DNA of 64,000 nt from Anaerocolumna cellulosilytica. Lineage in GTDB: Bacteria; Bacillota; Clostridia; Lachnospirales; Lachnospiraceae. Numbering within the stretch: the stretch's first letter is position 1; the number at the start of each line of letters is the position of its first letter. The stretch is taken from NCBI RefSeq assembly GCF_014218335.1, contig NZ_AP023367.1, forward strand, positions 807,501-871,500. Reading direction: 5' to 3'. The translations under genes and the position numbers were made by a program. The notes beneath the pieces were generated by a model, which was not told the DNA's origin, did no database searches, and worked only from the letters and a program-made list of their open reading frames with translations. This document shows, one piece after another, positions 1 to 64,000 of the stretch.

Positions 1-1413
<1,413 letters not shown>

Positions 1414-1884
1414 AAGATCATGAAAATGGTAGGACAGAGAAGAGGACAAGGAAACTTAGACGAATATCTGTCAGGTTAAAAGGTTTTTAATAAAAGATGT
1501 GAATCAATGTGTGGTTTTGAAGATACAATCAATCGTAGAATGATAATTGTCCTAGTAAAATAGATTCTGATAATATTTAAATGAATAAAAGAAAGTTACC
1601 ATTATGGTAGCTTTTTTATTTTGTTAAAGTATATTGAGAGTTGTCTATATAAAAGGTTTACTTTCTCATATAAAAATCTATTAACTTTATATAGTTTATT
1701 GAGATAAGTTAAATAGTTATCAATTTTTAATTGGAATTTATAGAAAAAGTGTTATAATAAATATTGGCTGCTATTAAAGAGAATTGACAATTTAAATCTA
1801 AGTATGTAAGCAGCCTTAGGAACTTGCCTAATATATATTTAGTAGCAATACATAAATGAGCAGGATTCTATAAAAATTGAAAGG
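1414..1884 (+). other. Region after 23S rRNA, no 5S recognised
   Basis: No 5S rRNA or tRNA can be recognised here. A 7-base inverted pair, TAGGACA at 1430-1436 and TGTCCTA at 1548-1554, could close a processing stem around 111 nt of A/T-rich sequence. A terminator follows at 1594-1617. From there to the zinc-ribbon gene the DNA is A/T-rich leader with no further feature I can support. Confidence 0.6.
1594..1617 (+). terminator. Intrinsic terminator of the rRNA operon
   Basis: AGTTACC (1594-1600) pairs with GGTAGCT (1606-1612) around a 5-nt loop, allowing one G-U pair, and a T tract follows to 1617. This is the first intrinsic terminator after the 23S gene, so it probably ends the operon without a 5S gene in between. 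Confidence 0.8.
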
Positions 1885-1896
1885 ATGGACGTTAGG

Positions 1897-2337
1897 ATGA
1901 TTTGTAAAGTATGCGGAAGAAGCATAGGAAACGAAGAGGCAAATTATTGCGAATACTGTGGAACATCTTTACGTAACAATACCTCTGTTCATGTAAGTGA
2001 TAGCATACAAGAACATAATAAAAAAAACCCGGAAAGAAATGAAGTGGTGTCAGAAGAAAATGAAAAAACTATTTCTTTTGGAAACTGGGTTGCAACTATG
2101 CTTCTACCTTTCATTCCTTTTGTAGGTATATTTATTTATCTCATAATGATGTGTATCTGGTCATTTGGAAGTGATACGCCGAAAAGTAAGAGGAACTGGG
2201 CCAGGGCAAGTCTGGTGGTGGGCGTAATAGTTTTTATAATATTTATGTTTATGATTGCAACAACTCTGATGGATATATTAAATAGCGGAGTGGATTTAGA
2301 AAGTTATTTGAATAATTATATGAAGCAATATTACTAA
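1897..2337 (+). CDS. Zinc-ribbon membrane protein of unknown function
   Basis: The N-terminus carries a four-cysteine zinc ribbon (CKVCG ... CEYCG) in its first 25 residues. A charged linker follows, then two hydrophobic segments (about residues 68-90 and 105-127) separated by a short K/R-rich stretch. This is the common zinc_ribbon_2 plus two-TM architecture of small Firmicutes membrane proteins whose role is unknown. Start 1897 is preferred over an in-frame ATG at 1885 because AAGGATGG at 1881-1888 then lies 8 nt upstream and the protein begins directly with MICKVCG. It stands alone between the rRNA operon and a convergent gene. Confidence 0.8.
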   Translation: MICKVCGRSIGNEEANYCEYCGTSLRNNTSVHVSDSIQEHNKKNPERNEVVSEENEKTISFGNWVATMLLPFIPFVGIFIYLIMMCIWSFGSDTPKSKRNWARASLVVGVIVFIIFMFMIATTLMDILNSGVDLESYLNNYMKQYY

Positions 2338-2343
2338 ATACAG

Positions 2344-2381
2344 TTAAAAGCAGCCGTAAACGAACTTACGACTGCTTTTAA
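2344..2381. terminator. 16-bp hairpin between convergent genes
   Basis: TTAAAAGCAGCCGTAA (2344-2359) pairs with TTACGACTGCTTTTAA (2366-2381) apart from one G-U pair. The stem ends are T- and A-rich, so it could terminate transcription from either side. It lies just after the zinc-ribbon gene. Confidence 0.7.
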
Positions 2382-2495
2382 AGCCTTATAAAAGAGTAAT
2401 GCTCGTGTATAGATAGTATTACGGTTACTAAATGATAATTTATTGTGGATAATTATCTTAAATACAAATAAATATGTGTATAAATAATAAACTAT

Positions 2496-3488
2496 TTAAT
2501 CTCTTAATATTTCTTCAATGGTATCTAGTTCATCTTCTGATAAGGAGAGATTCTTAAGTGTTTCAATGTTCTCAAGTATTTGTGAAGATTTACTTGCACC
2601 GATTAAGGCCGTAGTAATTCGGTTTTTACGAAGTACCCAAGCCAATGCCAACTGAGCCATACTTTGGCCTCTCTCTTTTGCAAGTACATCTAATTTACGA
2701 ACTTTTTCAACCTTTTCCATAGTAATAGAGTCAGTTTTTAAGAAAGGACTTCTAGGGTCAGCCGCTCTGGAATCGCTTGGAACACCTTGTAAATATTTGT
2801 TGGTTAACAATCCTTGCGCTAGAGGACAAAAAGCAATACTGCCTACGCCATTTTTTTCTAAAACCTGTAATAAATCTTTTTCTACCCAACGATTAAACAT
2901 ACTATAATTTGGCTGATGTATCAGCAGTGGTGTGCCTAAATCTTTCAAAATTTTAGCTGCCTTTTCTGTTTGCTCCGCAGAATAATTAGAAACACCAACA
3001 TACAAAGCTTTACCGGAGCGAACAATTTGATCCAGTGCCATCATAGTTTCTTCAAGCGGCGTATCAGTATCAGGACGATGGTGATAGAATATATCCACAT
3101 AATCAACACCAAGTCTTTTTAAGCTTTGGTCCAGACTGGAAACTAGATATTTTTTACTTCCCCAATCTCCGTATGGTCCTGGCCACATGTAATAACCGGC
3201 TTTTGAGGAGATAATAATTTCATCCCGGTAAGCCTTTAGTTCATTTTTTAGTATTCGACCAAAATTTTCTTCGGCAGAGCCGGGTTTAGGACCATAATTA
3301 TTTGCTAGGTCAAAATGTGTAATACCGTTGTCAAATGCAGTGGTAACTAAGTCTACCATATTATCATAGATATTGGCAGAACCGAAATTATGCCATAACC
3401 CCAAGGAAAAAGCTGACAGTTTTAGACCGCTGTTGCCGCATCTGTTATAAACCATTGTTTCGTATCTTTTTTCATTTGCCTGATACAT
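2496..3488 (-). CDS. Aldo/keto reductase, YghZ/Gpr-like
   Basis: This 330-residue protein matches the YghZ (L-glyceraldehyde 3-phosphate reductase) branch of aldo/keto reductases closely along its length, including WHNFG near the N-terminus, FDLANNYGP, WPGPYG, SLDQSLKRLGVDYVDIF and LIGAS near the C-terminus. The catalytic Asp and Tyr are in FDLANNYG, the Lys in SSKAGY and the His in FYHHR. The family uses NADPH to reduce aldehydes and other carbonyl compounds in the cytosol; the exact substrate is inferred. It is a single gene, convergent with the zinc-ribbon gene and divergent from gltX. Confidence 0.92.
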   Translation of the reverse strand: MYQANEKRYETMVYNRCGNSGLKLSAFSLGLWHNFGSANIYDNMVDLVTTAFDNGITHFDLANNYGPKPGSAEENFGRILKNELKAYRDEIIISSKAGYYMWPGPYGDWGSKKYLVSSLDQSLKRLGVDYVDIFYHHRPDTDTPLEETMMALDQIVRSGKALYVGVSNYSAEQTEKAAKILKDLGTPLLIHQPNYSMFNRWVEKDLLQVLEKNGVGSIAFCPLAQGLLTNKYLQGVPSDSRAADPRSPFLKTDSITMEKVEKVRKLDVLAKERGQSMAQLALAWVLRKNRITTALIGASKSSQILENIETLKNLSLSEDELDTIEEILRD

Positions 3489-3792
3489 AAAAACCTCTTT
3501 CTATCCAAGCATAGTATTGGACTAATAATATTGCATTCACTATATCATTACTTTTGAGATGTAAATATACAGCGAAGTTCTGTAAAAGAACCTATGTTTA
3601 TATTATAATCAATTTCATAAGAATTCAAGGGTTAATGGATAAATTACTTATAAATAATCCAAAAGATTTAAAGCAAAGACCATATATTTGTCATTTTTGC
3701 ATAAATATTAAGCAAAAAAGCTCATACATAAAAAAACCTATAGAAATACAAATGAGACATGCTATAGAAACGTTTTAACAAGTAAAACTGCA
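3489..3792. other. Divergent intergenic region, aldo/keto reductase-gltX
   Basis: A/T-rich DNA between divergently transcribed genes. It contains a 74-codon open frame at 3554-3778 with no recognisable ribosome binding site or similarity, which I do not count as a gene. It should hold the aldo/keto reductase promoter, but I cannot assign it securely. Confidence 0.5.
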
Positions 3793-3823
3793 TTGACAGA
3801 ACCTGGCGGATGGATTATATTAT
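3793..3823 (+). promoter_or_regulatory. Probable sigma-A promoter for gltX
   Basis: A perfect -35, TTGACA, at 3793-3798 is followed by TATATT at 3816-3821 (17-bp spacer) or the overlapping TATTAT at 3818-3823 (19-bp spacer). Transcription would begin near 3830, giving a leader of about 230 nt that contains the structured element at 3954-4062. Confidence 0.65.
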
Positions 3824-3953
3824 AAGCTAGGATAAAATAAGGATGAACGCTGGCAGAGGAAAATTTTAGGTATACCATTGTTAGTAAAAAAACATAGTAT
3901 TAATTTGAATGAATAGTATATGGTACCCTATGTAAGCCAAGTGCAAATTCTTA

Positions 3954-4062
3954 GGTTGAAAGAAAATATACAGTAGGAAAGGAATGCCACTAAAATTCTT
4001 TCAATGATAGCATAATGTGGCAGTATTCCATCAAAGAGGATGGAATATCATTGGTTAAAATT
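3954..4062 (+). ncRNA. Repeated pseudoknotted leader RNA, copy 1 (gltX)
   Basis: P1 is TTGAAAGAA (3956-3964) with TTCTTTCAA (3996-4004). A loop segment, GCCAC (3986-3990), pairs outside the hairpin with GTGGC (4017-4021), forming an H-type pseudoknot. P3 is GTATTCCA (4023-4030) with TGGAATAT (4041-4048). The tail TTGGTTAAAATT runs into the gltX start codon. The conserved blocks AATAT after P1 and GGAAAGGAAT before GCCAC are shared with the other copies. No good Shine-Dalgarno sequence is seen before gltX. Class unknown. Confidence 0.8.
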
Positions 4063-5526
4063 ATGAGTAAAGTAAGGACAAGATATGCACCAAGCCCAAC
4101 AGGCAGAATGCACGTTGGAAATCTGAGAACAGCATTATATGAATATCTCATTGCCAAGCACGAAGGCGGAGATTTTATTTTAAGGATAGAAGATACCGAT
4201 CAGGAACGTTTTGTAGAAGGTGCAACAGAAATCATTTATAACACTTTGAAACTGACGGGATTAAAGCATGATGAAGGTCCTGATAAGGACGGAGGTTGTG
4301 GTCCTTATGTTCAAAGTGAGAGACAAGCTACGGGTATTTATTTAGATTATGCCAAAGAGTTAATTGCGAAAGGAGAGGCATATTATTGTTTCTGTACAAA
4401 AGAACGCTTAAGTACCTTAAAGAGTGTAGTTTCAGAAGAAGATGATAAGGAAATCATTAAATATGATAAACATTGTTTACATTTATCAAAGGAAGAAATT
4501 GAAGCTAATCTGGCAGCAGGAATTCCCTATGTAATTCGCCAAAATACGCCAGCAGAAGGAACTACAACCTTTAATGATGCAGTATATGGCGAGATTACTG
4601 TAGAAAATGCAGAACTGGATGATATGATTCTAATGAAGTCAGATGGTTATCCTACCTATAATTTTGCCAATGTAATTGATGACCATTTAATGCGTATTAC
4701 CCATGTAGTTAGAGGAAATGAATACCTTTCTTCCACACCGAAGTATACCAGGTTATACCATGCTTTTGGCTGGGAGGAGCCAATTTATATACATTGCCCC
4801 CTGATAACCAATGAAGAACACAAAAAGTTATCAAAGCGCAGCGGGCATTCTTCTTTTGAAGATTTATTAGAACAGGGCTTTGTTACAGAGGCTATCGTTA
4901 ATTTTATTGCTTTATTAGGCTGGAGTTCAGGCACTAACGAAGAAATTTTTTCTCTAGAAGAATTAACCAAGGAATTTGATTATACTCATATTAATAAATC
5001 ACCGGCTGTATTTGATATGGCTAAATTAAGATGGATGAACAGTGAATATATTAAGAAAATGGATAATGACCAATATTATGAATTGGCAATGCCACATATA
5101 AAAGAAGTGATTCATAAAGACTTAGATTTAAAGAAGATAGCTGATTTGGTGAAATCCAGAATTGAAACTTTGTTAGATATCAAAGATATCATTGACTTTT
5201 TTGAAGAGTTACCGGAATATGATATAGCCATGTACACTCATAAGAAGATGAAGACCAATGAAGAAATCTCTTTATCTGTATTACAGGAACAACTGCCTTT
5301 ACTAGAGGCGCTTGATGACTACACTGTAGCTGGAATAGAAGCTGTCATTATGGGATATATTGCAGATAAGGGTATTAAAAACGGCATGGGCTTATGGCCT
5401 CTTAGAACGGCTGTATCCGGTAAGCAGTCGACACCAGGTGGGGCTTACGAGATTATGAACATTATTGGTAAGGAAGAGAGTATCAGAAGAATTAAAATCG
5501 GTATAGAAAAGCTAACCAACAGGTAA
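4063..5526 (+). CDS. gltX: Glutamate--tRNA ligase
   Basis: This 487-residue class I aminoacyl-tRNA synthetase charges tRNA(Glu) with glutamate. The HIGH-type signature MHVGN lies at residues 16-20, after RYAPSPTGR, and the KMSKS-type signature KKLSKRSG lies near residue 250. The catalytic half is followed by the alpha-helical anticodon-binding half, and length is normal for GluRS. Start 4063 ([11 protein letters not shown]) is chosen over an upstream in-frame ATG at 4015, because the extra residues fall in the structured leader and GluRS proteins normally begin just before RYAPSPTG. Only 5 nt separate it from the helicase gene, so the two are probably co-transcribed. Confidence 0.97.
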
Positions 5527-5531
5527 ATTAC

Positions 5532-7526
5532 ATGGAAATGAATCAAGCACAGATAAATGCAATAAACCACAATACCGGGCCTATGTTAGTACTAGCAGGG
5601 CCCGGTTCTGGTAAAACACTTGTAATAACGAAGCGAACCTTAAAGCTTATCGAAGAGTATGGTATAAATCCACATAATATTCTAGTTATTACTTTTACAA
5701 AAGCTGCTGCCGAAGAAATGAAAGAACGGTTTGAGGCTTTAACAGGAAGAAGCAGCGGTGTTAATTTTGGTACATTCCATGCGGTCTTCTTCACTATATT
5801 AAAATATGCGTACCAATATAATGCATCTAATATTATTCGGGATGAACAAAGAAATCAGTTTTTAAAAGAAATAGTTGAACAGCTTACTTTAGAAATAGAT
5901 GATGAAAAAGAATTTATTTCCGGGGTTCTTTCAGAGATTAGTCTCGTTAAGGGAGAGCGTATGGATATCGAGCACTATTACTCCATCAATTGTTCTGAGG
6001 ATATTTTCAAAAAAATCTATCGAGCTTATGATTCAAGGCTTAGAAAATCCAATCTAATTGATTTTGATGATATGCTGGTGTTATGTTATGAGCTTTTAGC
6101 CGAGAGGCCGGACATATTAGCCATTTGGCAAAAGAAATATCAATATATCTTAATTGACGAATTTCAGGATATTAACAAAGTGCAGTATGACATAATACGT
6201 CTGTTGGCTCAGCCACAAAACAATCTGTTTATCGTTGGAGATGATGACCAATCTATTTATCGTTTCAGGGGAGCAAAGCCGGATATAATGTTGAATTTTG
6301 AACGGGATTATCCGGAGGGTGTGAAAATCTTGCTGGATATTAATTATCGCTCTACTAAAAAGATAGTTCACAAAGCGGCATGTTTAATCAAAAACAATGG
6401 CAAACGTTTTGCTAAAAATATAAAAGCAATAAAAGAAACTGGGCAGGATATTGTTCTTATTAATTTTAAGGAATTAAAAGAACAAAACAGCATGGTTGTA
6501 GCAGATATTTTAAAGTACTATAAAAAGGGAATTCCATTTTCTCAGATGGCTGTTTTGTTTCGAACCAACACACAGCCAAGAGCACTTATTGATAAGCTGA
6601 TGGAATATAACGTACCTTTTCAGATGAAGGATGTTATTCCCAATATTTATGACCATTGGATAGCCTCAAATATTATGGCATATATCCGGATTGCCATGGG
6701 AAGCCGCGACAGAGCACTGTTTCTTCAGATTTCTAACCGACCAAAGCGATATTTAAGCCGAGAATGTTTTGAAGATCCTATTGTAGATTTCAATAGAATC
6801 AGAGAATTTTATAATGACAAAGAATGGATGATTGACCGTATTCACAAATTGGAATATGATATTAGTCTAATTAAAAACATGAATCCATATGCAGCCATTA
6901 ACTACATTAGGAAGGGTATCGGTTATGAGGACTATCTAACAGAGTATGCCCAGTTTCGACGTATTAAGATAGAGGAACTGCTTGATACTTTAAATGAACT
7001 TCAGGAAGCATCCAAAGAATATAATACTTTTGCTGAATGGTTTGATCATATCAACGAATATCAAGAAGAGCTAAAAAGGCAGGCACAACAAAAAAAATAT
7101 AATAAAGATAGTGTTTCTTTGGCCACCATGCATAGTTCGAAAGGATTGGAATACCAGGTAGTAATTATTGTTGATGCAAATGAAGGAATTACACCTCACC
7201 GAAAAGCTATCTTGGAAGCTGACTTAGAAGAGGAACGTAGGCTTTTCTATGTTGCGATGACAAGAGCAAAAGAATATCTACATATTTATTCGGTGAAGGA
7301 ACGTTATAATAAAGAATTATCTGGTTCTAGATTTGTAGGCGAATTACTGCTCGAGAGAAATGGATTAAAACCTGGAGTTGAGGTAGAACATAAAACATAT
7401 GGTTTAGGTCAGATAAAAAAGAATCAGCAGGGGAAAATCACTATATATTTTGAACAGTTAAAAAAAGAGCGTACTCTGGATTTGGAGTTTTGTATTCAGA
7501 ATCAATTGCTTACTATAAAAGAATAA
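5532..7526 (+). CDS. UvrD/PcrA-like superfamily 1 DNA helicase
   Basis: A 664-residue ATP-dependent 3'-5' helicase of the UvrD/Rep family. Visible motifs in order are Walker A (AGPGSGKT, residues 22-29), motif Ia (ITFTKAAAEEM), Walker B (LIDEFQD), motif III (GDDDQSIYRFRGA), motif IV (NYRST), motif V (MHSSKGLEY) and motif VI (VAMTRAKE). The C-terminus has the GxxVEHKTYGLG segment that follows the helicase core in many UvrD proteins. It is shorter than PcrA (about 730 residues), mainly in the 2B region. It follows gltX by 5 nt. A role in repair or replication restart is inferred from the family. Confidence 0.93.
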   Translation: MEMNQAQINAINHNTGPMLVLAGPGSGKTLVITKRTLKLIEEYGINPHNILVITFTKAAAEEMKERFEALTGRSSGVNFGTFHAVFFTILKYAYQYNASNIIRDEQRNQFLKEIVEQLTLEIDDEKEFISGVLSEISLVKGERMDIEHYYSINCSEDIFKKIYRAYDSRLRKSNLIDFDDMLVLCYELLAERPDILAIWQKKYQYILIDEFQDINKVQYDIIRLLAQPQNNLFIVGDDDQSIYRFRGAKPDIMLNFERDYPEGVKILLDINYRSTKKIVHKAACLIKNNGKRFAKNIKAIKETGQDIVLINFKELKEQNSMVVADILKYYKKGIPFSQMAVLFRTNTQPRALIDKLMEYNVPFQMKDVIPNIYDHWIASNIMAYIRIAMGSRDRALFLQISNRPKRYLSRECFEDPIVDFNRIREFYNDKEWMIDRIHKLEYDISLIKNMNPYAAINYIRKGIGYEDYLTEYAQFRRIKIEELLDTLNELQEASKEYNTFAEWFDHINEYQEELKRQAQQKKYNKDSVSLATMHSSKGLEYQVVIIVDANEGITPHRKAILEADLEEERRLFYVAMTRAKEYLHIYSVKERYNKELSGSRFVGELLLERNGLKPGVEVEHKTYGLGQIKKNQQGKITIYFEQLKKERTLDLEFCIQNQLLTIKE

Positions 7527-7550
7527 GGACTGCAGCAGCCTGCAGTCCTT
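7525..7550 (-). terminator. Hairpin between convergent genes
   Basis: AAGGACTGCAG (7525-7535) and CTGCAGTCCTT (7540-7550) form a perfect 11-bp stem with a 4-nt loop. Read on the minus strand it is followed by ATTCTTTTATAG, a modest U tract, so it most likely terminates the DUF1292 gene. It also overlaps the end of the helicase gene. Confidence 0.7.
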
Positions 7551-7560
7551 GGGGAAGGAA

Positions 7561-7923
7561 TTATTCTTCCTCTTCTTCCTCTTCTTCACCGAACATATCA
7601 TCAAATTCTTCACTGTCCATTAATTCATCAAATGCATCAGAAACAGCTTCGAATTCTTCATCATTTTCAATATTTAACAACTCAATTTCATCGTTTTCAT
7701 GTTCAATAAATTGATATAAGAAAATTTCGCCTTCTTCATCTTCTTCTCTGTCAGCAGGAACAAGTGCGATATAATCTTTTTCGCCGACTGGGAATATGCA
7801 TAAAACTTCACATTCTAAGTTTGTACCATCATCAAGTGTTAATGTAACATTCATATGCTCATGTTCGTGCTCATGGTCGTGGTCATGTCCGCAACCGCAG
7901 CCGCAGTGGTCGTGTTCGCTCAT
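7561..7923 (-). CDS. DUF1292 family protein with His-rich N-terminus
   Basis: A 120-residue, very acidic protein. Residues 25-95 resemble DUF1292 (YrzB-like), a small conserved Firmicutes domain of unknown function (LTLDDGTNLECEV, then EIFLYQF). The first 24 residues are a Cys/His-rich tract of alternating H, D and E with CGCGCGH, likely to bind metal ions. The C-terminus ends in a run of Glu. GAGAGG precedes the start at a normal distance. The metal-binding suggestion is inference from composition. Confidence 0.85.
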   Translation of the reverse strand: MSEHDHCGCGCGHDHDHEHEHEHMNVTLTLDDGTNLECEVLCIFPVGEKDYIALVPADREEDEEGEIFLYQFIEHENDEIELLNIENDEEFEAVSDAFDELMDSEEFDDMFGEEEEEEEE

Positions 7924-8272
7924 TATAAAATACCTCTCTTTCAGTATGCCTGTAATAAACTATCCGGCAAATAGTAGTATGTCAACAGAACTGGTATTCC
8001 ATTCGTATCTGAATAGTCAATTCCGTTCTATTGTTGTTTACTAAAGACTTTTGCTATATATAGTAAATTACCCATATATGGCAAATGCCGTAGTTTCACT
8101 CTTAGACTTTAACAGATATAAGAGCAAAATGCAAGGTAAATCTAACTATAAAATTAGATATATTTTTTTGTTAAAATTGTATTGACTTTATATAAAAATA
8201 GAATAAAATATACATAGATTTGAGTTCTTTCATCAAATTGTTTTGATGCAGAAAGAGAGGAGAAAACATTAA
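7924..8272. other. Divergent intergenic region with hairpin near RBS
   Basis: About 350 nt of A/T-rich DNA. CATCAAA (8231-8237) pairs with TTTGATG (8242-8248). The stem can be continued, across a short bulge, by TCTTT (8226-8230) pairing with AAAGA (8252-8256). This places the purine-rich ribosome binding site of the next gene (GAAAGAGAGGAG, 8251-8262) partly inside the hairpin. TTGACTTTATATAAAAATAGAATAAAATA around 8183-8211 is a plausible promoter region. Confidence 0.5.
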
Positions 8273-8887
8273 GTGGCTACAACCAATGCTAATGATGGCA
8301 GACCAAGAGATAATCGAAGCAATAATCGGTTAAATGAGAACTACAGGCCAGGGACTAGTCGTGACAATTGTAGAAACAAAACCGGACAGGAAAACAAAAA
8401 CAGTAAACCCATTCATCGGGGAGATAAACCTTATCAGAAAGAATTTAAAGAGAATAAGCCTTACAAGTCGGAAAACAGGTCATATGGAGGTTCCAGATCA
8501 GGTACCGTAAAGGATGGCAGAGATTATACACCTTACGGAAATTATAAAAAAGAAGCTAGGAACAGTGGTTATTATAAGAATAAGGACTCTGACGAGGACT
8601 ATGGTAAGGGTTATGGTGGTGGAAAAGACAAGAGAAACAGTGACTCTAGGGGGAAAGCATCTCAAAACAAAGAAAAAGAACAACAACCTGAAAAGTTCGA
8701 AATAATTAAGAGACTGGAACGTGAGAAAAAGGCAATTACCAGAAAAAATCAGGAGCTTGATAAACAAGCGGAAAAGCAAGGTAAGGCGCAGACAAGGCAT
8801 CGTAAAACCAATCGTATAGACTGGACAAAAGGTTATGAAAAGGGTCTGTATGGTGATGATGACGAGGATTATACAGAATATATATAG
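8273..8887 (+). CDS. Disordered basic low-complexity protein, unknown function
   Basis: A 204-residue protein starting at GTG after GAGAGGAG. It is almost wholly polar, rich in N, R, K, G, Y, D and E, and has no hydrophobic core. Residues 1-125 look disordered with RGD-, YGG- and GRD-type short repeats. Residues 137-175 (EKFEIIKRLEREKKAITRK) look like a short charged helix or coiled coil, and an acidic tail (GDDDEDYTEYI) ends the protein. Composition is typical of RNA-binding disordered proteins, but no domain is recognised and I assign no function. It sits between DUF1292 and a helicase gene. Confidence 0.65.
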   Translation: MATTNANDGRPRDNRSNNRLNENYRPGTSRDNCRNKTGQENKNSKPIHRGDKPYQKEFKENKPYKSENRSYGGSRSGTVKDGRDYTPYGNYKKEARNSGYYKNKDSDEDYGKGYGGGKDKRNSDSRGKASQNKEKEQQPEKFEIIKRLEREKKAITRKNQELDKQAEKQGKAQTRHRKTNRIDWTKGYEKGLYGDDDEDYTEYI

Positions 8888-9014
8888 ATTAATGTATTTT
8901 ATATTTAAAACAAATTAAGTTCATAGTATAATAATAAGGCATCTGGATAAGCTCTTGATGCCTTTTCATTTTAGCTGAAAGTAGCTGTAATTAAAAGGAT
9001 AAGGATGAAACGAT

Positions 9015-11420
9015 ATGGAAACTAAGAAAGAGAATCAGGTTAAAATATCCGTACGTAATCTGGTGGAATTCATATTGCGTTCTGGTGATTTAGATAATAG
9101 AACAGGAGGAAGGCGAGAACTGGACGCCATGCAGGAAGGCAGCAGAATCCATCGCAAAATCCAAAAGCAAATGGGAGCTAATTACAGCGCGGAATTTCCA
9201 TTGAGTATTACCATTCCCATGGAGCGAAATAATCTTATCTTTGACTTAACAATAGAAGGTAGAGCAGATGGAGTTATCAGTAATCAGGAGGAAGGTCCCT
9301 CCATTATTATTGATGAAATAAAAGGTGTATATAAAGAACTGAGTCATATGGAAGAACCAGTGCCGGTTCACCTTGCACAGGTTAAATGCTACGCCTATAT
9401 ATACGCGAAACTATATGAACATGAACAGATAGGTGTCAGGTTGACTTATTGTAACCTAGAGACTGAGAATATCAAGTATTTTGAAGAGACTTTAATGTTT
9501 CGCAACCTGGAGCATTGGTTTAACAGTCTGGTAAAGGAATATGGCAAGTGGGCTGCCTGGCAGATAAGTTGGAGGAAAAAGAGGGATGCTAGTATTAAAA
9601 ATGTAGACTTTCCATTTTCTTACAGACCGGGACAAAAGGATTTGGTAACGAATGTATATAAGACTATCTTACGGGATAAAAGACTGTTTATAGAAGCACC
9701 TACCGGTGTGGGGAAAACAATTTCTACTGTTTTTCCGGCTGTTAAGGCAATGGGAGAAGGGTTGGCAAGTAAAATATTTTATTTAACTGCGAAAACTATA
9801 ACCCGTACGGTAGCAGAGGAAACTTATCATAAACTAATGGAGAGAGGTTTGCTATTAAAGTCTATCACTATAACAGCAAAAGATAAGATATGTATACTAG
9901 AAAAGCCGGATTGTAATCCAGCCGCTTGCCAAAGAGCTAAAGGTCATTATGACAGAGTAAATGAGGCAGTGTTTGATTTGCTCAATCAACAGGACGCTAT
10001 TTCCCGGGAACTTGTGCTTGCATGTGCTGCCAAACACGATGTTTGTCCCTTTGAAATGTGTCTGGATGTGACTTTGTGGGCAGATAGTATTATATGTGAT
10101 TACAATTATGCCTTTGATCCGAATGTTTATCTGCGCAGGTTTTTCCAAGGTGAGAAAAAGAACGATTATATATTTTTAATAGACGAAGCACATAATTTAG
10201 TTGATCGTGCAAGAGAAATGTACAGTGCAGTTTTATATAAGAAAGATTTTCTCACCGTAAAGAAACTGATAAGGGGTGGAAGTGCAGCCCTGGTAGATAG
10301 AACTGGGATAGGGAATAGTACTGCGCTGGTAAAAAGGCTAGAAGCTTGTAATGCTGACTTATTAAAATTAAAACGAGAGTGCGATAATTGTAGACAAGTT
10401 GAATCAATAACGGACTTGATATACCATCTTATGCGGCTCATGACGGAATATGAGGAGTATTTAACCGATTATAAGAGTACAGATGAAAAAGAAGAATTAC
10501 TTCAGCTGTATATGAATGTACGCCATTTTATGAATATATATGAATTATATAATGATAAGTATATAACCTATACGGATTATGACGAAGACGGAGCGTTCCG
10601 TATTAAACTGCTTTGTATGAATCCGGCAGATAATTTAAATACCTGTCTGGAGCGGGGAAAAAGTGCGATTTTCTTTTCCGCCACCTTGCTGCCCATTCAG
10701 TATTATAAAGAACAGTTAGCGGGAAGAGAGGAGGATTATGCGGTATATGCTCCATCTCCCTTTCATAAATCAAACCGAATTATTTTAATCGGAAGGGATG
10801 TTAGTACAAAGTATACCAGACGTAGTAAAAAAGAGTATGAAAAAATTCTTAATTATATCAAAAGCTTTACAGAGGCAAGAAAGGGAAATTATATGGTATT
10901 CTTTCCCTCTTATCAAATGCTGAATCAGGTGGCAGAGCTGGCAGAAGGAGCTATAGAAGGTCTGGTGGCACAAAAAATGAGTATGACTGAGATGGAAAAA
11001 GAAGAATTCTTGCAGGATTTTATAAAAGAGCCGGATACTACTCGAGTTGGTTTTTGCGTGATGGGTGGAATATTCAGTGAAGGTATTGATTTAAAAAATG
11101 ACCGGTTAATCGGCGCAGTTATTGTTGGTACCGGACTTCCTATGGTTTGCAATGAAAGAGAGTTGTTTAAAGAATACTATGATAACCGTAGCGGTAACGG
11201 CTTTGATTATGCATACCTTTATCAGGGAATGAATAAGGTACTACAATCTGCCGGAAGAGTAATACGAACGTTAGAAGATACGGGAGCTATCCTGCTCTTG
11301 GATGAACGGTTCTTGCAAAGGCAGTATTCAGACCTGTTTCCAAGAGAATGGTATCCGAATATTGTAGTAGATGCCACCTCAATGAGTGGTTATTTAAATG
11401 ATTTTTGGAGTGGGATATAA
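9015..11420 (+). CDS. XPD/DinG-type helicase with N-terminal PD-(D/E)XK nuclease
   Basis: An 801-residue fusion. Residues about 35-170 resemble a PD-(D/E)XK nuclease (GRADGV, then IIIDEIKG with the D-E-x-K core, then a helix with QVKCYAY). The superfamily 2 helicase core follows, with Walker A (APTGVGKT), a DEAH box (LIDEAHNL), and between them four spaced cysteines (around CILEKPDC, AACQRAKG, CPFEMC) expected to hold an iron-sulfur cluster, as in XPD and DinG. The C-terminal half carries FFSATLL, GIFSEGIDL and QSAGRVIR. Predicted role is 5'-3' DNA unwinding with optional cleavage during repair. The start has AAGGATAAGGATG upstream. Confidence 0.88.
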   Translation: METKKENQVKISVRNLVEFILRSGDLDNRTGGRRELDAMQEGSRIHRKIQKQMGANYSAEFPLSITIPMERNNLIFDLTIEGRADGVISNQEEGPSIIIDEIKGVYKELSHMEEPVPVHLAQVKCYAYIYAKLYEHEQIGVRLTYCNLETENIKYFEETLMFRNLEHWFNSLVKEYGKWAAWQISWRKKRDASIKNVDFPFSYRPGQKDLVTNVYKTILRDKRLFIEAPTGVGKTISTVFPAVKAMGEGLASKIFYLTAKTITRTVAEETYHKLMERGLLLKSITITAKDKICILEKPDCNPAACQRAKGHYDRVNEAVFDLLNQQDAISRELVLACAAKHDVCPFEMCLDVTLWADSIICDYNYAFDPNVYLRRFFQGEKKNDYIFLIDEAHNLVDRAREMYSAVLYKKDFLTVKKLIRGGSAALVDRTGIGNSTALVKRLEACNADLLKLKRECDNCRQVESITDLIYHLMRLMTEYEEYLTDYKSTDEKEELLQLYMNVRHFMNIYELYNDKYITYTDYDEDGAFRIKLLCMNPADNLNTCLERGKSAIFFSATLLPIQYYKEQLAGREEDYAVYAPSPFHKSNRIILIGRDVSTKYTRRSKKEYEKILNYIKSFTEARKGNYMVFFPSYQMLNQVAELAEGAIEGLVAQKMSMTEMEKEEFLQDFIKEPDTTRVGFCVMGGIFSEGIDLKNDRLIGAVIVGTGLPMVCNERELFKEYYDNRSGNGFDYAYLYQGMNKVLQSAGRVIRTLEDTGAILLLDERFLQRQYSDLFPREWYPNIVVDATSMSGYLNDFWSGI

Positions 11421-11463
11421 TATCTTCTTTAAAGTTTAGAAGATTAAATAGTTTTATACAGAG

Positions 11464-11512
11464 AAAGCTTCATACGTTCATTCGCCTATCGATTGAAAGT
11501 CATGAAGCTTTT
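11464..11512 (+). terminator. Terminator-like hairpin after the helicase
   Basis: AAAGCTTCAT (11464-11473) pairs with ATGAAGCTTT (11502-11511). Inside it TTCATTCG and CGATTGAA form a further 7 of 8 pairs. A short T run follows. A smaller hairpin, ATCTTCT/AGAAGAT, lies just before it near 11421-11443. Confidence 0.7.
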
Positions 11513-11570
11513 AATATGCTTGATAAGTTATCTGCATTACTTTAGCGTGTACACGTTTAAAGACAGACAA

Positions 11571-12449
11571 CTAAAAATGAAGAGTATTCCGATAAGAGGA
11601 ATACTGATTGCGGCGAGACAGAAAATCTTCATCCGCCACATGGTTATATGCTGTATTTAATAAATGATAAAGAATTCCACCCAAAAAGCCCCCGAGCAGA
11701 CCAAAAAGTATATCGTCAATATCGGCTTTACCAAGTAAAAAGATTCTTTGCAGAATTTCTGTAAGAACCGGAAGAAAGAGCAGAGCAAGGAATCTTATGA
11801 ATCGACTGCTTTTTCGCAATAGCAGGATAACATAGAAGCCGTAGGGAATGAAAAGACAAGAGGTATGAACCAGATAAGCACCAATAGCAGTTAATCCTGC
11901 TTTCTTATCTATATAAGCCTCAATAAGGGTTGCCAAAGTAAAAAAGGGGATAAAATTTATTGATTTGATATCTGTGAAGATTAAGAGGGCAGCCTTATTG
12001 CTAACAAATGAAAGAAAAACAAATGTGGCGGCATAAAATATCAAAAAAGTTATACTTGTACTGCGAAAAAAGGAATGAAAACCGCTGTATCTGCGTCCTT
12101 TTTCAAAAAGATTTTGAAGAATAGCGTAGAAAAAGGGCACAAACAGATGCAGTACTGGTAGGTATAAAAGTTCAGGCTGGAAGGTTAAAAAGGAGGTATG
12201 TTCCCCCAGAAAGCTAAGTAAGATGACGATGCTACAGAGTAGGACATTTAGCAGGGTATAACTAAAACATGATTCATAAGTTAGGGATTGCCTTAAGAAT
12301 ATATAAGAAAACATAAGACTGATAAGTATTCCAATACCAAAGCTTAACACGGAGGCGTGGAAAAAATACCAGACAGTAAACTGCATGGCAACGGTGAATA
12401 TACTTAATAAAATAATCAGGGTAGCAAATTGAAATGAACTTTTTTTCAC
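11571..12449 (-). CDS. VanZ-like multi-pass membrane protein
   Basis: A 292-residue protein with about eight hydrophobic segments. The C-terminal half has the VanZ pattern: INFIPFFTL, LFIPYGFYVILL, TEILQRIFLLGKADIDDILFGLLGG. VanZ-like proteins are widespread; the founding member confers low-level teicoplanin resistance by an unknown mechanism. The N-terminal 130 residues add four TM segments that are not part of the usual domain. It lies 44 nt downstream of the lipid kinase gene on the same strand and may be co-transcribed with it. Confidence 0.8.
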   Translation of the reverse strand: MKKSSFQFATLIILLSIFTVAMQFTVWYFFHASVLSFGIGILISLMFSYIFLRQSLTYESCFSYTLLNVLLCSIVILLSFLGEHTSFLTFQPELLYLPVLHLFVPFFYAILQNLFEKGRRYSGFHSFFRSTSITFLIFYAATFVFLSFVSNKAALLIFTDIKSINFIPFFTLATLIEAYIDKKAGLTAIGAYLVHTSCLFIPYGFYVILLLRKSSRFIRFLALLFLPVLTEILQRIFLLGKADIDDILFGLLGGFLGGILYHLLNTAYNHVADEDFLSRRNQYSSYRNTLHF

Positions 12450-12493
12450 TGGTGTACCTTCTTTCCAATAGGTGGTATCCTATGTGTTTTTTA

Positions 12494-13414
12494 TTAAATC
12501 ATGATTCGCAGGGTATTTGAAATACAGTCTAGGGAGATGTATTTAAAAGCACCAGGGCATTCTCCGTCACTATGGAGATAAGCAGGTGAGTGCAGCTTTA
12601 TGTCAAGATTCTTACAGTTAAAGGTTTCTATACCTTGAAATCGAGTATGTTTACCGAATAGTATTGTAGGCATAAGGATAAGAGTCTTTAATTTTGGAAT
12701 ATCATGTACCAGACATACGGAGAGCTTACCATCAAAAGGATTGGCAGCAGGTGCAATCATCATGCCTCCGCCTTCATATTTGTGGTTCATGCTTGTAATC
12801 ATCAATACCTGCTTATATTTTGTGGCAGGACCTTTATCAACAGATATTTCAGCCGTTATGAAGGGACAGGTCAGTAATTGTTTTAGAGCAATAATAATAT
12901 AGGTTAATTTACCAAGACCGTATCTATTTAAAAACTTTTTAATACCAGAACGAAAGGTCTCTTCACAGATAGAAGCATCAAAGCCTATACCACTGCTGAC
13001 AATAAATTTACCTTCATAACCTTCAGCCGTTTTTAACTGTCCTATGTCAATATACCGAAACCGGGAAGGCTTTAAAATGGTTTCCAGATTCAAAAGAGGG
13101 TCCTTGGGAAGTTTTAAGCTGCGTCCCAAATCATTGCTGGAACCGGAAGGAATATAGCCTAATATTACCTGTTCAAAGTTCGTTATACCGTTTATTACCT
13201 CGTTCACGGTTCCGTCACCACCAACTACAATCAGTTTTAGTATTCCGGATAAATTATTGCATAAATCTCTTGTTATTTCTGAAGCGTGATGAGGATATCT
13301 GGTTATGGTGTATTCATAGGTAAGCTTTCGGTTATCCAGTTCTTTCTTAATAAGTTCCCAAATTTTCCGGCCTTTACCGGACTGGGATTTCGGATTAATA
13401 ATAAAATGATACAT
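12494..13414 (-). CDS. Diacylglycerol kinase-family lipid kinase (YegS/DgkB-like)
   Basis: A 306-residue soluble lipid kinase. The N-terminus has the family start (FIINPKSQSGKG), and the nucleotide-binding signature VVGGDGTVNEV lies near residues 62-72, followed by GYIPSGSSNDLGRSL. The C-terminal lobe has the usual GKFIVSSGIGFDA and PFDGKLSVCLVHDI segments. The family phosphorylates diacylglycerol or related lipids at the membrane; the particular lipid is not evident. Length is normal. Confidence 0.92.
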   Translation of the reverse strand: MYHFIINPKSQSGKGRKIWELIKKELDNRKLTYEYTITRYPHHASEITRDLCNNLSGILKLIVVGGDGTVNEVINGITNFEQVILGYIPSGSSNDLGRSLKLPKDPLLNLETILKPSRFRYIDIGQLKTAEGYEGKFIVSSGIGFDASICEETFRSGIKKFLNRYGLGKLTYIIIALKQLLTCPFITAEISVDKGPATKYKQVLMITSMNHKYEGGGMMIAPAANPFDGKLSVCLVHDIPKLKTLILMPTILFGKHTRFQGIETFNCKNLDIKLHSPAYLHSDGECPGAFKYISLDCISNTLRIMI

Positions 13415-13561
13415 TTATGGTTAACTCCTAATGAGGGGGTATAATTGATTTGTATATCTATGTAAATTTTATATGATGTTGCCAGTAAAGTCAATGGAGG
13501 ATTGAAGAACCTTCTTGTTGATTCTTATGAAGATTTATTAAAATGCATAAATAATTCATGA

Positions 13562-13621
13562 CATACTGCAGGAGCAGCATATGACAATTGTAACTTGTTA
13601 ATGCAACCTGACTCCTGTATG
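13562..13621 (+). repeat. Imperfect hairpin before the liaF-like operon
   Basis: CATAC-TGC-AGGAG (13562-13574) can pair with CTCCTGTATG (13612-13621), leaving TGC bulged. It could be part of the operon's 5' leader or a regulator site. No T tract supports a terminator on the + strand. Confidence 0.4.
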
Positions 13622-13704
13622 ATAAATACATAAGATAAAGCAATCACTACTCAGACGATAATGTTTGATTAAATTGTAAAACAAGTAAAGTGGGAGGAAT
13701 TATT

Positions 13705-14385
13705 ATGAGATTAAAAACTTCAAACCTATTATGGGGAGCTTTCTTTATCCTTATAGGTGTCGGCTTTGCCGGTAACGCATTTTCTTTATGGGATTTTAAC
13801 TTATTCTTTAGTGGCTGGTGGACATTATTCATTATTGTACCCTGTATAATAAGTCTTGTTCAGAATGGATTTCGTACGGGCAACATCATTGGTTTAGCAA
13901 TTGGTGTTATGTTGTTACTTTCCAGTCAGGGCCTTATTGATTCTGCTGTTTTGGGAAAATTAATTGTACCGTTTATATTCGTTTTGATTGGTTTAAGCTT
14001 GATATTTAAAAACCTGTTTCAAAGTGATAAAGGTATCCACTCTAACATTAATTACCAGGGTGGCAGCAGCGAATATTCCGCAATTTTTGGTGGAAATACT
14101 TATGTGGTGTCTGGAGAAAAATTTTTAGGTACTACTATGAATGCAATCTTTGGAGGAGTTGATTTAAATCTTAGGGATGCAATCATTGATGAGGATATAT
14201 TAATTAATGCTACTGCAATCTTTGGAGGAATTGATATCCTTGTTCCTGACAATGTAAAAGTAAAGGTTTCTAATGTACCGATTTTTGGAGGAGTAGATAA
14301 TAAAGCGGGTCGTAATACAGATCCCAATGCACCAACAATCTATATTAACTCCACTTGTATGTTTGGGGGGATTGATATTAAATGA
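13705..14385 (+). CDS. LiaF-like membrane protein (cell-wall-active antibiotic response)
   Basis: About 226 residues from start 13705, which has GGGAGG upstream and begins MRLKTSNLLWG. Three to four TM segments fill residues 1-105 (DUF5668/LiaF-N type). The C-terminal half carries four copies of an (A/P/M)IFGG(V/I)D beta motif, typical of the LiaF C-terminal domain (DUF2154). LiaF-type proteins modulate cell-envelope-stress sensing. The stop overlaps the next start by 4 nt (ATGA), indicating translational coupling with the DUF4097 gene. No LiaRS-like two-component genes are adjacent. Confidence 0.85.
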   Translation: MRLKTSNLLWGAFFILIGVGFAGNAFSLWDFNLFFSGWWTLFIIVPCIISLVQNGFRTGNIIGLAIGVMLLLSSQGLIDSAVLGKLIVPFIFVLIGLSLIFKNLFQSDKGIHSNINYQGGSSEYSAIFGGNTYVVSGEKFLGTTMNAIFGGVDLNLRDAIIDEDILINATAIFGGIDILVPDNVKVKVSNVPIFGGVDNKAGRNTDPNAPTIYINSTCMFGGIDIK

Positions 14386-15221
14386 ATGAATTTCAAAAAG
14401 TAATAAAATATTGTGCAATGGCTTTTGCCATATTTTTAACAGTAACCATCATTGGGGGTATTGCTGCAGGAATCATAAGTGTAACCGGTGCTATATCCAC
14501 AAGAACTTCTACAGAGACGATTGATTACGATGAAAATTTTGAGGCAGTAAAGAGTCTGTATGTGGAAAATGGCGTTGGAAACTTCACAGTAAAGGCAGGT
14601 ACCGGCACTACAGTTCAGGTAGTAGCTGAGAATGTATCAGAAGATTTTACTGTTGATAAAAATTTTTCCGGTGAGCTAAAAATTAAGAGCAAGTTTAATT
14701 TCTGGAATTTTCTAGGCGGAAAAAATGCCTTTAATAACAATTCAAAAATTACGGTTTATCTACCGGAGGGTTTTGAGGCTGACCGTGTAAAAATAGAAGC
14801 CGGAGCCGGAAATGTAAACATTGAAGAGTTAGACACGCAGAGGTTGGAAATTGAAGCCGGAGCCGGAGATATAAACGGTTTAGGGATTATTGCCGGAAAG
14901 GTTAGCCTGGACGGTGGTGTAGGCGAAATAACGTTAGAAGATGTAGACCTATCGGATGTAGATATGGATGCAGGGGTAGGAAATATCTCAATCGAGGGGT
15001 ATTTAAGAGGCGAAAGTGAAATTAATGCCGGCATTGGTAATGTATCCTTAGATATTTATGGTTCTTCTGATGATTATAATATAAAAGTAGATAAAGGACT
15101 TGGAAATGTTACCATTAATGGACAGAACCATTCAAGCCTCAATTGGAATAACAGAACTGCCAAAAATTCTCTGGATATAGACGGTGGCGTAGGTAATATT
15201 GACATTTCTTTTAAAGAATAA
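14382..15221 (+). CDS. DUF4097-type putative adhesin, membrane-anchored
   Basis: A 279-residue protein with one N-terminal TM segment (about residues 10-36) and an external right-handed beta repeat domain. The repeats contain recurring G(A/V)GN(V/I) or GAGDI units (for example KIEAGAGNVNI, EIEAGAGDI, DGGVGEI, DAGVGNI). This fits the DUF4097 putative adhesin/LiaI-LiaF-like family, often encoded with LiaF-like genes in Firmicutes. Probably an envelope protein; function not established. Confidence 0.85.
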   Translation: MNEFQKVIKYCAMAFAIFLTVTIIGGIAAGIISVTGAISTRTSTETIDYDENFEAVKSLYVENGVGNFTVKAGTGTTVQVVAENVSEDFTVDKNFSGELKIKSKFNFWNFLGGKNAFNNNSKITVYLPEGFEADRVKIEAGAGNVNIEELDTQRLEIEAGAGDINGLGIIAGKVSLDGGVGEITLEDVDLSDVDMDAGVGNISIEGYLRGESEINAGIGNVSLDIYGSSDDYNIKVDKGLGNVTINGQNHSSLNWNNRTAKNSLDIDGGVGNIDISFKE

Positions 15222-15238
15222 CTAAAAAGATACTTTTT

Positions 15239-15272
15239 AAACCGCTTCATGTATAGCATGCAGCGGTTTTTT
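15239..15272 (+). terminator. Intrinsic terminator after the DUF4097 gene
   Basis: AAACCGCT (15239-15246) and AGCGGTTT (15262-15269) enclose a further CATG/CATG pair, and the T tract continues to 15272. A classic intrinsic terminator that ends the liaF-like/DUF4097 operon. Confidence 0.88.
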
Positions 15273-15652
15273 ATATGGAGACTGTATATATATCATACTT
15301 TATTGAATAATTTCTGCCGGTTTGGAATACCCTTTGTGAGAACTGGAAATAAATATATATAAAATGAAAAATGCTTGCTATCAAAAGGAAAGCTCGGGAA
15401 TCAAGTTAAAAAGCGTAGAATGAGGGTGTAAATAAAAGGTTTGCATCTATGTTTAAATGGAAACACTTGCTATCTTTAACATGACATTTTCTTATTATTA
15501 TGATATAATAATCAGATAGTTGGTTGTTATACATAATATGGGTTATACCATCCTGTTGAATCGGTTAAGCACTTATTTCATAGATTGTTTCCTATAGGTG
15601 TAAATAAAAGTTAGAATGATTGAAAAGTATCCAAATTAAAAGGAGGTACAAT
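15273..15652 (+). promoter_or_regulatory. Leader region of the M16C peptidase gene
   Basis: Apart from a plausible -10 (TATAAT in GATATAATAATC near 15501-15512) I see no strong element. A 14-nt direct repeat, GGTGTAAATAAAAG, occurs at 15425-15438 and 15597-15610. A small palindrome, ATGGGTTATACCAT, lies near 15538-15551. The ribosome binding site AAAGGAGG is at 15640-15647. Confidence 0.4.
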
Positions 15653-18601
15653 ATGTCAAGAAATTTAAAAAGCAGCAAAGAGTTAGGTATCCTTTCCGGT
15701 TATGAACTAATATCAGAAGAAGAACTTCAGGATATAAACAGTTTAGGTTTACTGTTTAAGCATACAAAAACAGGTGCCAGAGTAGCAGTGGTATCCAATG
15801 ATGATAATAACAAGGTGTTTTCTATCGGTTTTCGAACACCGCCCATTAACAGTACCGGGGTGCCTCACATTGTTGAACACACCGTACTTTGCGGTTCCAG
15901 AGATTTTCCTGCAAAAGACCCTTTTATCGAACTAGCCAAAGGTTCTTTAAATACCTTTTTAAATGCGATGACTTATCCGGACAAAACAATATATCCGGTT
16001 GCAAGTTGTAATGACCAGGATTTTCAGAATCTGGTTCATGTATATATGGATGCAGTATTCTATCCCAATATATATAAAAAAGAGGAAATCTTTAAGCAGG
16101 AAGGCTGGCATTATGAACTGGAAAGTGAAGATGCAGAATTAAAATACAATGGTGTTGTATACAATGAAATGAAGGGTGCATTTTCATCACCGGAACAACA
16201 ATTATTCCGAACCATTCAAAATGCATTATTTCCGGATACGGCTTATGGTGTGGAATCCGGTGGTGACCCAGAGTTTATACCGGATTTATCTTACGAGGAA
16301 TTTCTTGATTTCCATAAAAAATATTATCATCCCTCCAACAGTTATATCTATCTATATGGTGATATGAATGTAAAGGAAAAACTAGAATGGCTTGACCAGG
16401 CTTATTTAAATGATTTTAGTGACGACCCTGTGGATTCTGAGATACAGTTTCAGCAGCCGTTTCATGAGGTAAAGGATATAGAGGTGCCTTATCCTTTAAG
16501 TGAAAATGATACTAGCAAAAATAATACTTATCTAAGCTATAATCTTATTATAGGAACCAGTCTTGACAGGGATTTGTGTATGGCATTTCAGGTGTTAGAA
16601 TACGTATTATTGTCTGCACCGGGCGCACCGTTAAAACAAGCTTTAATCGATGCAGGTATTGGTAAAGATATTATCAGTAGTTTTGATGCAGATATTTATC
16701 AACCTACCTTTTCTATTATAACCAAGAATGCAGAAAAGGAACAAAAAGAGCAATTTGCCGGGCTGATTCGTTCTACTTTGGAGAAACTGGTTAAGGAAGG
16801 TCTGGATGAAAAATCGCTAAAAGCTGCTATCAACTATTATGAATTTAAGTATAGAGAAGCTGATTACGGTCAATTCCCTAAAGGTCTAATGTATGGAATT
16901 CAGATGCTCTCTACCTGGCTATATGATGACAATAAACCATTTCTGAAAATGAATGCGAACCGTTTATTTGAAACACTAAAGGCTAAAATTAATTCAGATT
17001 ATTATACCAAATTAATTGAGCAATATTTGCTAAATAATAACCATGTAGTTCTGGTAACACTTATTCCGGAAGCAGGGCTAAATGCCAAGAGAGAAGATAA
17101 ATTAAAAGAAAAGCTGGCAGCATATAAAGCAGGGCTTTCCAAAGAAGAAATACAGAAGTTGATAGAGGATACCAGACTCTTAAAAGAATATCAGGAAGAG
17201 CCTTCTACCAAAGAAGATTTAGAAAAGATTCCTTTATTAGACAGAGAGGACATTGATAAGAATGCACAGCCTTTGTATAACAAAGAGGTTATGATTGATG
17301 GCTTCCCAATTGTTCATCATAATGTATTTACTAATGGCATTGCTTATATGAAATTAATCTTTTCTTTAGATCAAATTCCCAAAGAATTGACTCCTTATAT
17401 TGGTCTGTTATCTACAGTATTAGGTTATATTGATACAGAACATTACAGCTTTTTGGAACTGTCCAATGAAATCAATATTCATACCGGAGGAATCAGTACG
17501 GATGTGGCATGCTTTGGTAAAAAAGGAAAACCAGGTGAATATCTGCCCACATTACAAGTGGATGTTAAGGTTCTATATGATGAAATGGACTATGCCTTTG
17601 ATTTGTTAAAGGAAATTATCAGTTTTACTAAGTTAAGAGATGAAAAACGTCTCTTGGAGATAATCTCTGAGGTGAAATCCAGATTACAGATGCATATTAT
17701 GTCAGCAGGCCATTCGGTGGCAGTGGACAGAGCTATGTCTTATTTTTCAGAAGCCAGCAGATTTAATGAAGAGACTAAGGGGATTGCATACTTTAAATTT
17801 ATCGAACGGCTGGAAGAGGATTTTTCCAATCAGGCAGGGGATTTGATTGAGAAACTTCAATTACTGATGAACTATATTTTCCGTAGAGAAAATATAAGTG
17901 TAAGTTTTACTTCCGGAGAAGATGGGCTGGCAACTTTAAACGGCAGACTTTTGCCGTTTGTTGAACAGTTAAAAACGGATGCAGTGGAACAGACAGACGA
18001 ACATTTTGATTTAGTTTGTGCGAATGAAGGTTTTAAGACCTCCGGTCAGGTTCAATATGTTGCCAGAACCGGTAATTTTATAGAGGCTGGTTATGAATAT
18101 ACAGGTGCGTTAGAAGTGCTAAAGACAATATTAGGCTACGATTATCTATGGAACAATATCCGTGTTAAAGGCGGGGCTTACGGTTGTATGTGCGGTTTTT
18201 CCTATATCAGTGGTAACGGATATTTTACATCCTATCGTGACCCGAATGTAAAAGAAACAAATGAGGTATATGAAAAGGCAGCAGAGTTTGTTAAAAACTT
18301 TACTGTAGATGAAAGAGATATGACTAAGTACATTATAGGTACAATTAGTGGTCTTGATACGCCTCGTACACCACGCACAAAGGGTGTTGTATCTATGGGA
18401 GCATATCTATCCGGTACCACACAGGAAGATTTACAGAAACAAAGAGATGAAATATTGAATGTAACAGTAGAGGACGTCAGAAAACTTTCAGATATTGTGA
18501 AAGCCATTGTAGATGCAGGAAACCTTTGTGTCATCGGTAATGAGAATAAAATTGAGCAAAATAAGGATATGTTTAAAGAAGTAAAAACCTTATTAAAGTA
18601 G
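15653..18601 (+). CDS. M16C zinc peptidase (PreP/falcilysin-like)
   Basis: A 982-residue single-chain inverzincin. The inverted zinc motif HxxEH is at residues 72-76 (HIVEH), with the distal Glu expected in YNEMKGAFSSPE. The M16C_associated linker domain and an inactive C-terminal M16 half follow, with GGAYGCMCGFSY late in the protein, giving the usual full length. Bacterial members degrade peptides in the cytosol; PreP in organelles degrades presequences. Start 15653 is chosen because AAAGGAGG lies 5 nt upstream; an earlier in-frame start at 15620 lacks one. It is followed by era on the same strand. Confidence 0.93.
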   Translation: MSRNLKSSKELGILSGYELISEEELQDINSLGLLFKHTKTGARVAVVSNDDNNKVFSIGFRTPPINSTGVPHIVEHTVLCGSRDFPAKDPFIELAKGSLNTFLNAMTYPDKTIYPVASCNDQDFQNLVHVYMDAVFYPNIYKKEEIFKQEGWHYELESEDAELKYNGVVYNEMKGAFSSPEQQLFRTIQNALFPDTAYGVESGGDPEFIPDLSYEEFLDFHKKYYHPSNSYIYLYGDMNVKEKLEWLDQAYLNDFSDDPVDSEIQFQQPFHEVKDIEVPYPLSENDTSKNNTYLSYNLIIGTSLDRDLCMAFQVLEYVLLSAPGAPLKQALIDAGIGKDIISSFDADIYQPTFSIITKNAEKEQKEQFAGLIRSTLEKLVKEGLDEKSLKAAINYYEFKYREADYGQFPKGLMYGIQMLSTWLYDDNKPFLKMNANRLFETLKAKINSDYYTKLIEQYLLNNNHVVLVTLIPEAGLNAKREDKLKEKLAAYKAGLSKEEIQKLIEDTRLLKEYQEEPSTKEDLEKIPLLDREDIDKNAQPLYNKEVMIDGFPIVHHNVFTNGIAYMKLIFSLDQIPKELTPYIGLLSTVLGYIDTEHYSFLELSNEINIHTGGISTDVACFGKKGKPGEYLPTLQVDVKVLYDEMDYAFDLLKEIISFTKLRDEKRLLEIISEVKSRLQMHIMSAGHSVAVDRAMSYFSEASRFNEETKGIAYFKFIERLEEDFSNQAGDLIEKLQLLMNYIFRRENISVSFTSGEDGLATLNGRLLPFVEQLKTDAVEQTDEHFDLVCANEGFKTSGQVQYVARTGNFIEAGYEYTGALEVLKTILGYDYLWNNIRVKGGAYGCMCGFSYISGNGYFTSYRDPNVKETNEVYEKAAEFVKNFTVDERDMTKYIIGTISGLDTPRTPRTKGVVSMGAYLSGTTQEDLQKQRDEILNVTVEDVRKLSDIVKAIVDAGNLCVIGNENKIEQNKDMFKEVKTLLK

Positions 18602-18636
18602 ACCAATTACACACGAAGTTCATATTTAAATGCAAC

Positions 18637-18660
18637 GGGTGAAAATACTTTTTTTCACCC
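18637..18660 (+). terminator. Hairpin between M16C gene and era
   Basis: GGGTGAAA (18637-18644) pairs with TTTCACCC (18653-18660) around an A/T loop containing T residues. There is no T tract after the stem, so it may be a weak terminator or an mRNA 3' stabiliser. Confidence 0.5.
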
Positions 18661-18718
18661 TGATACTAAGGTTTCCAGCAGAAAAAGATTCGGATATACA
18701 GAAAAGAGGATATAGTTA

Positions 18719-19627
18719 ATGAAAAAACAGGAATTCAAATCGGGTTTTGTAACTTTAATCGGACGCCCAAATGTAGGTAAGTCTACTTTAATGAATCATC
18801 TGATTGGGCAAAAGATTGCAATTACCTCTGATAAGCCCCAGACAACAAGAAACCGGATACAGACGGTGTATACAGAAGAAAATGGACAGATTATCTTCTT
18901 AGATACACCAGGCATCCACAAAGCAAAAAATAAACTGGGAGAATACATGGTAACAGTTGCAGAGCGTACTGTCAATGAAGTTGATGTAGTGCTATGGCTG
19001 GTAGAACCCTCAACCTTTATTGGTGCAGGAGACCAGTATATAGCAGAACAACTATTAAAAGTCAAAACGCCGGTTATCCTGGTAATTAACAAGGTAGATA
19101 CGGTTAAAAAAGAAGAAATCTTAAAATTCATAGCTGCATATAAAGATATTCATTCTTTTGCGGATATTGTACCGGTATCTGCACTCAAAGGGGAAAATAC
19201 AAAGGCCCTGGTTGATACTATTTTTAAATATCTACCGCAGGGACCTAAATACTTTGATGAAGATACAATAACGGACCAGCCGGAACGTCAGATAGTAGCA
19301 GAATTAATTCGTGAAAAGGCACTTCGCTTATTAAGCGATGAGATACCTCATGGAATTGCGGTAGCTATAGAACGTATGAAGGAGCGTCCGGGCAGTGATT
19401 TAATTGATATTGAAGCAACAATTGTATGTGAGAGAGACTCTCATAAAGGAATTATTATCGGTAAAAAGGGTGATAAATTAAAACGAATCGGTATGATGGC
19501 AAGACAGGAGATGGAAAATCTACTGGATACACGGGTGAATCTTCAGATATGGGTTAAAGTGAAAAAAGATTGGCGGGATAGTGATTTCTTATTGAAAAAT
19601 TACGGTTACAATAAAAATAATCTATAA
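18719..19627 (+). CDS. era: GTPase Era
   Basis: A 302-residue GTPase needed for 30S ribosome maturation, binding 16S rRNA near its 3' end. The G1 loop GRPNVGKST lies near residues 15-23, then G2 (TTRNRI), G3 (DTPGIH), G4 (NKVD) and G5 (SALKG). The C-terminal KH domain contains the GxxG signature in IIIGKKGDKLKRIG. Length is normal. It precedes a YqzL-like small gene and recO, the usual era-recO order in Firmicutes. Confidence 0.97.
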   Translation: MKKQEFKSGFVTLIGRPNVGKSTLMNHLIGQKIAITSDKPQTTRNRIQTVYTEENGQIIFLDTPGIHKAKNKLGEYMVTVAERTVNEVDVVLWLVEPSTFIGAGDQYIAEQLLKVKTPVILVINKVDTVKKEEILKFIAAYKDIHSFADIVPVSALKGENTKALVDTIFKYLPQGPKYFDEDTITDQPERQIVAELIREKALRLLSDEIPHGIAVAIERMKERPGSDLIDIEATIVCERDSHKGIIIGKKGDKLKRIGMMARQEMENLLDTRVNLQIWVKVKKDWRDSDFLLKNYGYNKNNL

Positions 19628-19789
19628 AAAACAGCCCCTGATACTTAATACTGTTTTGTAAAATTAAGAACTGGCAGAATCTTATCAGTTTAGAAATTTT
19701 TGAAATGGGAATGATAGTAAGGTAACATAAAAAACTTTAGGTAATCATTTAGGAATAGGATTGTCGATTATAAGTAAAGGGGGCAAAAT

Positions 19790-19981
19790 ATGAAAAATCA
19801 TGATTCTTGGGAAAAATTTGCTAAAAGTGGAAACATATTTGACTATTTAAGTTACATCGCTTGTACTGTTGAAGATTGCTCACAGCTGTTATCAAGGGAT
19901 AATAAAGAAGGTGGAGAGTGTAATGCTAACGACGGCTGTGATGGGGATGGTTTTGTCGGCCATGCCCATTGGGGACTATGA
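19790..19981 (+). CDS. YqzL-like small protein
   Basis: A 63-residue frame starting at ATG with AAAGGGGG upstream. The first half (SWEKFAKSGNIFDYLSYIA) resembles YqzL, a tiny Firmicutes protein with the pattern W-x-x-F-x-x-(T/S)-G-x-I-x-x-YL that is found next to recO. The C-terminal 20 residues overlap the recO coding region in another frame (19923-19981) and look like an accidental extension. Function of YqzL is unknown. Confidence 0.6.
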   Translation: MKNHDSWEKFAKSGNIFDYLSYIACTVEDCSQLLSRDNKEGGECNANDGCDGDGFVGHAHWGL

Positions 19982-20663
19982 TAAAAGATTAGTTCTCCTG
20001 ACAAAAGAAAAAGGAAAAATAACTACATTTGCAAAAGGCGCTAGAAAACCAAGTAGTGCCTTTTTGGCATGCAGTCAGCCGTTTTCTTTTGGAGAATTCG
20101 TACTGTATGAAGGGCGAAGTTCTTATAATATAATGTCTGTAGAGATAAAAAACTATTTTGAAGAACTGAGAAAAGATATGGAAGGTGCTTACTATGGAAT
20201 GTATTTTTGTGAGTTAACAGATTACTTTGCCCATGAAAATGAAGACGGTACAGAATACCTGAAATTACTTTATCAGTCTTTGCGGGCATTCGGACAAGAA
20301 CAGATTGGTAGGAAATTAATTCGCAGAATTTTTGAGCTTCGGATTCTTGCATTAAACGGAGAAGCACCTCAAGTCTTTCAATGTGTGAAATGTAGAAAAA
20401 CGGAAGATATTTATAATTTTAATAGCAATGCAGGTGGGATGATTTGTACAGAGTGCGGTAAAAATATAGGCAAAGGATTGTTTATATCAGATTCTACCCT
20501 TTATACACTCCAATACATAATCACTTCACCAATAGAGAAGCTGTATACATTTACCGTGACAGAAGCAGTATTACAGGAGCTAATAGAATGCATGGAAGCT
20601 TATACAAGAATATATATTGAGAAGCCTATGAAATCCCTGGAGTTATTAGAAAAACTCTTTTAA
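19923..20663 (+). CDS. recO: DNA repair protein RecO
   Basis: About 246 residues from start 19923 (MLTTAVMGMVLSAMPIGDYDKRL), preceded by GGTGGAG. The N-terminal OB-fold is followed by a helical domain with a zinc site: two CxxC pairs (CVKC and CTEC) in the second half. RecO loads RecA on SSB-coated DNA with RecR in the RecFOR pathway. An upstream in-frame ATG at 19869 exists, but conservation of RecO N-termini favours 19923. It overlaps the end of the YqzL-like gene, suggesting translational coupling. Confidence 0.93.
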   Translation: MLTTAVMGMVLSAMPIGDYDKRLVLLTKEKGKITTFAKGARKPSSAFLACSQPFSFGEFVLYEGRSSYNIMSVEIKNYFEELRKDMEGAYYGMYFCELTDYFAHENEDGTEYLKLLYQSLRAFGQEQIGRKLIRRIFELRILALNGEAPQVFQCVKCRKTEDIYNFNSNAGGMICTECGKNIGKGLFISDSTLYTLQYIITSPIEKLYTFTVTEAVLQELIECMEAYTRIYIEKPMKSLELLEKLF

Positions 20664-20677
20664 GAAGCATTTTTAAG

Positions 20678-20706
20678 TTGAAATATAAGTCTATAAAGGG
20701 TACAAT
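20678..20706 (+). promoter_or_regulatory. Sigma-A promoter before leader RNA copy 2
   Basis: TTGAAA (20678-20683), a 17-bp spacer and TACAAT (20701-20706). Transcription would start near 20713, only about 7 nt before the P1 stem of the structured leader. The lipoprotein gene therefore appears to have its own promoter, and the leader RNA would be the very 5' end of its mRNA. Confidence 0.65.
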
Positions 20707-20719
20707 GGAAAAAAATTAT

Positions 20720-20828
20720 GTTTGAAAGAAAATATTTATATTAGAAAGGAATGCCACTTACAACTTCTTTCAAGCTATTTTTATGTGGCTGTATTACGAA
20801 TTATTGTAATACTATAAGAGGTAACAGA
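20720..20828 (+). ncRNA. Repeated pseudoknotted leader RNA, copy 2 (lipoprotein)
   Basis: P1 is GTTTGAAAGAA (20720-20730) with TTCTTTCAAGC (20765-20775), 11 pairs. Its outermost pairs (G-C, U-G) differ from copies 3 and 4 (G-C, G-C) but still pair. The pseudoknot is GCCAC (20753-20757) with GTGGC (20785-20789). P3 is GTATTAC (20791-20797) with GTAATAC (20806-20812), sequence unlike the other copies yet fully paired. The tail AAGAGGTAACAGA holds the ribosome binding site directly before the start at 20829. Confidence 0.82.
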
Positions 20829-21425
20829 ATGAAAAGATATATATTAAGTATTGTATTAATCCTTAGTATGGTAATGCTGGCTGGCTGCAATAAAAATAAA
20901 GAGATTGTTGCAGAAGATGTAAAAGCCAACACAGTTCTAATTAAAAATGACGGAACAGTACAGGCTGCAACCATAGAAAACTTTGATAAGGAATACTATA
21001 ATTTGGAAGAGCTTACCACTTATATCAATGAGAAGGTTAGCGAGTATAACCAAAAGAATGGAGTGGACTCTGTAGTGTTGGGAGAGTTAAAATTAATTGA
21101 TACCAATGCAGTTTTGATTATGAACTTTAAAAGTCTAGAGCACTATAATTACTTTGCTGAAACAAGTGCAGTAGTTACTTCTACAACCTCTGCAAAGAAT
21201 GGTGAAATAACACTTCCGGACACTTTTTTAAGTGCAAAAGACGGAGCAGCTATATCTGCTGCGGATGCATTAAAAAATGAAAAATATAAAGTATTATCTA
21301 TTAAAGAAAATACGGAAGTATTGGTAGACGGTACTATAAAATACTACACCAATGGTAGATTAAATGGTAAGTCTAAAATTCAGACAAGTACTGAAGGTGA
21401 CACCATAGTAGTATATAAGCCGTAA
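20829..21425 (+). CDS. Lipoprotein of unknown function
   Basis: A 198-residue protein with a lipoprotein signal peptide (MKRYILSIVLILSMVMLAGC; lipobox LAGC, Cys20). The mature part is soluble alpha/beta-looking, with no family I recognise; short motifs include VLIKNDGTVQAATIENFDKEYY and a C-terminal DGTIKYYTNGRL. It would be anchored on the outer face of the membrane. Start 20829 has GAGGT 7 nt upstream; an earlier ATG at 20751 is inside the structured leader and would add residues before the signal peptide. It sits between recO and glyS but has its own promoter. Confidence 0.8.
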   Translation: MKRYILSIVLILSMVMLAGCNKNKEIVAEDVKANTVLIKNDGTVQAATIENFDKEYYNLEELTTYINEKVSEYNQKNGVDSVVLGELKLIDTNAVLIMNFKSLEHYNYFAETSAVVTSTTSAKNGEITLPDTFLSAKDGAAISAADALKNEKYKVLSIKENTEVLVDGTIKYYTNGRLNGKSKIQTSTEGDTIVVYKP

Positions 21426-21456
21426 TTAATCAATCTCTTGCGTTTCTTAAAACTTA

Positions 21457-21486
21457 TTGAAAATAGTTCTAAGGTTAGGTTATACT
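21457..21486 (+). promoter_or_regulatory. Sigma-A promoter before leader RNA copy 3 (glyS)
   Basis: TTGAAA (21457-21462), an 18-bp spacer and TATACT (21481-21486). Transcription would begin near 21493, about 20 nt before the P1 stem. It shows glyS is transcribed separately from the lipoprotein gene, with the structured RNA at the 5' end of the mRNA. Confidence 0.65.
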
Positions 21487-21513
21487 CGTAAGCGATTATT
21501 ATATTTAATAAAG

Positions 21514-21621
21514 AGGTTGAAAGAAAATATAGAAAGAGAAAGGATGCCACTTAAATTCTTTCAACCTGATTTAGTGGCAGTAGCACTTTTATTAAGAGAA
21601 GTGCTGAAAGTGGTGTAAGTA
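21514..21621 (+). ncRNA. Repeated pseudoknotted leader RNA, copy 3 (glyS)
   Basis: P1 is GGTTGAAAGAA (21515-21525) with TTCTTTCAACC (21556-21566), 11 perfect pairs. The pseudoknot is GCCAC (21546-21550) with GTGGC (21574-21578), extendable by flanking U-A pairs. P3 is AGCACTT (21582-21588) with AAGTGCT (21599-21605). The tail GAAAGTGGTGTAAGTA ends at the glyS start. The tail's AAGTGG is also complementary to CCACTT in the P1 loop, giving an alternative 6-bp pairing that would cover the ribosome binding site. Confidence 0.85.
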
Positions 21622-23010
21622 ATGGAAAAGACAATGGAAAAAATTGTTGCCTTAGCCAAGGCAAGAGGATTTGTTTACCCGGGTTCTGAAATATATGGTG
21701 GATTGGCAAATACCTGGGATTATGGTAATCTTGGTGTAGAATTAAAAAATAATGTAAAGAAGGCCTGGTGGTTAAAATTTATTCAGCAGAATCCTTATAA
21801 TGTAGGAGTAGATTGTGCAATTCTTATGAATCCTCAGACATGGGTTGCTTCCGGCCATCTTGGCAGCTTTTCAGACCCCTTAATGGACTGTAAAGAATGT
21901 CACGAAAGATTTCGTGCAGATAAATTGATTGAGGATTATGCACAGGAACATAATATAACCTTTGAGGGTTCTGTAGATGCCTGGTCTCATGAAGAGATGG
22001 CAAGATACATTGACGAACATACTATTGATTGCCCAACTTGCGGAAAACATAACTTTACAGATATTCGCCAGTTTAACTTAATGTTTAAAACTTTTCAGGG
22101 TGTAACAGAGGATGCAAAGAATGTTGTTTACTTGCGACCAGAGACAGCGCAGGGAATCTTTGTTAACTTTAAAAATGTACAGAGAACTTCCAGAAAAAAA
22201 ATACCATTTGGAATCGGACAGGTTGGTAAATCCTTCCGTAACGAGATAACTCCCGGTAATTTTACATTTAGAACCAGAGAATTTGAACAAATGGAATTAG
22301 AATTTTTCTGTGAACCGGATACAGATTTGGAGTGGTTTGCATATTGGAAACAATTCTGTATTGACTGGCTACAAAATCTTGGTATAAATGAAGATGAAAT
22401 GAGAGTACGTGACCATGATGCAGCAGAACTTTCATTCTATAGTAAAGCAACTACCGATATTGAATTCTTATTCCCATTTGGATGGGGTGAATTATGGGGA
22501 ATTGCTGATAGAACAGATTATGACTTAACGCAGCATCAGAATGTGTCTAAAGAAGATTTAGGATACTTTGACGATGAGAAAAAGATAAAATATATTCCTT
22601 ATGTAATCGAACCATCCTTAGGCGCTGACAGGGTGACATTGGCATTCCTTTGCAGTGCATATGATGAAGAAGATTTAGGGGAGGGGGATGTACGTACGGT
22701 ACTACATTTCCATCCGGCATTAGCACCTGTAAAGATTGGTGTATTACCGTTGTCTAAAAAACTTTCCGAAGGTGCAGAAAAAATCTTTATGGATCTGAGC
22801 AAAACTTATAACTGTGAATTCGATGATAGAGGTAATATCGGAAAGAGATACCGCAGACAGGATGAAATCGGAACTCCTTTCTGTATTACTTATGATTTTG
22901 AGTCTGAGACAGATGAGTCTGTAACAGTTCGTGACCGAGATACTATGCAACAGGAACGAATAAAAATTGCAGATTTAAAGAATTATTTTGAGAAAAAGTT
23001 TGATTTCTAA
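21622..23010 (+). CDS. glyS: Glycine--tRNA ligase (single-chain, dimeric type)
   Basis: A 462-residue class II aminoacyl-tRNA synthetase of the alpha2 type (sometimes called glyQS). It starts [35 protein letters not shown], with class II motif 1 after it. A zinc-ribbon-like insertion has CKECHERF and CPTCGKHN. Motif 2 is visible as [13 protein letters not shown] and [14 protein letters not shown], and motif 3 as [12 protein letters not shown]. The C-terminal anticodon-binding domain ends with the [10 protein letters not shown] segment. Length is normal for Firmicutes. No T-box can be found; the repeated pseudoknot leader takes that place. Confidence 0.97.
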
Positions 23011-23021
23011 TTAACTGGATG

Positions 23022-23062
23022 GTGGCATATGCATGTTATTTACGTGTATATGCCACTTTTTT
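23022..23062 (+). terminator. Intrinsic terminator after glyS
   Basis: GTGGCATAT (23022-23030) pairs with ATATGCCAC (23048-23056), followed by TTTTTT. The remaining region to 23292 holds the ppdK promoter: TATAAT in GGTATAATG near 23227-23235. Confidence 0.9.
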
Positions 23063-23292
23063 GTGTATTTTTTGATTGTCGAAAATTCTATATTATTGAC
23101 AAAAAAGTAAGAAAAAATACTCGAAAAATGAAGAAAATGTAGAAGCGGATAGAAAATATTGGTTTAATAATGATAAAATACATTAATAATATAGAAAAAT
23201 ATATTTCCTAATTTGGGCAAGTTATGGTATAATGTTAAATGGTGACAGGAAAAGTCAAAAATATGAATTTATTTTAGGAGGTAATTACTAAA

Positions 23293-25914
23293 ATGGCAAA
23301 ATGGGTATATTTGTTCAAGGAAGGCAAAGCAGATATGAAAAACCTGCTTGGTGGTAAAGGTGCTAACTTAGCCGAAATGACTAATTTAGGCCTCCCGATT
23401 CCTCAAGGTTTTACCGTGACTACGGAAGCTTGTACTGACTACTATAATAGTGGTAAAAAAATTACTGATGAAATCAGAGGACAAATCTTTGATGCCTTAA
23501 AGGTTTTGGAAGAACAACAGGGCAAAAAATTCGGAGATACAGAAAATCCTTTATTGGTATCTGTACGTTCCGGGGCTAGAGCATCCATGCCGGGTATGAT
23601 GGATACAATCTTAAATTTAGGCTTAACAGATGCCGCAGTTGAAGGTTTTGCTAAGAAAACAGGAAATCCTAGATTTGCTTATGATTCTTACAGAAGATTT
23701 ATTCAGATGTTCTCTGACGTTGTTATGGAAATCAGTAAAGCAAAGTTTGAAAGAGTACTTGATGAAATCAAGGAAAAGAAAGGTGTTCACTTTGACACTG
23801 AATTAACTGCTGATGATTTGAAAGAAGTTATTACAGAATTCAAAGCTTTATACAAACAGGAAAAGGGTACAGATTTTCCTCAGGAGCCTACAGAACAGTT
23901 AATTGAAGCTGTTACGGCGGTATTTAGATCCTGGGATAACCCTCGTGCAATTTACTATAGAAGAATGAACGATATTCCTGGTGATTGGGGTACAGCAGTT
24001 AACGTTCAGGCAATGGTTTTTGGTAACATGGGAGATACCTCTGGTACAGGTGTTGCCTTTACCCGTAATCCATCTACCGGTGAGGCAAAAATTTATGGTG
24101 AATACTTAATCAACGCCCAAGGTGAGGACGTGGTTGCAGGTATTAGAACACCTCTGCCTATCTCAAAATTGGAAGAAGATATGCCGGAAGTTTATCAGGA
24201 ATTTATGAGAATTGCGAACCTTCTGGAAAATCACTATAAAGATATGCAGGACATGGAATTTACGATTGAAGATAAAAAGCTTTACTTCTTACAAACTCGT
24301 AACGGTAAGAGAACAGCTCCGGCTGCTCTTCAAATTGCTTGCGATTTAGTTGATGAAGGAAAGATTACAAAAGAAGATGCTATCAAGAGAATTGAAGCAA
24401 AATCCTTAGATCAGTTATTACATCCAGGTTTTGATATAAAAGCTTTAGAAGCAGCTAAACCTGTTGGTAAAGCTCTTCCTGCTTCTCCTGGTGCAGCAGC
24501 AGGTAAGGTATACTTTACAGCAGATGATGCAAAAAATAATCATGAAAAAGGCGAAAGAGTTATTCTGGTTCGTCTTGAAACTTCGCCCGAAGATATTGAA
24601 GGTATGCATGCGGCAGAAGGTATCTTAACAGTTCGCGGCGGTATGACTTCTCATGCAGCAGTAGTTGCCCGTGGTATGGGAACTGCCTGCGTATCTGGCT
24701 GCGGTGAAATCAACATAGATGAAGAAGCAAAATACTTTATGATTGCTGGACAAACTGTAAAAGAAGGGGATTATATCTCTCTTGATGGTTCAACCGGTAA
24801 TATTTACATAGGAGATATTCCTACTGTGGAAGCAGCTATCAGCGGTAACTTCGACAGAATTATGACATGGGCTGATGAAATCAGAACTTTAAAGGTAAGA
24901 ACAAATGCAGATACTCCTGCAGATGCTGCAAACGCTGTAAAATTCGGTGCAGAAGGTATTGGTCTTTGCCGTACGGAGCATATGTTCTTTGAAGCAGACA
25001 GAATACCAAAAATCAGAAAAATGATTCTTTCTAAAACAGTTGAAGCAAGAGAAGCAGCTCTGAATGAATTGATACCTTTCCAGAAAGCTGACTTTAAGGG
25101 CTTATATGAAGTAATGGAAGGAAGACCGGTAACCATTCGTTTCTTAGATCCTCCGTTACATGAATTTGTGCCTACAGAAGAGGAAGATATTGCAGCGCTT
25201 GCAAAAGACATGGGTCTTTCGGTTGAGGAAGTAAAAGTCACTTGTGATTCTTTACATGAATTCAACCCTATGATGGGACATAGAGGCTGCCGTCTTGCTG
25301 TTACATATCCAGAAATCGCCAGAATGCAGACAAGAGCAGTTATGGAAGCTGCAATTGAAGTGAAACAAGAAAAAGGGTTTGACATTGTACCTGAAATCAT
25401 GATTCCTTTAGTTGGAGAAAAAAGAGAGTTAAAATATGTGAAAGATATTGTTGTTGAAACAGCTGAAAAAGTAAAAGCGGAAAAAGGTGTTGATATCGAA
25501 TACCACATTGGTACTATGATTGAAATTCCTCGTGCAGCGTTACTTGCCAACGAAATTGCGGAAGAAGCAGAGTTCTTCTCTTTTGGTACAAATGATTTAA
25601 CACAGATGACATTTGGTTTCTCACGTGATGATGCCGGTAAGTTCTTAGATTCCTATTACACTACTAAAATTTATGAGTCTGATCCATTCGCAAGACTGGA
25701 TGTAGACGGTGTTGGACAGTTAGTTCAGATGGCTGCTGAAAAAGGACGTGCTACTAAAGCAAATCTTAAGCTTGGAATTTGTGGTGAGCATGGTGGAGAT
25801 CCTTCAACAGTCGACTTCTGCCATAGAGTAGGGTTAAATTATGTATCCTGTTCACCTTTCCGTGTACCTATCGCAAGACTTGCAGCAGCACAGGCTGTAT
25901 TGTCAAACAAGTAA
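23293..25914 (+). CDS. ppdK: Pyruvate, phosphate dikinase
   Basis: An 873-residue enzyme converting pyruvate, ATP and phosphate to phosphoenolpyruvate, AMP and pyrophosphate, reversibly; in anaerobic clostridia it often works in glycolysis. The N-terminal ATP-grasp domain begins LLGGKGANLAEMTNLGLPIP. The central swivelling domain has the phospho-histidine motif GGMTSHAAVVARGMGTACVSG near residue 455. The C-terminal PEP/pyruvate barrel has GLCRTEHMF, MMGHRGCRL and SFGTNDLTQMTFGFSRDD. Full length. AGGAGG lies upstream of the start. A terminator ends it as a single gene. Confidence 0.98.
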   Translation: MAKWVYLFKEGKADMKNLLGGKGANLAEMTNLGLPIPQGFTVTTEACTDYYNSGKKITDEIRGQIFDALKVLEEQQGKKFGDTENPLLVSVRSGARASMPGMMDTILNLGLTDAAVEGFAKKTGNPRFAYDSYRRFIQMFSDVVMEISKAKFERVLDEIKEKKGVHFDTELTADDLKEVITEFKALYKQEKGTDFPQEPTEQLIEAVTAVFRSWDNPRAIYYRRMNDIPGDWGTAVNVQAMVFGNMGDTSGTGVAFTRNPSTGEAKIYGEYLINAQGEDVVAGIRTPLPISKLEEDMPEVYQEFMRIANLLENHYKDMQDMEFTIEDKKLYFLQTRNGKRTAPAALQIACDLVDEGKITKEDAIKRIEAKSLDQLLHPGFDIKALEAAKPVGKALPASPGAAAGKVYFTADDAKNNHEKGERVILVRLETSPEDIEGMHAAEGILTVRGGMTSHAAVVARGMGTACVSGCGEINIDEEAKYFMIAGQTVKEGDYISLDGSTGNIYIGDIPTVEAAISGNFDRIMTWADEIRTLKVRTNADTPADAANAVKFGAEGIGLCRTEHMFFEADRIPKIRKMILSKTVEAREAALNELIPFQKADFKGLYEVMEGRPVTIRFLDPPLHEFVPTEEEDIAALAKDMGLSVEEVKVTCDSLHEFNPMMGHRGCRLAVTYPEIARMQTRAVMEAAIEVKQEKGFDIVPEIMIPLVGEKRELKYVKDIVVETAEKVKAEKGVDIEYHIGTMIEIPRAALLANEIAEEAEFFSFGTNDLTQMTFGFSRDDAGKFLDSYYTTKIYESDPFARLDVDGVGQLVQMAAEKGRATKANLKLGICGEHGGDPSTVDFCHRVGLNYVSCSPFRVPIARLAAAQAVLSNK

Positions 25915-25971
25915 AAATCAATTATAATATTAGCACCTGATGGTGTGAATGGAATATGAGATAATCAGAAT

Positions 25972-26013
25972 CCCCATATTAGTTATTGGAAAATACTAAA
26001 TATGGGGTTTTTT
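25972..26013 (+). terminator. Intrinsic terminator after ppdK
   Basis: CCCCATATTAGT (25972-25983) pairs with ACTAAATATGGGG (25995-26007), followed by TTTTTT. A strong terminator for ppdK, just before the insertion sequence. Confidence 0.92.
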
Positions 26014-26083
26014 GAGAGCATATCAAATAACAAATATGTATATATCGACACCCTAAAAGGGGCTGTAAAATAAGTCCTTAATT

Positions 26084-26134
26084 AAGAATCGCCAGTTCCG
26101 ACAGATGCCGGTTCTGGTGATTCTTCTTTTTTTT
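26084..26134 (+). terminator. Hairpin with T tract inside the IS left end
   Basis: AAGAATCGCCAG (26084-26095) pairs with CTGGTGATTCTT (26114-26125), then C and a run of nine T. On the + strand it would stop transcription entering from ppdK and so limit antisense RNA against the transposase. Confidence 0.75.
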
Positions 26135-26213
26135 ATTTATTTTTTATGATTATGATTGATTTTTCCATAAAAAAGCGTGCACTTAATAAAGCTGTGAGTA
26201 TAGTTCTTGGATT

Positions 26214-27800
26214 TTAAGCAGCCAACTTGTTTCTCTGTTTTTTATTATGATATTTATAAAGATTAAAACCACAAGAAATCAGTGTGAGTTCAAGAATTGC
26301 GTTTTTCTCACCTCTTCGAAATAATCTTTTGTAGGATTTATTCCATTTTAAAATACCAAAGGTTCCTTCCGCTTGAATACTACGATTCATTCTCAACAGT
26401 GCGCCATGTATTGATTCAAGATTTGTCATTACCTCTTGATGTATTGATGTTAATTCCTGATTCATTCGAATAGTTCTATTTTTGCTTGCCTTAGGACAAC
26501 AATCGTTTTTAAACTGGCAGCCTTCACATGATTTGCATTCATAGATTTCTTCGGTTCTGCTGTATTTGTTTTTATAGACATGTTGTTTGCTTTTAAAGTG
26601 AAAAGTCTTTCCATTTGGGCATATTAAATTTCCATTCTCGTCTCTTTTAAAGTTGACTGCGCGATATGGATTTTCATGATACTTCTTATCGGATGTTTCT
26701 TTTTTGAACATGGTAAATTTCATATATTTTTCCATCCCATGCTCTTCACAGTAAAGATAGTTATTATAGGAACCATAGCCTGCATCTGCAACTGGATACT
26801 TTGGATAATGACCATAGATTTCATTGAATTTTTCCATCAAAGGAACAAAGCATTCCATATCTGATGCATATGGTTTTACATCAACTACCGCTATATATTC
26901 ATCACAGACAGCGGTCTGTAGATTGTACGCTGGGAGAAGCTGATCATTCCCCATATAATCCCGTTTTATGCGCATAAAAGTGGCATCGTGATCGGTTTTG
27001 GAATAACTGTTTCTTTCATCGCCACAAACTTCTATATGATGTGCATATGTCTTTAATCGTTCTAGATACCCCTCTAATTCCTGATATTGTTTTTGCGGAA
27101 GGCTTTTTCTATGACCACAACCAGATACAAACGTGGATTCCACCAGATTTGTTGCATTCTTGTACATTTCCAAGAGTTCAGATACATATTCGACAGCATA
27201 CTCATCTCTCTTATCAAGTTTTACACCGAAATATCCTAATACTTCCTGGTTCATTGCATCAATTAGCGTGGATATCTTTTCATAAACCTTTCCTCGGTTT
27301 TTTGTACAAGACTTTTTCCATACCCAGGTATATCGGTTGGCATTCGCTTCCATTTTTGTTCCATCTATGTAAGTATGCTCCAGGTCCACATGCTCCTTTT
27401 CAAAAATGTAACTGTTTAAGTCAATAAAAATCTGTTCTATGGAATCTGTTAGTTCATTGCGTATAAGATTGCCAAAGGTCGCAAAAGAAGGAGCCTTCAT
27501 CTCATCAAGAAGATACAGGTATCGTATATCATTCCTACAGAGTTTTTCTATTTCACGCAGAGAACTAATTCCGTGCTCCATGAAGGCAAAGAGTATCACT
27601 TTAAGGAGTTTCTGTTCATCACATCTTGGACGACCTGTTCTGTAGCCTTTCTCTACAAAATATTTTGATAGGTCGATGTGATCCATCACCTCACAGAACG
27701 TGTATACTGGATCAGATATATTAATTAATTTTTCGATTTCCAATGGTAATTTCAGCTGACGTACTGTATAATTATCATTGGTGTTTTTATTTATTTGCAT
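26214..27800 (-). CDS. IS1182-family transposase
   Basis: A 528-residue DDE transposase. The N-terminal DUF772 domain (GRPRCDEQKLLKVILFAF, then SSLREIEKLCRNDIRYLYL) is followed by a DDE core: IDGTKMEAN (first D), an ADAGYGS segment (second D), and a C-terminal DDE_Tnp_1_6 zinc-like cysteine cluster (CKSCEGCQFKNDCCPKA) leading to AEGTFGILK (the E). The frame is intact, so the element may be active. It starts 79 nt inside the right end. Confidence 0.93.
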   Translation of the reverse strand: MQINKNTNDNYTVRQLKLPLEIEKLINISDPVYTFCEVMDHIDLSKYFVEKGYRTGRPRCDEQKLLKVILFAFMEHGISSLREIEKLCRNDIRYLYLLDEMKAPSFATFGNLIRNELTDSIEQIFIDLNSYIFEKEHVDLEHTYIDGTKMEANANRYTWVWKKSCTKNRGKVYEKISTLIDAMNQEVLGYFGVKLDKRDEYAVEYVSELLEMYKNATNLVESTFVSGCGHRKSLPQKQYQELEGYLERLKTYAHHIEVCGDERNSYSKTDHDATFMRIKRDYMGNDQLLPAYNLQTAVCDEYIAVVDVKPYASDMECFVPLMEKFNEIYGHYPKYPVADAGYGSYNNYLYCEEHGMEKYMKFTMFKKETSDKKYHENPYRAVNFKRDENGNLICPNGKTFHFKSKQHVYKNKYSRTEEIYECKSCEGCQFKNDCCPKASKNRTIRMNQELTSIHQEVMTNLESIHGALLRMNRSIQAEGTFGILKWNKSYKRLFRRGEKNAILELTLISCGFNLYKYHNKKQRNKLAA

Positions 27801-27814
27801 AATTAATTATACCA

Positions 27815-27850
27815 AAAAATCGCTGAAGTCTCATGACCTCAGCGATTTTT
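27815..27850. terminator. Hairpin at IS right end, upstream of the transposase
   Basis: AAAAATCGCTGA (27815-27826) and TCAGCGATTTTT (27839-27850) form a 12-bp stem. Located between the inverted repeat and the transposase start, it probably shields the transposase gene from outside transcription. Confidence 0.65.
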
Positions 27851-28000
27851 CTTTTAGGGGAGTTTTTTTACAGCCCCTTACATTGCCGGATATGTCTGTA
27901 ATCTTTAGGGGCGGCAAACCATTCTCAGCCAGATAAGAATGAGTAGTACGGAATGTTGGGGCATAGATTTTTACGCCATTGTGGGAGGATACCGTCATAA

Positions 28001-28486
28001 TCAATTATTAAATATTTCATTTTTTTCCATTTCTCTAATTAGATTTATCATCTCAATAGCTCCGACTGCGCAATCAAATCCTTTGTTACCCGCTTTAGTT
28101 CCGGCACGTTCAATTGCCTGTTCAATATTTTCTGTTGTAAGTACGCCGAACATTACAGGTGTGTCACTGTTTAGAGACACATGTGCAATCCCCTTTGATA
28201 CTTCACTGCAAACATAGTCATAGTGGGTTGTGCTCCCGCGGATTACAGCACCTAAACATATGATTGCATCATAATTTTTGCTTTTTGCCATTTTTGAAGC
28301 TATAAGAGGTATTTCAAAAGCACCAGGTACCCATGCGACTTCAATGTTGTCCTCTTTCACTTCATGCCTTACTAAAGCATCTACAGCACCTCCAAGCAGC
28401 TTAGAGGTAATAAATTCATTAAATCTTGCAGCAATAATGCCTATTTTAATGTCTTGTGATACTAATTTTCCTTCATAAATTTTCAT
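28001..28486 (-). CDS. ribH: 6,7-dimethyl-8-ribityllumazine synthase
   Basis: A 161-residue enzyme joining 5-amino-6-ribitylaminouracil with dihydroxybutanone phosphate in the penultimate riboflavin step; it usually forms a 60-subunit capsid or pentamer. Visible signatures are [15 protein letters not shown] near the N-terminus, [26 protein letters not shown] and [12 protein letters not shown]. The residues of the GAVIRGxTxHxD stretch bind the phosphate substrate. It is the last gene of the rib operon, 14 nt after ribBA. Confidence 0.97.
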
Positions 28487-28500
28487 AATAATCTCCCTTC

Positions 28501-29700
28501 TTATACATTTATATAATGACCCATTTTGGATTGTTTTGTTTTTAGATAGTGTTTATCGTACTCGTTTGATTCTATTTCTATCGGTACACGCTCGGTAATT
28601 GCAATTCCAAAATCAGAAATCTGATATACCTTATCAGGATTATTTGTAATAAGCCGCATTGTTTTTACGCCTAAGTCACGAAGTATTTGTGCACCGATAT
28701 AATATTCTCTTAAATCCTCTTTAAATCCAAGTGCAAGGTTTGCATCGACAGTATCCATACCTTGACTTTGCAGCTCATAAGCTTTTAATTTATTGAGAAG
28801 ACCTATACCTCTTCCTTCCTGTCTCATATACAAAAGAATACCACGTCCCTCTTTTTCAATCATTTTCATAGCCATAGCTAACTGTTCGCCGCAATCGCAA
28901 CGTAAAGAATGGAACACATCACCAGTTAAGCATTCTGAATGAACCCGGCATAAAACCTCTTGTCCAGTAGTAATATCACCCTTTACCAAAGCTACATGGT
29001 GTTCACCGTTTATCTTATTCCTATACCCATAAGCGTGAAATTTACCAAAGGAGGTTGGTAACAAAGGACTAGCAACACGTTCTACCAAATGGTCAAACAT
29101 TTTACGATAATTCTGTAATGCTTTTATGGTAATAAACTTCAAGTTCCACTTTTGCGCCAGCTCCATTAGTTCAGGCGTGCGCATCATATGCCCGTCTTCA
29201 CCCATGACTTCACAGCACAAACCACATTCTTTCAGCCCAGCAAGTCGCATTAAATCTATGGTAGCTTCCGTATGACCATCTCGTTCCAGAACACCATTAT
29301 TTTTCGCAAGAAGAGGGAACATATGTCCTGGACGGCGAAAATCTTCCGGCTTAGCGTTCTCATCAACTGTTTTAAGAGCAGTGATGCTTCGCTCCGCTGC
29401 GGAGATACCAGTAGTGGTATCGATATGGTCAATTGAAACGGTAAAAGCGGTTGTGTGATTGTCGGTATTGTTTGATACCATTTGAGGAAACTCAAGACGA
29501 GTGCAAATTTCTTCACTCATAGGCATGCAGATTAATCCTTTACCATGCATAGCCATAAAATTAATATTTTCTGTCGTGGCAAATTCTGCTGCACAGATAA
29601 AATCACCTTCATTTTCACGGCTTTCGTCATCTGTAACAAGAATGATTTCCCCTTTTTGTAAGGCTTCCAAGGCTTCAGGGATTGTGTTAAAATTAAACAT
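28501..29700 (-). CDS. ribBA: Bifunctional DHBP synthase / GTP cyclohydrolase II
   Basis: A 399-residue fusion. Residues 1-200 are 3,4-dihydroxy-2-butanone-4-phosphate synthase ([14 protein letters not shown] metal-binding loop, [21 protein letters not shown]). Residues 205-399 are GTP cyclohydrolase II, with the zinc ligands in [18 protein letters not shown] and the RQEGRGIGL motif. It supplies both precursors for riboflavin. An AGGAGG-type site precedes the start. It lies between ribE and ribH. Confidence 0.97.
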
Positions 29701-29709
29701 AAAGACCTC

Positions 29710-30339
29710 CTAAAATCCATTTTTTATTAAAAGCTCCTTGTTAATACCATTGCTATTCTGTGTAAATTTTTCAATATACTTCCCAATGATGTCATTTTCC
29801 AGATTTACAAAACAACCTATTTTTTTTTCAGATAGTGTGGTGTACTTAGCAGTATATGGAATCACCGACACTGAAAAGCTGTCATGTGTTATTTTTGCAA
29901 TGGTAAGGCTGATGCCATCTATGACAATTGAGCCTTTTTCAATGATATACTGCATGATTCCTGGGCTGGTTTTAATAGTATACCAAATTGCAATATCGTC
30001 TTTTTTAATGGATACGATTTTACCGGTACCATCGATATGTCCGGATACAATATGGCCACCAAATCTTCCGTTTACAGGCATTGCACGTTCAAGATTAACT
30101 CTACTTCCGCTGTTCAAGCTTCCAAGTGAAGATTTTAATAATGTTTCATTCATCACATCAGCAGAAAAAGAAGCATTGCTTATGGCGGTTACGGTAAGGC
30201 ATACACCGTTTGTTGCAACACTGTCGCCAAGCTTTAAATCCTCTAATATTTTACTGCATGCAAGTGTTAAAATTGCAGATTTCGCACCCTTTTTAATATT
30301 GTTAATAATACCTACTTCTTCAATTATTCCGGTAAACAT
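29710..30339 (-). CDS. ribE: Riboflavin synthase alpha subunit
   Basis: About 209 residues from MFTGIIEEVG (30339). Two homologous lumazine-binding domains are seen, each with a GxSVAxNGVCLTV- or GSIVIDGISLTI-type strand. It dismutates two lumazines into riboflavin. The first 15 codons of a longer frame are excluded because all family members begin MFTGIIE and AAGGAG lies upstream of this ATG, though with a longish 13-nt gap. It overlaps the end of ribD by 16 nt. Confidence 0.95.
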   Translation of the reverse strand: MFTGIIEEVGIINNIKKGAKSAILTLACSKILEDLKLGDSVATNGVCLTVTAISNASFSADVMNETLLKSSLGSLNSGSRVNLERAMPVNGRFGGHIVSGHIDGTGKIVSIKKDDIAIWYTIKTSPGIMQYIIEKGSIVIDGISLTIAKITHDSFSVSVIPYTAKYTTLSEKKIGCFVNLENDIIGKYIEKFTQNSNGINKELLIKNGF

Positions 30340-31427
30340 GTATAAGCTACATCTCCTTCTATAAGAATGTCTTCGCCAAACCATGTGATTGTTTGGTTCA
30401 TCAATAAAAAGCAGTTACTGACTTCTTGGATACCAATGCCACTTACAGGCGTTTTTGATTGGCTGCCTCCGAATAACTTCGGTGCTATATATATTTGTAT
30501 TTTATTTACAATATTGCTTTGTAAAGCTGAAAAATTTAAGGTGGAACCTCCTTCTAAAAAGATACTGTCAATACCTATCTTTCCAAGTTGAAGCATTAAA
30601 TGGTTTAAATCAATATGATTATCCATTAGATTAATATTAATAATTTCACAGCCTTGAGCATGGTAGAGATTTTGCTTTTCTCTATTGTCACAAGCAGTAG
30701 CAATAATGGTTTTTACTTCTTTTGCGGTGGTAACAATAGTAGATTCTAGAGGAGTATTTAAATTTGTGTCACAAATAATGCGTATTGGGTTCCTGCCTCC
30801 ATCCATGCGGCAAGTAAGGGTGGGATTGTCAGCAATTACTGTGCCTACCCCAATCATAATAGAAGTATACCGGTTTCGACTTTTGTGAACATTTTCTCTA
30901 GCTTTTATCCCTGTAATCCATTTAGAAGTTCCATTTGTAGTTGCAATTTTTCCATCCATTGTCATTGCATATTTCATTACAACATATGGTGTTTTTGTTT
31001 GTATGTAATGAAAGAAAACCTCGTTAAGTTCCATACATTTATCCTCTAATATACCTATAACTACATCAATTCCTGCCTCGCGAAGAATAGCAGCCCCTTT
31101 TCCTGACATTAAAGAGTTGGGATCCAAACAACCGATGACTACTTTTTTTATACCATTCTGTATGATAGCATCAGTACAAGGAGGGGTTTTCCCATAATGG
31201 CAGCAAGGTTCTAAGGTGACGTACATGGTGGCACCGTTTGGACTTTCTCTGCAATTACTAAGTGCATTTCGTTCGGCGTGCCATCCGCCGTATATTTCAT
31301 GCCATCCCCGTCCGATTATTTTTCCTTCCTTTACAATAATTGCTCCCACCATGGGGTTCGGATTTACAAAACCGATACCTTTTTTTGCAAGAGTAAGAGC
31401 GAGGTTCATATAATTTTCATCAGTCAT
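30324..31427 (-). CDS. ribD: Bifunctional deaminase / reductase RibD
   Basis: A 367-residue riboflavin enzyme. The N-terminal cytidine-deaminase-like domain has the zinc motif HAERNAL and PCCHYGKTPPC. The C-terminal domain is a dihydrofolate-reductase-like NADPH reductase (VVMKYAMTMDGKIAT, DNPTLTCR, IFLEGGSTLNFS). It performs deamination and then side-chain reduction of the pyrimidine. It is the first gene after the FMN riboswitch, so its transcription is controlled directly by FMN. Confidence 0.97.
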   Translation of the reverse strand: MTDENYMNLALTLAKKGIGFVNPNPMVGAIIVKEGKIIGRGWHEIYGGWHAERNALSNCRESPNGATMYVTLEPCCHYGKTPPCTDAIIQNGIKKVVIGCLDPNSLMSGKGAAILREAGIDVVIGILEDKCMELNEVFFHYIQTKTPYVVMKYAMTMDGKIATTNGTSKWITGIKARENVHKSRNRYTSIMIGVGTVIADNPTLTCRMDGGRNPIRIICDTNLNTPLESTIVTTAKEVKTIIATACDNREKQNLYHAQGCEIININLMDNHIDLNHLMLQLGKIGIDSIFLEGGSTLNFSALQSNIVNKIQIYIAPKLFGGSQSKTPVSGIGIQEVSNCFLLMNQTITWFGEDILIEGDVAYTCLPE

Positions 31428-31448
31428 ATTATGATTCCTCCAAAATAA

Positions 31449-31486
31449 AAAACTGCCTTAAACATACATGTTCAAGGCAGTTTTTT
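31449..31486 (-). terminator. Riboswitch terminator 2, just before ribD
   Basis: On the minus strand AACTGCCTTGAACAT pairs with ATGTTTAAGGCAGTT, followed by TTTTATTTTG. Canonical terminator directly upstream of the ribD start, expected to form when FMN is bound. Confidence 0.85.
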
Positions 31487-31511
31487 ACAATGATAGTTTA
31501 TCTTTAAAAAC

Positions 31512-31544
31512 AAAAAACTCTGAAATGAATCAATCATTCCAGAG
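31512..31544 (-). terminator. Riboswitch terminator 1
   Basis: On the minus strand CTCTGGAATGA (31544-31534) pairs with TCATTTCAGAG (31528-31518), followed by TTTTTTG. It lies between the aptamer and terminator 2, giving two terminators in tandem. Alternatively it is an anti-terminator-related hairpin. Confidence 0.7.
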
Positions 31545-31578
31545 CAATATTCAAAAGAAAAACCTAAAGAGGTTTAAA

Positions 31579-31687
31579 ATCTTCTTTCATCCAGACTTTA
31601 CTGTCGGCTTCGGAATTTCACCGAATCATACCTTGCGGTTCGTGGGCTATACCACCGGTAGGGAATTTCACCCTGCCCTGAAGATAC
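31579..31687 (-). promoter_or_regulatory. FMN riboswitch (RFN element)
   Basis: The conserved RFN blocks are all present on the minus strand: TTCAGGGCAGGGTGAAATTC at the 5' side, CCCTACCGGTGGT, GATTCGGTGAAATTCCGA, and GCCGACAGTAAAGTCTGGAT near the 3' side, ending GAAAGAAG. It binds FMN and represses the rib operon when FMN is plentiful. Confidence 0.97.
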
Positions 31688-31703
31688 ATATTAATTTAAT
31701 CGG

Positions 31704-31732
31704 ATTATAGCATCCCTAATCATTGTTGTCAA
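31704..31732 (-). promoter_or_regulatory. Sigma-A promoter of the rib operon
   Basis: On the minus strand TTGACA (31732-31727), a 17-bp spacer and TATAAT (31709-31704): a consensus promoter. Transcription would begin about 10-15 nt before the RFN element. Confidence 0.9.
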
Positions 31733-31951
31733 ATAGAATTTTCATTAAATTGGATATATTAGAGAATCTATGAAAAATGAGTGATTCATAGTTAAGCAGA
31801 ATATCGTAATTGTAGAGCAGGTAGTGCTTGCGTGTTTCACTGTAAATGTTTAATAATGACTGTTGTTGTCGCTTCGTAAAGTGGAAAAAACTTACACTAC
31901 GGGTGCAACATCCTGTTATATTAGATGTGATAGAAAGATTGTAAAATTTAA

Positions 31952-31981
31952 TTGACAAATAGTGGTTATGCCAATTATAAT
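31952..31981 (+). promoter_or_regulatory. Promoter of the TetR-family gene
   Basis: TTGACA (31952-31957), an 18-bp spacer and TATAAT (31976-31981). The -35 and most of the spacer are identical with the promoter at 36250 (22 identical bases in all). Confidence 0.85.
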
Positions 31982-32005
31982 AACATTGTTATATAACGGT
32001 GTTAT
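31980..32005 (+). promoter_or_regulatory. Probable TetR operator (26-bp palindrome)
   Basis: ATAACATTGTTAT (31980-31992) is followed directly by ATAACGGTGTTAT (31993-32005); the arms are complementary at 11 of 13 positions. It overlaps the -10 and start site of the TetR-family gene, as expected for autorepression. Confidence 0.75.
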
Positions 32006-32024
32006 AATTAAAGGAGAATTCGTA

Positions 32025-32519
32025 ATGCCACCTAAAAAACAGATTAATAAGTACCAAATTATAGAAAAAGCTTTTGAAATGGTTCGACATGAGGGCTATA
32101 AATCATTAACAGCAAGAAAGTTGGCAAAAGAACTTAACTGCTCGACGCAGCCCATCTATCAAGCTTTTACGGACATGAAAGAACTTAAAATTGAACTTAT
32201 CAAAAAAGCACAGGAAAAAATGTTGCAATATATTATGGATAGAAGTGATACTTCAATGCCTACAGAGCTTACATATATTTTAGCATATATTCAGTTTGCA
32301 GGAGAGGAGAAGTATCTGTTTCAATTGATCTTTACTTCAGGGGGAGTAAATATAAATGTGATAAATGAACTGGGGTTTTCTGGTATGGAATTAAATCTGA
32401 ATATGATTATTTATGCAAATGGTATTATAATGATGCTGGCATTCAATTCTTTTGAACTTTCAAATGAGAGTATTAAGAATATGCTTATACATGCATACGA
32501 GTTATTTGAGAATAAATAG
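32025..32519 (+). CDS. TetR-family transcriptional regulator
   Basis: A 164-residue regulator. The N-terminal helix-turn-helix is clear: KYQIIEKAFEMVRHEGYKSLTARKLAKELNCSTQPIYQAF, in the usual TetR arrangement. The C-terminal ligand domain is short and of the WHG-like type with two hydrophobic helices. Start 32025 (MPPKKQ) has AAAGGAG upstream; a longer frame from 31962 would run through the operator and is rejected. It probably represses itself and perhaps the acyltransferase gene that follows 127 nt later. Confidence 0.88.
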   Translation: MPPKKQINKYQIIEKAFEMVRHEGYKSLTARKLAKELNCSTQPIYQAFTDMKELKIELIKKAQEKMLQYIMDRSDTSMPTELTYILAYIQFAGEEKYLFQLIFTSGGVNINVINELGFSGMELNLNMIIYANGIIMMLAFNSFELSNESIKNMLIHAYELFENK

Positions 32520-32646
32520 TAAGGCATAGGTTGTTGTTCTAGTCTAATCCAATTGGACGAAAATTACAAATAGTATGGAGTTAAGTTTTATTGAAAGTCA
32601 TCACGATAAGAGGCTTAATGAATAAGTACTCAGGATAGGAGAAAAC

Positions 32647-33912
32647 ATGGAGAAGACTAAGATTGACAAGGAAAGGACATGGATATTTTCACCGGTTAAT
32701 AATATTTCACTAAAAATAGATCTAAAAGGCAGTATTTTAGAAGAACAGCTTAAAGAAGCCATTAGAGACACTATCAATCATTATGACATGTTACACCAAA
32801 AAATAATAATAGATAATGAAGGAAATGCATATTACCAGAAAGCAGAGCTTTTTGAACCTGTTATAGACTCTATGGGAAGTGATTGGAGAGAGGTAGCTAG
32901 AGAACAGGAAAAACATCCTTTTGCAATTGATAAGGGTGAATTTATTCGTTTCTTTTATAGTAAAGCAGAAACAGGAATGACTCTTTTAATAATCGCTCAT
33001 CACATTGCAGGCGATGGTATTTCATTTACATACTTTGTACAAGATATTATGCGCGCTATATCTGGAGAAAAGATTGAGTATAAGAAACTAGAGTTATATA
33101 ATATGGATAAACTTCCGAAAGAAGCAAGCTTACGCGCCCCTATTGCATGGCTCATAAAGTACATGAATAGTAAATGGAAGAAAACCGGAAGGAAATTTGA
33201 TTTTGATGACTATTATAATATGTATGATAAATATTGGAATAACCGAGAAACGCTTATTTATACTTATAGTTTAGAAGATGAAATGTATGACTCAATCTGC
33301 AGGTATTCAATCGAAAATAATGTCACCATAAATTCTATGATAACAACAGCATTTATACGGGCAAGTAGTGAGCTTTGCGATGTGGGAATGGCAGCAAGTA
33401 TTAGGGAAAAGGGCTTTAGCGGAATGGGAAATTACGCAACCGGAATTTCAGTAAAGTATCGATATATTGAAAAAACCAGCTTCGTTGAGAATGCAAAAAT
33501 GGTGCAGAAAAAAATATATGACAAATTAGATGATACCTCGAAGCGCTATTTTTTACTTCAATTTATGAGAAGTATTGAACCAACACTAATTGATGCCATT
33601 TATTTCAATGCATGCAATGCTTATAATAATAAAACGGCTGAAACTTTTAGTAAGATGTTTGGATATAACGGTAATCCGAAAGGGATTAGTATAACGAACC
33701 TTACAAAATTGCCAATAGAGACTAAATACGGAACTTATGAAATTGTTGACTTTACTTTTGTCCCGCCATTAGTACTGAATGCCAGAAGAATTATCGGTGT
33801 TGCATCAATAGGAAATAAAATGGTACTATCATTACATTTGAATAAAGACGCAGAAGTAAAGGAGCATCGAGAATTCTTTTATAAGGGGATGGAGTATTTA
33901 AAGAATTTATAA
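32647..33912 (+). CDS. Condensation-domain-like acyltransferase
   Basis: A 421-residue protein of the chloramphenicol acetyltransferase/NRPS condensation superfamily. The catalytic HHxxxDG motif is intact (AHHIAGDG, near residues 118-125), and a DFTFVPPLVLNARR segment corresponds to the distal DFGWG-like region. Stand-alone members (PapA5, alcohol O-acetyltransferases) transfer acyl groups to alcohols or amines. No carrier protein, adenylation or ketosynthase gene is nearby, so its partner and substrate are unknown. AGGAGAAAAC precedes the start. Likely regulated by the TetR protein upstream. Confidence 0.8.
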   Translation: MEKTKIDKERTWIFSPVNNISLKIDLKGSILEEQLKEAIRDTINHYDMLHQKIIIDNEGNAYYQKAELFEPVIDSMGSDWREVAREQEKHPFAIDKGEFIRFFYSKAETGMTLLIIAHHIAGDGISFTYFVQDIMRAISGEKIEYKKLELYNMDKLPKEASLRAPIAWLIKYMNSKWKKTGRKFDFDDYYNMYDKYWNNRETLIYTYSLEDEMYDSICRYSIENNVTINSMITTAFIRASSELCDVGMAASIREKGFSGMGNYATGISVKYRYIEKTSFVENAKMVQKKIYDKLDDTSKRYFLLQFMRSIEPTLIDAIYFNACNAYNNKTAETFSKMFGYNGNPKGISITNLTKLPIETKYGTYEIVDFTFVPPLVLNARRIIGVASIGNKMVLSLHLNKDAEVKEHREFFYKGMEYLKNL

Positions 33913-34091
33913 TAATGTACAGCTGCCCTTCGCGTTGTGTATTAATGTTACTTATTTATATAAAATAAATAGAATAGCTATGTTTGTACGCTACTTGTGT
34001 AATTTATGATTCTGAAAATGCAACTTAGTGGTTAGTTTATTGTTTTGATTATTATAAACATATAATCAAGGCAGAAAGAGAGGAATCGATT

Positions 34092-34736
34092 ATGAAAACA
34101 AATATTTCGAAAAAAGAAAATACGGCAATGGATTATTTAGAGTATGCTCTTTATGCCTTTGGCGGCTTGGGACTAGAAATCTTGGTGATGATGTTAGAAA
34201 ACCGCTTTTGGGGTGTTCAGAGTGGAGAATGGACGGTGATGCAGCATGTCATACATTGGAGTATTACTTGTTTGATTTGGGGTGTAATTGGATATGCACT
34301 TTTAAAGAAGGCTTTAAAAATACGTACCGAAAATAGAAAAATAAATTGGTATGCAGCTGGGGCAATTATTATAGCTTCAATTGTTTATACCTCCGTAACT
34401 TGGAAGGGGTTTAAGCCGGCAATAGAATTGCATAACAATGGGATTGTTAAATTTGCAGCACAGTACATTTATTATGCTGTTGAAAGTTTGCTTATATTGC
34501 TAATAATCGTCCACGGACAAAAGGCATTTGAAAAATGGTTCAAAAATACAAAACATATTCCATTTGGAGCTTTACTCCTTGCTATGACTTGGGGAATTAT
34601 TCATATATTGACCCAAGGTGTGGCAACTGGAATTTATGCCTGTATTCAAGCTATATCATTTGGCTGTATTTATCTTGTATTAAACAAGGACATCAAATAT
34701 TCTTATATAGCGATTACATTTATGTTCATGCTATAA
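34092..34736 (+). CDS. Six-TM membrane protein, distantly CPBP-like
   Basis: A 214-residue protein with six to seven hydrophobic segments. The segment LLAMTWGIIHILTQGVATG has the W/F-x-x-x-H plus small-residue pattern seen in CPBP-family intramembrane proteases, and YYAVESLLI may hold a glutamate, but the classical EExxxR motif is not visible, so membership and activity are uncertain. GAGAGG precedes the start. It stands alone between the acyltransferase and the HTH-methyltransferase gene. Confidence 0.6.
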   Translation: MKTNISKKENTAMDYLEYALYAFGGLGLEILVMMLENRFWGVQSGEWTVMQHVIHWSITCLIWGVIGYALLKKALKIRTENRKINWYAAGAIIIASIVYTSVTWKGFKPAIELHNNGIVKFAAQYIYYAVESLLILLIIVHGQKAFEKWFKNTKHIPFGALLLAMTWGIIHILTQGVATGIYACIQAISFGCIYLVLNKDIKYSYIAITFMFML

Positions 34737-34836
34737 TATCCCCTTTAATTCACCTAAACAGCGAGTAATTTCACGGTTTGCGTTATTTTATCATTTACCT
34801 AGAAATGGTATTATAAAAGCAGGAGGTAAGTCATAT

Positions 34837-35952
34837 ATGGCAAAAGTTAATATTAAAATAGCAGAATTAAGAAAACAAAAACAAATTGGGCAGCAGGAAT
34901 TGGCAGAAGTATTAGGAGTGACGTATCAATCAGTCAGTAAATGGGAAACAGGTACAACAATGCCGGATATCACGTTATTGCCTGCTATATCGGAGTATTT
35001 TAAAGTATCTGTTGATGAATTACTGGGATTGAAACCCCTATGTGAACAACAATACATGCAGCGTAATACAGATGACAGAACCAGTTGGAATGAGAGTACG
35101 GATAAGTTATTTCAGAACAGGAAGAATTTTTGGAACGAGGATTATCTAAAGTTCCTTGTTGAAAATGTATGGCACATTACATCACCTATTAGTGTAATTG
35201 ACTTTTGGTGTGGGGATGGATATTTAGGTAAAAAATTACTTGAAGTATTGCCTAAGGGTAGTTCCTATACAGGAATTGATAACACCTACTTTATTAAAAA
35301 AGCAACAGAAACGTTTATGGATACTGACATATCTACGGAGTTTATTGAATCAGACCTATATAATATTAATATCGACAAAAAGTTTGACTTAGCCATTTGC
35401 CAGGCATGTTTGAGGCATCTAAATCGGCCAATGGAAGTACTGGCTAATATGGCAGAGGTGGTTAGAATAGGCGGGATGGTTGTCTGCGTAGAAGTGAACA
35501 GAGAATTTGAGAACGTTGGGACATATATTGATGGGATTAACTATGATGATTTGTGTACAAATTTTGATTACCATCCATTGTGGAAAACTGAATTAGAGAA
35601 TGAGGGAAGGGATTATGCAATTGGAATGCGCCTGCCGTTTTATATGGAGCAGTTAGGTTTACAGGATATCAATGTAAGAATGAATGATAAAGTTATGTTT
35701 ACTTCAGCACAAAATTCAGATTATCAGAAAGATTTGCAGGAATTTATGCAGATAAATGGTTGGGACAAAATAAGAGGAATAATAGAAAATGAAAGCCTAA
35801 TTGAGTTTTTTATGAACAGAGGGATTGCAAGAGTGGATGCAGAAAAGTTTGTAATGATGCAAGCTAAGATAGCTCATCACTTAACCCAAACAGAGATAAA
35901 GAAATCTATCTTAAAAGTTCAGGGGTTAATGATTACATATGGAATTAAATAA
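34837..35952 (+). CDS. HTH (Xre/Cro) regulator fused to a SAM methyltransferase
   Basis: A 371-residue two-domain protein. Residues 5-62 are an HTH_3 DNA-binding domain (IAELRKQKQIGQQELAEVLG, then TYQSVSKWETG), ending DELLGLKPL. Residues about 115-230 are a class I methyltransferase: the SAM-binding motif I is VIDFWCGDGYLGKKLLE, then YTGIDN (motif II), and FDLAICQACLRHLN (motif post-II). A DNA-binding domain joined to a small-molecule-type methyltransferase occurs in some Firmicutes regulators of unknown role. AGGAGG precedes the start, and a terminator follows. Confidence 0.85.
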   Translation: MAKVNIKIAELRKQKQIGQQELAEVLGVTYQSVSKWETGTTMPDITLLPAISEYFKVSVDELLGLKPLCEQQYMQRNTDDRTSWNESTDKLFQNRKNFWNEDYLKFLVENVWHITSPISVIDFWCGDGYLGKKLLEVLPKGSSYTGIDNTYFIKKATETFMDTDISTEFIESDLYNINIDKKFDLAICQACLRHLNRPMEVLANMAEVVRIGGMVVCVEVNREFENVGTYIDGINYDDLCTNFDYHPLWKTELENEGRDYAIGMRLPFYMEQLGLQDINVRMNDKVMFTSAQNSDYQKDLQEFMQINGWDKIRGIIENESLIEFFMNRGIARVDAEKFVMMQAKIAHHLTQTEIKKSILKVQGLMITYGIK

Positions 35953-36013
35953 GGAAATGTATCATAAAAAGGATAGTATTTAATTAAATATTAGGTTATT
36001 TAAAAATTTTAAG

Positions 36014-36052
36014 TTCCATATTAATTAAGAGATTAGTTAATATGGAATTTTT
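36014..36052 (+). terminator. Terminator after the HTH-methyltransferase gene
   Basis: TTCCATATTAATTAA (36014-36028) pairs with TTAGTTAATATGGAA (36033-36047), then TTTTTG. A strong intrinsic terminator separating this gene from the carbohydrate locus. Confidence 0.9.
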
Positions 36053-36249
36053 GTATTTAGACTATTGGTATGTGAATCATACCAAATAATTCAACAAACA
36101 TGATGATAGTACCTAAAATGAACGTTAAGGAGTATTATATTTTGACTAAAACAATATGTAATATGAAAGGTAATTTTATTTGATGTGCAAATACTCCATT
36201 AAATAAACAAAAGGTTTATATATATTGTACAATAACACGAAAATAATAA

Positions 36250-36279
36250 TTGACAAATAGTGGTTATGTGTTATATTAT
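36250..36279 (+). promoter_or_regulatory. Promoter of the carbohydrate locus
   Basis: TTGACA (36250-36255), an 18-bp spacer and TATTAT (36274-36279). It is followed at once by a LacI-type operator. Its -35 and spacer share 22 bases with the TetR gene promoter at 31952. Confidence 0.8.
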
Positions 36280-36286
36280 ACTTATA

Positions 36287-36300
36287 TGAAATCGGTTACA
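36287..36300 (+). promoter_or_regulatory. LacI-type operator 1
   Basis: TGAAATCGGTTACA fits the LacI/GalR-family pattern TGnAAnCGnTTnCA with its central CG. It overlaps the transcription start region, so binding would block the promoter. Confidence 0.7.
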
Positions 36301-36347
36301 TATGGTATTATATTGTTCAAAATGATGAAGTTCATTTTATTAAAATG

Positions 36348-36361
36348 TGAAACCGATTACA
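36348..36361 (+). promoter_or_regulatory. LacI-type operator 2
   Basis: TGAAACCGATTACA, inside the leader between the promoter and the ribosome binding site. Read on the other strand it is TGTAATCGGTTTCA, nearly the same as the site before the GH35 gene. Its start is 61 bp from that of operator 1, allowing looping or a roadblock. Confidence 0.7.
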
Positions 36362-36384
36362 GGTTTAAAAAAGGAGGAAAGTTT

Positions 36385-38469
36385 ATGATTAAAAAGGTAA
36401 TAAAAAGGTCAGTAACGGCAATAGCCATCTTTTCAATGCTGGCAGCAGTAATGACTGGCTGTACCCCGAAAGGTACGAAAGAAACAGTGAATCAAACAGG
36501 AGAAGCTGTCACTGCCGAGCCGACAAAAGCAGATACAGCTACACCTGAGGGGAAAGCAAAAGTCCTGCGATGGGGAACACATTGGCAGGCGGGTTTAGAC
36601 CCTAATTATCAGGATCCTACTACAGGGGAATACACTATGGATGAAGCCTCCAGACAGGCTTCTTTAGCCGCCTTACAGGCAGCAAAAGACCAACTTAATG
36701 TAGATGTGGAGTTTGTACAATATGCATCAGATACAAGAAGCGAATTGATTACAAGTGTACTGGCGAATACCCCCGTTTGTGATATTGCAATCCTTTGGGG
36801 TGGTTCGGAAAATACAATTTTATCACAGAATATTTTACAACCACTTGATGAGTATGCCGATATGTTTGCTGATAGCGAGTACTCCTGGATGCTTTACGAC
36901 AAGTTATATGGACACAATTATTTTTTGACCTCCAAGCAGGCGTTTATCCCCAGATGGCCATTAGTATATAATGCAACCATGATTGAAAAAGTGGATTCCT
37001 TAAAAGACAGTGAAGGAAAAACTATCTATCCTACTACTCTGTTTCAGGATGGTAAGTGGACTTGGAGTACCTTCAAAGAGTATCTTTCAAAAATCCAGAG
37101 TTTTTATGCAAATACAAAAGCTCCGGACGGTACGGAATTTAATACGATTAAAGCTTATGAAACCGATCACCGTTTCGCTGGACTTTCAGCTATCTTTGCT
37201 GCCGGCGGAGAGATATACGGTGCCAATGGCTTAATGGCAGATTCCAAAGCATCCTTAAAAGCAGTTGCATATGTAAAAGAACTTATGGATGCGGGCGTAT
37301 TAACAGAGTGCGGGCTATATGATGATGGTTACACACCTAAGTGGTTACAGGGATCCAATGATTTCGGTGCAGGTGCAACTGTATTTACAGACAGCGCTGA
37401 CTGGATTATTGCCGGTGCAGCTTCTTCAGCAGCAGACAGAGGTGAATCCATTGGTATCGTTCCCTGGCCAAGACCCGATGATATGGCTGCTGATGACCCT
37501 AACTACAAACAAGTATTAACAGTTGGTGACAGTATGGGTATCTTAAAGGGTGTTGATGCTGAAACAACGAAACTGGCACTTGAATTCTTAAAGGTATATT
37601 ACAGTACATATTATAAGACCCTTGGAGGTGTTGAGAGTGTTTCTGCTTACAAAGACAGTGCAGCGACATCCCAGGCTACGAATCTAGGCTTTGATATCTT
37701 TAATGAAACTTATGGCGATGACCTGTTAAAGACTTTCCAGTATATTGCGAATCAGACAGTGCCAAATGATTACTCCGACCTTCTTGGTTTCCGTGTGGTT
37801 TGGGATGACGTTTTAGGCAAATCTTTTTACGGTGTTGATGGTTATGCATCCTATGATGTATCGATTGCAGCCAATAAGAACCTGTTTACAGAAAAAGCAG
37901 CCAATATGGAGGCAATTCTTTCCAGTGATGAAATCAGAGATAATATTGCTCCTTCAATCTCAGCGTCAGCAGCGCTAGTGTTCCCGGTTGGAACAGATCC
38001 TAAGAGTGTTGCCTTCTCTGACTATGTATCCATTGAAGACGCGGTAGATGGTGTGCTTGATGCTACAACTGCAACTTATGACTATTCTGCAACTGATTTT
38101 ACTAAGGTTGGAAGTTATGGCGACGGACTTAAGGTTTTGATGGCTGACAAATCCGGCAATGAAGGAAGTATGAATACAACAGTTATCGTATTTAATCCTG
38201 ATAACAAAACTGCTCCTGTCGTTACACCTGTTGAAGGTTACCGTCAGATTAAACTGGATGAAGATGCTTCCAAAATCTCCTGGAAAGGTGATTTTATAGC
38301 AAGTGCACTGGATGCAGACGGATTGGATGTTTCTGCCATTATCGCAGCAGATATCTCGAACCTTGATACCTCTACACCAGGAGATTATGATGTTGTAGTT
38401 ACAGTAACAGACTTTGCAGGAAACAGCAGTGAAGTAACATTGACTGTCACAGTTGGAGAAGCAGAGTAA
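36385..38469 (+). CDS. Sugar ABC transporter solute-binding lipoprotein with C-terminal Ig-like domain
   Basis: A 694-residue lipoprotein (signal to MLAAVMTGC, lipobox MTGC). Residues 55-560 form a family 1 extracellular solute-binding protein (VLRWGTHWQAG, VCDIAILWGGSE, GKWTWSTFKEYLSKI). Residues about 570-690 add a beta-sandwich resembling DUF5011/HYR surface domains (TSTPGDYDVVVTVTDFAGNS). Start 36385 follows AAAAAAGGAGG. It captures a sugar outside the cell and delivers it to a permease pair in this locus. Being directly behind the operators, it is likely the induced first gene. The Ig-like tail is unusual for this family. Confidence 0.92.
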   Translation: MIKKVIKRSVTAIAIFSMLAAVMTGCTPKGTKETVNQTGEAVTAEPTKADTATPEGKAKVLRWGTHWQAGLDPNYQDPTTGEYTMDEASRQASLAALQAAKDQLNVDVEFVQYASDTRSELITSVLANTPVCDIAILWGGSENTILSQNILQPLDEYADMFADSEYSWMLYDKLYGHNYFLTSKQAFIPRWPLVYNATMIEKVDSLKDSEGKTIYPTTLFQDGKWTWSTFKEYLSKIQSFYANTKAPDGTEFNTIKAYETDHRFAGLSAIFAAGGEIYGANGLMADSKASLKAVAYVKELMDAGVLTECGLYDDGYTPKWLQGSNDFGAGATVFTDSADWIIAGAASSAADRGESIGIVPWPRPDDMAADDPNYKQVLTVGDSMGILKGVDAETTKLALEFLKVYYSTYYKTLGGVESVSAYKDSAATSQATNLGFDIFNETYGDDLLKTFQYIANQTVPNDYSDLLGFRVVWDDVLGKSFYGVDGYASYDVSIAANKNLFTEKAANMEAILSSDEIRDNIAPSISASAALVFPVGTDPKSVAFSDYVSIEDAVDGVLDATTATYDYSATDFTKVGSYGDGLKVLMADKSGNEGSMNTTVIVFNPDNKTAPVVTPVEGYRQIKLDEDASKISWKGDFIASALDADGLDVSAIIAADISNLDTSTPGDYDVVVTVTDFAGNSSEVTLTVTVGEAE

Positions 38470-38610
38470 TCACAGAAGTTTAACAAACTTTTAGTTACTG
38501 TTCAGACTTTAAGAAATCATATACGAAATAAAAATTTAACACGGTTTTTCTTTGATTGGATTAGAAAAACAGATTCAGATTTAATATACAGTAATTTCAA
38601 ATTAAAATCT

Positions 38611-38665
38611 GGTTGCTGTAAGCCGGCCTGATACTGCTACAGTATCAGGCCGGTTTACAGCAACC
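38611..38665 (+). repeat. 26-bp near-perfect hairpin between the two binding-protein genes
   Basis: Arms 38611-38636 and 38640-38665 are complementary at all 26 positions, with one G-U pair, around a 3-nt CTA loop. There is no T tract, so it is unlikely to be a simple terminator. An RNA stem this strong between a highly expressed binding protein and later operon genes may protect the upstream message and lower downstream expression. The 3' arm runs into CAACCGATT, which resembles half of a LacI-type operator. Confidence 0.8.
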
Positions 38666-38733
38666 GATTTATAGTGGAAGAGAGTGATTTATATTTATTT
38701 GCTAAATTTATCTGGAAAGGCACAGGTATCAGT

Positions 38734-41643
38734 ATGAAATCGAAGAAGTCCTTGATAGTTCTCATAGTAGCCGTTCTTGTAGTAGTTGCAGCGGTTATTG
38801 CCGTGATTTTTTATAAGAATCATTCTAAGGGAATGAATGCAGTTCCAGCTTCAAATACCGTTGTTTATGACACCTCTTATAAGAAATATCTTGATCAGAA
38901 AGGCTATGGCGGAACTACCCTAAAAGCTAATCTGCAAATAGATCTTAAAGAGTATCAGGCAACGGATGGAATGACGGCAGAAATACAGGAGGGTGGCCTT
39001 GTAACAGGCGACAGCGGTTCAATTACTTGGACTTTTACAGCTCAGGAAGAGGGTTTTTATAATCTAGAAATCGGATATATCCCGCAGCCGGGTACTACCT
39101 CAGACATACAGAGAAGGCTGCTGCTCAATGGAGAGGTCTGCTATGATGGACTGGAACAGGTGGTATTTAAGCGTTTTTGGGCGGATGAAGCCATCAAGAG
39201 TAAAAATGGTAATGAAATAAGACCTAATACCAATGAAGTATATAAAGAAAGCAAAGTTTTTGTGGAGGATGCCAAGAGAAGAATAGGTGAACCCTATGTA
39301 TTTTATCTAAAGAAAGGTACCAACACTTTAACCCTAGAAGCTATCAAAGAACCTGTAGAATATACCTCCATAGAATTCAAAAAAGCGGAGAAAGCGCCGG
39401 ATTATGCATTGGTGATTGATTCCTTGAAGAACCAGTATCGGGTGTATGAAGGAGAGAATATCGTAGGTCAGGCGGAACGTTCTGAAGGCGGTACTTCTTA
39501 TATTGAAAAGAATTCTTCTTCTATTAATATTCAGAAGAATTACTCGGATCCATTATTGTATCCTTATCACCCTTATAAGATTAAATATAATACCATAGGA
39601 GCCAATAACTGGAAACAGCCCGGTAATTCCATTTCCTGGGATGTCATCGCTCCCAAAGAAGGCTTATATGAAATAACCTTTAAAGGAAGGCAGAGTCTGA
39701 AGCGAGGAGTAACCTCCGTTAGAAGATTATACATAAATGGAACTGTTCCTTATGCACAAATGAATGCAGTCAATTTTGACTATAGCAGCGACATGGTTAA
39801 TTATACGGTATCACAGGCCGATGGGACACCTTACCTCTTCTATCTGAAAGAAGGAACGAATACTCTTACCCTTGAATGTGTTATGGGTGATTTCGGAAGT
39901 GTTATCAATGATGTGGAAGAGAGTATGTATGCACTAAACCAATTATATCTTAACGTTACACAGATTACCGGACAGACTCCGGACAAATTCATAGATTATC
40001 AGATTGCGAAGAAAATACCTGAGTTTCAGGAAATTATGAGCACCGAAGAAGTAAGACTGAATCAGATAATTGAAAAGCTGGTTGCTATCACCGGCGAGAA
40101 AGGTGAAAATACCAGTCTCCTTGAAAAGATGGCAGTTGAAGCCAAAGGTCTTGCTAAAAATCCGGAAAGTGTAATCGTGGAAGTTGCACAGCTTAAGGAA
40201 AATATCTCAGCTCTAGCAACCTGGCTGGTTAATATATCGGAAATGCCTCTTGAGCTTGACAGCTTAATCCTGTCAGCACCGGAAGCTAAGTTGCCAAAAG
40301 CAAAGAGCAACTTTATAGAAGGAGCTTATTACGGTACAATCCGTTTTTTCTCCACCTTTTTTGCAAAGAGCAGTCAGATAAGCCAGTCGGAGAGCACAAC
40401 AGGTTCCAATACCATTAAGGTATGGATGGTAAATGGAGGATCAGCAACCAACGTACAGTCTATTGGCCGTGAACAGGCACAGATCATTCAAAATCTGATC
40501 GATGAGAAATTTACACCGGAAACCAATATTAATATCGACCTTCAGTTAATTCCTGTTGACGTTGTATTAAGAGCTGCACTTGCAGGTAATAGCCCTGACG
40601 CGGTAATTGGTCTTAACCAGGCAACATTACAGGATTTCGCAATGCGTGGAGCAGTAGTGGATTTGTCAAAGCTAGAGGGCTTTCAGGAAGCTACAGATAA
40701 GTATTATCAGAGTGAATTGGATGCTGCCAGGTATCTGGAGGGAATCTATGGTATTCCTGAGCAGGCAGATTTTATGATGCTCTTTACCAGGGATGATATC
40801 TTAAAAGCCGTTGGCGCCAAGGTACCAAAGACCTGGCAGGAGGTGAAAGATATCCTTCCCGCTTTAAAGAAAAATAATTATGAGTTCTTCCTTCCTAATG
40901 CCTCGGGAGCACCGAATTTTTACCCTTCCTTGGTATATCAGTTTGGTGGAGATTTATTTAAGGGTACTGGCAATGATTATGGTATCGCAAGTGATCTTGG
41001 AACAGATGCTGCCATGGAAGCCTTTAAGACCTATACGGATTTCTTTACCAATTATGGTTTTAACCCGAATGTGGACTTCCCTACCAGATTCCGTACGGGA
41101 GAAATGCCCATTGGTGTGGTTAAATATACTACGTATTGCCAGCTGGAGGTATTTGCACCGGAAATCAAAGGTCTTTGGTCTTTTACGACGTTACCGGGTA
41201 TAACGGATGAAAACGGCCAGATAAATAATTCTTATGTGTTAGAGACCATTAATAGTGCGATTCTCAATACTTCTGATAGAAAAGAGGATACCTGGAAATT
41301 TATTAAATGGTGGACAGATACAGAAACACAGCTTCAATATGCCAATACGGTAGAATCTGTTATGGGAACCTCTGCCCGTTATCCAGCTGCGGACCCGGAG
41401 GTTATTAAGAGATTACCCTGGAGTAACGCAGAACTTACGCAGATACTGGCACAGTTTGAAGCTACGGAAGGAATACCCGCAGTTCCCGGTAACTATATGC
41501 TTACCAGAATGGTATTGTATTCTTTTAATAATGTTGTAGCAGAGGGTGCTAACCCCAGAGAGACCCTGTATCTTAACCTTAAGACCATTGATAAGGAGAT
41601 TACCAATAAAAGGCGGGAATTCCATTTGTCTGTTGAAGAGTAG
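38734..41643 (+). CDS. Membrane-anchored protein: carbohydrate-binding-like region fused to solute-binding domain
   Basis: About 969 residues. One N-terminal TM segment (residues 5-26) is followed by two beta-rich modules of about 160-190 residues with repeated features (GSITWTFTAQEEGFYNLEIGY / SISWDVIAPKEGLYEITFKG; YLKKGTNTLTLE / YLKEGTNTLTLE), resembling galactose-binding-like carbohydrate modules. A coiled region follows, then a family 1 solute-binding domain (about 570-960; IKVWMVNGG, ALAGNSPDAVIGL, PKTWQEVKDILP). A GTG start at 38674 is possible, but 38734 places the TM segment at the N-terminus. Followed by its permease genes, 56 nt away. Confidence 0.85.
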   Translation: MKSKKSLIVLIVAVLVVVAAVIAVIFYKNHSKGMNAVPASNTVVYDTSYKKYLDQKGYGGTTLKANLQIDLKEYQATDGMTAEIQEGGLVTGDSGSITWTFTAQEEGFYNLEIGYIPQPGTTSDIQRRLLLNGEVCYDGLEQVVFKRFWADEAIKSKNGNEIRPNTNEVYKESKVFVEDAKRRIGEPYVFYLKKGTNTLTLEAIKEPVEYTSIEFKKAEKAPDYALVIDSLKNQYRVYEGENIVGQAERSEGGTSYIEKNSSSINIQKNYSDPLLYPYHPYKIKYNTIGANNWKQPGNSISWDVIAPKEGLYEITFKGRQSLKRGVTSVRRLYINGTVPYAQMNAVNFDYSSDMVNYTVSQADGTPYLFYLKEGTNTLTLECVMGDFGSVINDVEESMYALNQLYLNVTQITGQTPDKFIDYQIAKKIPEFQEIMSTEEVRLNQIIEKLVAITGEKGENTSLLEKMAVEAKGLAKNPESVIVEVAQLKENISALATWLVNISEMPLELDSLILSAPEAKLPKAKSNFIEGAYYGTIRFFSTFFAKSSQISQSESTTGSNTIKVWMVNGGSATNVQSIGREQAQIIQNLIDEKFTPETNINIDLQLIPVDVVLRAALAGNSPDAVIGLNQATLQDFAMRGAVVDLSKLEGFQEATDKYYQSELDAARYLEGIYGIPEQADFMMLFTRDDILKAVGAKVPKTWQEVKDILPALKKNNYEFFLPNASGAPNFYPSLVYQFGGDLFKGTGNDYGIASDLGTDAAMEAFKTYTDFFTNYGFNPNVDFPTRFRTGEMPIGVVKYTTYCQLEVFAPEIKGLWSFTTLPGITDENGQINNSYVLETINSAILNTSDRKEDTWKFIKWWTDTETQLQYANTVESVMGTSARYPAADPEVIKRLPWSNAELTQILAQFEATEGIPAVPGNYMLTRMVLYSFNNVVAEGANPRETLYLNLKTIDKEITNKRREFHLSVEE

Positions 41644-41699
41644 GCAGGCAGCATAGCATTACGGATTTCAGCTATAAAAATTAAGAAGGAGGAATTTCC

Positions 41700-42602
41700 T
41701 TGAAAAAGAATAAAGAGCCGTTTTCATTGGTATGGAAGCATCATAAAAATAAATACTTACTAATAGCACCGTTTGCTATTGTTTTCTTGGTATTTACATT
41801 GATTCCTGTTGTCGTGTCTATCGTACTTAGTTTTACATCCTTTAATATGGTAGAAGCACCTAGTTTTAACGGTCTGTCCAATTATATAAATCTGCTGGTC
41901 AGGGACGATGTATTCCTTATAGCCATAAAGAATACTTTGTTGTTTGCATTGATAACCGGACCAATCAGCTATATCATGTGCTTTCTCTTTGCCTGGATGA
42001 TCAATGAGCTGCCTCCGGTGCCAAGATCTATTATAACACTGGTATTTTACGCACCTTCTATCTCCGGTAATGCCTATATGATCTGGAAACTGATATTTTC
42101 CTCTGATACCTATGGATGGGCAAATGCCTGGCTGTTAAAGCTGGGATTTATACAAAGCCGTGTTATGTGGTTTGAAACAGCTAAATATGTCATGCCGATT
42201 CTGATCGTAGTACAGCTTTGGTTAAGCCTTGGTGTCAGCTTCCTGGCCTTTATCGCAGGTCTTCAGAATGTGGATAAATCCTGGTATGAAGCCGCTGCTG
42301 TAGAGGGTGTCAAAAACCGCTGGCAGGAGCTGTGGTATATCACCCTTCCGTCCATGAAACCTCAGCTGATGTTCGGTGCCGTTATGCAGATTACAGGATC
42401 CCTATCGGTTTCCCAGATATCCATCGATCTGGCAGGCTTCCCTTCTGTCAGCTATGCAGGCCATACCATACTGACACATTTACATGACTACGGTAATGTC
42501 AGATATGAGCTTGGTTATGCATGTACGATTGCAGTTGTTCTGTTTTTTATCATGCTTCTGTGCAATATTATTGTCCAGAAACTGCTTCGTAAATTAGGCT
42601 AA
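41700..42602 (+). CDS. Sugar ABC transporter permease, MalF-like (first pair)
   Basis: A 300-residue inner-membrane permease with six TM segments. The EAA loop that contacts the ATPase is WYEAAAVEGVKNRWQELW. The start is TTG, with AAGGAGGA seven nt upstream. It pairs with the following permease to make the channel for the binding proteins at 36385 and 38734. No ATPase gene is adjacent. Confidence 0.93.
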   Translation: MKKNKEPFSLVWKHHKNKYLLIAPFAIVFLVFTLIPVVVSIVLSFTSFNMVEAPSFNGLSNYINLLVRDDVFLIAIKNTLLFALITGPISYIMCFLFAWMINELPPVPRSIITLVFYAPSISGNAYMIWKLIFSSDTYGWANAWLLKLGFIQSRVMWFETAKYVMPILIVVQLWLSLGVSFLAFIAGLQNVDKSWYEAAAVEGVKNRWQELWYITLPSMKPQLMFGAVMQITGSLSVSQISIDLAGFPSVSYAGHTILTHLHDYGNVRYELGYACTIAVVLFFIMLLCNIIVQKLLRKLG

Positions 42603-42638
42603 TACGTGCGCTGTGGCGTGCAGATGGGAGTTAATAGA

Positions 42639-43529
42639 ATGAAAAAATTATATAAATTTCTTGTATCAAAACTGCGTGCAAGAAAATTAAGAAGAAGAAA
42701 CCGAAGCCTTATGGGAGATATGGGTCTTACGCTGGTGCTTGCTTTCTTTGGTTTATTCAGCCTTTTCCCCCTTATATTTACTGTGGTAAATGCCTTTAAA
42801 CCATTAAGCGAAATCTTCATTATACCTCCTAAGATGACGGTAGAGAATCCTACCCTGAATAACTTCTTTGATCTGGCAACGATCGTTGAGAGTTTTAACG
42901 TGCCTTTATCCAGATATATTTTTAATACCGGTATGATAACCTTTCTAGGTACCTTCGGAACGGTGCTGTTAGGCTCTATGGCTGCCTTTCCGCTGGCGAA
43001 ATATACTTTTCCCGGTTCCAAGGCAATGAGTAATATTATCGTGTATGCACTTATGTTTAATGCTTCCGTAACGGCTATTCCTAATTACCTGATTATGAGC
43101 AGGCTTGGATTGATTGATACCTACTGGGCAGTTATCCTTCCGGCAGTAGGCTCAACCTTAGGACTCTATCTGATGAAGAACTTTATGGTGCAGATACCGG
43201 ATGAAATGCTGGAAGCAGCAAAAATTGACGGTGCGGGGGAATTTAAGATTTATTGGAGTGTTGTTATGCCCTTATGTAAACCTGCCTGGATTACATTGGT
43301 TATCTTATCCTTTCAGCAGATGTGGGGGACTACAGGGGGTGTATTTATCTATACGGAAGAATTAAAGCCGGTAACTTACGTGCTCCAACAGCTGGTAAGC
43401 GGCGGTATATCCCGGACAGGCGTGTCCTCAGCCATATCCTTTATCATGCTGTTGGTTCCTGTTTCGGTATTCGTGCTGTCCCAAAGCAATGTAATTGAAA
43501 CTATGGCAACTTCCGGTGTGAAGGGTTAG
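42639..43529 (+). CDS. Sugar ABC transporter permease, MalG-like (first pair)
   Basis: About 296 residues with six TM segments. The EAA motif is MLEAAKIDGAGEFKIYW. Start 42639 (MKKLYKF) has GGGAG upstream; an earlier GTG at 42606 would add 11 residues with no obvious ribosome site. The preceding permease ends 36 nt before. It completes the first permease pair. Confidence 0.92.
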   Translation: MKKLYKFLVSKLRARKLRRRNRSLMGDMGLTLVLAFFGLFSLFPLIFTVVNAFKPLSEIFIIPPKMTVENPTLNNFFDLATIVESFNVPLSRYIFNTGMITFLGTFGTVLLGSMAAFPLAKYTFPGSKAMSNIIVYALMFNASVTAIPNYLIMSRLGLIDTYWAVILPAVGSTLGLYLMKNFMVQIPDEMLEAAKIDGAGEFKIYWSVVMPLCKPAWITLVILSFQQMWGTTGGVFIYTEELKPVTYVLQQLVSGGISRTGVSSAISFIMLLVPVSVFVLSQSNVIETMATSGVKG

Positions 43530-43543
43530 GAGGAAATGTTACG

Positions 43544-45013
43544 ATGGAGAAAAAAAGTTTACTAATCCTGCTGGTATTCCTGCTGGTGTTTCTTCCAACC
43601 AGAGTTTATGCTGCCGATGGTAAAAGTTATGATTATGATGGGTATACCTATAATTACTGGTGGAATGCCGTAGAAAGTCCGGCGGCCTTCCAGCTTGATA
43701 CTGTAATTGATGAAGCTGATATGGGTGGAATCAAAGTACAGGGATTTAATGATGTGGCTACCAGCGAAGATGGTCACATATTCCTTGTGGATACCCTTGA
43801 GAGCAGAGTGAATATAACCGATCAGAATGGCAGTTTTATCAAGTCCTTAAAGGTCATCCGGGATGCGGATAATAAAATTGTTATTGATGAGAGTGGAGCA
43901 CAGCTGGTATTCAATGCACCGGAAGGTGTATTTTATCAGGAGAAAAACAAAGAGCTTTATATAGCGGATACAGGAGCGGAGAGAATTGTAGTCCTGGATG
44001 GTTCTGATTATACCTTGAAGAGGGTAATTAAGAAGCCGGAAAATATGGCAGGCGTTTCAGAATTCAGACCTTCAAAAATAGTAGTAGACAGTGCGGACAG
44101 AATCTACGTGGTTGTACAATCAAGCTATGAGGGAATTATTGAATTGAACCCGGATGGTACTTTTTCCAGATATTTTGGTGTCAATTCTCCTTCTGTCAAT
44201 TTTCTGGATTATTTCTGGAAATCTATCTCCTCTGACAGACAGAAGGAGCAGATGAAGAAAACCTTTGCACCTGCCTTTAATAATGTGGCGCTGGATTCAG
44301 ACGGTTTTGTTTATGCGGTGACCTTTGATGCAGCTGCAGAACATATGGTATTCCGTTTAAATTCCGGCGGCAAAAATGTCTTAAGAGAAGAAGGAAATAC
44401 CTTTGTGATAGGTGATATTCACAAAATGAATCTGAATGAGCAGAGTCAGTTTGTTGATGTAGCAGTAAAGGATTATGGTACTTATGCGGTTTTGGATAAA
44501 TACAAGGGAAGAATCTTTCTCTATGATTTTGACGGACAGCTCTTAAATGCCTTTGGCTCTCTCGGAAAAACAAAAGGTTCCTTTTCTATGCCAACTGGTA
44601 TTACCTGGTCAGGAGATAATCTGGTGGTTACAGACAGTGCACTAAAATGTGCTTATATACTGAAACCTACGGACTTTGGCAAAGCAGCCTTACAGGCAAG
44701 TAAGAGTTACTATTACGGCAATTGGGATGAAGCACTGGTACAGTTTGAAAATATCCTAAAGTTAAATGCTAATTATGAAGTGGCATATGTGGGTATCGGT
44801 AAGAACTATCTTATGAAGGATGACTTCAAAAAAGCCATGTATTACTTCAAACTTGGCAACAACCGTGCATTTTATTCCAAGGCTTATAATGGGCATAGAG
44901 GGGAAGTGTTACAGGAGAACTTCGGAATCATCGCTGTAATTTTCGTATCTTTCATAACCCTTATTCTATATACGGAAGTAAGATATCATAAGAAGGAGAG
45001 TGGACATAAATGA
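43544..45013 (+). CDS. NHL-repeat and TPR protein, exported and membrane-anchored
   Basis: A 489-residue protein with a signal peptide (cleavage near VYAADG, residue 23). An NHL-type beta-propeller covers about residues 60-385 (repeats such as GFNDVATSEDGHIFLVDTL, and FSMPTGITWSGDNLVVTDS). Two TPR-like helices follow (NWDEALVQFENILKLNANYE, DDFKKAMYYFKLGNNRAFY). One C-terminal TM segment (IIAVIFVSFITLILY) anchors it with the propeller outside. Such proteins recur in sugar-transport operons with DUF5696 and Yip1 genes, but their role is not established. Its stop overlaps the next start by 4 nt. Confidence 0.82.
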   Translation: MEKKSLLILLVFLLVFLPTRVYAADGKSYDYDGYTYNYWWNAVESPAAFQLDTVIDEADMGGIKVQGFNDVATSEDGHIFLVDTLESRVNITDQNGSFIKSLKVIRDADNKIVIDESGAQLVFNAPEGVFYQEKNKELYIADTGAERIVVLDGSDYTLKRVIKKPENMAGVSEFRPSKIVVDSADRIYVVVQSSYEGIIELNPDGTFSRYFGVNSPSVNFLDYFWKSISSDRQKEQMKKTFAPAFNNVALDSDGFVYAVTFDAAAEHMVFRLNSGGKNVLREEGNTFVIGDIHKMNLNEQSQFVDVAVKDYGTYAVLDKYKGRIFLYDFDGQLLNAFGSLGKTKGSFSMPTGITWSGDNLVVTDSALKCAYILKPTDFGKAALQASKSYYYGNWDEALVQFENILKLNANYEVAYVGIGKNYLMKDDFKKAMYYFKLGNNRAFYSKAYNGHRGEVLQENFGIIAVIFVSFITLILYTEVRYHKKESGHK

Positions 45014-45645
45014 AAAATAGGAATTTAAAAGAACAACTGCAGTATTTAAAATATGCCATGTTCCACCCTTTTGACGGCTTCTATGAGATAAAATACAGGG
45101 GAAAAGGCAGTGCCCTTATAGCCCTTGCTATTCTGGTGCTTTATGGAATCATGCAATGTATTTCCTATCAGTATACCGGTTTCGTTATGAATATGAATGC
45201 CATATTTCAAATGAACAGCATATCAATTTTTATTTCCGCTTTATCCGTGTTCCTGCTCTTTACTGTGAGTAACTGGACGATTACTACATTGTTTAATGGG
45301 AAAGGCAATATGAGAGATATCTTTATTGTCTTAGGGTATTCTGTTGTTCCGATGCTGCTGCTTAATGGTGTCACCGTTGTTATCAGTAATTTTGTAATAA
45401 CAGAAGAAGTTATTATAGTAAGGTCTTTGCAGGGAATCGGTGTGGTGTGGTTTGTATTTATTCTGTTGGCAGGCTTGTGTATTATTCATGAATATTCCTT
45501 TGCCGTTAATATTAAGACACTGCTGGCAACAGCCGTAGCTGCTTTTATTATCGTATTTTTAGGTATACTGTTCTTTTCTTTGATGGAGCGTATGTATTAC
45601 TTTGTAGTGTCAGTTGCGAGGGAGATGGTAAGAAGGATTCATTGA
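45010..45645 (+). CDS. Yip1-domain membrane protein
   Basis: A 211-residue protein with five to six TM segments and the Yip1 pattern: an N-terminal amphipathic MFHPFDGFYEIKYRGKGS motif, then TM segments with WTITTLFNGKGNMRDIFIVLGYSVVP. It overlaps the NHL/TPR gene (ATGA), so the two are translationally coupled. Bacterial Yip1 proteins in such operons have unknown function; they may assist complex assembly at the membrane. It is the last gene before a 308-nt gap containing two structured RNA copies. Confidence 0.85.
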   Translation: MKNRNLKEQLQYLKYAMFHPFDGFYEIKYRGKGSALIALAILVLYGIMQCISYQYTGFVMNMNAIFQMNSISIFISALSVFLLFTVSNWTITTLFNGKGNMRDIFIVLGYSVVPMLLLNGVTVVISNFVITEEVIIVRSLQGIGVVWFVFILLAGLCIIHEYSFAVNIKTLLATAVAAFIIVFLGILFFSLMERMYYFVVSVAREMVRRIH

Positions 45646-45660
45646 CAGTATATATTTTGT

Positions 45661-45760
45661 GATGCGCTTAAGTAGCATCATGTTTCCACAATGAGTTTCT
45701 TCACTCTTTTAAGTTGTAGCAGTATCGCAGGTCAGTCTTCGATATGCAATGGGTGTAATT
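45661..45760 (+). ncRNA. Diverged fifth copy of the leader RNA, in tandem
   Basis: The 3' half clearly matches copy 4: GTAGCAGTA before P3, and the shared tail ATGCAATGGGTGTAA (45743-45757). P3 is GTATCG (45722-45727) with CGATAT (45740-45745). CCACAA (45686-45691) can pair with TTGTAG (45714-45719) at 5 of 6 positions as the pseudoknot. P1 is largely lost; CTTAAG (45667-45672) can pair with TTTAAG-type sequence at 45706-45713. The tail leads to a GTG codon at 45761, at the same spacing as in the good copies. Confidence 0.6.
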
Positions 45761-45829
45761 GTGAAAGTTTCACACGAGAAGAAGCCTAAAGAGCGCAGGT
45801 TTCTCCACTGGATTATTTGTGCCGCATAG
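45761..45829 (+). CDS. Putative 22-residue peptide after the diverged leader
   Basis: GTG at 45761 opens a frame encoding a short peptide that is basic (KVSHEKKPKERR) then hydrophobic (FLHWIICAA), stopping at TAG 45827. Its start has the same relation to the RNA tail (GGGTGTAATT-GTG) as the real genes have to theirs. The stop codon lies in the loop side of a 6-bp hairpin, TGCCGC/GCGGCA (45820-45834). It may be a leader peptide, a relic of a displaced gene, or not translated at all. Confidence 0.35.
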   Translation: MKVSHEKKPKERRFLHWIICAA

Positions 45830-45842
45830 CGGCATGTTTGGG

Positions 45843-45953
45843 AGGTTGAAAGAAAATATTATTATTGGAAGGATGCCACACAAGGATTCTTTCAACCTAT
45901 TTATTTGTGGCAGTACTGCAAGTTAAGCTTGCAGTATGCAATGGGTGTAAAAC
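45843..45953 (+). ncRNA. Repeated pseudoknotted leader RNA, copy 4 (DUF5696 gene)
   Basis: P1 is AGGTTGAAAGAA (45843-45854) with TTCTTTCAACCT (45887-45898), 12 perfect pairs. The pseudoknot is GCCAC (45875-45879) with GTGGC (45907-45911), extendable to 7 pairs. P3 is GTACTGCAAG (45913-45922) with CTTGCAGTAT (45928-45937), 10 pairs with one G-U. The tail GCAATGGGTGTAAAAC ends at the start codon at 45954. A structured RNA inside a long sugar operon implies separate control of the genes downstream. Confidence 0.85.
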
Positions 45954-48602
45954 ATGAAAGGATTAAGTGATATTGCGAACTTTATAAGGCCTGTAATAGA
46001 TGAACTTCGTAAGATATATGCCAGACATTTTGCCTGCAAGATGATAGCAACGGTCCTGATTCTGTGTTTTATTATAGGGCTGTTGCGTTATATACCAGTG
46101 CTTGGCGTCAGGGCTAATATTCTGCCTCCGGCAGATAAGGTAGAACTCGCAGTGCCAGGAGAGGAAATATCTCATACAGAAGGAGAGGTTCTGGTAGCAG
46201 AGAGTGACTCAAAACAGCTGTATATCAATGCCGAAACAATGAATCTGAAGGTAAAAGATAAGAATACCGGTAAATCATGGTCTTCAGCTGTTAACAACAG
46301 CAGTCAGGCAGCAGAACTTGCTCTTCTGACCATTTCCTATTTGGGCAAGGATAACAATCTCTATGAATGGGATTCTTATACCTACTGTACACAGCTTGGA
46401 AGTTATGTTTTAAATAAGATTAATAACGGTGTTCAGATTACTATGGATATGAATGAAGGTGAGTCAGAACGATTTACCGAGTATTACCCGCAGAAAATGT
46501 CTGTTGACCGATTTGAGAATTTCTTTCTGGGGGGGATTAAGACTCTTGTTGATTCTGGTAAGACGGACCAGGCTACCGCCGATAAATATAAAATGACTCT
46601 GGAACTGTTATACAAAAAGAGTATTACAGAAGAGGCGTATGCGGTTTCCTATAACGGTACACCTCCAAGGAGTGCGGTAAAACAGCTGATTAAACTGGCC
46701 GAATTATTGGGTTATACCAGAGATATGCTCATGGAAGACAGTACGGAGATGGGTCTTAGTGTAACCTTTGCAGAGCCGGCACAGTTTAAAGTAGTTGCGG
46801 AAGCGGTTCTTGAGGGCGATGATTTTGTATTTAGAATCCCTACCCAGGAAATGGTCAGCGGAAATTCCTTCTATACCATCCAGAATTTAAAGGTGCTTCC
46901 CAATTTCGGGGCAGCAGCTTCTAAGGATTATGAAGAAGGATATATTCTGGTACCGGATGGAGCGGGGGCATTGTTTCAGTTTAATACCTTCAATGCAGCA
47001 GTACCGGAGTATAGCAGACCGGTGTATGACAACGATTATTTAACGGATTATTATTTTGCACCTGAATTTGGTGAAGAGCTTATGATGCCGGTATTTGGAA
47101 TGACCTATGGTCCTATGGACAATGCGTCCCATGGTTTCCTTGGAATTATCGAAAAAGGTGCTGAAACCTCCTACATAAATGTTAAGCTTGGTTCTTCTTC
47201 TAAGGATAGCGCCTCCTCCTATAATAAAGCCTATGCATCTTTTGATGCTGCACAATACAGCAGCGTTAAGGTATATGGACCCTATAGCGATAACAAAGCC
47301 TCCTACCTGGTGAATACCGGTGTTCTAGATGTGGATTACACCCTTCGTTACAAGTTATTTCCCGGAAAAGTCACTTATTATGATATGGCAAAAACCTATC
47401 AGGAATATCTGATGCAGCTGTGGGATGTGAAGGAGACAGCTTATCCCCAAAAAGCAAAATTATATTTTAATTTCATTGGAGCAATATCCTTAACGGAACG
47501 TTTTCTCGGCATACCCTATCAGTCCGGCTATTCTATGACTACTTACGAGGAAATGACAGACATACTAAACGATCTGCACGGCATGGAGCTGGCGCTTAAG
47601 TATACAGGTTTCTTTAACGGAGGTTTTGAGAATAAGTTAAACAATAAAGCGAAACAGGTAGTTGCAAACGGCTCTGAAAAAGAATTTGAGAAACTGAAAG
47701 CTTTGGTTAAGGAACGTAACGCTGACTTATTCCTGGAGGTTAATCTGGCAAAGGTATATGAAAAAGGGAATGGTTTCAGGGCTAAGAAGCATGCAGTATA
47801 CGATTACTCAAATACACCGGCTGCCATGTACCGTTACTTGCTGTCCTTAGGGATATTAGACGGTTATACTGGTTTTGATGTGAATTATTTCTATCTCCTT
47901 TCCCCCAGATATCTAAACGGTGTGGTGGATGATTTCTTAAAAGGTGCATCAAAATACGATAAGCTCGCAATCTCTGACCTTGCACATTATAATCTGGCAG
48001 ATTATCGGTTCAAGAAGAATGTATCGGTTTATGAAGCCGGTCGAATCGTAGACAGAAATCTGGAGAAAATCTCAGAAAGTCATGAGCTTTCTTTGGAAAA
48101 TCCTATGATGAAGAATCTGGTATATGGTTCTTATGCGGAGGATATTTCAAGAGAGAGCAGTGATTATGCAACCTTTTACACAACCATACCTTTCAGACAG
48201 CTGGTGATGAATGGCCTGGTACAGGTTACTACAGAAACCGTCAATATGTCTTCTCATAATCCGTCTTATTATGTATTACAGGCAGTGGAGTTGGGAGTAT
48301 ATCCAAAGTTCACATTAACGGCTAAGAGCGATGATATCTTACAGGAAAGCGCTTATTCCTATTATTACGCCACCGAATATGAGAAACAGAAAGATACTAT
48401 AAATCAGGTATACCAAGCGTGTAAGACAGCCTGGGAAGAAATCGGAAACATGGAGATTACAGGTCATAAAATCCTTGGGGACAATGTATTTTCTACAGAA
48501 TATACATCCGGAGTTACGGTTATTACCAACTATAACCTTCATTCTGTGAACGTAAACGGTACCAAGATACCAGCCCTTGGATATATCATTTCAGGAAAGT
48601 AG
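45954..48602 (+). CDS. DUF5696-family membrane-anchored protein
   Basis: An 882-residue protein with one N-terminal TM segment (about residues 27-46) and a large external part. The region with YILVPDGAGALFQFNTF and DYYFAPEFGEELMMPVFGMTYG matches what I know of DUF5696, proteins found in Paenibacillus and Lachnospiraceae sugar-transport operons. The C-terminal half looks like a TIM-barrel of glycoside-hydrolase type (LHGMELALKYTGFFNGG, ADLFLEVNLAKVYEKG, LDGYTGFDVNYFYLL), but catalytic residues are not assigned. The ribosome site is only GGGTG, within the tail of the structured leader. Permease genes follow 11 nt later. Confidence 0.8.
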   Translation: MKGLSDIANFIRPVIDELRKIYARHFACKMIATVLILCFIIGLLRYIPVLGVRANILPPADKVELAVPGEEISHTEGEVLVAESDSKQLYINAETMNLKVKDKNTGKSWSSAVNNSSQAAELALLTISYLGKDNNLYEWDSYTYCTQLGSYVLNKINNGVQITMDMNEGESERFTEYYPQKMSVDRFENFFLGGIKTLVDSGKTDQATADKYKMTLELLYKKSITEEAYAVSYNGTPPRSAVKQLIKLAELLGYTRDMLMEDSTEMGLSVTFAEPAQFKVVAEAVLEGDDFVFRIPTQEMVSGNSFYTIQNLKVLPNFGAAASKDYEEGYILVPDGAGALFQFNTFNAAVPEYSRPVYDNDYLTDYYFAPEFGEELMMPVFGMTYGPMDNASHGFLGIIEKGAETSYINVKLGSSSKDSASSYNKAYASFDAAQYSSVKVYGPYSDNKASYLVNTGVLDVDYTLRYKLFPGKVTYYDMAKTYQEYLMQLWDVKETAYPQKAKLYFNFIGAISLTERFLGIPYQSGYSMTTYEEMTDILNDLHGMELALKYTGFFNGGFENKLNNKAKQVVANGSEKEFEKLKALVKERNADLFLEVNLAKVYEKGNGFRAKKHAVYDYSNTPAAMYRYLLSLGILDGYTGFDVNYFYLLSPRYLNGVVDDFLKGASKYDKLAISDLAHYNLADYRFKKNVSVYEAGRIVDRNLEKISESHELSLENPMMKNLVYGSYAEDISRESSDYATFYTTIPFRQLVMNGLVQVTTETVNMSSHNPSYYVLQAVELGVYPKFTLTAKSDDILQESAYSYYYATEYEKQKDTINQVYQACKTAWEEIGNMEITGHKILGDNVFSTEYTSGVTVITNYNLHSVNVNGTKIPALGYIISGK

Positions 48603-48613
48603 GAGGGAAGAGG

Positions 48614-49519
48614 ATGCGAAATATATTTCCGTTCAAATACAAAACCAAAAGAAAGCTCAACGGCTTTCTCTATGTCCTGCCCTTTCTCATCGGTTTTTTA
48701 TTATGTTTTGCATTACCGTTAATGAATACCGTAATGTACTCCTTTCATACAGTGCGTGTAAATGACACCGGCGGTATGAAATTTGCCTACAGCGGCTTAA
48801 AAAACTATATGGATTTATTTCAGAATGAAGTAACCACTACCGCACAGCCAATGGTAAGGCTTTTTATAAATCAGAATCTATCCATACTTACCAATGTGCC
48901 CTTAATTGTAATCTTCAGTTTATTTATGGCACTTTTGGCGAATTTAAAATTTAAAGGAAGAGGGATTGTAAGAGTTATCTACTTCCTGCCCATTATCTTT
49001 GGTCTTGAGGTTGTAACAGATATGCTTGCCATAACCACCGGCGGGGAATGGGTCAAAGAAAGCTCCGGACTATTTAGCGAAAGTTATATCAGTTCTTTAT
49101 TAATGCATTATACGAGTATACCGAACAGCATTTTACTGCCGGTAATATCCTACGTAGATAAGATTTTTGATGTACTTTCCCAATCCGGTGTACAGACCTT
49201 AATCTATCTGGCAGGACTGCAATCCATCAATCCCAGCTTGTATGAAGTTGCTAAAATTGAAGGCGCTACTGGTTATGAGACCTTCTGGAAGGTCACCATA
49301 CCCTCTATTATGCATATAACTTTATTTGTTACTATTTATACAGTTGTGGATATGTTCTTAAAGTCTCCTATTTCAGAAGAAGCCTACAGCTTTGCTTTTG
49401 AACAAAGTAAGATTGGAACCGGCTCTGCATTATCTGTAATTTACATATTAAATGTGCTTCTTGTTCTTGGAGTTGTATTGTTGGTGTTAAGAAAGGTGGT
49501 AAAGAAATATGAAAAATAA
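48614..49519 (+). CDS. Sugar ABC transporter permease, MalF-like (second pair)
   Basis: A 301-residue permease with six TM segments; EAA motif YEVAKIEGATGYETFWK. AGGAGG precedes the start. It carries a large periplasmic-side loop with TTGGEWVKESSG between TM segments. It overlaps the next permease gene by 11 nt, so the two are coupled. Confidence 0.92.
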   Translation: MRNIFPFKYKTKRKLNGFLYVLPFLIGFLLCFALPLMNTVMYSFHTVRVNDTGGMKFAYSGLKNYMDLFQNEVTTTAQPMVRLFINQNLSILTNVPLIVIFSLFMALLANLKFKGRGIVRVIYFLPIIFGLEVVTDMLAITTGGEWVKESSGLFSESYISSLLMHYTSIPNSILLPVISYVDKIFDVLSQSGVQTLIYLAGLQSINPSLYEVAKIEGATGYETFWKVTIPSIMHITLFVTIYTVVDMFLKSPISEEAYSFAFEQSKIGTGSALSVIYILNVLLVLGVVLLVLRKVVKKYEK

Positions 49520-50510
49520 GACTGAGAATGCCTCCTTCGGGCTTAAGGTATATCTGTTTCGCAAGAAATCAAAGAATATAATACAGTCCGTCTTCCTTTT
49601 CTGTATTATTGTAGGTTTATGCTTTACGATTCTCTATCCTATCATTCAGCTGATTCCTTCCATATTTTCTAACATTGAAGATCTGGGTAATCCGAATGTT
49701 ATTTGGCTGCCCATGGAGTTCTCTATGACCAGCTTTAAGGCTGCCATTCGTTTTAGTATGCCGGAAGGTTTTATGACCATTGTAAAATCTGTTCTATATG
49801 CAGGTTTAATAATGGGTATACAGGTGTTTGTTTCAGCTATGGCAGGTTATTCTCTGGCAAGAGTGAAGTTTTTCGGACACAAATTCGTTTTCTTTTTGGT
49901 TATCCTAGTATTTTTGGTTCCCAGACAATCACTGCTGCTGGCACAGTATATCTACTATTCACATTTTAACGCGTTTGGTTTGCTGAAGTTCTTTACAGAG
50001 TCAGGGGAAATCAATTTAATCAATCAACCGGCAACACTGTTTATGATTGCAATATTGGGTTTTGGTGTTCAGCAAAGTTTATTTGTTTTTATCTTCAGTC
50101 AGTTTTTTAAGAATATCCCGAACGAACTGGAAGAAGCTTCTCTTATTGACGGCTGTGGCTTCCATAAAACATATTTTAAAATTATGATACCCAATGCATT
50201 GCCTGCTATATCAACGGTGGCCGTATTATCCTTTGTGTGGAATTACGGAGATACATATTTTACCAGCTACTTTAATAAGGACGGCCCTTATTTTAGTTCA
50301 AGTCTTGCAAGGGTATTTTCACCCGCAAATAAACAGTTTGTACTGGGAGCAGTAAAAGTATGGTTTGATGTACCGCTGGCAACTGATTTTGCTTTTGATG
50401 CTATCAAGCAGGCAGCTGTACTTATCTTTCTTATACCTTTGCTGTTGGTGTATTTTGGTGCGCAGAAGTGGCTGGTAGAAAATCTTGAGAATTCCGGACT
50501 TGTTGGATAA
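49509..50510 (+). CDS. Sugar ABC transporter permease, MalG-like (second pair)
   Basis: A 333-residue permease with six TM segments; EAA motif LEEASLIDGCGFHKTYFK. It is slightly longer than usual because of an N-terminal cytosolic extension of about 25 residues and an insert around FTESGEINLINQP. With the preceding gene it forms a second channel. Again no ATPase follows. Confidence 0.92.
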   Translation: MKNKTENASFGLKVYLFRKKSKNIIQSVFLFCIIVGLCFTILYPIIQLIPSIFSNIEDLGNPNVIWLPMEFSMTSFKAAIRFSMPEGFMTIVKSVLYAGLIMGIQVFVSAMAGYSLARVKFFGHKFVFFLVILVFLVPRQSLLLAQYIYYSHFNAFGLLKFFTESGEINLINQPATLFMIAILGFGVQQSLFVFIFSQFFKNIPNELEEASLIDGCGFHKTYFKIMIPNALPAISTVAVLSFVWNYGDTYFTSYFNKDGPYFSSSLARVFSPANKQFVLGAVKVWFDVPLATDFAFDAIKQAAVLIFLIPLLLVYFGAQKWLVENLENSGLVG

Positions 50511-50584
50511 AGCAAGGACTACTTTTCAACTACGGAATCACGAATATGAAATAGTAAGAGTTCCTATTCACGAAAGGGGTTATT

Positions 50585-52138
50585 ATGAAAAAAAGATGGA
50601 GTGTGGTAGTCGTCTGCCTGCTTGTTCTGTTAACCGGCTGCGGGAGAGCAGCGAATTCCAACAGAACAGTTGCTCCTGCTGATGATAAGATGTCACAAGA
50701 GGGGACGGCAGAATCTGAAACGAACAAAGAAAACAAGAATACAACAGGGGGAGTAATGAATATGAAAATTAATTTATCAGAGAAATATCAGATAATCGAA
50801 AGCTTCGGAACCAGCGGCTGCTGGTGGTCACAATACGTTGGTGGCTGGGATAATGAATATAAGGATACCGGACGTTCCGTAAGAGATGAGATTGCCATGC
50901 TTTTATTTGACAGAGAGTATGGTATCGGACTTAACAGTTATCGCTATAATATCGGGGCAGGTTCTGCCGACAGCGGCAAGGGAAAGTACTATGATCCGCA
51001 TCGAAGAGCACAGAGTTTTGAAACAGCACCCTTTACCTATAACTGGAATAAGGATGCGAATGCCGTTTGGTTTATGAGAAAAGCCGTAGAACTGGGAGTA
51101 GAAGAAATTATTATGTTCAGTAACAGTCCACTGGAGCGTTTGACCATGAACGGAACGGCACAGGTGACAAAGGGCCGTAAGGAGAATATCCTCCCTGAGA
51201 ATTATGATGCTTTTGCCAGATATGTAATGGATGTGGCAGAGCATTTTGTAGAAGAAGGGATTCCTGTAAAATACATTTCTCCCGTCAATGAACCACAATG
51301 GGAGTGGACGGAAGGACAGGAAGGGTGTCATTACGAACCCGCTAAAATACCAAAGCTATATCGTGCATTCCTAACAGAGCTAACTAGCAGACCGGCGTTA
51401 AAAGACGTAGTGCTTTCAGGACCTGAGAGCGGGGAATGGAAGGGAGATGCTATCTTATATACTAGTGCTCTCTTAAATGACTCTGTCCTTGGCGGTTATT
51501 TCGATACTATCGATAATCATTCCTACTGGTCTGACACCGCATCAAAGGTCGCCTTTAAGAGATGGATGGATGTTAACTATCCGGAGGTTAAGCTGCGTAT
51601 GAGTGAATGGTGTCAAATGGTAAACGGCTCCGATGTCACAATGGATTCCGCCTTTGAACTTGCAAGGGTACTACAAGAGGATCTAACGGTACTGGATGTT
51701 GTATCCTGGCAGAACTGGGTAGGTGTAGCACCCGGCGGTTATCGTGATGGACTTATTTATGTGAATGAAGGAAAGAAAACACTGAACCCATTAAAACGGT
51801 TATGGGGTTATGGCAATTACTCTAAATTTATACGACCCAGTTATCAAAGGGTGGAGGTCTCAGACAGCACTCCGAACGAATTTAGGCCGGTTGCCTTTAC
51901 CGGTACGAATGATGAGGGGAAGAAGGAGTTGGTGCTGGTAGTTTTGAACCAGTCTGATGTTAATAAAAAACTTTTGCTTGATATTCAAGGGGCAGTAGAA
52001 TATACTGATATAAGTGTATACGAAACCTCAGAAAGCTGTAATTTAGACAGAATTACTAATGAAAAATACGGCGTGGGAGATGCAGTTGAGGTCGGGAAGC
52101 AATCTATAACTACAATTATTTTGTCAGAGGGCTGGTGA
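50585..52138 (+). CDS. GH30-family glycoside hydrolase, secreted lipoprotein
   Basis: A 517-residue protein with a lipoprotein signal (VVCLLVLLTGC). After a linker of about 35 polar residues, a GH30 (beta/alpha)8 barrel follows: IIESFGTSGCWWS at its start, the acid/base Glu in SPVNEPQWEW and the nucleophile Glu in RMSEWCQM, then a C-terminal beta domain with YGNYSKFIRPSYQRV. The wording around the acid/base (NEPQW) is that of the GH30 endo-beta-1,6-galactanase or beta-glycosidase branch; the substrate remains inferred. It would work on the cell surface, feeding the transporters. Its stop overlaps the alternative GTG start of lacI by 4 nt. Confidence 0.88.
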   Translation: MKKRWSVVVVCLLVLLTGCGRAANSNRTVAPADDKMSQEGTAESETNKENKNTTGGVMNMKINLSEKYQIIESFGTSGCWWSQYVGGWDNEYKDTGRSVRDEIAMLLFDREYGIGLNSYRYNIGAGSADSGKGKYYDPHRRAQSFETAPFTYNWNKDANAVWFMRKAVELGVEEIIMFSNSPLERLTMNGTAQVTKGRKENILPENYDAFARYVMDVAEHFVEEGIPVKYISPVNEPQWEWTEGQEGCHYEPAKIPKLYRAFLTELTSRPALKDVVLSGPESGEWKGDAILYTSALLNDSVLGGYFDTIDNHSYWSDTASKVAFKRWMDVNYPEVKLRMSEWCQMVNGSDVTMDSAFELARVLQEDLTVLDVVSWQNWVGVAPGGYRDGLIYVNEGKKTLNPLKRLWGYGNYSKFIRPSYQRVEVSDSTPNEFRPVAFTGTNDEGKKELVLVVLNQSDVNKKLLLDIQGAVEYTDISVYETSESCNLDRITNEKYGVGDAVEVGKQSITTIILSEGW

Positions 52139-52161
52139 TTTCTATTTTAGATGGCAACGAC

Positions 52162-53193
52162 ATGCCGAAGCAATTAACCATTTATGATATTGCAAAGGAA
52201 GTTGGGGTCTCCGCAGCAACGGTATCAAGAGCAATATCAGGGAGAGGTTACGTATCAGAAGCAAATAAAGTGAAAATTATGGAGTTAGTACAGAAATATA
52301 ATTTCAGACCAAATACCTTTGCGCAGAATCTGCAAGCAGGGTTTACGAAAACCATCGGTTATATTGTACCTCACATTGGCAATATGTATTTTGCAAATGT
52401 TTATTATGAATTTGAAAGATGGGCTTCAAGCCATGGATATATGACCATTTTGTTAAACTCCAAAGGGGATTACAATCTTGAGTCTAAGTTCTTAAAGTCC
52501 CTGAAAGAAAAGCATGTAGACGGAATTGTTATGATGGGAGGACGGATGGACGAGCGTAATCTCCCGGAAAACCACGTTAGGGAGATACAAGAGATGAGGC
52601 AGAGTATTCCGATTGTGTCCTGTGGCCCTGAAGCAGAACGATTTGGCTGTAATGGCATTTATACCGATGATGTTAAAGGTGTAGAAGAATTACTTCTGTT
52701 CTTAAAATCCAGAGGTTATAAAAGGATTTGTTTTATCGGAGGAGGAGATCAGTATTATCCTTCCTATATAAAGAAGAAGACCGCTTATGTGGTTGGAGAG
52801 AAACTGGGACTTGAAGTTTCAGTAAGATGGCTTACAGGCAACGAAGTATTCAGTTTCAGTGCTGGTTATGACAGCCTGAAAATACTAATAGAAGAAGGAA
52901 GACCTTTACCGGAAGTTATCTGTGGTATTAATGATTATGTAGCTCTTGGAGCAGTTAACTGTGCGCTGGAAAGCGGTTTAAAAATACCGGAGGATATAGC
53001 TGTCACCGGTTTTGATGATGTCAGTATAACAACCATGACGCCGGTTCATATAACATCCATCAGTCCAAGGTATGAGTACTTTGGTAAGAAGGTATTTAAC
53101 AGCCTTCATAAGCTGATGCAAGCCAAAACCTTACCTACAGGCAAGACTTCATTAATTAAACCAGAGATTATTATCAGAGGCAGTACGAGATAA
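52162..53193 (+). CDS. LacI/GalR-family transcriptional repressor
   Basis: About 343 residues. The N-terminal helix-turn-helix is TIYDIAKEVGVSAATVSRAISG, followed by the hinge and a periplasmic-binding-like sensor domain (TIGYIVPHIGNMYF, GVEELLLFLKSRGYKRICFIGG, ITGFDDVSI-like VTGFDDVSITTM). Start 52162 (MPKQLTIYD) fits family N-termini; a GTG at 52135 would overlap the GH30 stop (coupling) and add nine residues, and I cannot exclude it. It most likely binds the operators at 36287, 36348 and 53336. Confidence 0.9.
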   Translation: MPKQLTIYDIAKEVGVSAATVSRAISGRGYVSEANKVKIMELVQKYNFRPNTFAQNLQAGFTKTIGYIVPHIGNMYFANVYYEFERWASSHGYMTILLNSKGDYNLESKFLKSLKEKHVDGIVMMGGRMDERNLPENHVREIQEMRQSIPIVSCGPEAERFGCNGIYTDDVKGVEELLLFLKSRGYKRICFIGGGDQYYPSYIKKKTAYVVGEKLGLEVSVRWLTGNEVFSFSAGYDSLKILIEEGRPLPEVICGINDYVALGAVNCALESGLKIPEDIAVTGFDDVSITTMTPVHITSISPRYEYFGKKVFNSLHKLMQAKTLPTGKTSLIKPEIIIRGSTR

Positions 53194-53200
53194 GAGATTA

Positions 53201-53325
53201 GCCCTGTTTACAATTGGAGACAATATTACCCCTTGTAATCGAGCAAATGCTCGCACCTGTGGATACGCGCGCAAGAGTGAGGTTTGGTAACGATAGTCAG
53301 CTTACAAGAAACAGGGCAATTTTTT
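53201..53325 (+). terminator. Branched terminator-like structure after lacI
   Basis: GCCCTGTTT (53201-53209) pairs with AAACAGGGC (53309-53317), followed by AATTTTTTA. Directly inside, CTTGTAA (from about 53234) pairs with TTACAAG (53302-53308), and GAGCA/TGCTC forms a small hairpin. Up to 60 further nt lie within the inner branch. Far larger than an ordinary terminator, so it might be a small structured RNA that ends in a terminator. Confidence 0.6.
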
Positions 53326-53335
53326 ATGAAATATA

Positions 53336-53349
53336 TGTAATCGGTTGCA
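53336..53349 (+). promoter_or_regulatory. LacI-type operator 3 (before GH35 gene)
   Basis: TGTAATCGGTTGCA, matching the sites at 36287 and 36348. It lies 28 nt before the GH35 start, near the probable transcription start. This links the beta-galactosidase gene to the locus regulator. Confidence 0.7.
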
Positions 53350-53377
53350 TAGTATTATGACAAATAAGGAGACAAAA

Positions 53378-55129
53378 ATGGTACCTAATACAATAGAAAT
53401 CAAGGATAAGTTTTATGTAAATGGTAAACCTGTACAGATTATATCAGGTGCAATTCACTATTTTAGAATAGTACCGGAGTACTGGAGGGACCGCTTAGAG
53501 AAATTAAAGGCTATGGGCTGTAATACGGTAGAAACCTATGTGCCTTGGAATCTTCATGAGCCACAAAAAGGGACTTATTGCTTTGAGGGAATACTCGATA
53601 TTAAGAAATTCTTAGAGATTGCAGCAGAGCTTGAATTATGGGTAATTTTTAGACCCTCCCCTTACATCTGTGCGGAATGGGAATTTGGCGGACTTCCCGC
53701 CTGGCTTCTTGCAGAAGACGGAATGCGTTTTAGAAGCAGTTATCCAGGCTTTATGCAGCATACAGCAGATTATTATAAGAAACTCTTTGAGATTACAGCG
53801 CCCTTACAGTTGCCTTTAGGCGGCCCAATCATATTGATTCAGATTGAAAATGAATATGGGTATTATGCAGATGATACAGGTTACTTAGAACAGATGAAAC
53901 AACTGATGGCAGACAACGGAGCTTGTGTCCCATTTGTTACCTCCGACGGTCCATGGGGAGATGCTTTAGCCTGCGGCAAACTGGATGGGGTATTACCCAC
54001 AGGGAACTTCGGTTCCAAGATGAAAGCACAGTTTGACGTATTAAAAGAGCATACCAATGGCGGTCCTCTCATGTGCATGGAATTCTGGGTAGGATGGTTC
54101 GACCATTGGGGTAACGGAGGACATAAAACCTCTAATCTGGAAGAGAACTGCAAGGATTTAGATGAAGCCTTACAGTATGGTAATATAAACATCTACATGT
54201 TCATTGGCGGTACAAACTTCGGTTTTATGAATGGTTCTAACTATTACGATGAGCTTACCCCGGATGTAACCTCCTATGACTATGATGCGGTATTAACTGA
54301 GTGTGGTGATATTACTCCAAAATACGAAGCGTTTAGGGAAATCATTGGTAAGTATGTGAAGATTCCGAACGTGGAATTTACCACGAAGATACAGAAAAAA
54401 GCTTATGGAAGGCTTAACTGTAAAGAAAGAGTGGGATTATTTGAGAGCCTTGAGGATATTTCTGTACCGATACCTGATTTGTTCCCGAAATCCATGGAAA
54501 AGCTTGGACAAAGTTATGGATACACCTTATACCGTTCTTTCCTTATAAAGGAGAAAAAGCTAAATAAAATTCGTTTATATAATGCCAACGACAGAGCAAA
54601 AATATATATTTCACAGGAACCGGTTGTAACTCTGTATGATAGAGAGCTGCTTACCGAACACGAGATATCCTGCGACTTTAAAAAAGGCAGTTCCATTGAT
54701 ATACTTATGGAGAATATGGGAAGAGTAAATTTTGGACCCTATCTGGATAAGCAGCGCAAAGGAATAGACGGAAGTGTGGTAATCAATGATCATCAGCATA
54801 TGAACTGGGAACACTATACACTGCCCTTGGATAATCTTCATAAATTGAATTTTACCAAAGGCTTTAGAGAGCAGAAACCTGCCTTCTACCGCTTTGAGTT
54901 CCTCGCAGAAGAAAAAGGTGATACTTTCATTGATATGGAAGGCTGGGGAAAAGGCTGTGTCTTTATAAATGGCTTTAATCTGGGGCGTTTCTGGGAAATC
55001 GGGCCACAGAAGACATTATACCTGCCTGCGCCATTGTTAAAAGAGGGTATCAACGAGATTATCGTATTCGAGACAGAAGGAAAAGCATCAGAGCAGTTGA
55101 TCCTACGTGATAAACCGGATTTGGGTTAA
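53378..55129 (+). CDS. Beta-galactosidase, GH35 family
   Basis: A 583-residue cytosolic enzyme with no signal peptide. The N-terminal GH35 barrel shows SGAIHYFRIVPEYWRDRLEKLKAMG, the acid/base Glu in IQIENEYGYY and the nucleophile Glu in CMEFWVGWFDHWG, then IYMFIGGTNFGFMNG. C-terminal beta-sandwich domains include the jelly-roll FINGFNLGRFWEIGPQKTLYLP. Start 53378 has AAGGAG 7 nt upstream; earlier in-frame starts lie in the operator. It releases terminal beta-galactose from imported oligosaccharides. Confidence 0.94.
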   Translation: MVPNTIEIKDKFYVNGKPVQIISGAIHYFRIVPEYWRDRLEKLKAMGCNTVETYVPWNLHEPQKGTYCFEGILDIKKFLEIAAELELWVIFRPSPYICAEWEFGGLPAWLLAEDGMRFRSSYPGFMQHTADYYKKLFEITAPLQLPLGGPIILIQIENEYGYYADDTGYLEQMKQLMADNGACVPFVTSDGPWGDALACGKLDGVLPTGNFGSKMKAQFDVLKEHTNGGPLMCMEFWVGWFDHWGNGGHKTSNLEENCKDLDEALQYGNINIYMFIGGTNFGFMNGSNYYDELTPDVTSYDYDAVLTECGDITPKYEAFREIIGKYVKIPNVEFTTKIQKKAYGRLNCKERVGLFESLEDISVPIPDLFPKSMEKLGQSYGYTLYRSFLIKEKKLNKIRLYNANDRAKIYISQEPVVTLYDRELLTEHEISCDFKKGSSIDILMENMGRVNFGPYLDKQRKGIDGSVVINDHQHMNWEHYTLPLDNLHKLNFTKGFREQKPAFYRFEFLAEEKGDTFIDMEGWGKGCVFINGFNLGRFWEIGPQKTLYLPAPLLKEGINEIIVFETEGKASEQLILRDKPDLG

Positions 55130-55137
55130 TTAAATAA

Positions 55138-55190
55138 AAACAAGCACTTTTGTACGTAAGACTTATGCTTATGTATGGAAGTGCTTGTTT
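55138..55190. terminator. Bidirectional terminator between GH35 and araC-type genes
   Basis: AAACAAGCACTT (55138-55149) pairs with AAGTGCTTGTTT (55179-55190), and inside it ACGTAAG can pair with CTTATGT. A-rich before and T-rich after, so it could work on both strands between convergent genes. Confidence 0.82.
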
Positions 55191-55262
55191 GCGTTGGTCG
55201 GCTACAGTACTAGTATACCATAGAGTGGTTGGTATCAGGGAGTGGAAGCAACGTACCTGTAA

Positions 55263-56147
55263 TCATCCAATCATTTGCCGGAACTTGGAGGGTGTCATAT
55301 GCATATATTTTCTGAAGGTTTTATTATAATAGCTGATATTATTAAAGCCTGTCATCACAGCAATCTCTCCAATGTCCCGGCCTGTTTCTTTTAGAAGTTC
55401 TGCGCTAATGCTAATACGGTAATAATTGATATATTCTACGACAGACATTTTTGTCATGGATTTAAAGAATCGACAGAGATGTCCAACGCTAAGATTGAAC
55501 CTCTTAGACAATTCAGTTAATGAAATAGAGCTTTCATAATGTTCTTTAATATATGCAATGATAGATTTGGTCACCTCAATCTGATAGTCTGCATATTTGG
55601 GTGGAGTAGTCCTGTTTTTACTAGAATGAACATAAAGCAGATGCCAGATTGCATACAGCTTTGCTTTTATGCTCAGTTCATATGCGGTTTCTTTTTTCTC
55701 GAATAGCTCCCGTATTTCTAAAAGCAGGCAAAGGACACGCCTCTCCCAATCGAATGTAGGTATAATATATTCTGTAAATACTGTTTCTTCACGTTTTACG
55801 CTGTTAAAATACTGTTGCTGAATTACATCATTAACAAAGCTGTTTAAAAAAGCTATATCAAATACAACAGCAAAAAAATCTAAGGATATTCCCACTTCTC
55901 CGGTCATGGAATGAAGATGGTTTGATGGAATAAAGACAATTGTATCTTTCGCTAAAGAATAGCTTCGGTTATCAATATGTATTTCTCCCATCCCTTTTGT
56001 CACGACCAGAATCTCAATCTCCTCATGCCAGTGACAGCCCACCCGCTCCTTAAAACTGCAATCTGACTCAATGTCATGAATCATAAGTGGAAACATAGCA
56101 TTTCCATGAGGAAGCTGTTCTCTTAGCAGCTTGTATTTTTCATTCAT
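55263..56147 (-). CDS. AraC-family transcriptional regulator
   Basis: A 294-residue activator. Residues 20-110 form a cupin-type sugar-binding domain (CHWHEEIEILVVTKGMGEIHI, FIPSNHLHSM). The C-terminal 100 residues hold the paired helix-turn-helix motifs: SLTELSKRFNLSVGHLCRFFK, then IGEIAVMTGFNNISYYNKTFRKYMHMTPSKFRQM. It is transcribed divergently from the GH31 gene, which it probably activates in response to a sugar. Confidence 0.92.
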   Translation of the reverse strand: MNEKYKLLREQLPHGNAMFPLMIHDIESDCSFKERVGCHWHEEIEILVVTKGMGEIHIDNRSYSLAKDTIVFIPSNHLHSMTGEVGISLDFFAVVFDIAFLNSFVNDVIQQQYFNSVKREETVFTEYIIPTFDWERRVLCLLLEIRELFEKKETAYELSIKAKLYAIWHLLYVHSSKNRTTPPKYADYQIEVTKSIIAYIKEHYESSISLTELSKRFNLSVGHLCRFFKSMTKMSVVEYINYYRISISAELLKETGRDIGEIAVMTGFNNISYYNKTFRKYMHMTPSKFRQMIG

Positions 56148-56464
56148 CTTTCGCTCCCATCTGCATACTTTAGCATGTACTCAAAACAATAGTTGAAAGT
56201 GAGATTCTTCCAGGATAAAAAGTTTTACTCACACTTTTTATTAAGAATTAATTAAATCATCCAAGTGCCTAAGCTTTTACCCTGTTATGAAAAATCTTTA
56301 GTAGCTCCATGCCATATATATGTGAAAATCCTGTTATTATAGATCAAATTAATTAAAGATTTTCTTTAAATTTATCATTATATTTTTATTATAAGAAATA
56401 TTTACCAAGGTTTCAAGTATCCGTAAATTAAAACCTATATGTAGTAATGTATAAAGGAGGCACT
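56148..56464. promoter_or_regulatory. Divergent regulatory region, araC-type/GH31
   Basis: About 317 nt of A/T-rich DNA between divergent genes. AGTGAG at about 56199 and CTCAC at about 56229 form a short inverted pair that could be the AraC-type binding site. TATTATAG near 56335-56342 is a candidate -10 for the GH31 gene. The GH31 ribosome site, AAAGGAGG, is at 56453-56460. Confidence 0.45.
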
Positions 56465-58462
56465 ATGATTTTTTTGAATGTAAACAAGACTCTGATTATT
56501 CGTCATCAAACGGAGCAACTCTGCATTGAGGCCTGGGGACAGGATTCTCTTCGAGTGAGAGCAACACATTACAGGAATTTCACCGGGCGAAACTGGGCTC
56601 TTAGCGAGGAAGTACCGGAAGAACAGAAATCTGCTGAAATTACAATTGATGATTGCCAATCTGCTCTTATTCGAAACGGCCGACTGAGCGCGAAGGTTAA
56701 TGCTGCTGGTGTACTATCCTTTTTTAAAGACGATACGCTTTTCCTGAGGGAATACTATCGGAATTATTTTGGTACGGAGAGTGGAGAGAGCTGCTGCTTA
56801 AAGATTATTGGAAGAGATTATAAGCCAATTATAGGAGGCGATTATGCACTTACCGTGCGTTTTGAAAGTAATGATGGAGAAAGGCTTTTTGGAATGGGGC
56901 AATATCAGCAGTCCTATTTAGACTTAAAAGGATGCATCCTGGAACTTGCACAGCGAAATTCTCAGGTATCAATACCATTTGCTGTGTCAAGTCTTGGATA
57001 TGGGTTTCTCTGGAATTGTCCGGCTGTAGGAAAAGTATCTTTTGGTAAGAATTATACTGAATGGAGGGCAGAGGTTACGAAAGAGATGGATTATTGGATT
57101 ACGGTGGGAGATACCCCGGCTCAAATTGTGGAACATTATACAGAGGTGACCGGTCGTGCGCCTGCCATACCGGAGGGTCTTTTAGGGCTCTGGCAATGCA
57201 AACTGCGTTATCGCACCCAGGAGGAAGTTTTGACAGTGGCAAGGAAATATCATAATCTTTCCATTCCTCTAGATGTTATTGTTATTGATTTTTTTCATTG
57301 GACTAGGCAAGGTGACTGGCACTTTGATTCGGAATACTGGCCGGATCCCAAGGCGATGTGCGATGAACTTCACTCCATGGGTGTTAAAGTAGTAGTGTCC
57401 ATATGGCCAACGGTAGATAAAAAAAGCGAAAATTTTTATGAAATGTTTGAGAGAGGACTTCTTATCCGTACCGAGCGGGGAAGCATTCAAACATACGATT
57501 TTCAGGGGGACTGTCTGGAGATAGATGTTACGAATCCAGAGGCAAGAGAATTCATCTGGGAGAAATGTAAAACGAATTATTATGACTATGGTATTGATAT
57601 GTTTTGGCTTGATAATGCAGAACCGGATTATGCAGTATATGACTTTGATAATTATCGTTATGCTCTGGGATGTGCTCTGGAGGTAAGTAATATCTATCCG
57701 CAGATGTATGCAAAAGCATTCTGTGACGGAATAACCGCCCTTGGGCGTGAAAAAGAAATGCTTCACCTGGTTCGTAGTGCATGGGCTGGAAGCCAGAAGT
57801 ACAATACACTAGTCTGGTCAGGCGACATACCAAGCACCTTTGAAGCGCTTCGTGACCAGCTAAGTGGGGGATTAAATATTGGCCTTGCTGGTATTCCCTG
57901 GTGGACTACGGACATTGGTGGTTTTATGACAGATGACGTAGACGATCCGGCATTTAAGGAATTGCTTTTACGCTGGTTTGAGTTTGCGGTATATTGTCCG
58001 ATTTTAAGAATGCATGGGGATCGTGGCCCTCATAACATTCCACCTCTATCGGATAAGGAATACGGCGGTGGAAGCCTCTATACCGGCCAATCTAATGAAC
58101 TCTGGAGTTATGGAGAGGATGCATTTGCTATTATGAAAAAGCAGTTAGACAGAAGGCTGTCCTTAAAGCCATACATAGAGGGGCTTATGAAAGAAGCAAG
58201 CGAAAAAGGTGCGCCGTTAATGCGTACTATGTTCTATGAATTTCCGGAGGATAAAAAATGTTGGGAATTGGCAGAGCAGTATATGTTCGGTTCAGAATAC
58301 TTGGTTGCTCCAATTTTATATCCGGGTGAATATGAGCGAGAAGTCTATCTTCCAGCCGGTACTTGGAGAAATCTAATTGATGACAAGGAATATCAAGGAG
58401 GGCAGACTATTAGCTGTCTGGCTCCTATTGAGGAAATCCCGGTATTTCAAAGAATCGTTTAG
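56465..58462 (+). CDS. GH31-family alpha-glycosidase
   Basis: A 665-residue cytosolic enzyme without signal peptide. The N-terminal beta-sandwich ends in LFGMGQYQQSYLDLKG. The barrel carries the nucleophile Asp in MFWLDNAEPD and the acid/base Asp in VWSGDIPSTFEALRDQL, with ARLH-equivalent CPILRMHGDRGPH. It resembles the YicI (alpha-xylosidase) branch more than maltases, but the substrate is not certain. Start 56465 follows AAAGGAGG. Divergent from the AraC-type gene. Confidence 0.92.
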   Translation: MIFLNVNKTLIIRHQTEQLCIEAWGQDSLRVRATHYRNFTGRNWALSEEVPEEQKSAEITIDDCQSALIRNGRLSAKVNAAGVLSFFKDDTLFLREYYRNYFGTESGESCCLKIIGRDYKPIIGGDYALTVRFESNDGERLFGMGQYQQSYLDLKGCILELAQRNSQVSIPFAVSSLGYGFLWNCPAVGKVSFGKNYTEWRAEVTKEMDYWITVGDTPAQIVEHYTEVTGRAPAIPEGLLGLWQCKLRYRTQEEVLTVARKYHNLSIPLDVIVIDFFHWTRQGDWHFDSEYWPDPKAMCDELHSMGVKVVVSIWPTVDKKSENFYEMFERGLLIRTERGSIQTYDFQGDCLEIDVTNPEAREFIWEKCKTNYYDYGIDMFWLDNAEPDYAVYDFDNYRYALGCALEVSNIYPQMYAKAFCDGITALGREKEMLHLVRSAWAGSQKYNTLVWSGDIPSTFEALRDQLSGGLNIGLAGIPWWTTDIGGFMTDDVDDPAFKELLLRWFEFAVYCPILRMHGDRGPHNIPPLSDKEYGGGSLYTGQSNELWSYGEDAFAIMKKQLDRRLSLKPYIEGLMKEASEKGAPLMRTMFYEFPEDKKCWELAEQYMFGSEYLVAPILYPGEYEREVYLPAGTWRNLIDDKEYQGGQTISCLAPIEEIPVFQRIV

Positions 58463-58841
58463 GTAAATGAGGAAAAAAGATGATATGAGAAGATGCGCTA
58501 TGATTTTTCGTAATGCATATCTTGGGAGAGACAACTATGTCTTGAGGTCTGTATGTGAAGGGAAGTCATAGAGTTTCTTTTATTAGATACAGTCTAAATA
58601 GTAATGTCTAAGAAGAATTAGAATTGAACCGTCAAAAAATTACAAAAAGAGGAGTAGAAAATTGGAGTTATTATCAAGTATATAATTGTAGTTATTGAAA
58701 ATCCAAATTATGGTTGAATATATAAACTAGGTACTATACAATATATATTGTTATGTAATCGACATCAGGTTACATTTTATTGGGTGACTATAAACTAGAG
58801 AATAGGAATTTTTATAATTTGGTAAATATTTAGACTCTTAT
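58463..58841 (+). other. Non-coding A/T-rich stretch after the GH31 gene
   Basis: No gene seen. An inverted pair ATGTAA (58753-58758) and TTACAT (58770-58775) with an 11-nt spacer contains AATCGA and CAGGTTACAT, faintly similar to the LacI-type operators but with different spacing. Several small A/T-rich frames are without ribosome sites. Confidence 0.4.
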
Positions 58842-58909
58842 AGGTCACATTATAAAGAATATCACCTTTTGATTTGTACACGATTAAAGGTCGCAGAGGA
58901 GAGCTAAAT
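58842..58909 (+). repeat. Repeated leader element B, copy 1
   Basis: A small hairpin (AGGT at 58842-58845, ACCT at 58864-58867), then GATTTGTACACGA, TTAAAGGTCGCAGA and GGAGAGCTAAAT, ending at the GNAT start codon. The core GATT/GGTC hairpin becomes GACC/GGTC in the second copy at 61107-61184, so the pairing is kept. It includes the ribosome binding site AGAGGAGAG. Unknown class. Confidence 0.55.
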
Positions 58910-59401
58910 ATGATAGAACTGAGAAAGATTGATTCAAAAAATGTATGGAAAGTAATCAGATTGACTGTAGATGCTGAACAAGAAGATTTTGTGGCTACCA
59001 ACACGGAGAGTATTATAGAAGCATATACTACCATAACTGCAGGTGGTGTAGCATTACCGTTTGGTATTTATGATAAGGATTGCCTGGTTGGGTTTGTTAT
59101 GTTTGGATATGGGACATCTGGCGATGAAGATGACCCGGTAATTGCCAGGGATAACTATTGCATTTGGCGTTTTATGATTGACAAGAATTATCAGCATCAA
59201 GGAATTGGTAAGAAAGCTTTGCTAGCATCCTTAGAATACTTAAAGTCTATGCCATGCGGTAAAGCTGAGTACTGTTGGCTTTCTTACGAACCTGAGAATG
59301 TGATTGCAAAAAAACTTTATTCATCGGTGGGATTTCATGAAAATGGTGAGGTGTGCGGAGATGAAATTGTCTCTGTTTTAAAACTACATAATAATAAGTA
59401 G
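58910..59401 (+). CDS. GNAT-family acetyltransferase (spermidine acetyltransferase-like)
   Basis: A 163-residue enzyme. The acetyl-CoA pyrophosphate-binding loop is QHQGIGKKAL in motif A, preceded by NYCIWRFMIDKNY. The C-terminal ENVIAKKLYSSVGFHENGE is the usual motif B. The N-terminus (MIELRKIDSKNVWKVIRLTV) and length resemble BltD/PaiA-type polyamine acetyltransferases; the substrate is inferred. Start 58910 has AGAGGAGAG upstream. Confidence 0.88.
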   Translation: MIELRKIDSKNVWKVIRLTVDAEQEDFVATNTESIIEAYTTITAGGVALPFGIYDKDCLVGFVMFGYGTSGDEDDPVIARDNYCIWRFMIDKNYQHQGIGKKALLASLEYLKSMPCGKAEYCWLSYEPENVIAKKLYSSVGFHENGEVCGDEIVSVLKLHNNK

Positions 59402-59501
59402 CGTGTACCATAGAGCAGGCGGGTTTGTATCATTAAGCTAAGGGAAAATGGATGGGAACCTGAATACACGTAATAATTTACTATGAAAGGATATGTAATG
59501 A

Positions 59502-60074
59502 ATGTCAAAGATAAATATAGAGCCTAGTTGTGTATTCAGCCCTCAACCCATGTATCTGATAGGCACAAAGGATGAAGAGGGAATACCTAATTTTTGTATT
59601 ATAACATGGATTGGGTTTTCCTTTGATAAAACACCCCACTTAATGATGACAATGGGAGGCAGCAAGCAAACAAAAACAAATATACTGCGCGATAAAATGT
59701 TTTCAGCAAATTTAGTTAGCGAGGATATAATATGGCTTGCAGACTATTTTGGAACTGCCGGTACTGAGGAAAAAAGGAAGAGCAAAGTAGCATATGATTA
59801 TGAATGGGGCAATGCTCTAAAGGTACCTGTTCTCGAGCAAAGCAAGTGGGTATACGAGTGTGAAGTAACCAAAATAATTGAATTAGACGGAAGTCACCTA
59901 TTCCTATCAGATATAAAGAATATACAGATTGATAAAGCTTTTGAAGGAATCGACCTTGAAATGATAGATTTGAAGAAACTGAATACTGCTATATATGCAC
60001 CTTATAATTACTTCTCAATTGGGGAAAGAATTGGTAGTTGCGGCGAATGGAAAAATCATTTGGTAAATGATTAA
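59502..60074 (+). CDS. Flavin reductase-like FMN-binding protein
   Basis: A 190-residue protein of the flavin-reductase-like split-barrel family. The pattern PQPMYLIGTKDEEGIPNFCIITWIGFSF, then NILRDKMFSANLVSED, matches small FMN-binding flavoreductases that use NAD(P)H. No partner oxygenase is nearby. AAAGG lies 11 nt upstream of the start. Confidence 0.85.
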   Translation: MSKINIEPSCVFSPQPMYLIGTKDEEGIPNFCIITWIGFSFDKTPHLMMTMGGSKQTKTNILRDKMFSANLVSEDIIWLADYFGTAGTEEKRKSKVAYDYEWGNALKVPVLEQSKWVYECEVTKIIELDGSHLFLSDIKNIQIDKAFEGIDLEMIDLKKLNTAIYAPYNYFSIGERIGSCGEWKNHLVND

Positions 60075-60146
60075 ATATAAGTCAAAAACTGATATAGACG
60101 AATTGATAGCGCGGCTTTTAGGTCATGCTATTTTTTGAATATAAAT

Positions 60147-60208
60147 GGAAAGTTAGCTTGATATAGTTCATAATTGATGATATTCTAAAAATGTAAAGTT
60201 AACTTTCC
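60147..60208 (+). repeat. Long-loop inverted repeat after the flavin reductase
   Basis: GGAAAGTTAGCTT (60147-60159) and AAGTTAACTTTCC (60196-60208) are complementary at all but one position, with a 36-nt A/T-rich loop. There is no T tract. It could be a weak terminator or regulator site. Confidence 0.4.
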
Positions 60209-60277
60209 TTGATTGATCGAGTAATTACAAAAACTATGAAAAATGTAACAATGGTAAGGTAAGGAGGCTGATAATCT

Positions 60278-60901
60278 TTGAGGTATATAAGTAGAAAATT
60301 GAGCAGTAACAGTATAAAGGAACGAGTTATTTTTAGCTTGGTGCTCCTCTTGGTGTTGTTTTTTGGATTTACTGTAGTAAGTTATTTTACACTACCGGAA
60401 GAATTTTTAAAAAATAGAAATCCCTTACAAAACTGGGAAACTTCTAGCAATACGCTTGTTCTTTTATTACAAATTTTCTTCTATAATATGCTTTCTGTAT
60501 TGGTTATTACTTTTGGCAGTCTCTTTGGTAAGAAAAAAGAATCTGAATTAAACTATTTGTCTGTTGGTTATCTGGTATTGTTTACACAGATTAGTATTAA
60601 CGGAATTGTGTTAGGGACATGGTCTTTTTCTATGGGGGGTACATCGATTCCTCTTATGAACAGAATTAACCGTACTTTTGATATTGTACATAGAGCAGGT
60701 CTCTGGGAGATGATAGGACAGTTACTCATTACCTGTGCCCTGGCTCGTATTGCCATAGTATTGACCAGTGGTAAAGAGACGAAGACCCGAAAAATTCAGG
60801 AGATTAACCTAACGAAAGCTGAAAAGTTTACATTAACATCCGGTTTTATACTGATGCTTGTGGGGGCTGTTATTGAAAGCGTTGCTATAAATATGCTTTA
60901 A
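60278..60901 (+). CDS. Multi-pass membrane protein of unknown function
   Basis: A 207-residue protein with about five TM segments (about 20-37, 60-80, 95-115, 140-160, 185-204). It vaguely recalls SpoIIM-like proteins (large loop before a VHRAGLWEMIGQLLITCALARIA segment, comparable with the PHGIFELPA segment), but I cannot show membership. The start is TTG with AAGGAGG about 12 nt upstream. Confidence 0.7.
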   Translation: MRYISRKLSSNSIKERVIFSLVLLLVLFFGFTVVSYFTLPEEFLKNRNPLQNWETSSNTLVLLLQIFFYNMLSVLVITFGSLFGKKKESELNYLSVGYLVLFTQISINGIVLGTWSFSMGGTSIPLMNRINRTFDIVHRAGLWEMIGQLLITCALARIAIVLTSGKETKTRKIQEINLTKAEKFTLTSGFILMLVGAVIESVAINML

Positions 60902-61036
60902 TAAATATAAATAGTTGGCTTTATTTAAGCCATCTAATGCCAAAATTAGTGTTTAAATTTCAAAAATAAAGATATTAGCTTTTTGATTATTTATAACTCA
61001 CATCCTTAGATATAAAAATACTAAGCCATAACGAGC

Positions 61037-61090
61037 CGACCCCCAAAAGTTAGACCTAAAACCTAACGGATGGGAGGTCGATTTTTATTT
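61037..61090 (+). repeat. IS3-end-like inverted repeat or terminator
   Basis: CGACCCCCAAAAGTTAG (61037-61053) faces CTAACGGATGGGAGGTCG (61063-61080); the outer five and inner five bases pair and the middle is partly mismatched. ATTTTTATTT follows. The wording resembles the terminal repeats of IS3-family elements (ACCCCCAAAAGTTAGAC), so it may be the remnant of a lost insertion; alternatively a terminator. Confidence 0.5.
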
Positions 61091-61106
61091 GCCAAAAAGC
61101 ACTTAT

Positions 61107-61184
61107 GGGGGTTAAGATTGAATAAAGATATTCAACCCCTTGATTTGTACGCGACCAAAGGTCACAGATGGGAGCTAAAAATAT
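61107..61184 (+). repeat. Repeated leader element B, copy 2 (orphan)
   Basis: GGGG (61107-61110) and CCCC (61136-61139) enclose TTGAATA/TATTCAA. Then come GATTTGTACGCGA, CCAAAGGTCACAGA and GGGAGCTAAAAAT. It matches the element at 58842-58909 over about 45 nt, but where that one has the start codon ATG this copy has ATA, and no open frame follows. It seems to be a leader whose gene has been lost. 61185 to 61353 holds only A/T-rich DNA. Confidence 0.5.
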
Positions 61185-61353
61185 AAAAAATTTATATTTG
61201 AAGTAAATTCAAAAGAATATTTAGATGACAAAAGTCAACTAAGACATTGACAAATGTCGTCGAAAGGATTAAAGTATAAGTATGGTAAATGCTGGTTAAT
61301 ATTGTGACTACTATTACCAAAAGTATTAAAATAAGAAAAATGGAGGTAAGCTT

Positions 61354-61755
61354 GTGGAGTATAAAGAAAATTATGAAAGACTACCTGATTCAGAATTACT
61401 TGTGATGCAGATTATATGGCAGTCTAAAAAAGCGATAGGGACAGGTAAAATTGTGGAATTGGTATGTGAACAAAAAAACTGGTCTCGCTCTACCGTACAG
61501 GTATTGCTGGCACGTTTGGAGGAACGGGGTTTTGTTGAAATAAAAAAAAGGGGAAGGCTTAATTATTATGTTCCATTAATAAAAGAAGAGGAGTATTTGA
61601 CAAAAGAAACAAAAACTTTTCTTGGGCAGTTTTATGGGAATTCATATAAAAAATTAATTGCTTCCCTAGCGCAAAATCAAGAAATAACAGAGGAAGATAT
61701 AGATGATATTATTCAAATCATAAAAGAGGCAAAGGGGGGTGAGGAGGTTGAGTAA
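61354..61755 (+). CDS. BlaI/MecI-family repressor
   Basis: A 133-residue winged-helix repressor. The N-terminus (RLPDSELLVMQIIWQS) and recognition region (NWSRSTVQVLLARLEERGFVEIKKRGRLNYY) fit the BlaI/MecI/CopY family. The C-terminal dimerisation domain contains the region usually cleaved by the paired BlaR1 protease. The start is GTG, with GGAGGT upstream. It overlaps the sensor gene, as in bla/mec systems. Confidence 0.93.
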   Translation: MEYKENYERLPDSELLVMQIIWQSKKAIGTGKIVELVCEQKNWSRSTVQVLLARLEERGFVEIKKRGRLNYYVPLIKEEEYLTKETKTFLGQFYGNSYKKLIASLAQNQEITEEDIDDIIQIIKEAKGGEEVE

Positions 61756-63712
61756 TTTGTTTCTAACAATAGTAAGCTTGTCTGTGGTATGCTCTTTTAT
61801 CATTGGATGTGTTGTATTAATAGATAAAATATATAAGAAGAACTATTCAAGGCAATGGATATACATAACCTGGGCTGTTATTGCAATTCGTCTTATAATA
61901 CCTGTAAACCTGGGAATAATAGAGGCACCGGTATCGGTTAATACGAATATGACTTTTGCAGGCTTTAATGCATCTGTTGAAATGGTAAGTAATGAAAGTT
62001 TTAAGGTTTCAAAGGATGCTAATTTAGAGCAAGGAAATAACATAATAACTGAAAGCAATAATACGGAAGAAAGCAGCATTCCTTCAGCAGAATTTATACA
62101 GAAGGCTGATTCAAACAAAATTGACAGTAGAGCACAGTATTCATTTTCTATACGCGACAGTTTTACTTTTATCTGGGTAACGGGTTTCATAGTCTTTTTA
62201 CTCTATCATTTAACAGCATATGTGTACCTTAAAGTAAAATTGAGACGATGGTGTATTTCATGTAAAGATGAAAAAATAGTACATGAATTTCAAACACTTT
62301 GTATAGAAATGGGAATTACCCATAAGATAAACCTCTTAATTTGTAACCAAGTAAAATCCCCAATACTAATTGGGATTATTAAGCCTTGCATTATCTTACC
62401 CACACAAGAATTTACTTTGGAACAATACCGCTTTATATTAAAACATGAATTAATTCATTATAAGCATCACGATTTACTGTATAAATTTATTTTATTGTTA
62501 GCAAATGCTGTACACTGGTTTAACCCATTCGTACATTATATGGTGTATCTTGCTAATAACGTCATTGAATTATATTGTGATGAAAGATTAATTGCTGGCA
62601 ACAATCTATCGTATCGTGAAAATTATAGTAAAACAATACTTCAGATAATGACTGGTACTGGGAAAAAGGATTATATCCTTCTTTCAACCGGTTTTAGCAG
62701 CAGAAAGAAACAGTTAAAAAACCGTTTCTATCAGATAATGAATTCTAAACCAAGTAAAAAAGGGGTTGTATTTGTCGTAAGCATGATTTGTCTTATCTTA
62801 GTTGCCGGTAATGTGATGGCCTGGTTTTTACCTGTTAAGAATGTTAATGCCGATCGGAAGGGTATGCTAAATAGTGCAGAAAATATAACTACTCTTTCTA
62901 ACCTCCCACAAGATAGTGAGTCTGTCCCTGAGCCATTAGAAAAGGTAAACAATATATTAGTGGTTGGTATTGACGGGAATAACACGGAAGATTACTTGCG
63001 TGCAGACAGTATTTTAATGGTTAGTATAAATCCTGACACAAAAAAAGTATTCCTAACTTCATTTTTACGTGATATATATGTGGAGATACCACAACAAGGT
63101 AAACATAAATTAAGTATGGCTTTTGAATTAGGCGGTACCAATCTTATAAAGAACACCTTAGAAGAGAACTTTGGGATTACAATTGACCATACAATGACCA
63201 TACAAATGAAGGTCTTTGAAGATATTATTAATTCCATCGGCGGAGTAAGAATAACTTTAACAGAGAAAGAAGCAGACTTTCTTAATACTACTAATTACAT
63301 AACTGAAAAGAAAAACAGGAATGTAATTGCCGGAGAACAGATATTAAATGGTAATCAAGCACTTGGATATGTGCGTGTAAGTAAAGTACCTACCCTACAG
63401 GGAGAGCAAAATGACTTGGGTAGAACCCTGCGTTTAAAAGAAGTAGTATTGTCTGTCATTGAAGATTGCAGCAAAAAGGATATCAAGATACTGACACAGG
63501 TTGCCACAGATTTTATTTCTATTGTGTCGGCTGATTTAAGAATAGATAAAATAATTGAATGTTTTAATCTTGTAATGGAAGAGGATGTTACCATTCAAAA
63601 TTTAACGATTCCTGTAAAAGACTCTTACACACAGAACATTGAGAAGGGCAGGATTATCCTTGACATTGATTTAAAAGTAAACAGGAAGGAGTTGGAACAA
63701 ATCAATCAATAG
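61739..63712 (+). CDS. BlaR1/MecR1-type M56 metalloprotease fused to an LCP domain
   Basis: A 657-residue fusion. Three N-terminal TM segments (about 7-28, 42-60, 140-165) lead to a cytosolic M56 peptidase with the zinc motif HELIH at residues 236-240 and ELYCDERL near 277-284. A fourth TM segment lies near 343-366. The extracytoplasmic C-terminus (about 402-650) is not a penicillin-binding domain but a LytR-CpsA-Psr domain: RADSILMVSINP, SFLRDIYVEIP, HKLSMAFELGG, INSIGGVRI and NGNQALGYVRV...LGRTLRLKEV. LCP proteins attach glycopolymers to peptidoglycan from lipid carriers. The start is GTG 61739 or TTG 61748. It overlaps BlaI by 17 nt. Confidence 0.92.
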   Translation: MRRLSNLFLTIVSLSVVCSFIIGCVVLIDKIYKKNYSRQWIYITWAVIAIRLIIPVNLGIIEAPVSVNTNMTFAGFNASVEMVSNESFKVSKDANLEQGNNIITESNNTEESSIPSAEFIQKADSNKIDSRAQYSFSIRDSFTFIWVTGFIVFLLYHLTAYVYLKVKLRRWCISCKDEKIVHEFQTLCIEMGITHKINLLICNQVKSPILIGIIKPCIILPTQEFTLEQYRFILKHELIHYKHHDLLYKFILLLANAVHWFNPFVHYMVYLANNVIELYCDERLIAGNNLSYRENYSKTILQIMTGTGKKDYILLSTGFSSRKKQLKNRFYQIMNSKPSKKGVVFVVSMICLILVAGNVMAWFLPVKNVNADRKGMLNSAENITTLSNLPQDSESVPEPLEKVNNILVVGIDGNNTEDYLRADSILMVSINPDTKKVFLTSFLRDIYVEIPQQGKHKLSMAFELGGTNLIKNTLEENFGITIDHTMTIQMKVFEDIINSIGGVRITLTEKEADFLNTTNYITEKKNRNVIAGEQILNGNQALGYVRVSKVPTLQGEQNDLGRTLRLKEVVLSVIEDCSKKDIKILTQVATDFISIVSADLRIDKIIECFNLVMEEDVTIQNLTIPVKDSYTQNIEKGRIILDIDLKVNRKELEQINQ

Positions 63713-63774
63713 AAATAAAAAAATGTAGGGTATGTACTTTTTAGAATAATACCTGTAAAGATTGTTTTATATAA

Positions 63775-63840
63775 AGATAATGAATAATCCGGTTATTATA
63801 CTGCTTAAATTCCGGGGGTGTTCATTATCTTTTCTTTTGA
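63775..63840 (+). terminator. Terminator after the BlaI/BlaR1-LCP operon
   Basis: AGATAATGAA (63775-63784) pairs with TTCATTATCT (63821-63830), then TTTCTTTT. The long loop also contains CCGG/CCGG. It closes the operon. Confidence 0.75.
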
Positions 63841-63942
63841 AAATCTTTCTATTTTTCTTTCGTAATTTTTTATATTTATCTCCATGATTCTAAAGATAAT
63901 TATTTTATAATCATCTCAAATCATATAAATGAGGAGTAGGAT

Positions 63943-64000
63943 ATGAAGATAAATATATTAACCGGAAGATTTGGAATGGGACATATAACCGTTGCAAAGG
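63943..64000 (+). CDS. Glycosyltransferase, MGDG synthase-like (partial, cut by window end)
   Basis: Only 19 codons are visible: MKINILTGRFGMGHITVAK. The ILTGRFGMGH start is the nucleotide-sugar binding turn of the MGDG synthase/UgtP family, which adds sugars to diacylglycerol. GAGGAG lies upstream. The rest is outside the window. Confidence 0.6.
   Translation, partial: MKINILTGRFGMGHITVAK

Follow-up and report, generated by a model that had tools for sequence, protein, structure and literature searches.

A recently mobile leader element in Anaerocolumna that may carry a relocated Shine-Dalgarno sequence within a pseudoknot

Genome comparison shows that a non-coding element of about 108 nt is dispersed and recently mobile in Anaerocolumna (Lachnospirales) and that it has one target, the gap between the Shine-Dalgarno (SD) sequence and the start codon, where it lies in gene orientation. 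Covariation shows an RNA fold with a first hairpin (P1), whose loop pairs with sequence that follows P1 to form an H-type pseudoknot, and a further hairpin (P3). We consider it probable that the pseudoknot carries a relocated SD and that this keeps the host gene translatable. The original prediction had described the element as a leader RNA class; this description was supported, and the mobility, the position between SD and AUG and the SD-like loop had gone unnoticed.

Four copies are present in the window (the whole 64-kb stretch of DNA that was analysed), at most a few bases from where they had been predicted and each running up to a start codon (Table 1); across the window there are exactly four occurrences of TTGAAAGAAAATAT. 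Pfam agreed with the predicted identities of gltX, glyS and the DUF5696 gene and returned no match for the predicted lipoprotein gene. The decayed half copy upstream of copy 4 had been overlooked; it is layered with copy 4 in the same manner as at two loci elsewhere (L293 and L294).

Table 1. Copies of the element in the window, their parts and the genes that follow
Feature	Position	Strand	Remarks
Copy 1, before gltX	3952..4062	+	P1 3956-3964/3996-4004; ATG 4063
Copy 1 loop, GGAAAGGA	3976-3983	+	
Copy 1 pseudoknot	3986-3990/4017-4021	+	GCCAC with GTGGC
Copy 1 P3	4023-4032/4039-4048	+	
gltX, glutamyl-tRNA synthetase	4063..5526	+	Pfam
Copy 2, before lipoprotein-like gene	20718..20828	+	P1 20722-20730/20765-20773; ATG 20829
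Copy 2 loop, AGAAAGGA	20743-20750	+	
Copy 2 pseudoknot	20753-20757/20785-20789	+	
Copy 2 P3	20791-20799/20804-20812	+	
Lipoprotein-like gene, 198 aa	20829..21425	+	Pfam: no match
Copy 3, before glyS	21513..21621	+	P1 21517-21525/21556-21564; ATG 21622
Copy 3 loop, AGAAAGGA	21537-21544	+	
Copy 3 pseudoknot	21546-21550/21574-21578	+	
Copy 3 P3	21582-21588/21599-21605	+	AGCACTT/AAGTGCT
glyS	21622..23010	+	Pfam: class II tRNA synthetase with anticodon domain; gene name from the original prediction
Decayed 3' half of older copy, upstream of copy 4	45716..45759	+	GTAGCAGTA, hairpin, TATGCAATGGGTGTAA; by eye
GGGAGG abutting copy 4 on its 5' side	45840..45845	+	By eye; overlaps P1 base; likely a former SD displaced by copy 4
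Copy 4, before DUF5696 gene	45842..45953	+	P1 45846-45854/45887-45895; ATG 45954
Copy 4 loop, GGAAGGA	45867-45873	+	Near-start sequence of copy 4 is GGGTGT
Copy 4 pseudoknot	45875-45879/45907-45911	+	
Copy 4 P3	45913-45922/45928-45937	+	
DUF5696 protein gene	45954..48602	+	Pfam

Many further copies were found in this genome and in related genomes. The core pattern GGATGCCAC-N7-TTCTTTCAA, with up to three mismatches, gave 61 genome sites; the same pattern reversed, as a control, gave 5. Model R1, derived from 47 copies of this genome that match it by construction, gave at least 141 matches at E<=1 and at least 124 at E<=0.001; these are lower bounds because 150 candidates were scored. Across 15 Anaerocolumna genomes the number of copies ranged from 2 to at least 148. 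A family-level search returned matches in 19 of 250 genomes, of which those in two (L105, L106) were unconvincing by eye and those in G107 and G042 were of a type without the pseudoknot (type B). At the order level we read 27 new loci: 10 full-looking elements, 2 with the loop deleted, 13 chance hairpins and 2 that were ambiguous. The core was absent from the viral contigs (as an exact pattern), plasmids and phage records searched. Most copies (135 of 147) stand before an ATG-started ORF, with the start site uncertain in 9 of the 135 because the chosen ATG lies less than 27 nt after GTGGC; ten others occupy inner positions in tandem arrays.

An insertion was found in the leader of a ptsH-like gene in G259, where the element lies between GAGGAGATTAA and AAAAATG. 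The orthologous, syntenic sites in G260, G256 and G251 are empty, with a normal SD and start codon, and the preceding gene is the same in those genomes (75-76% identity over 413-451 aa). Inspection by eye placed the element in the gltX leader of 2 of the 13 genomes readable there and in the glyS leader of 1 of 11. G259 also contains a burst of 11 copies that are 98-100% identical and all in gene sense; ten of them immediately precede an ORF that starts with ATG, and the eleventh opens a tandem pair. Where copies are layered, the fresh ones sit between the start codon and decayed older copies. Among nine copies in two 400-kb blocks, a comparison of G261 with G252 yielded no clean empty site; three of the nine were inspected closely, of which one was shared, one stood at a gene that lacks a part in the other genome through deletion, and one was ambiguous. 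Robinsoniella, represented by one genome only, stood outside the empty-site comparison.

The sequence on the 5' side of the element resembles an SD in G179, G259 and the named genomes. Anti-SD energies were computed with an assumed 16S rRNA 3' tail, the rRNA stretch of this genome being masked. Over the 18 nt 5' of the element the median was -6.9 in G179 (n=28), -6.3 in G259 (n=8) and -6.3 in the named genomes (n=28, partly of the same species), and windows further upstream gave -1.5 to -4.0. In G000, which has older copies, the median for the same flank was -2.9 (n=49).

Small non-autonomous bacterial repeats such as MITEs, RU, BOX/RUP and REP provide an obvious comparison; they are likewise about 100 bp, non-coding, dispersed and hairpin-forming. 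If the element were merely a MITE- or REP-like DNA repeat, its hairpins would serve transposition only, its location would reflect target preference and an old or chance SD would be used for initiation. The bursts, tandem arrays and empty sites fit this explanation, as do the hairpins close to both ends. However, the older copies of G000 keep the fold and the loop block though their flank is not SD-like, the pseudoknot pairing is retained with altered letters in genera in which few copies were found, and copies displaced upstream decay (by eye). Near-identical copies, with ends GGTTGAAAG and CAATGGGTGT, have no terminal inverted repeat visible by eye, and their junctions, read for a target-site duplication, are A-rich. 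Unlike these repeats, the element has a single target in gene sense, a covarying pseudoknot and an SD-like loop, and we regard a plain DNA repeat as unlikely.

Paired changes, including those in P1, exceeded those in shuffled alignments. In 47 rows, 92.0% of the cells of P1 and the pseudoknot were paired, and both sides had changed in 33 cells compared with 11.0 +/- 2.7 in shuffles (0/500). The covariation score was 0.183 (0/500 shuffles), and slid controls gave 0.034-0.091. Pairs changed on both sides numbered 7, a count that 35 of 500 shuffles also reached and that the +3 slide, with 8, surpassed. The predicted pseudoknot proved correct and covaries between genera, with little variation within this genome: in the 47 rows, 3 of 7 pairs are invariant and both-side changes occur in 3 cells only. 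In other genera its letters are CUGCC/GGCAG, GCAAAC/GUUUGC and UGUCACA/UGUGACA, and for 11 non-GCCAC loci the pairing score was 15.7 compared with 12.0 for re-dealt partners (0/2000). One locus, L110, has a long linker insert, because of which its pseudoknot score is low and it was excluded from alignment A3.

A third hairpin that keeps its pairing while its letters differ was also borne out. Among 126 copies, 96 had a P3 stem of at least 8 bp and 113 had one of 6 bp or more, with 77 distinct stems among the 113; the corresponding counts among 630 shuffled sequences were 37 and 244; a few copies (L010, L037) lack P3. When the four copies of the window were folded without pseudoknots, z was -2.87, -1.35, -2.91 and -3.78, in order; for copy 2, P1 is missing from the minimum-energy fold, and 17 of 200 shuffles reach an equally good fold.

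Other readings of these sequences were discarded. A leader peptide starting at the ATG in AAAGGAATGCCA was rejected by eye since the reading frames vary among the four copies, and a terminator was likewise rejected by eye since what comes after P3 is the start region and no T run. Pairing of GAAAGGA with the 3' arm of P1 does not account for the loop block, because P1 changes and the block stays (GGAAGAA/TTCTTCC in G171 and G018; GAAAAAA/TTTTTTC in G029).

A riboswitch or regulator-binding leader would sense one ligand or protein, control a large regulon and use the pseudoknot as its aptamer. Such a reading gains from a conserved pseudoknotted fold immediately 5' of start codons and from loop blocks, AAAAT and AGAAAGGA, that are highly conserved, the conservation of AGAAAGGA being partly ascertained because the search models and scans include it. 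Pseudoknots at or near the ribosome-binding site are described for T4 gene 32 and rpsO in PMC3014915, and also occur in the preQ1 riboswitch. Such sites regulate individual genes, whereas the element stands before unrelated genes, with no Rfam match and no clue to a ligand. The original prediction held that the downstream genes share no pathway, and inspection of Pfam matches for the 4 window genes and 19 others (taken from a list of 46 in the genome) gave no common pathway of the kind expected of a riboswitch regulon. The range of copy numbers within one genus and the polymorphic sites fit poorly with a conserved regulon, and it would be unusual for the letters of an aptamer core to differ between genera as those of the pseudoknot do. 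We find this explanation improbable.

The element had been predicted to belong to no known class, which agrees with Rfam 15: at the gathering threshold the window yielded LSU rRNA and an FMN riboswitch only, and 10 loci from several genera yielded no match. With permissive settings, the regions that hold copies 2-4 matched rivX (24.5 of 100 bits, E 2.8e-4) and DUF2800, both on the minus strand, as well as snoRNA/miRNA families and Pseudomonadales-1 sRNA (12.2 of 68 bits); all of these matches were sub-threshold, and we take them as chance. No published account of the element was found in the literature searched, and the family is apparently undescribed so far; preprints and most subscription journals fell outside this coverage, which leaves absence unproven. 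The 250 mobile or repeat candidates reported in PMC11109978 might include a relative.

We infer that the loop block AGAAAGGA, which is able to pair with the 16S rRNA tail, is the working, relocated SD. In 119 copies the anti-SD energy of the loop was -10.0 kcal/mol compared with -5.4 kcal/mol near the start. At element-free homologous starts it was -9.3 kcal/mol (n=30, p=1e-11), a set that omits glyS loci with an offset start (L215, L217, L219, L234), a truncated ptsH-like locus (L324), a duplicate (L197), partial gltX loci and element-bearing loci. Type B copies, without the pseudoknot, had a median of -9.4 (n=7; p=0.0014), which includes one false hit (L223). At 21 loci of other genera the loop gave -10.1 and the near-start sequence -5.4; some of these genera's loci have decent near-start SDs (L363 -10.2, L109 -9.4, L100 -8.4, L360 -8.2). 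A loop-deleted copy before a very short ORF (L354) retains the weak near-start form. Within the pseudoknot type, which includes 11 weak-loop copies, no trade-off between loop and near-start SD strength was present (Spearman -0.02).

The fold would also correct the distance to the start codon. With helices counted as zero length, the median spacing between SD and AUG falls from 79 nt in linear sequence to 18 nt through the fold; it is 13-22 nt in 105 of 116 copies, 29-83 nt in the remaining 11 and 15-49 nt in other genera. In T4 genes 38 and 25, according to PMC3014915, structure shortens the SD-AUG distance from 22 to 5 nt and from 27 to 11 nt. The element resembles gene 38 in that a putative SD far away in sequence would be brought near through RNA structure, at a distance (18 nt) that exceeds the 5 and 11 nt of T4. 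The T4 cases are single viral genes; the element, in contrast, is mobile, present in more than 100 copies in a single genome, and uses a pseudoknot and a hairpin to span about 79 nt.

The same leaders could instead switch translation on and off, with an extended P3 (linker UUUAUUUGU with AUGGGUGUAAA) masking the near-start SD unless the pseudoknot forms. Several of five leaders folded without pseudoknots had the extended P3. The median gain was -5.2 kcal/mol, and the linker fits the 3' segment better than shuffled letters do (0/100) in one group out of three, that of the named genomes and G259. However, the match is no better than with re-dealt partners (161/300, 166/300 and, for the third group, 36/300). 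The extended P3 has no support from covariation, and the pseudoknot stem is stronger (-10.8). A switch of this kind seems very unlikely.

Under the mechanism that we favor, a relocated SD, the element would insert in gene sense between the SD and start codon of a gene, and AGAAAGGA in the P1 loop would pair with the 3' tail of the 16S rRNA. Because AGAAAGGA lies directly 5' of the pseudoknot stem, the pseudoknot and P3 would fold the intervening RNA away and place the block about 18 instead of about 79 nt from the AUG. A weak GGUG or GGUA near the AUG would pair with the adjoining CACC of the 16S tail, and the two segments together may rebuild a single long, split SD helix. With an SD presented through the fold, the element would restore translation of the gene that it interrupted.

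Self-splicing introns likewise mask the damage that their insertion does to a host gene. The analogy extends to the masked insertion only: the element is not removed, and its fold would instead take it out of the way when translation starts, much as an intron is dealt with but with no splicing step. In a more specific form, which we put forward tentatively and hold to be somewhat less likely than not, the element would be an "initiation intron" that targets ribosome-binding sites, splits the SD into the loop AGAAAGGA and GGUG, reunites the halves on one 16S tail and is harmless before essential genes.

If correct, this mechanism would join selfish insertion and structure-bridged translation initiation, which are not known to occur together, in a parasite that escapes selection at initiation by folding out of the ribosome's path. 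It would provide more than 100 natural replicates of a bridged SD within one genome, would raise the question of what recognizes the gap between SD and AUG, and may supply synthetic biology with a compact leader cassette. For the Lachnospirales, the layered insertions call for caution, as they affect both start-site annotation and searches for leader RNAs.

All four copies claimed in the window by the original prediction were found at their positions, each extending to the start codon of the gene that follows. A search of the 5.43-Mb genome for the core pattern with up to three mismatches returned 61 places versus 5 for a reversed control, and a covariance model built from an alignment of 47 genomic copies (R1) gave, among 150 scored candidates, at least 141 matches at E ≤ 1 and at least 124 at E ≤ 0.001, its E-values being rough. 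As expected for leaders of no known class, they matched no Rfam 15 family at threshold, either in the window or in ten loci from several genera; the best sub-threshold match was rivX, on the strand opposite copy 4 (24.5 of 100 bits). Pfam was applied to the four window genes and to 19 of the 46 listed downstream genes of this genome, 18 of which matched, including PTS enzyme I, EPSP synthase, EutC, an ABC transporter, queuosine synthesis, homoserine dehydrogenase, Clp ATPase, phosphoglycerate mutase and a resolvase. By inspection, the four window genes, as had been proposed, and these 18 share no pathway.

Among named records, the core is carried by A. sedimenticola, AGMB13025, MB42-C2 and two metagenome bins and, outside Anaerocolumna, by Robinsoniella peoriensis (G179). 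The covariance-model search of relatives found further copies: R1 matched 19 of 250 family genomes, this one counted, of which two were unconvincing by eye and two held only the type B form described below. Among 392 genomes of the order, 54 had matches at E ≤ 0.01 to a second model built from diverse copies (R2). Among 27 new R2 loci that we read, 10 were convincing (families f1, f2 and f11) and 2 were loop-deleted; 13 were not elements, and 2 more were left unresolved.

The element is mobile. Across 15 Anaerocolumna genomes, which differ in completeness, R1 matches at E ≤ 0.001 ranged from 2 to at least 148. In G259, an Anaerocolumna genome with fresh copies, one copy had 63 blast matches (partials counted), 11 of them at 98-100% identity. 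All 11 lie in gene sense and 10 directly 5' of an ATG-started ORF, the remaining one being the first member of a tandem pair; head-to-tail arrays hold two to at least four copies. The ptsH-like gene of G259 is preceded by CAGTGAGGAGATTAA[element]AAAAATG, and in the relatives G260, G256 and G251 the corresponding sequence is AAAGGAGA, separated by 7-8 nt from the start codon, which is TTG in G256. The gene 5' of this locus is the same across the compared genomes (75-76% identity over 413-451 aa), and the element stands at 2 of 15 readable ptsH-like starts, paralogues counted. Read by eye, the gltX leader holds the element only in this genome and the relative G250 among 13 readable genomes, and the glyS leader only in this genome among 11. 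At two loci (L293 and L294), a fresh copy sits between the ATG and a decayed older copy. Because the glyS leaders of two relatives (L217 and L221) hold other hairpin-rich stretches, past insertions seem to be layered in front of this gene.

Features located in the window
Feature	Position	Strand	Remark
FMN riboswitch (Rfam RF00050)	31575-31689	minus	
Half copy of the element	45716-45759		followed by GGGAGG, then copy 4; same layering as L293 and L294
Copy 4 (before the DUF5696 gene)	45842-45953	plus	

The target of the element is the gap between the Shine-Dalgarno (SD) sequence and the AUG. Of 147 sequence-distinct copies in the loci collected by then, 135 are followed within 110 nt by the start of an ATG-started ORF of 50 aa or more, the start being uncertain in 9 of the 135, where the chosen ATG lies less than 27 nt after GTGGC. 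The other 12 comprise 10 inner array members, one locus with a TTG start by eye (L150) and one with a tiny ORF (L167). The scan demanded core letters and therefore detects near-consensus copies. The 18 nt 5' of the element are SD-like in genomes whose copies are fresh, with median pairing energies to the 16S rRNA 3' tail of -6.9 (G179) and -6.3 kcal/mol (G259); the median in named records, partly of the same species, is -6.3, and windows further upstream give -1.5 to -4.0. Upstream of the older copies of A. cellulosilytica, these 18 nt are not SD-like (-2.9).

In the 47-row alignment, 92.0% of P1 and pseudoknot cells are paired, 33 cells are changed on both sides (11.0 ± 2.7 in shuffles; 0/500), and the covariation score is 0.183 versus 0.034-0.091 in slid controls. 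Less clear is the number of pairs changed on both sides, seven, which 35 of 500 shuffles reached and a +3 slide raised to eight. For P1 in 22 sequences (17 drawn from 12 further genera, plus five of this genome), seven pairs changed on both sides (3/500 shuffles equally high), with changed cells and covariation score each at 0/500. Within this genome the H-type pseudoknot alone is nearly invariant, whereas in other genera pairing is kept with both strands relettered (CUGCC/GGCAG, UGCCCA/UGGGCA, GCAAAC/GUUUGC, GCAAACACAA/UUGUGUUUGU, UGUCACA/UGUGACA). Eleven loci without the usual letters had a mean stem score of 15.7 versus 12.0 with 3' sides re-dealt and 10.0 with shuffling (0/2000 each); among them, the stem is short at L097, L101 and L104 and doubtful at L114, and L115 was not parsed. 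Of 126 copies, 96 have a P3 stem of 8 bp or more, against 37 of 630 shuffles, and 113 have one of 6 bp or more, against 244 of the shuffles; these 113 hold 77 distinct stems, so that pairing of the third hairpin is indeed kept while its sequence differs. Pseudoknot-free folding gave z of -2.87, -1.35, -2.91 and -3.78 for copies 1-4, the best such fold of copy 2 lacking P1, and -6.68 for one G259 copy.

The loop block AGAAAGGA is probably the SD of element-bearing genes. It is complementary to the end of the 16S rRNA tail, which we take to be UCCUUUCU. Near the start codon the element mostly reads GGGTGT or GGGTAT (G at -10 in 79%, at -9 in 84%). Median tail-pairing energies were -10.0 for the loop versus -5.4 near the start, in the 119 of 147 copies whose start lies 27-64 nt after GTGGC; homologous starts without the element had -9.3 (n = 30; p = 1e-11). 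Twenty-one loci of other genera gave -10.1 and -5.4, with strong near-start SDs as exceptions at L363 (-10.2) and L109 (-9.4); at L101, L104 and L115 the loop contains AAGGAG and, by eye, the start shows no SD-like sequence (L101 -2.9, L104 -2.4). Measured linearly, the putative loop SD lies a median of 79 nt (65-144) from the AUG. Through the fold, helices counted as zero, the distance is 18 nt: 105 of 116 copies fall at 13-22 nt and the remaining 11 at 29-83 nt. The through-fold distance in other genera is 20 nt (15-49). Because AGAAAGGA and GGUG together give 12 contiguous tail-complementary bases (-19.3), one idea is that they act as two parts of a split SD on one tail. Against this, type A shows no trade-off between loop and near-start SD strength, and conservation of AGAAAGGA is partly ascertained, since the search models include the block; pseudoknot letters are also in the models, yet changed between loci.

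The type B element shares its 3' half with type A and lacks the pseudoknot and AGAAAGGA. The SD at the end of type B copies is stronger (median -9.4; n = 7, including one false hit; p = 0.0014). Type B loci (L168:3565; L301, minus strand, about 2455; L098, L102, L113, L116) show a short hairpin, then a 3' hairpin like that of type A, directly before start codons, sometimes in tandem or adjoining type A. Of the loop-deleted copies, both in family f2, L370 has a GGGGG end before its gene, and L354 keeps the weak near-start form before a very short ORF. In two type A copies (L156:6849 and L168:3549), the P1-GTGGC linker contains an additional hairpin (TGCGAAACCAGTTTCGCA or similar), the pseudoknot still being possible. 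A subclass in other genera (L100, L103, L355, L359, L360, L363, L368) has pseudoknots of the GCAAAC/GTTTGC kind and a P3 that differs from the usual one, and its start codons mostly follow GGTA or GGTG.

No described element known to us combines mobility with a structure-bridged SD, and the phrase split, discontinuous, bipartite or structured Shine-Dalgarno was not found in the literature searched. Structure shortens SD-AUG spacing in T4 genes 38 and 25, from 22 to 5 and from 27 to 11 nt (PMC3014915). The fold of the element would likewise shorten this spacing, from 79 to 18 nt.

Follow-up and report, generated by a model that had tools for sequence, protein, structure and literature searches.

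The window (the whole 64,000-nucleotide stretch of Anaerocolumna cellulosilytica DNA analysed here) carries a gene for a BlaI-type repressor and, overlapping its ORF by 17 nt, a gene for a 657-residue membrane protein, read from a GTG start, in which a signalling protease of the BlaR1 type (family M56) is fused to a LytR-CpsA-Psr (LCP) domain. A putative double operator and a promoter-like sequence precede the pair (Table 1). BlaR1-type proteases sense penicillin in staphylococci, and the best-known role of M56-BlaI systems is in beta-lactam resistance. To our knowledge, what such systems sense outside beta-lactam resistance is largely open, and the same holds for the way in which cells adjust wall-polymer ligation to the supply of precursors.

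Table 1. Features of the blaI/M56-LCP locus, in window positions
Feature	Position	Strand	Basis
Putative operator dyad 1, ATGACAAAAGTCAA	61225..61238		double dyad shared with the blaI upstream regions of AGMB13025 and G401
Putative operator dyad 2, TTGACAAATGTCGT, over -35 box	61247..61260		AGMB13025 and G401; overlaps promoter-like match
Sigma-70-like promoter, TTGACA-17-TAAAGT, 10/12 matches	61247..61275	+	consensus scan
BlaI/CopY-type winged-helix repressor, 133 aa, GTG start	61354..61755	+	Pfam
M56-LCP fusion receptor	61739-63712	+	ORF, Pfam, PDB sequence search, Foldseek
BlaR1-like part, TM1-TM4 and cytosolic gluzincin protease (predicted), residues 10-363	61766..62827	+	Pfam M56, BlaR1 alignment, AF2 pLDDT
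Predicted extracellular loop EL1 between TM2 and TM3, residues 62-137	61922..62149	+	poorly conserved, 24%
Predicted extracellular LCP domain, residues 403-657	62945..63709	+	PF03816, PDB alignments, residue table

Domain architecture of the receptor

In Pfam, residues 10-331 of the fusion protein match Peptidase_M56 (E 1.5e-46) and residues 421-577 match LytR_cpsA_psr (PF03816, E 4.9e-29); the LCP part also scores above the cut-off of TIGR00350. A sequence search of the PDB recovered the LCP structures 3pe5 (6.7e-29), S. aureus MsrR/LcpA (6.8e-20) and TagT (3e-17), together with the BlaR1 structure 8exp (1.3e-7). Foldseek with an AF2 model returned, at E < 1e-3, only LCP structures (including unnamed LCP-like structural-genomics entries) and BlaR1; this model, built from two input sequences only, reaches a pLDDT above 90 over most of TM1-3 and of the protease core and is of low confidence in its LCP part. 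When the LCP domain was folded on its own from two sequences, the resulting model was poor (pLDDT 48) and was set aside. Four transmembrane segments are predicted at about residues 10-28, 43-61, 142-160 and 343-361, and their positions, together with the positive-inside rule, place the protease loop with its HELIH motif on the cytosolic side of the membrane and the LCP domain on the extracellular one. Pfam, the PDB search, Foldseek and topology thus agree with the initial annotation, which had described a BlaR1-type protease with an LCP domain in the sensor position after TM4, and the LCP fold itself is supported by Foldseek and the PDB sequence search.

The zinc motif HELIH occupies residues 236-240, between TM3 and TM4, with further ligands at E277/D281, and both HExxH and E277/D281 are invariant across 12 of 12 aligned fusions. 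An autocleavage-like site, LSTG318-F319, aligns with the LSHS-F sequence at which BlaR1 cuts itself (PMC9834060). The NCBIfam full-length BlaR1 model matches the fusion protein over only the first 337 of its 585 positions and stays under its cut-off. With BlaR1/BlaI and MecR1/MecI (S. aureus, B. licheniformis; PDB 8exp-8ext) the fusion system shares four transmembrane segments, a cytosolic M56 gluzincin with HExxH, an autocleavage-like site, an extracellular C-terminal sensor after TM4, an adjoining BlaI/MecI-type repressor gene and dyad operators before the operon. It differs from them in its operator sequence (GACAnnTGTC), in a Leu rather than a Phe at the putative P1' position of BlaI, in having no beta-lactamase or PBP gene nearby and, above all, in its sensor, which is an LCP domain instead of an extracellular penicillin-binding (class D beta-lactamase-like) domain. 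Since a penicillin-binding sensor was looked for and is absent, the fusion protein reads as a relative of BlaR1 that works like a BlaR1 system, yet is not a BlaR1.

The pocket residues of the LCP proteins Cps2A and TagT bind phosphate or metal or have a stabilising role (PMC7831098). The fusion protein retains the phosphate-binding Arg triad (R444, R546 and R562 for R267, R362 and R374 of Cps2A), the Mg-binding Asp pair (D412 and D423 for D234 and D246) and D559 (D371), and all six residues are kept in all 12 aligned fusions. Two other positions have changed: the second Arg of the R-x-R motif (Cps2A R364) is S548, a Ser seen in the window protein alone, and the usual Gln (Cps2A Q378) is L566. 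The Arg is kept (R548) in the ortholog of Anaerocolumna sp. AGMB13025, which has the Gln-to-Leu change in common with the window protein. The conserved Arg/Asp motifs that had been claimed for this domain therefore hold for R444, R546, R562, D412, D423 and D559, but not at S548 and L566. Between the window protein and the AGMB13025 ortholog the LCP domain is as well conserved (55%) as the protease (56%), compared with 24% for EL1 and 26% for the linker. Because the pocket residues are kept and the LCP domain is as conserved as the protease, binding seems to be maintained, and catalysis probably is in most members. Catalysis is less certain for the window protein, whose catalytic power may have been reduced by the loss of R548 and of the usual Gln. 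In a thirteenth fusion, from genome G630 (L159/L232), R546 is replaced by Gln and D445 by Asn, and its LCP domain may be a binding-only version.

In common with the LCP transferases TagT/TagU/TagV, LcpA/MsrR and Cps2A, the fusion has the LCP fold and domain profile (PF03816, TIGR00350, Foldseek), the pocket Arg and Asp residues and an LCP domain predicted to lie outside the membrane behind a transmembrane anchor. Unlike theirs, its anchor is TM4 of a protease-receptor, its pocket carries the R548S and Q-to-L changes, and its expression is apparently under a BlaI repressor.

Repressor, operator and neighbouring genes

The repressor belongs to Penicillinase_R (PF03965, E 2.4e-29); the overlapping BlaI gene named in the initial annotation is confirmed, and a cognate repressor is supported. 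Its putative scissile bond is S104-L105, where most aligned relatives have X-Phe (the rows used exclude G401, G110 and the genome's own paralog L096). The two putative operator dyads, ATGACAAAAGTCAA and TTGACAAATGTCGT, lie 22 bp apart upstream of blaI and follow the pattern GACAnnnGTC twice. Sigma-70-like matches in this region are not above those in shuffled sequence, and the argument for the promoter is its position and its overlap with the operator.

The double dyad arrangement is common to three genomes, those of the window, of AGMB13025 and of G401, a member of another genus. In each, the paired pattern stands before this blaI, and the only match elsewhere is a non-palindromic one in the window genome. 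On direct reading, the recognition-helix region of BlaI (STVQVLLxRLEERGF) is nearly identical in the three genomes and differs in the other BlaI proteins of the window genome. The latter has three further M56-BlaI pairs (L095, L096 and L097), which resemble the fusion locus in joining an M56 protein to an adjoining BlaI but have no GACAnnTGTC dyads before them; the C-terminal regions of their M56 proteins, of about 240-370 aa, have no Pfam match and are possibly unknown sensor domains. A fifth BlaI-type gene (L098; G000:C1:3153444-3153770) has no adjacent M56 gene.

The genome-wide search for BlaI operators thus recovered the double dyad at its own operon, but no second real dyad pair. A wide regulon is rejected, as two-mismatch operators number 238 in the window genome versus 272 for the reversed-pattern control; of the one-mismatch sites listed, most lie inside genes. 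Since the real double dyad pair is confined to this blaI promoter in three genomes, BlaI probably controls chiefly its own operon, a case of autoregulation rather than of a wide regulon, and some regulon may exist through single or degenerate dyads.

The genes downstream of the fusion, all of them envelope genes, encode an MGDG-synthase-like protein, a polysaccharide deacetylase and an LPG-synthase-TM protein. The first had been taken by the initial annotation as a sign of an envelope theme. This does not stand, and the cluster was rejected as a functional partner: in AGMB13025 the MGDG-synthase-like ortholog is 2.8 Mb from the fusion, and the congener G002 has the gene without the fusion. At the fusion loci read, a BlaI gene overlaps or adjoins the receptor gene, and blaI is the sole neighbour common to them. 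Of the signals suggested by the initial annotation, lipid-linked glycopolymer is compatible with the data and may be what is sensed. Wall-teichoic-acid precursors are unlikely in the strict sense, since a search of the window genome and of two congeners found no member of the TagA/WecG family; any polymer involved is probably something other than canonical wall teichoic acid. Upstream of the operon, a membrane protein encoded at 60278-60901 weakly resembles SpoIIM (E 1.1e-4, below cut-off).

Distribution and repeated origin of the fusion

The source genome is a single contig of 5.43 Mb, and AGMB13025, an independent complete single-contig genome of the same genus, encodes a full-length ortholog (51% identity) with the same blaI; the join is real. 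Fusions were sought in 392 genomes at the level of the order, 391 at that of the class and 398 at that of the phylum, with the three best candidates per genome scored; this gave at least 13 M56-LCP fusions, a lower bound that comprises the window protein, the AGMB13025 ortholog and 11 others. The phylum-wide sample (398 genomes, three best candidates each) added none, and the fusion is a sparse feature.

In a tree of LCP domains the fusions form two separate groups, and constraining them to one clade is rejected (p-AU 1.7e-109). In a tree of M56 domains they fall in about five places with at least four forced changes, and a single clade is again rejected (p-AU 1.6e-4); both trees contain long branches, which leaves the exact counts of origins soft. 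Under these models a single common origin of all fusions is not tenable. As both data sets reject the single-clade topology, the join was, on phylogenetic grounds, assembled or shuffled more than once, always with LCP in the sensor position, and this repetition is the strongest reason to regard the pairing as functional. An origin on a mobile element was rejected: no full-length match was found in plasmid or phage records, and viral contigs yielded only M56 relatives.

The architecture was not found in the literature searched, most subscription journals and domain databases being outside that search. No paper was found there that brings together BlaR1, M56 and LytR-CpsA-Psr, or M56 and LCP family annotations, and those naming both BlaR1 and LytR-CpsA-Psr concern, in the parts available, unrelated topics. 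Some resource may nonetheless list it without remarking on it.

Proposed mechanism and competing explanations

The reading that we prefer, and to which we give about an even chance, is a BlaR1/BlaI-type receptor with an LCP sensor that acts as a substrate-inducible, self-limiting wall-polymer ligase. We read from sequence the order of its domains, the motifs of its protease and LCP parts, the overlap with blaI, the double operator, conserved and confined to this promoter, and the recurrence of the fusion; its ligand, signal transmission, BlaI cleavage and transferase activity we infer. In BlaR1, an extracellular loop fills the active site of the sensor; the ligand displaces this loop and the protease then cuts BlaI (PMC9834060). 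In the fusion system at rest, BlaI bound to the double operator at the -35 box would hold back both blaI and the fusion gene. The LCP ligand would most likely be a glycopolymer linked to undecaprenyl pyrophosphate, or else the pyrophosphate carrier of that polymer; on entering the pocket it would, by analogy with BlaR1, displace EL1. The change would travel via TM4 and the EL1 loop and release the cytosolic zinc protease, which would cut BlaI, putatively at S104-L105, so that more M56-LCP protein is made. As no second operator target turned up and most of the catalytic pocket is preserved, what is induced is probably the ligase domain itself.

If this is true, a wall-polymer ligase would be induced by its own substrate. 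The recurrence of M56-LCP proteins points to an undescribed coupling of wall-polymer attachment to gene control, in which the LCP sensor domain itself suggests the likely ligand class and its repeated recruitment indicates that the pairing works. More tentatively, at somewhat less than even chance, we propose a recurrently evolved receptor class in which a wall ligase domain, able to bind or process its substrate, derepresses its own gene by proteolysis and is sensor and effector in one. The blaI/M56-LCP pair offers a compact two-gene system, with a defined putative operator, for studying ligation in relation to precursor supply.

It is unlikely, although to be taken seriously, that the LCP domain does no more than bind lipid-linked polymer and that BlaI controls other envelope genes in trans via weaker sites, possibly including the downstream MGDG-synthase-, deacetylase- and flippase-like genes by read-through. 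The sensor of BlaR1 is itself an enzyme domain with reduced catalysis, as is well established, and S548 and L566 in the window protein, the loss of R546 in G630 and the failure to find a terminator ahead of the downstream gene at 63943 fit such a role. However, the double operator occurs at the operon's own promoter only, most one-mismatch sites fall within genes, the downstream cluster is unlinked in AGMB13025 and the LCP pocket is otherwise conserved.

Instead of the normal substrate, the receptor might detect an antibiotic or an envelope stress by which the undecaprenyl cycle is blocked, and so provide inducible protection. This would follow the BlaR1 paradigm and suit the G630 locus, where a gene for the undecaprenyl-pyrophosphatase BacA/UppP immediately precedes blaI, on the same strand. 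We consider this reading rather improbable: UppP occurs at this one locus, and the other fusions have no obvious resistance gene beside them. That the protein is mainly an LCP enzyme, with M56 as anchor or quality-control protease and BlaI signalling of minor weight, is very improbable given the invariant protease motifs, the BlaI gene overlapping or adjoining at the fusion loci read and the operator conserved in group A, even though TM4 coincides with a TagU-type membrane anchor and the TagU model aligns from residue 340 on. The joining of two genes by an assembly or sequencing error has practically no chance of being right and is ruled out by full-length orthologs in independent genomes.

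Other genes accompany single fusions. The G630 locus has a gene for an SLH-domain protein downstream, and at the G401 locus (L225) the blaI/M56-LCP pair stands between two RimK-like ATP-grasp genes, of which the downstream one overlaps the fusion gene by 8 nt.
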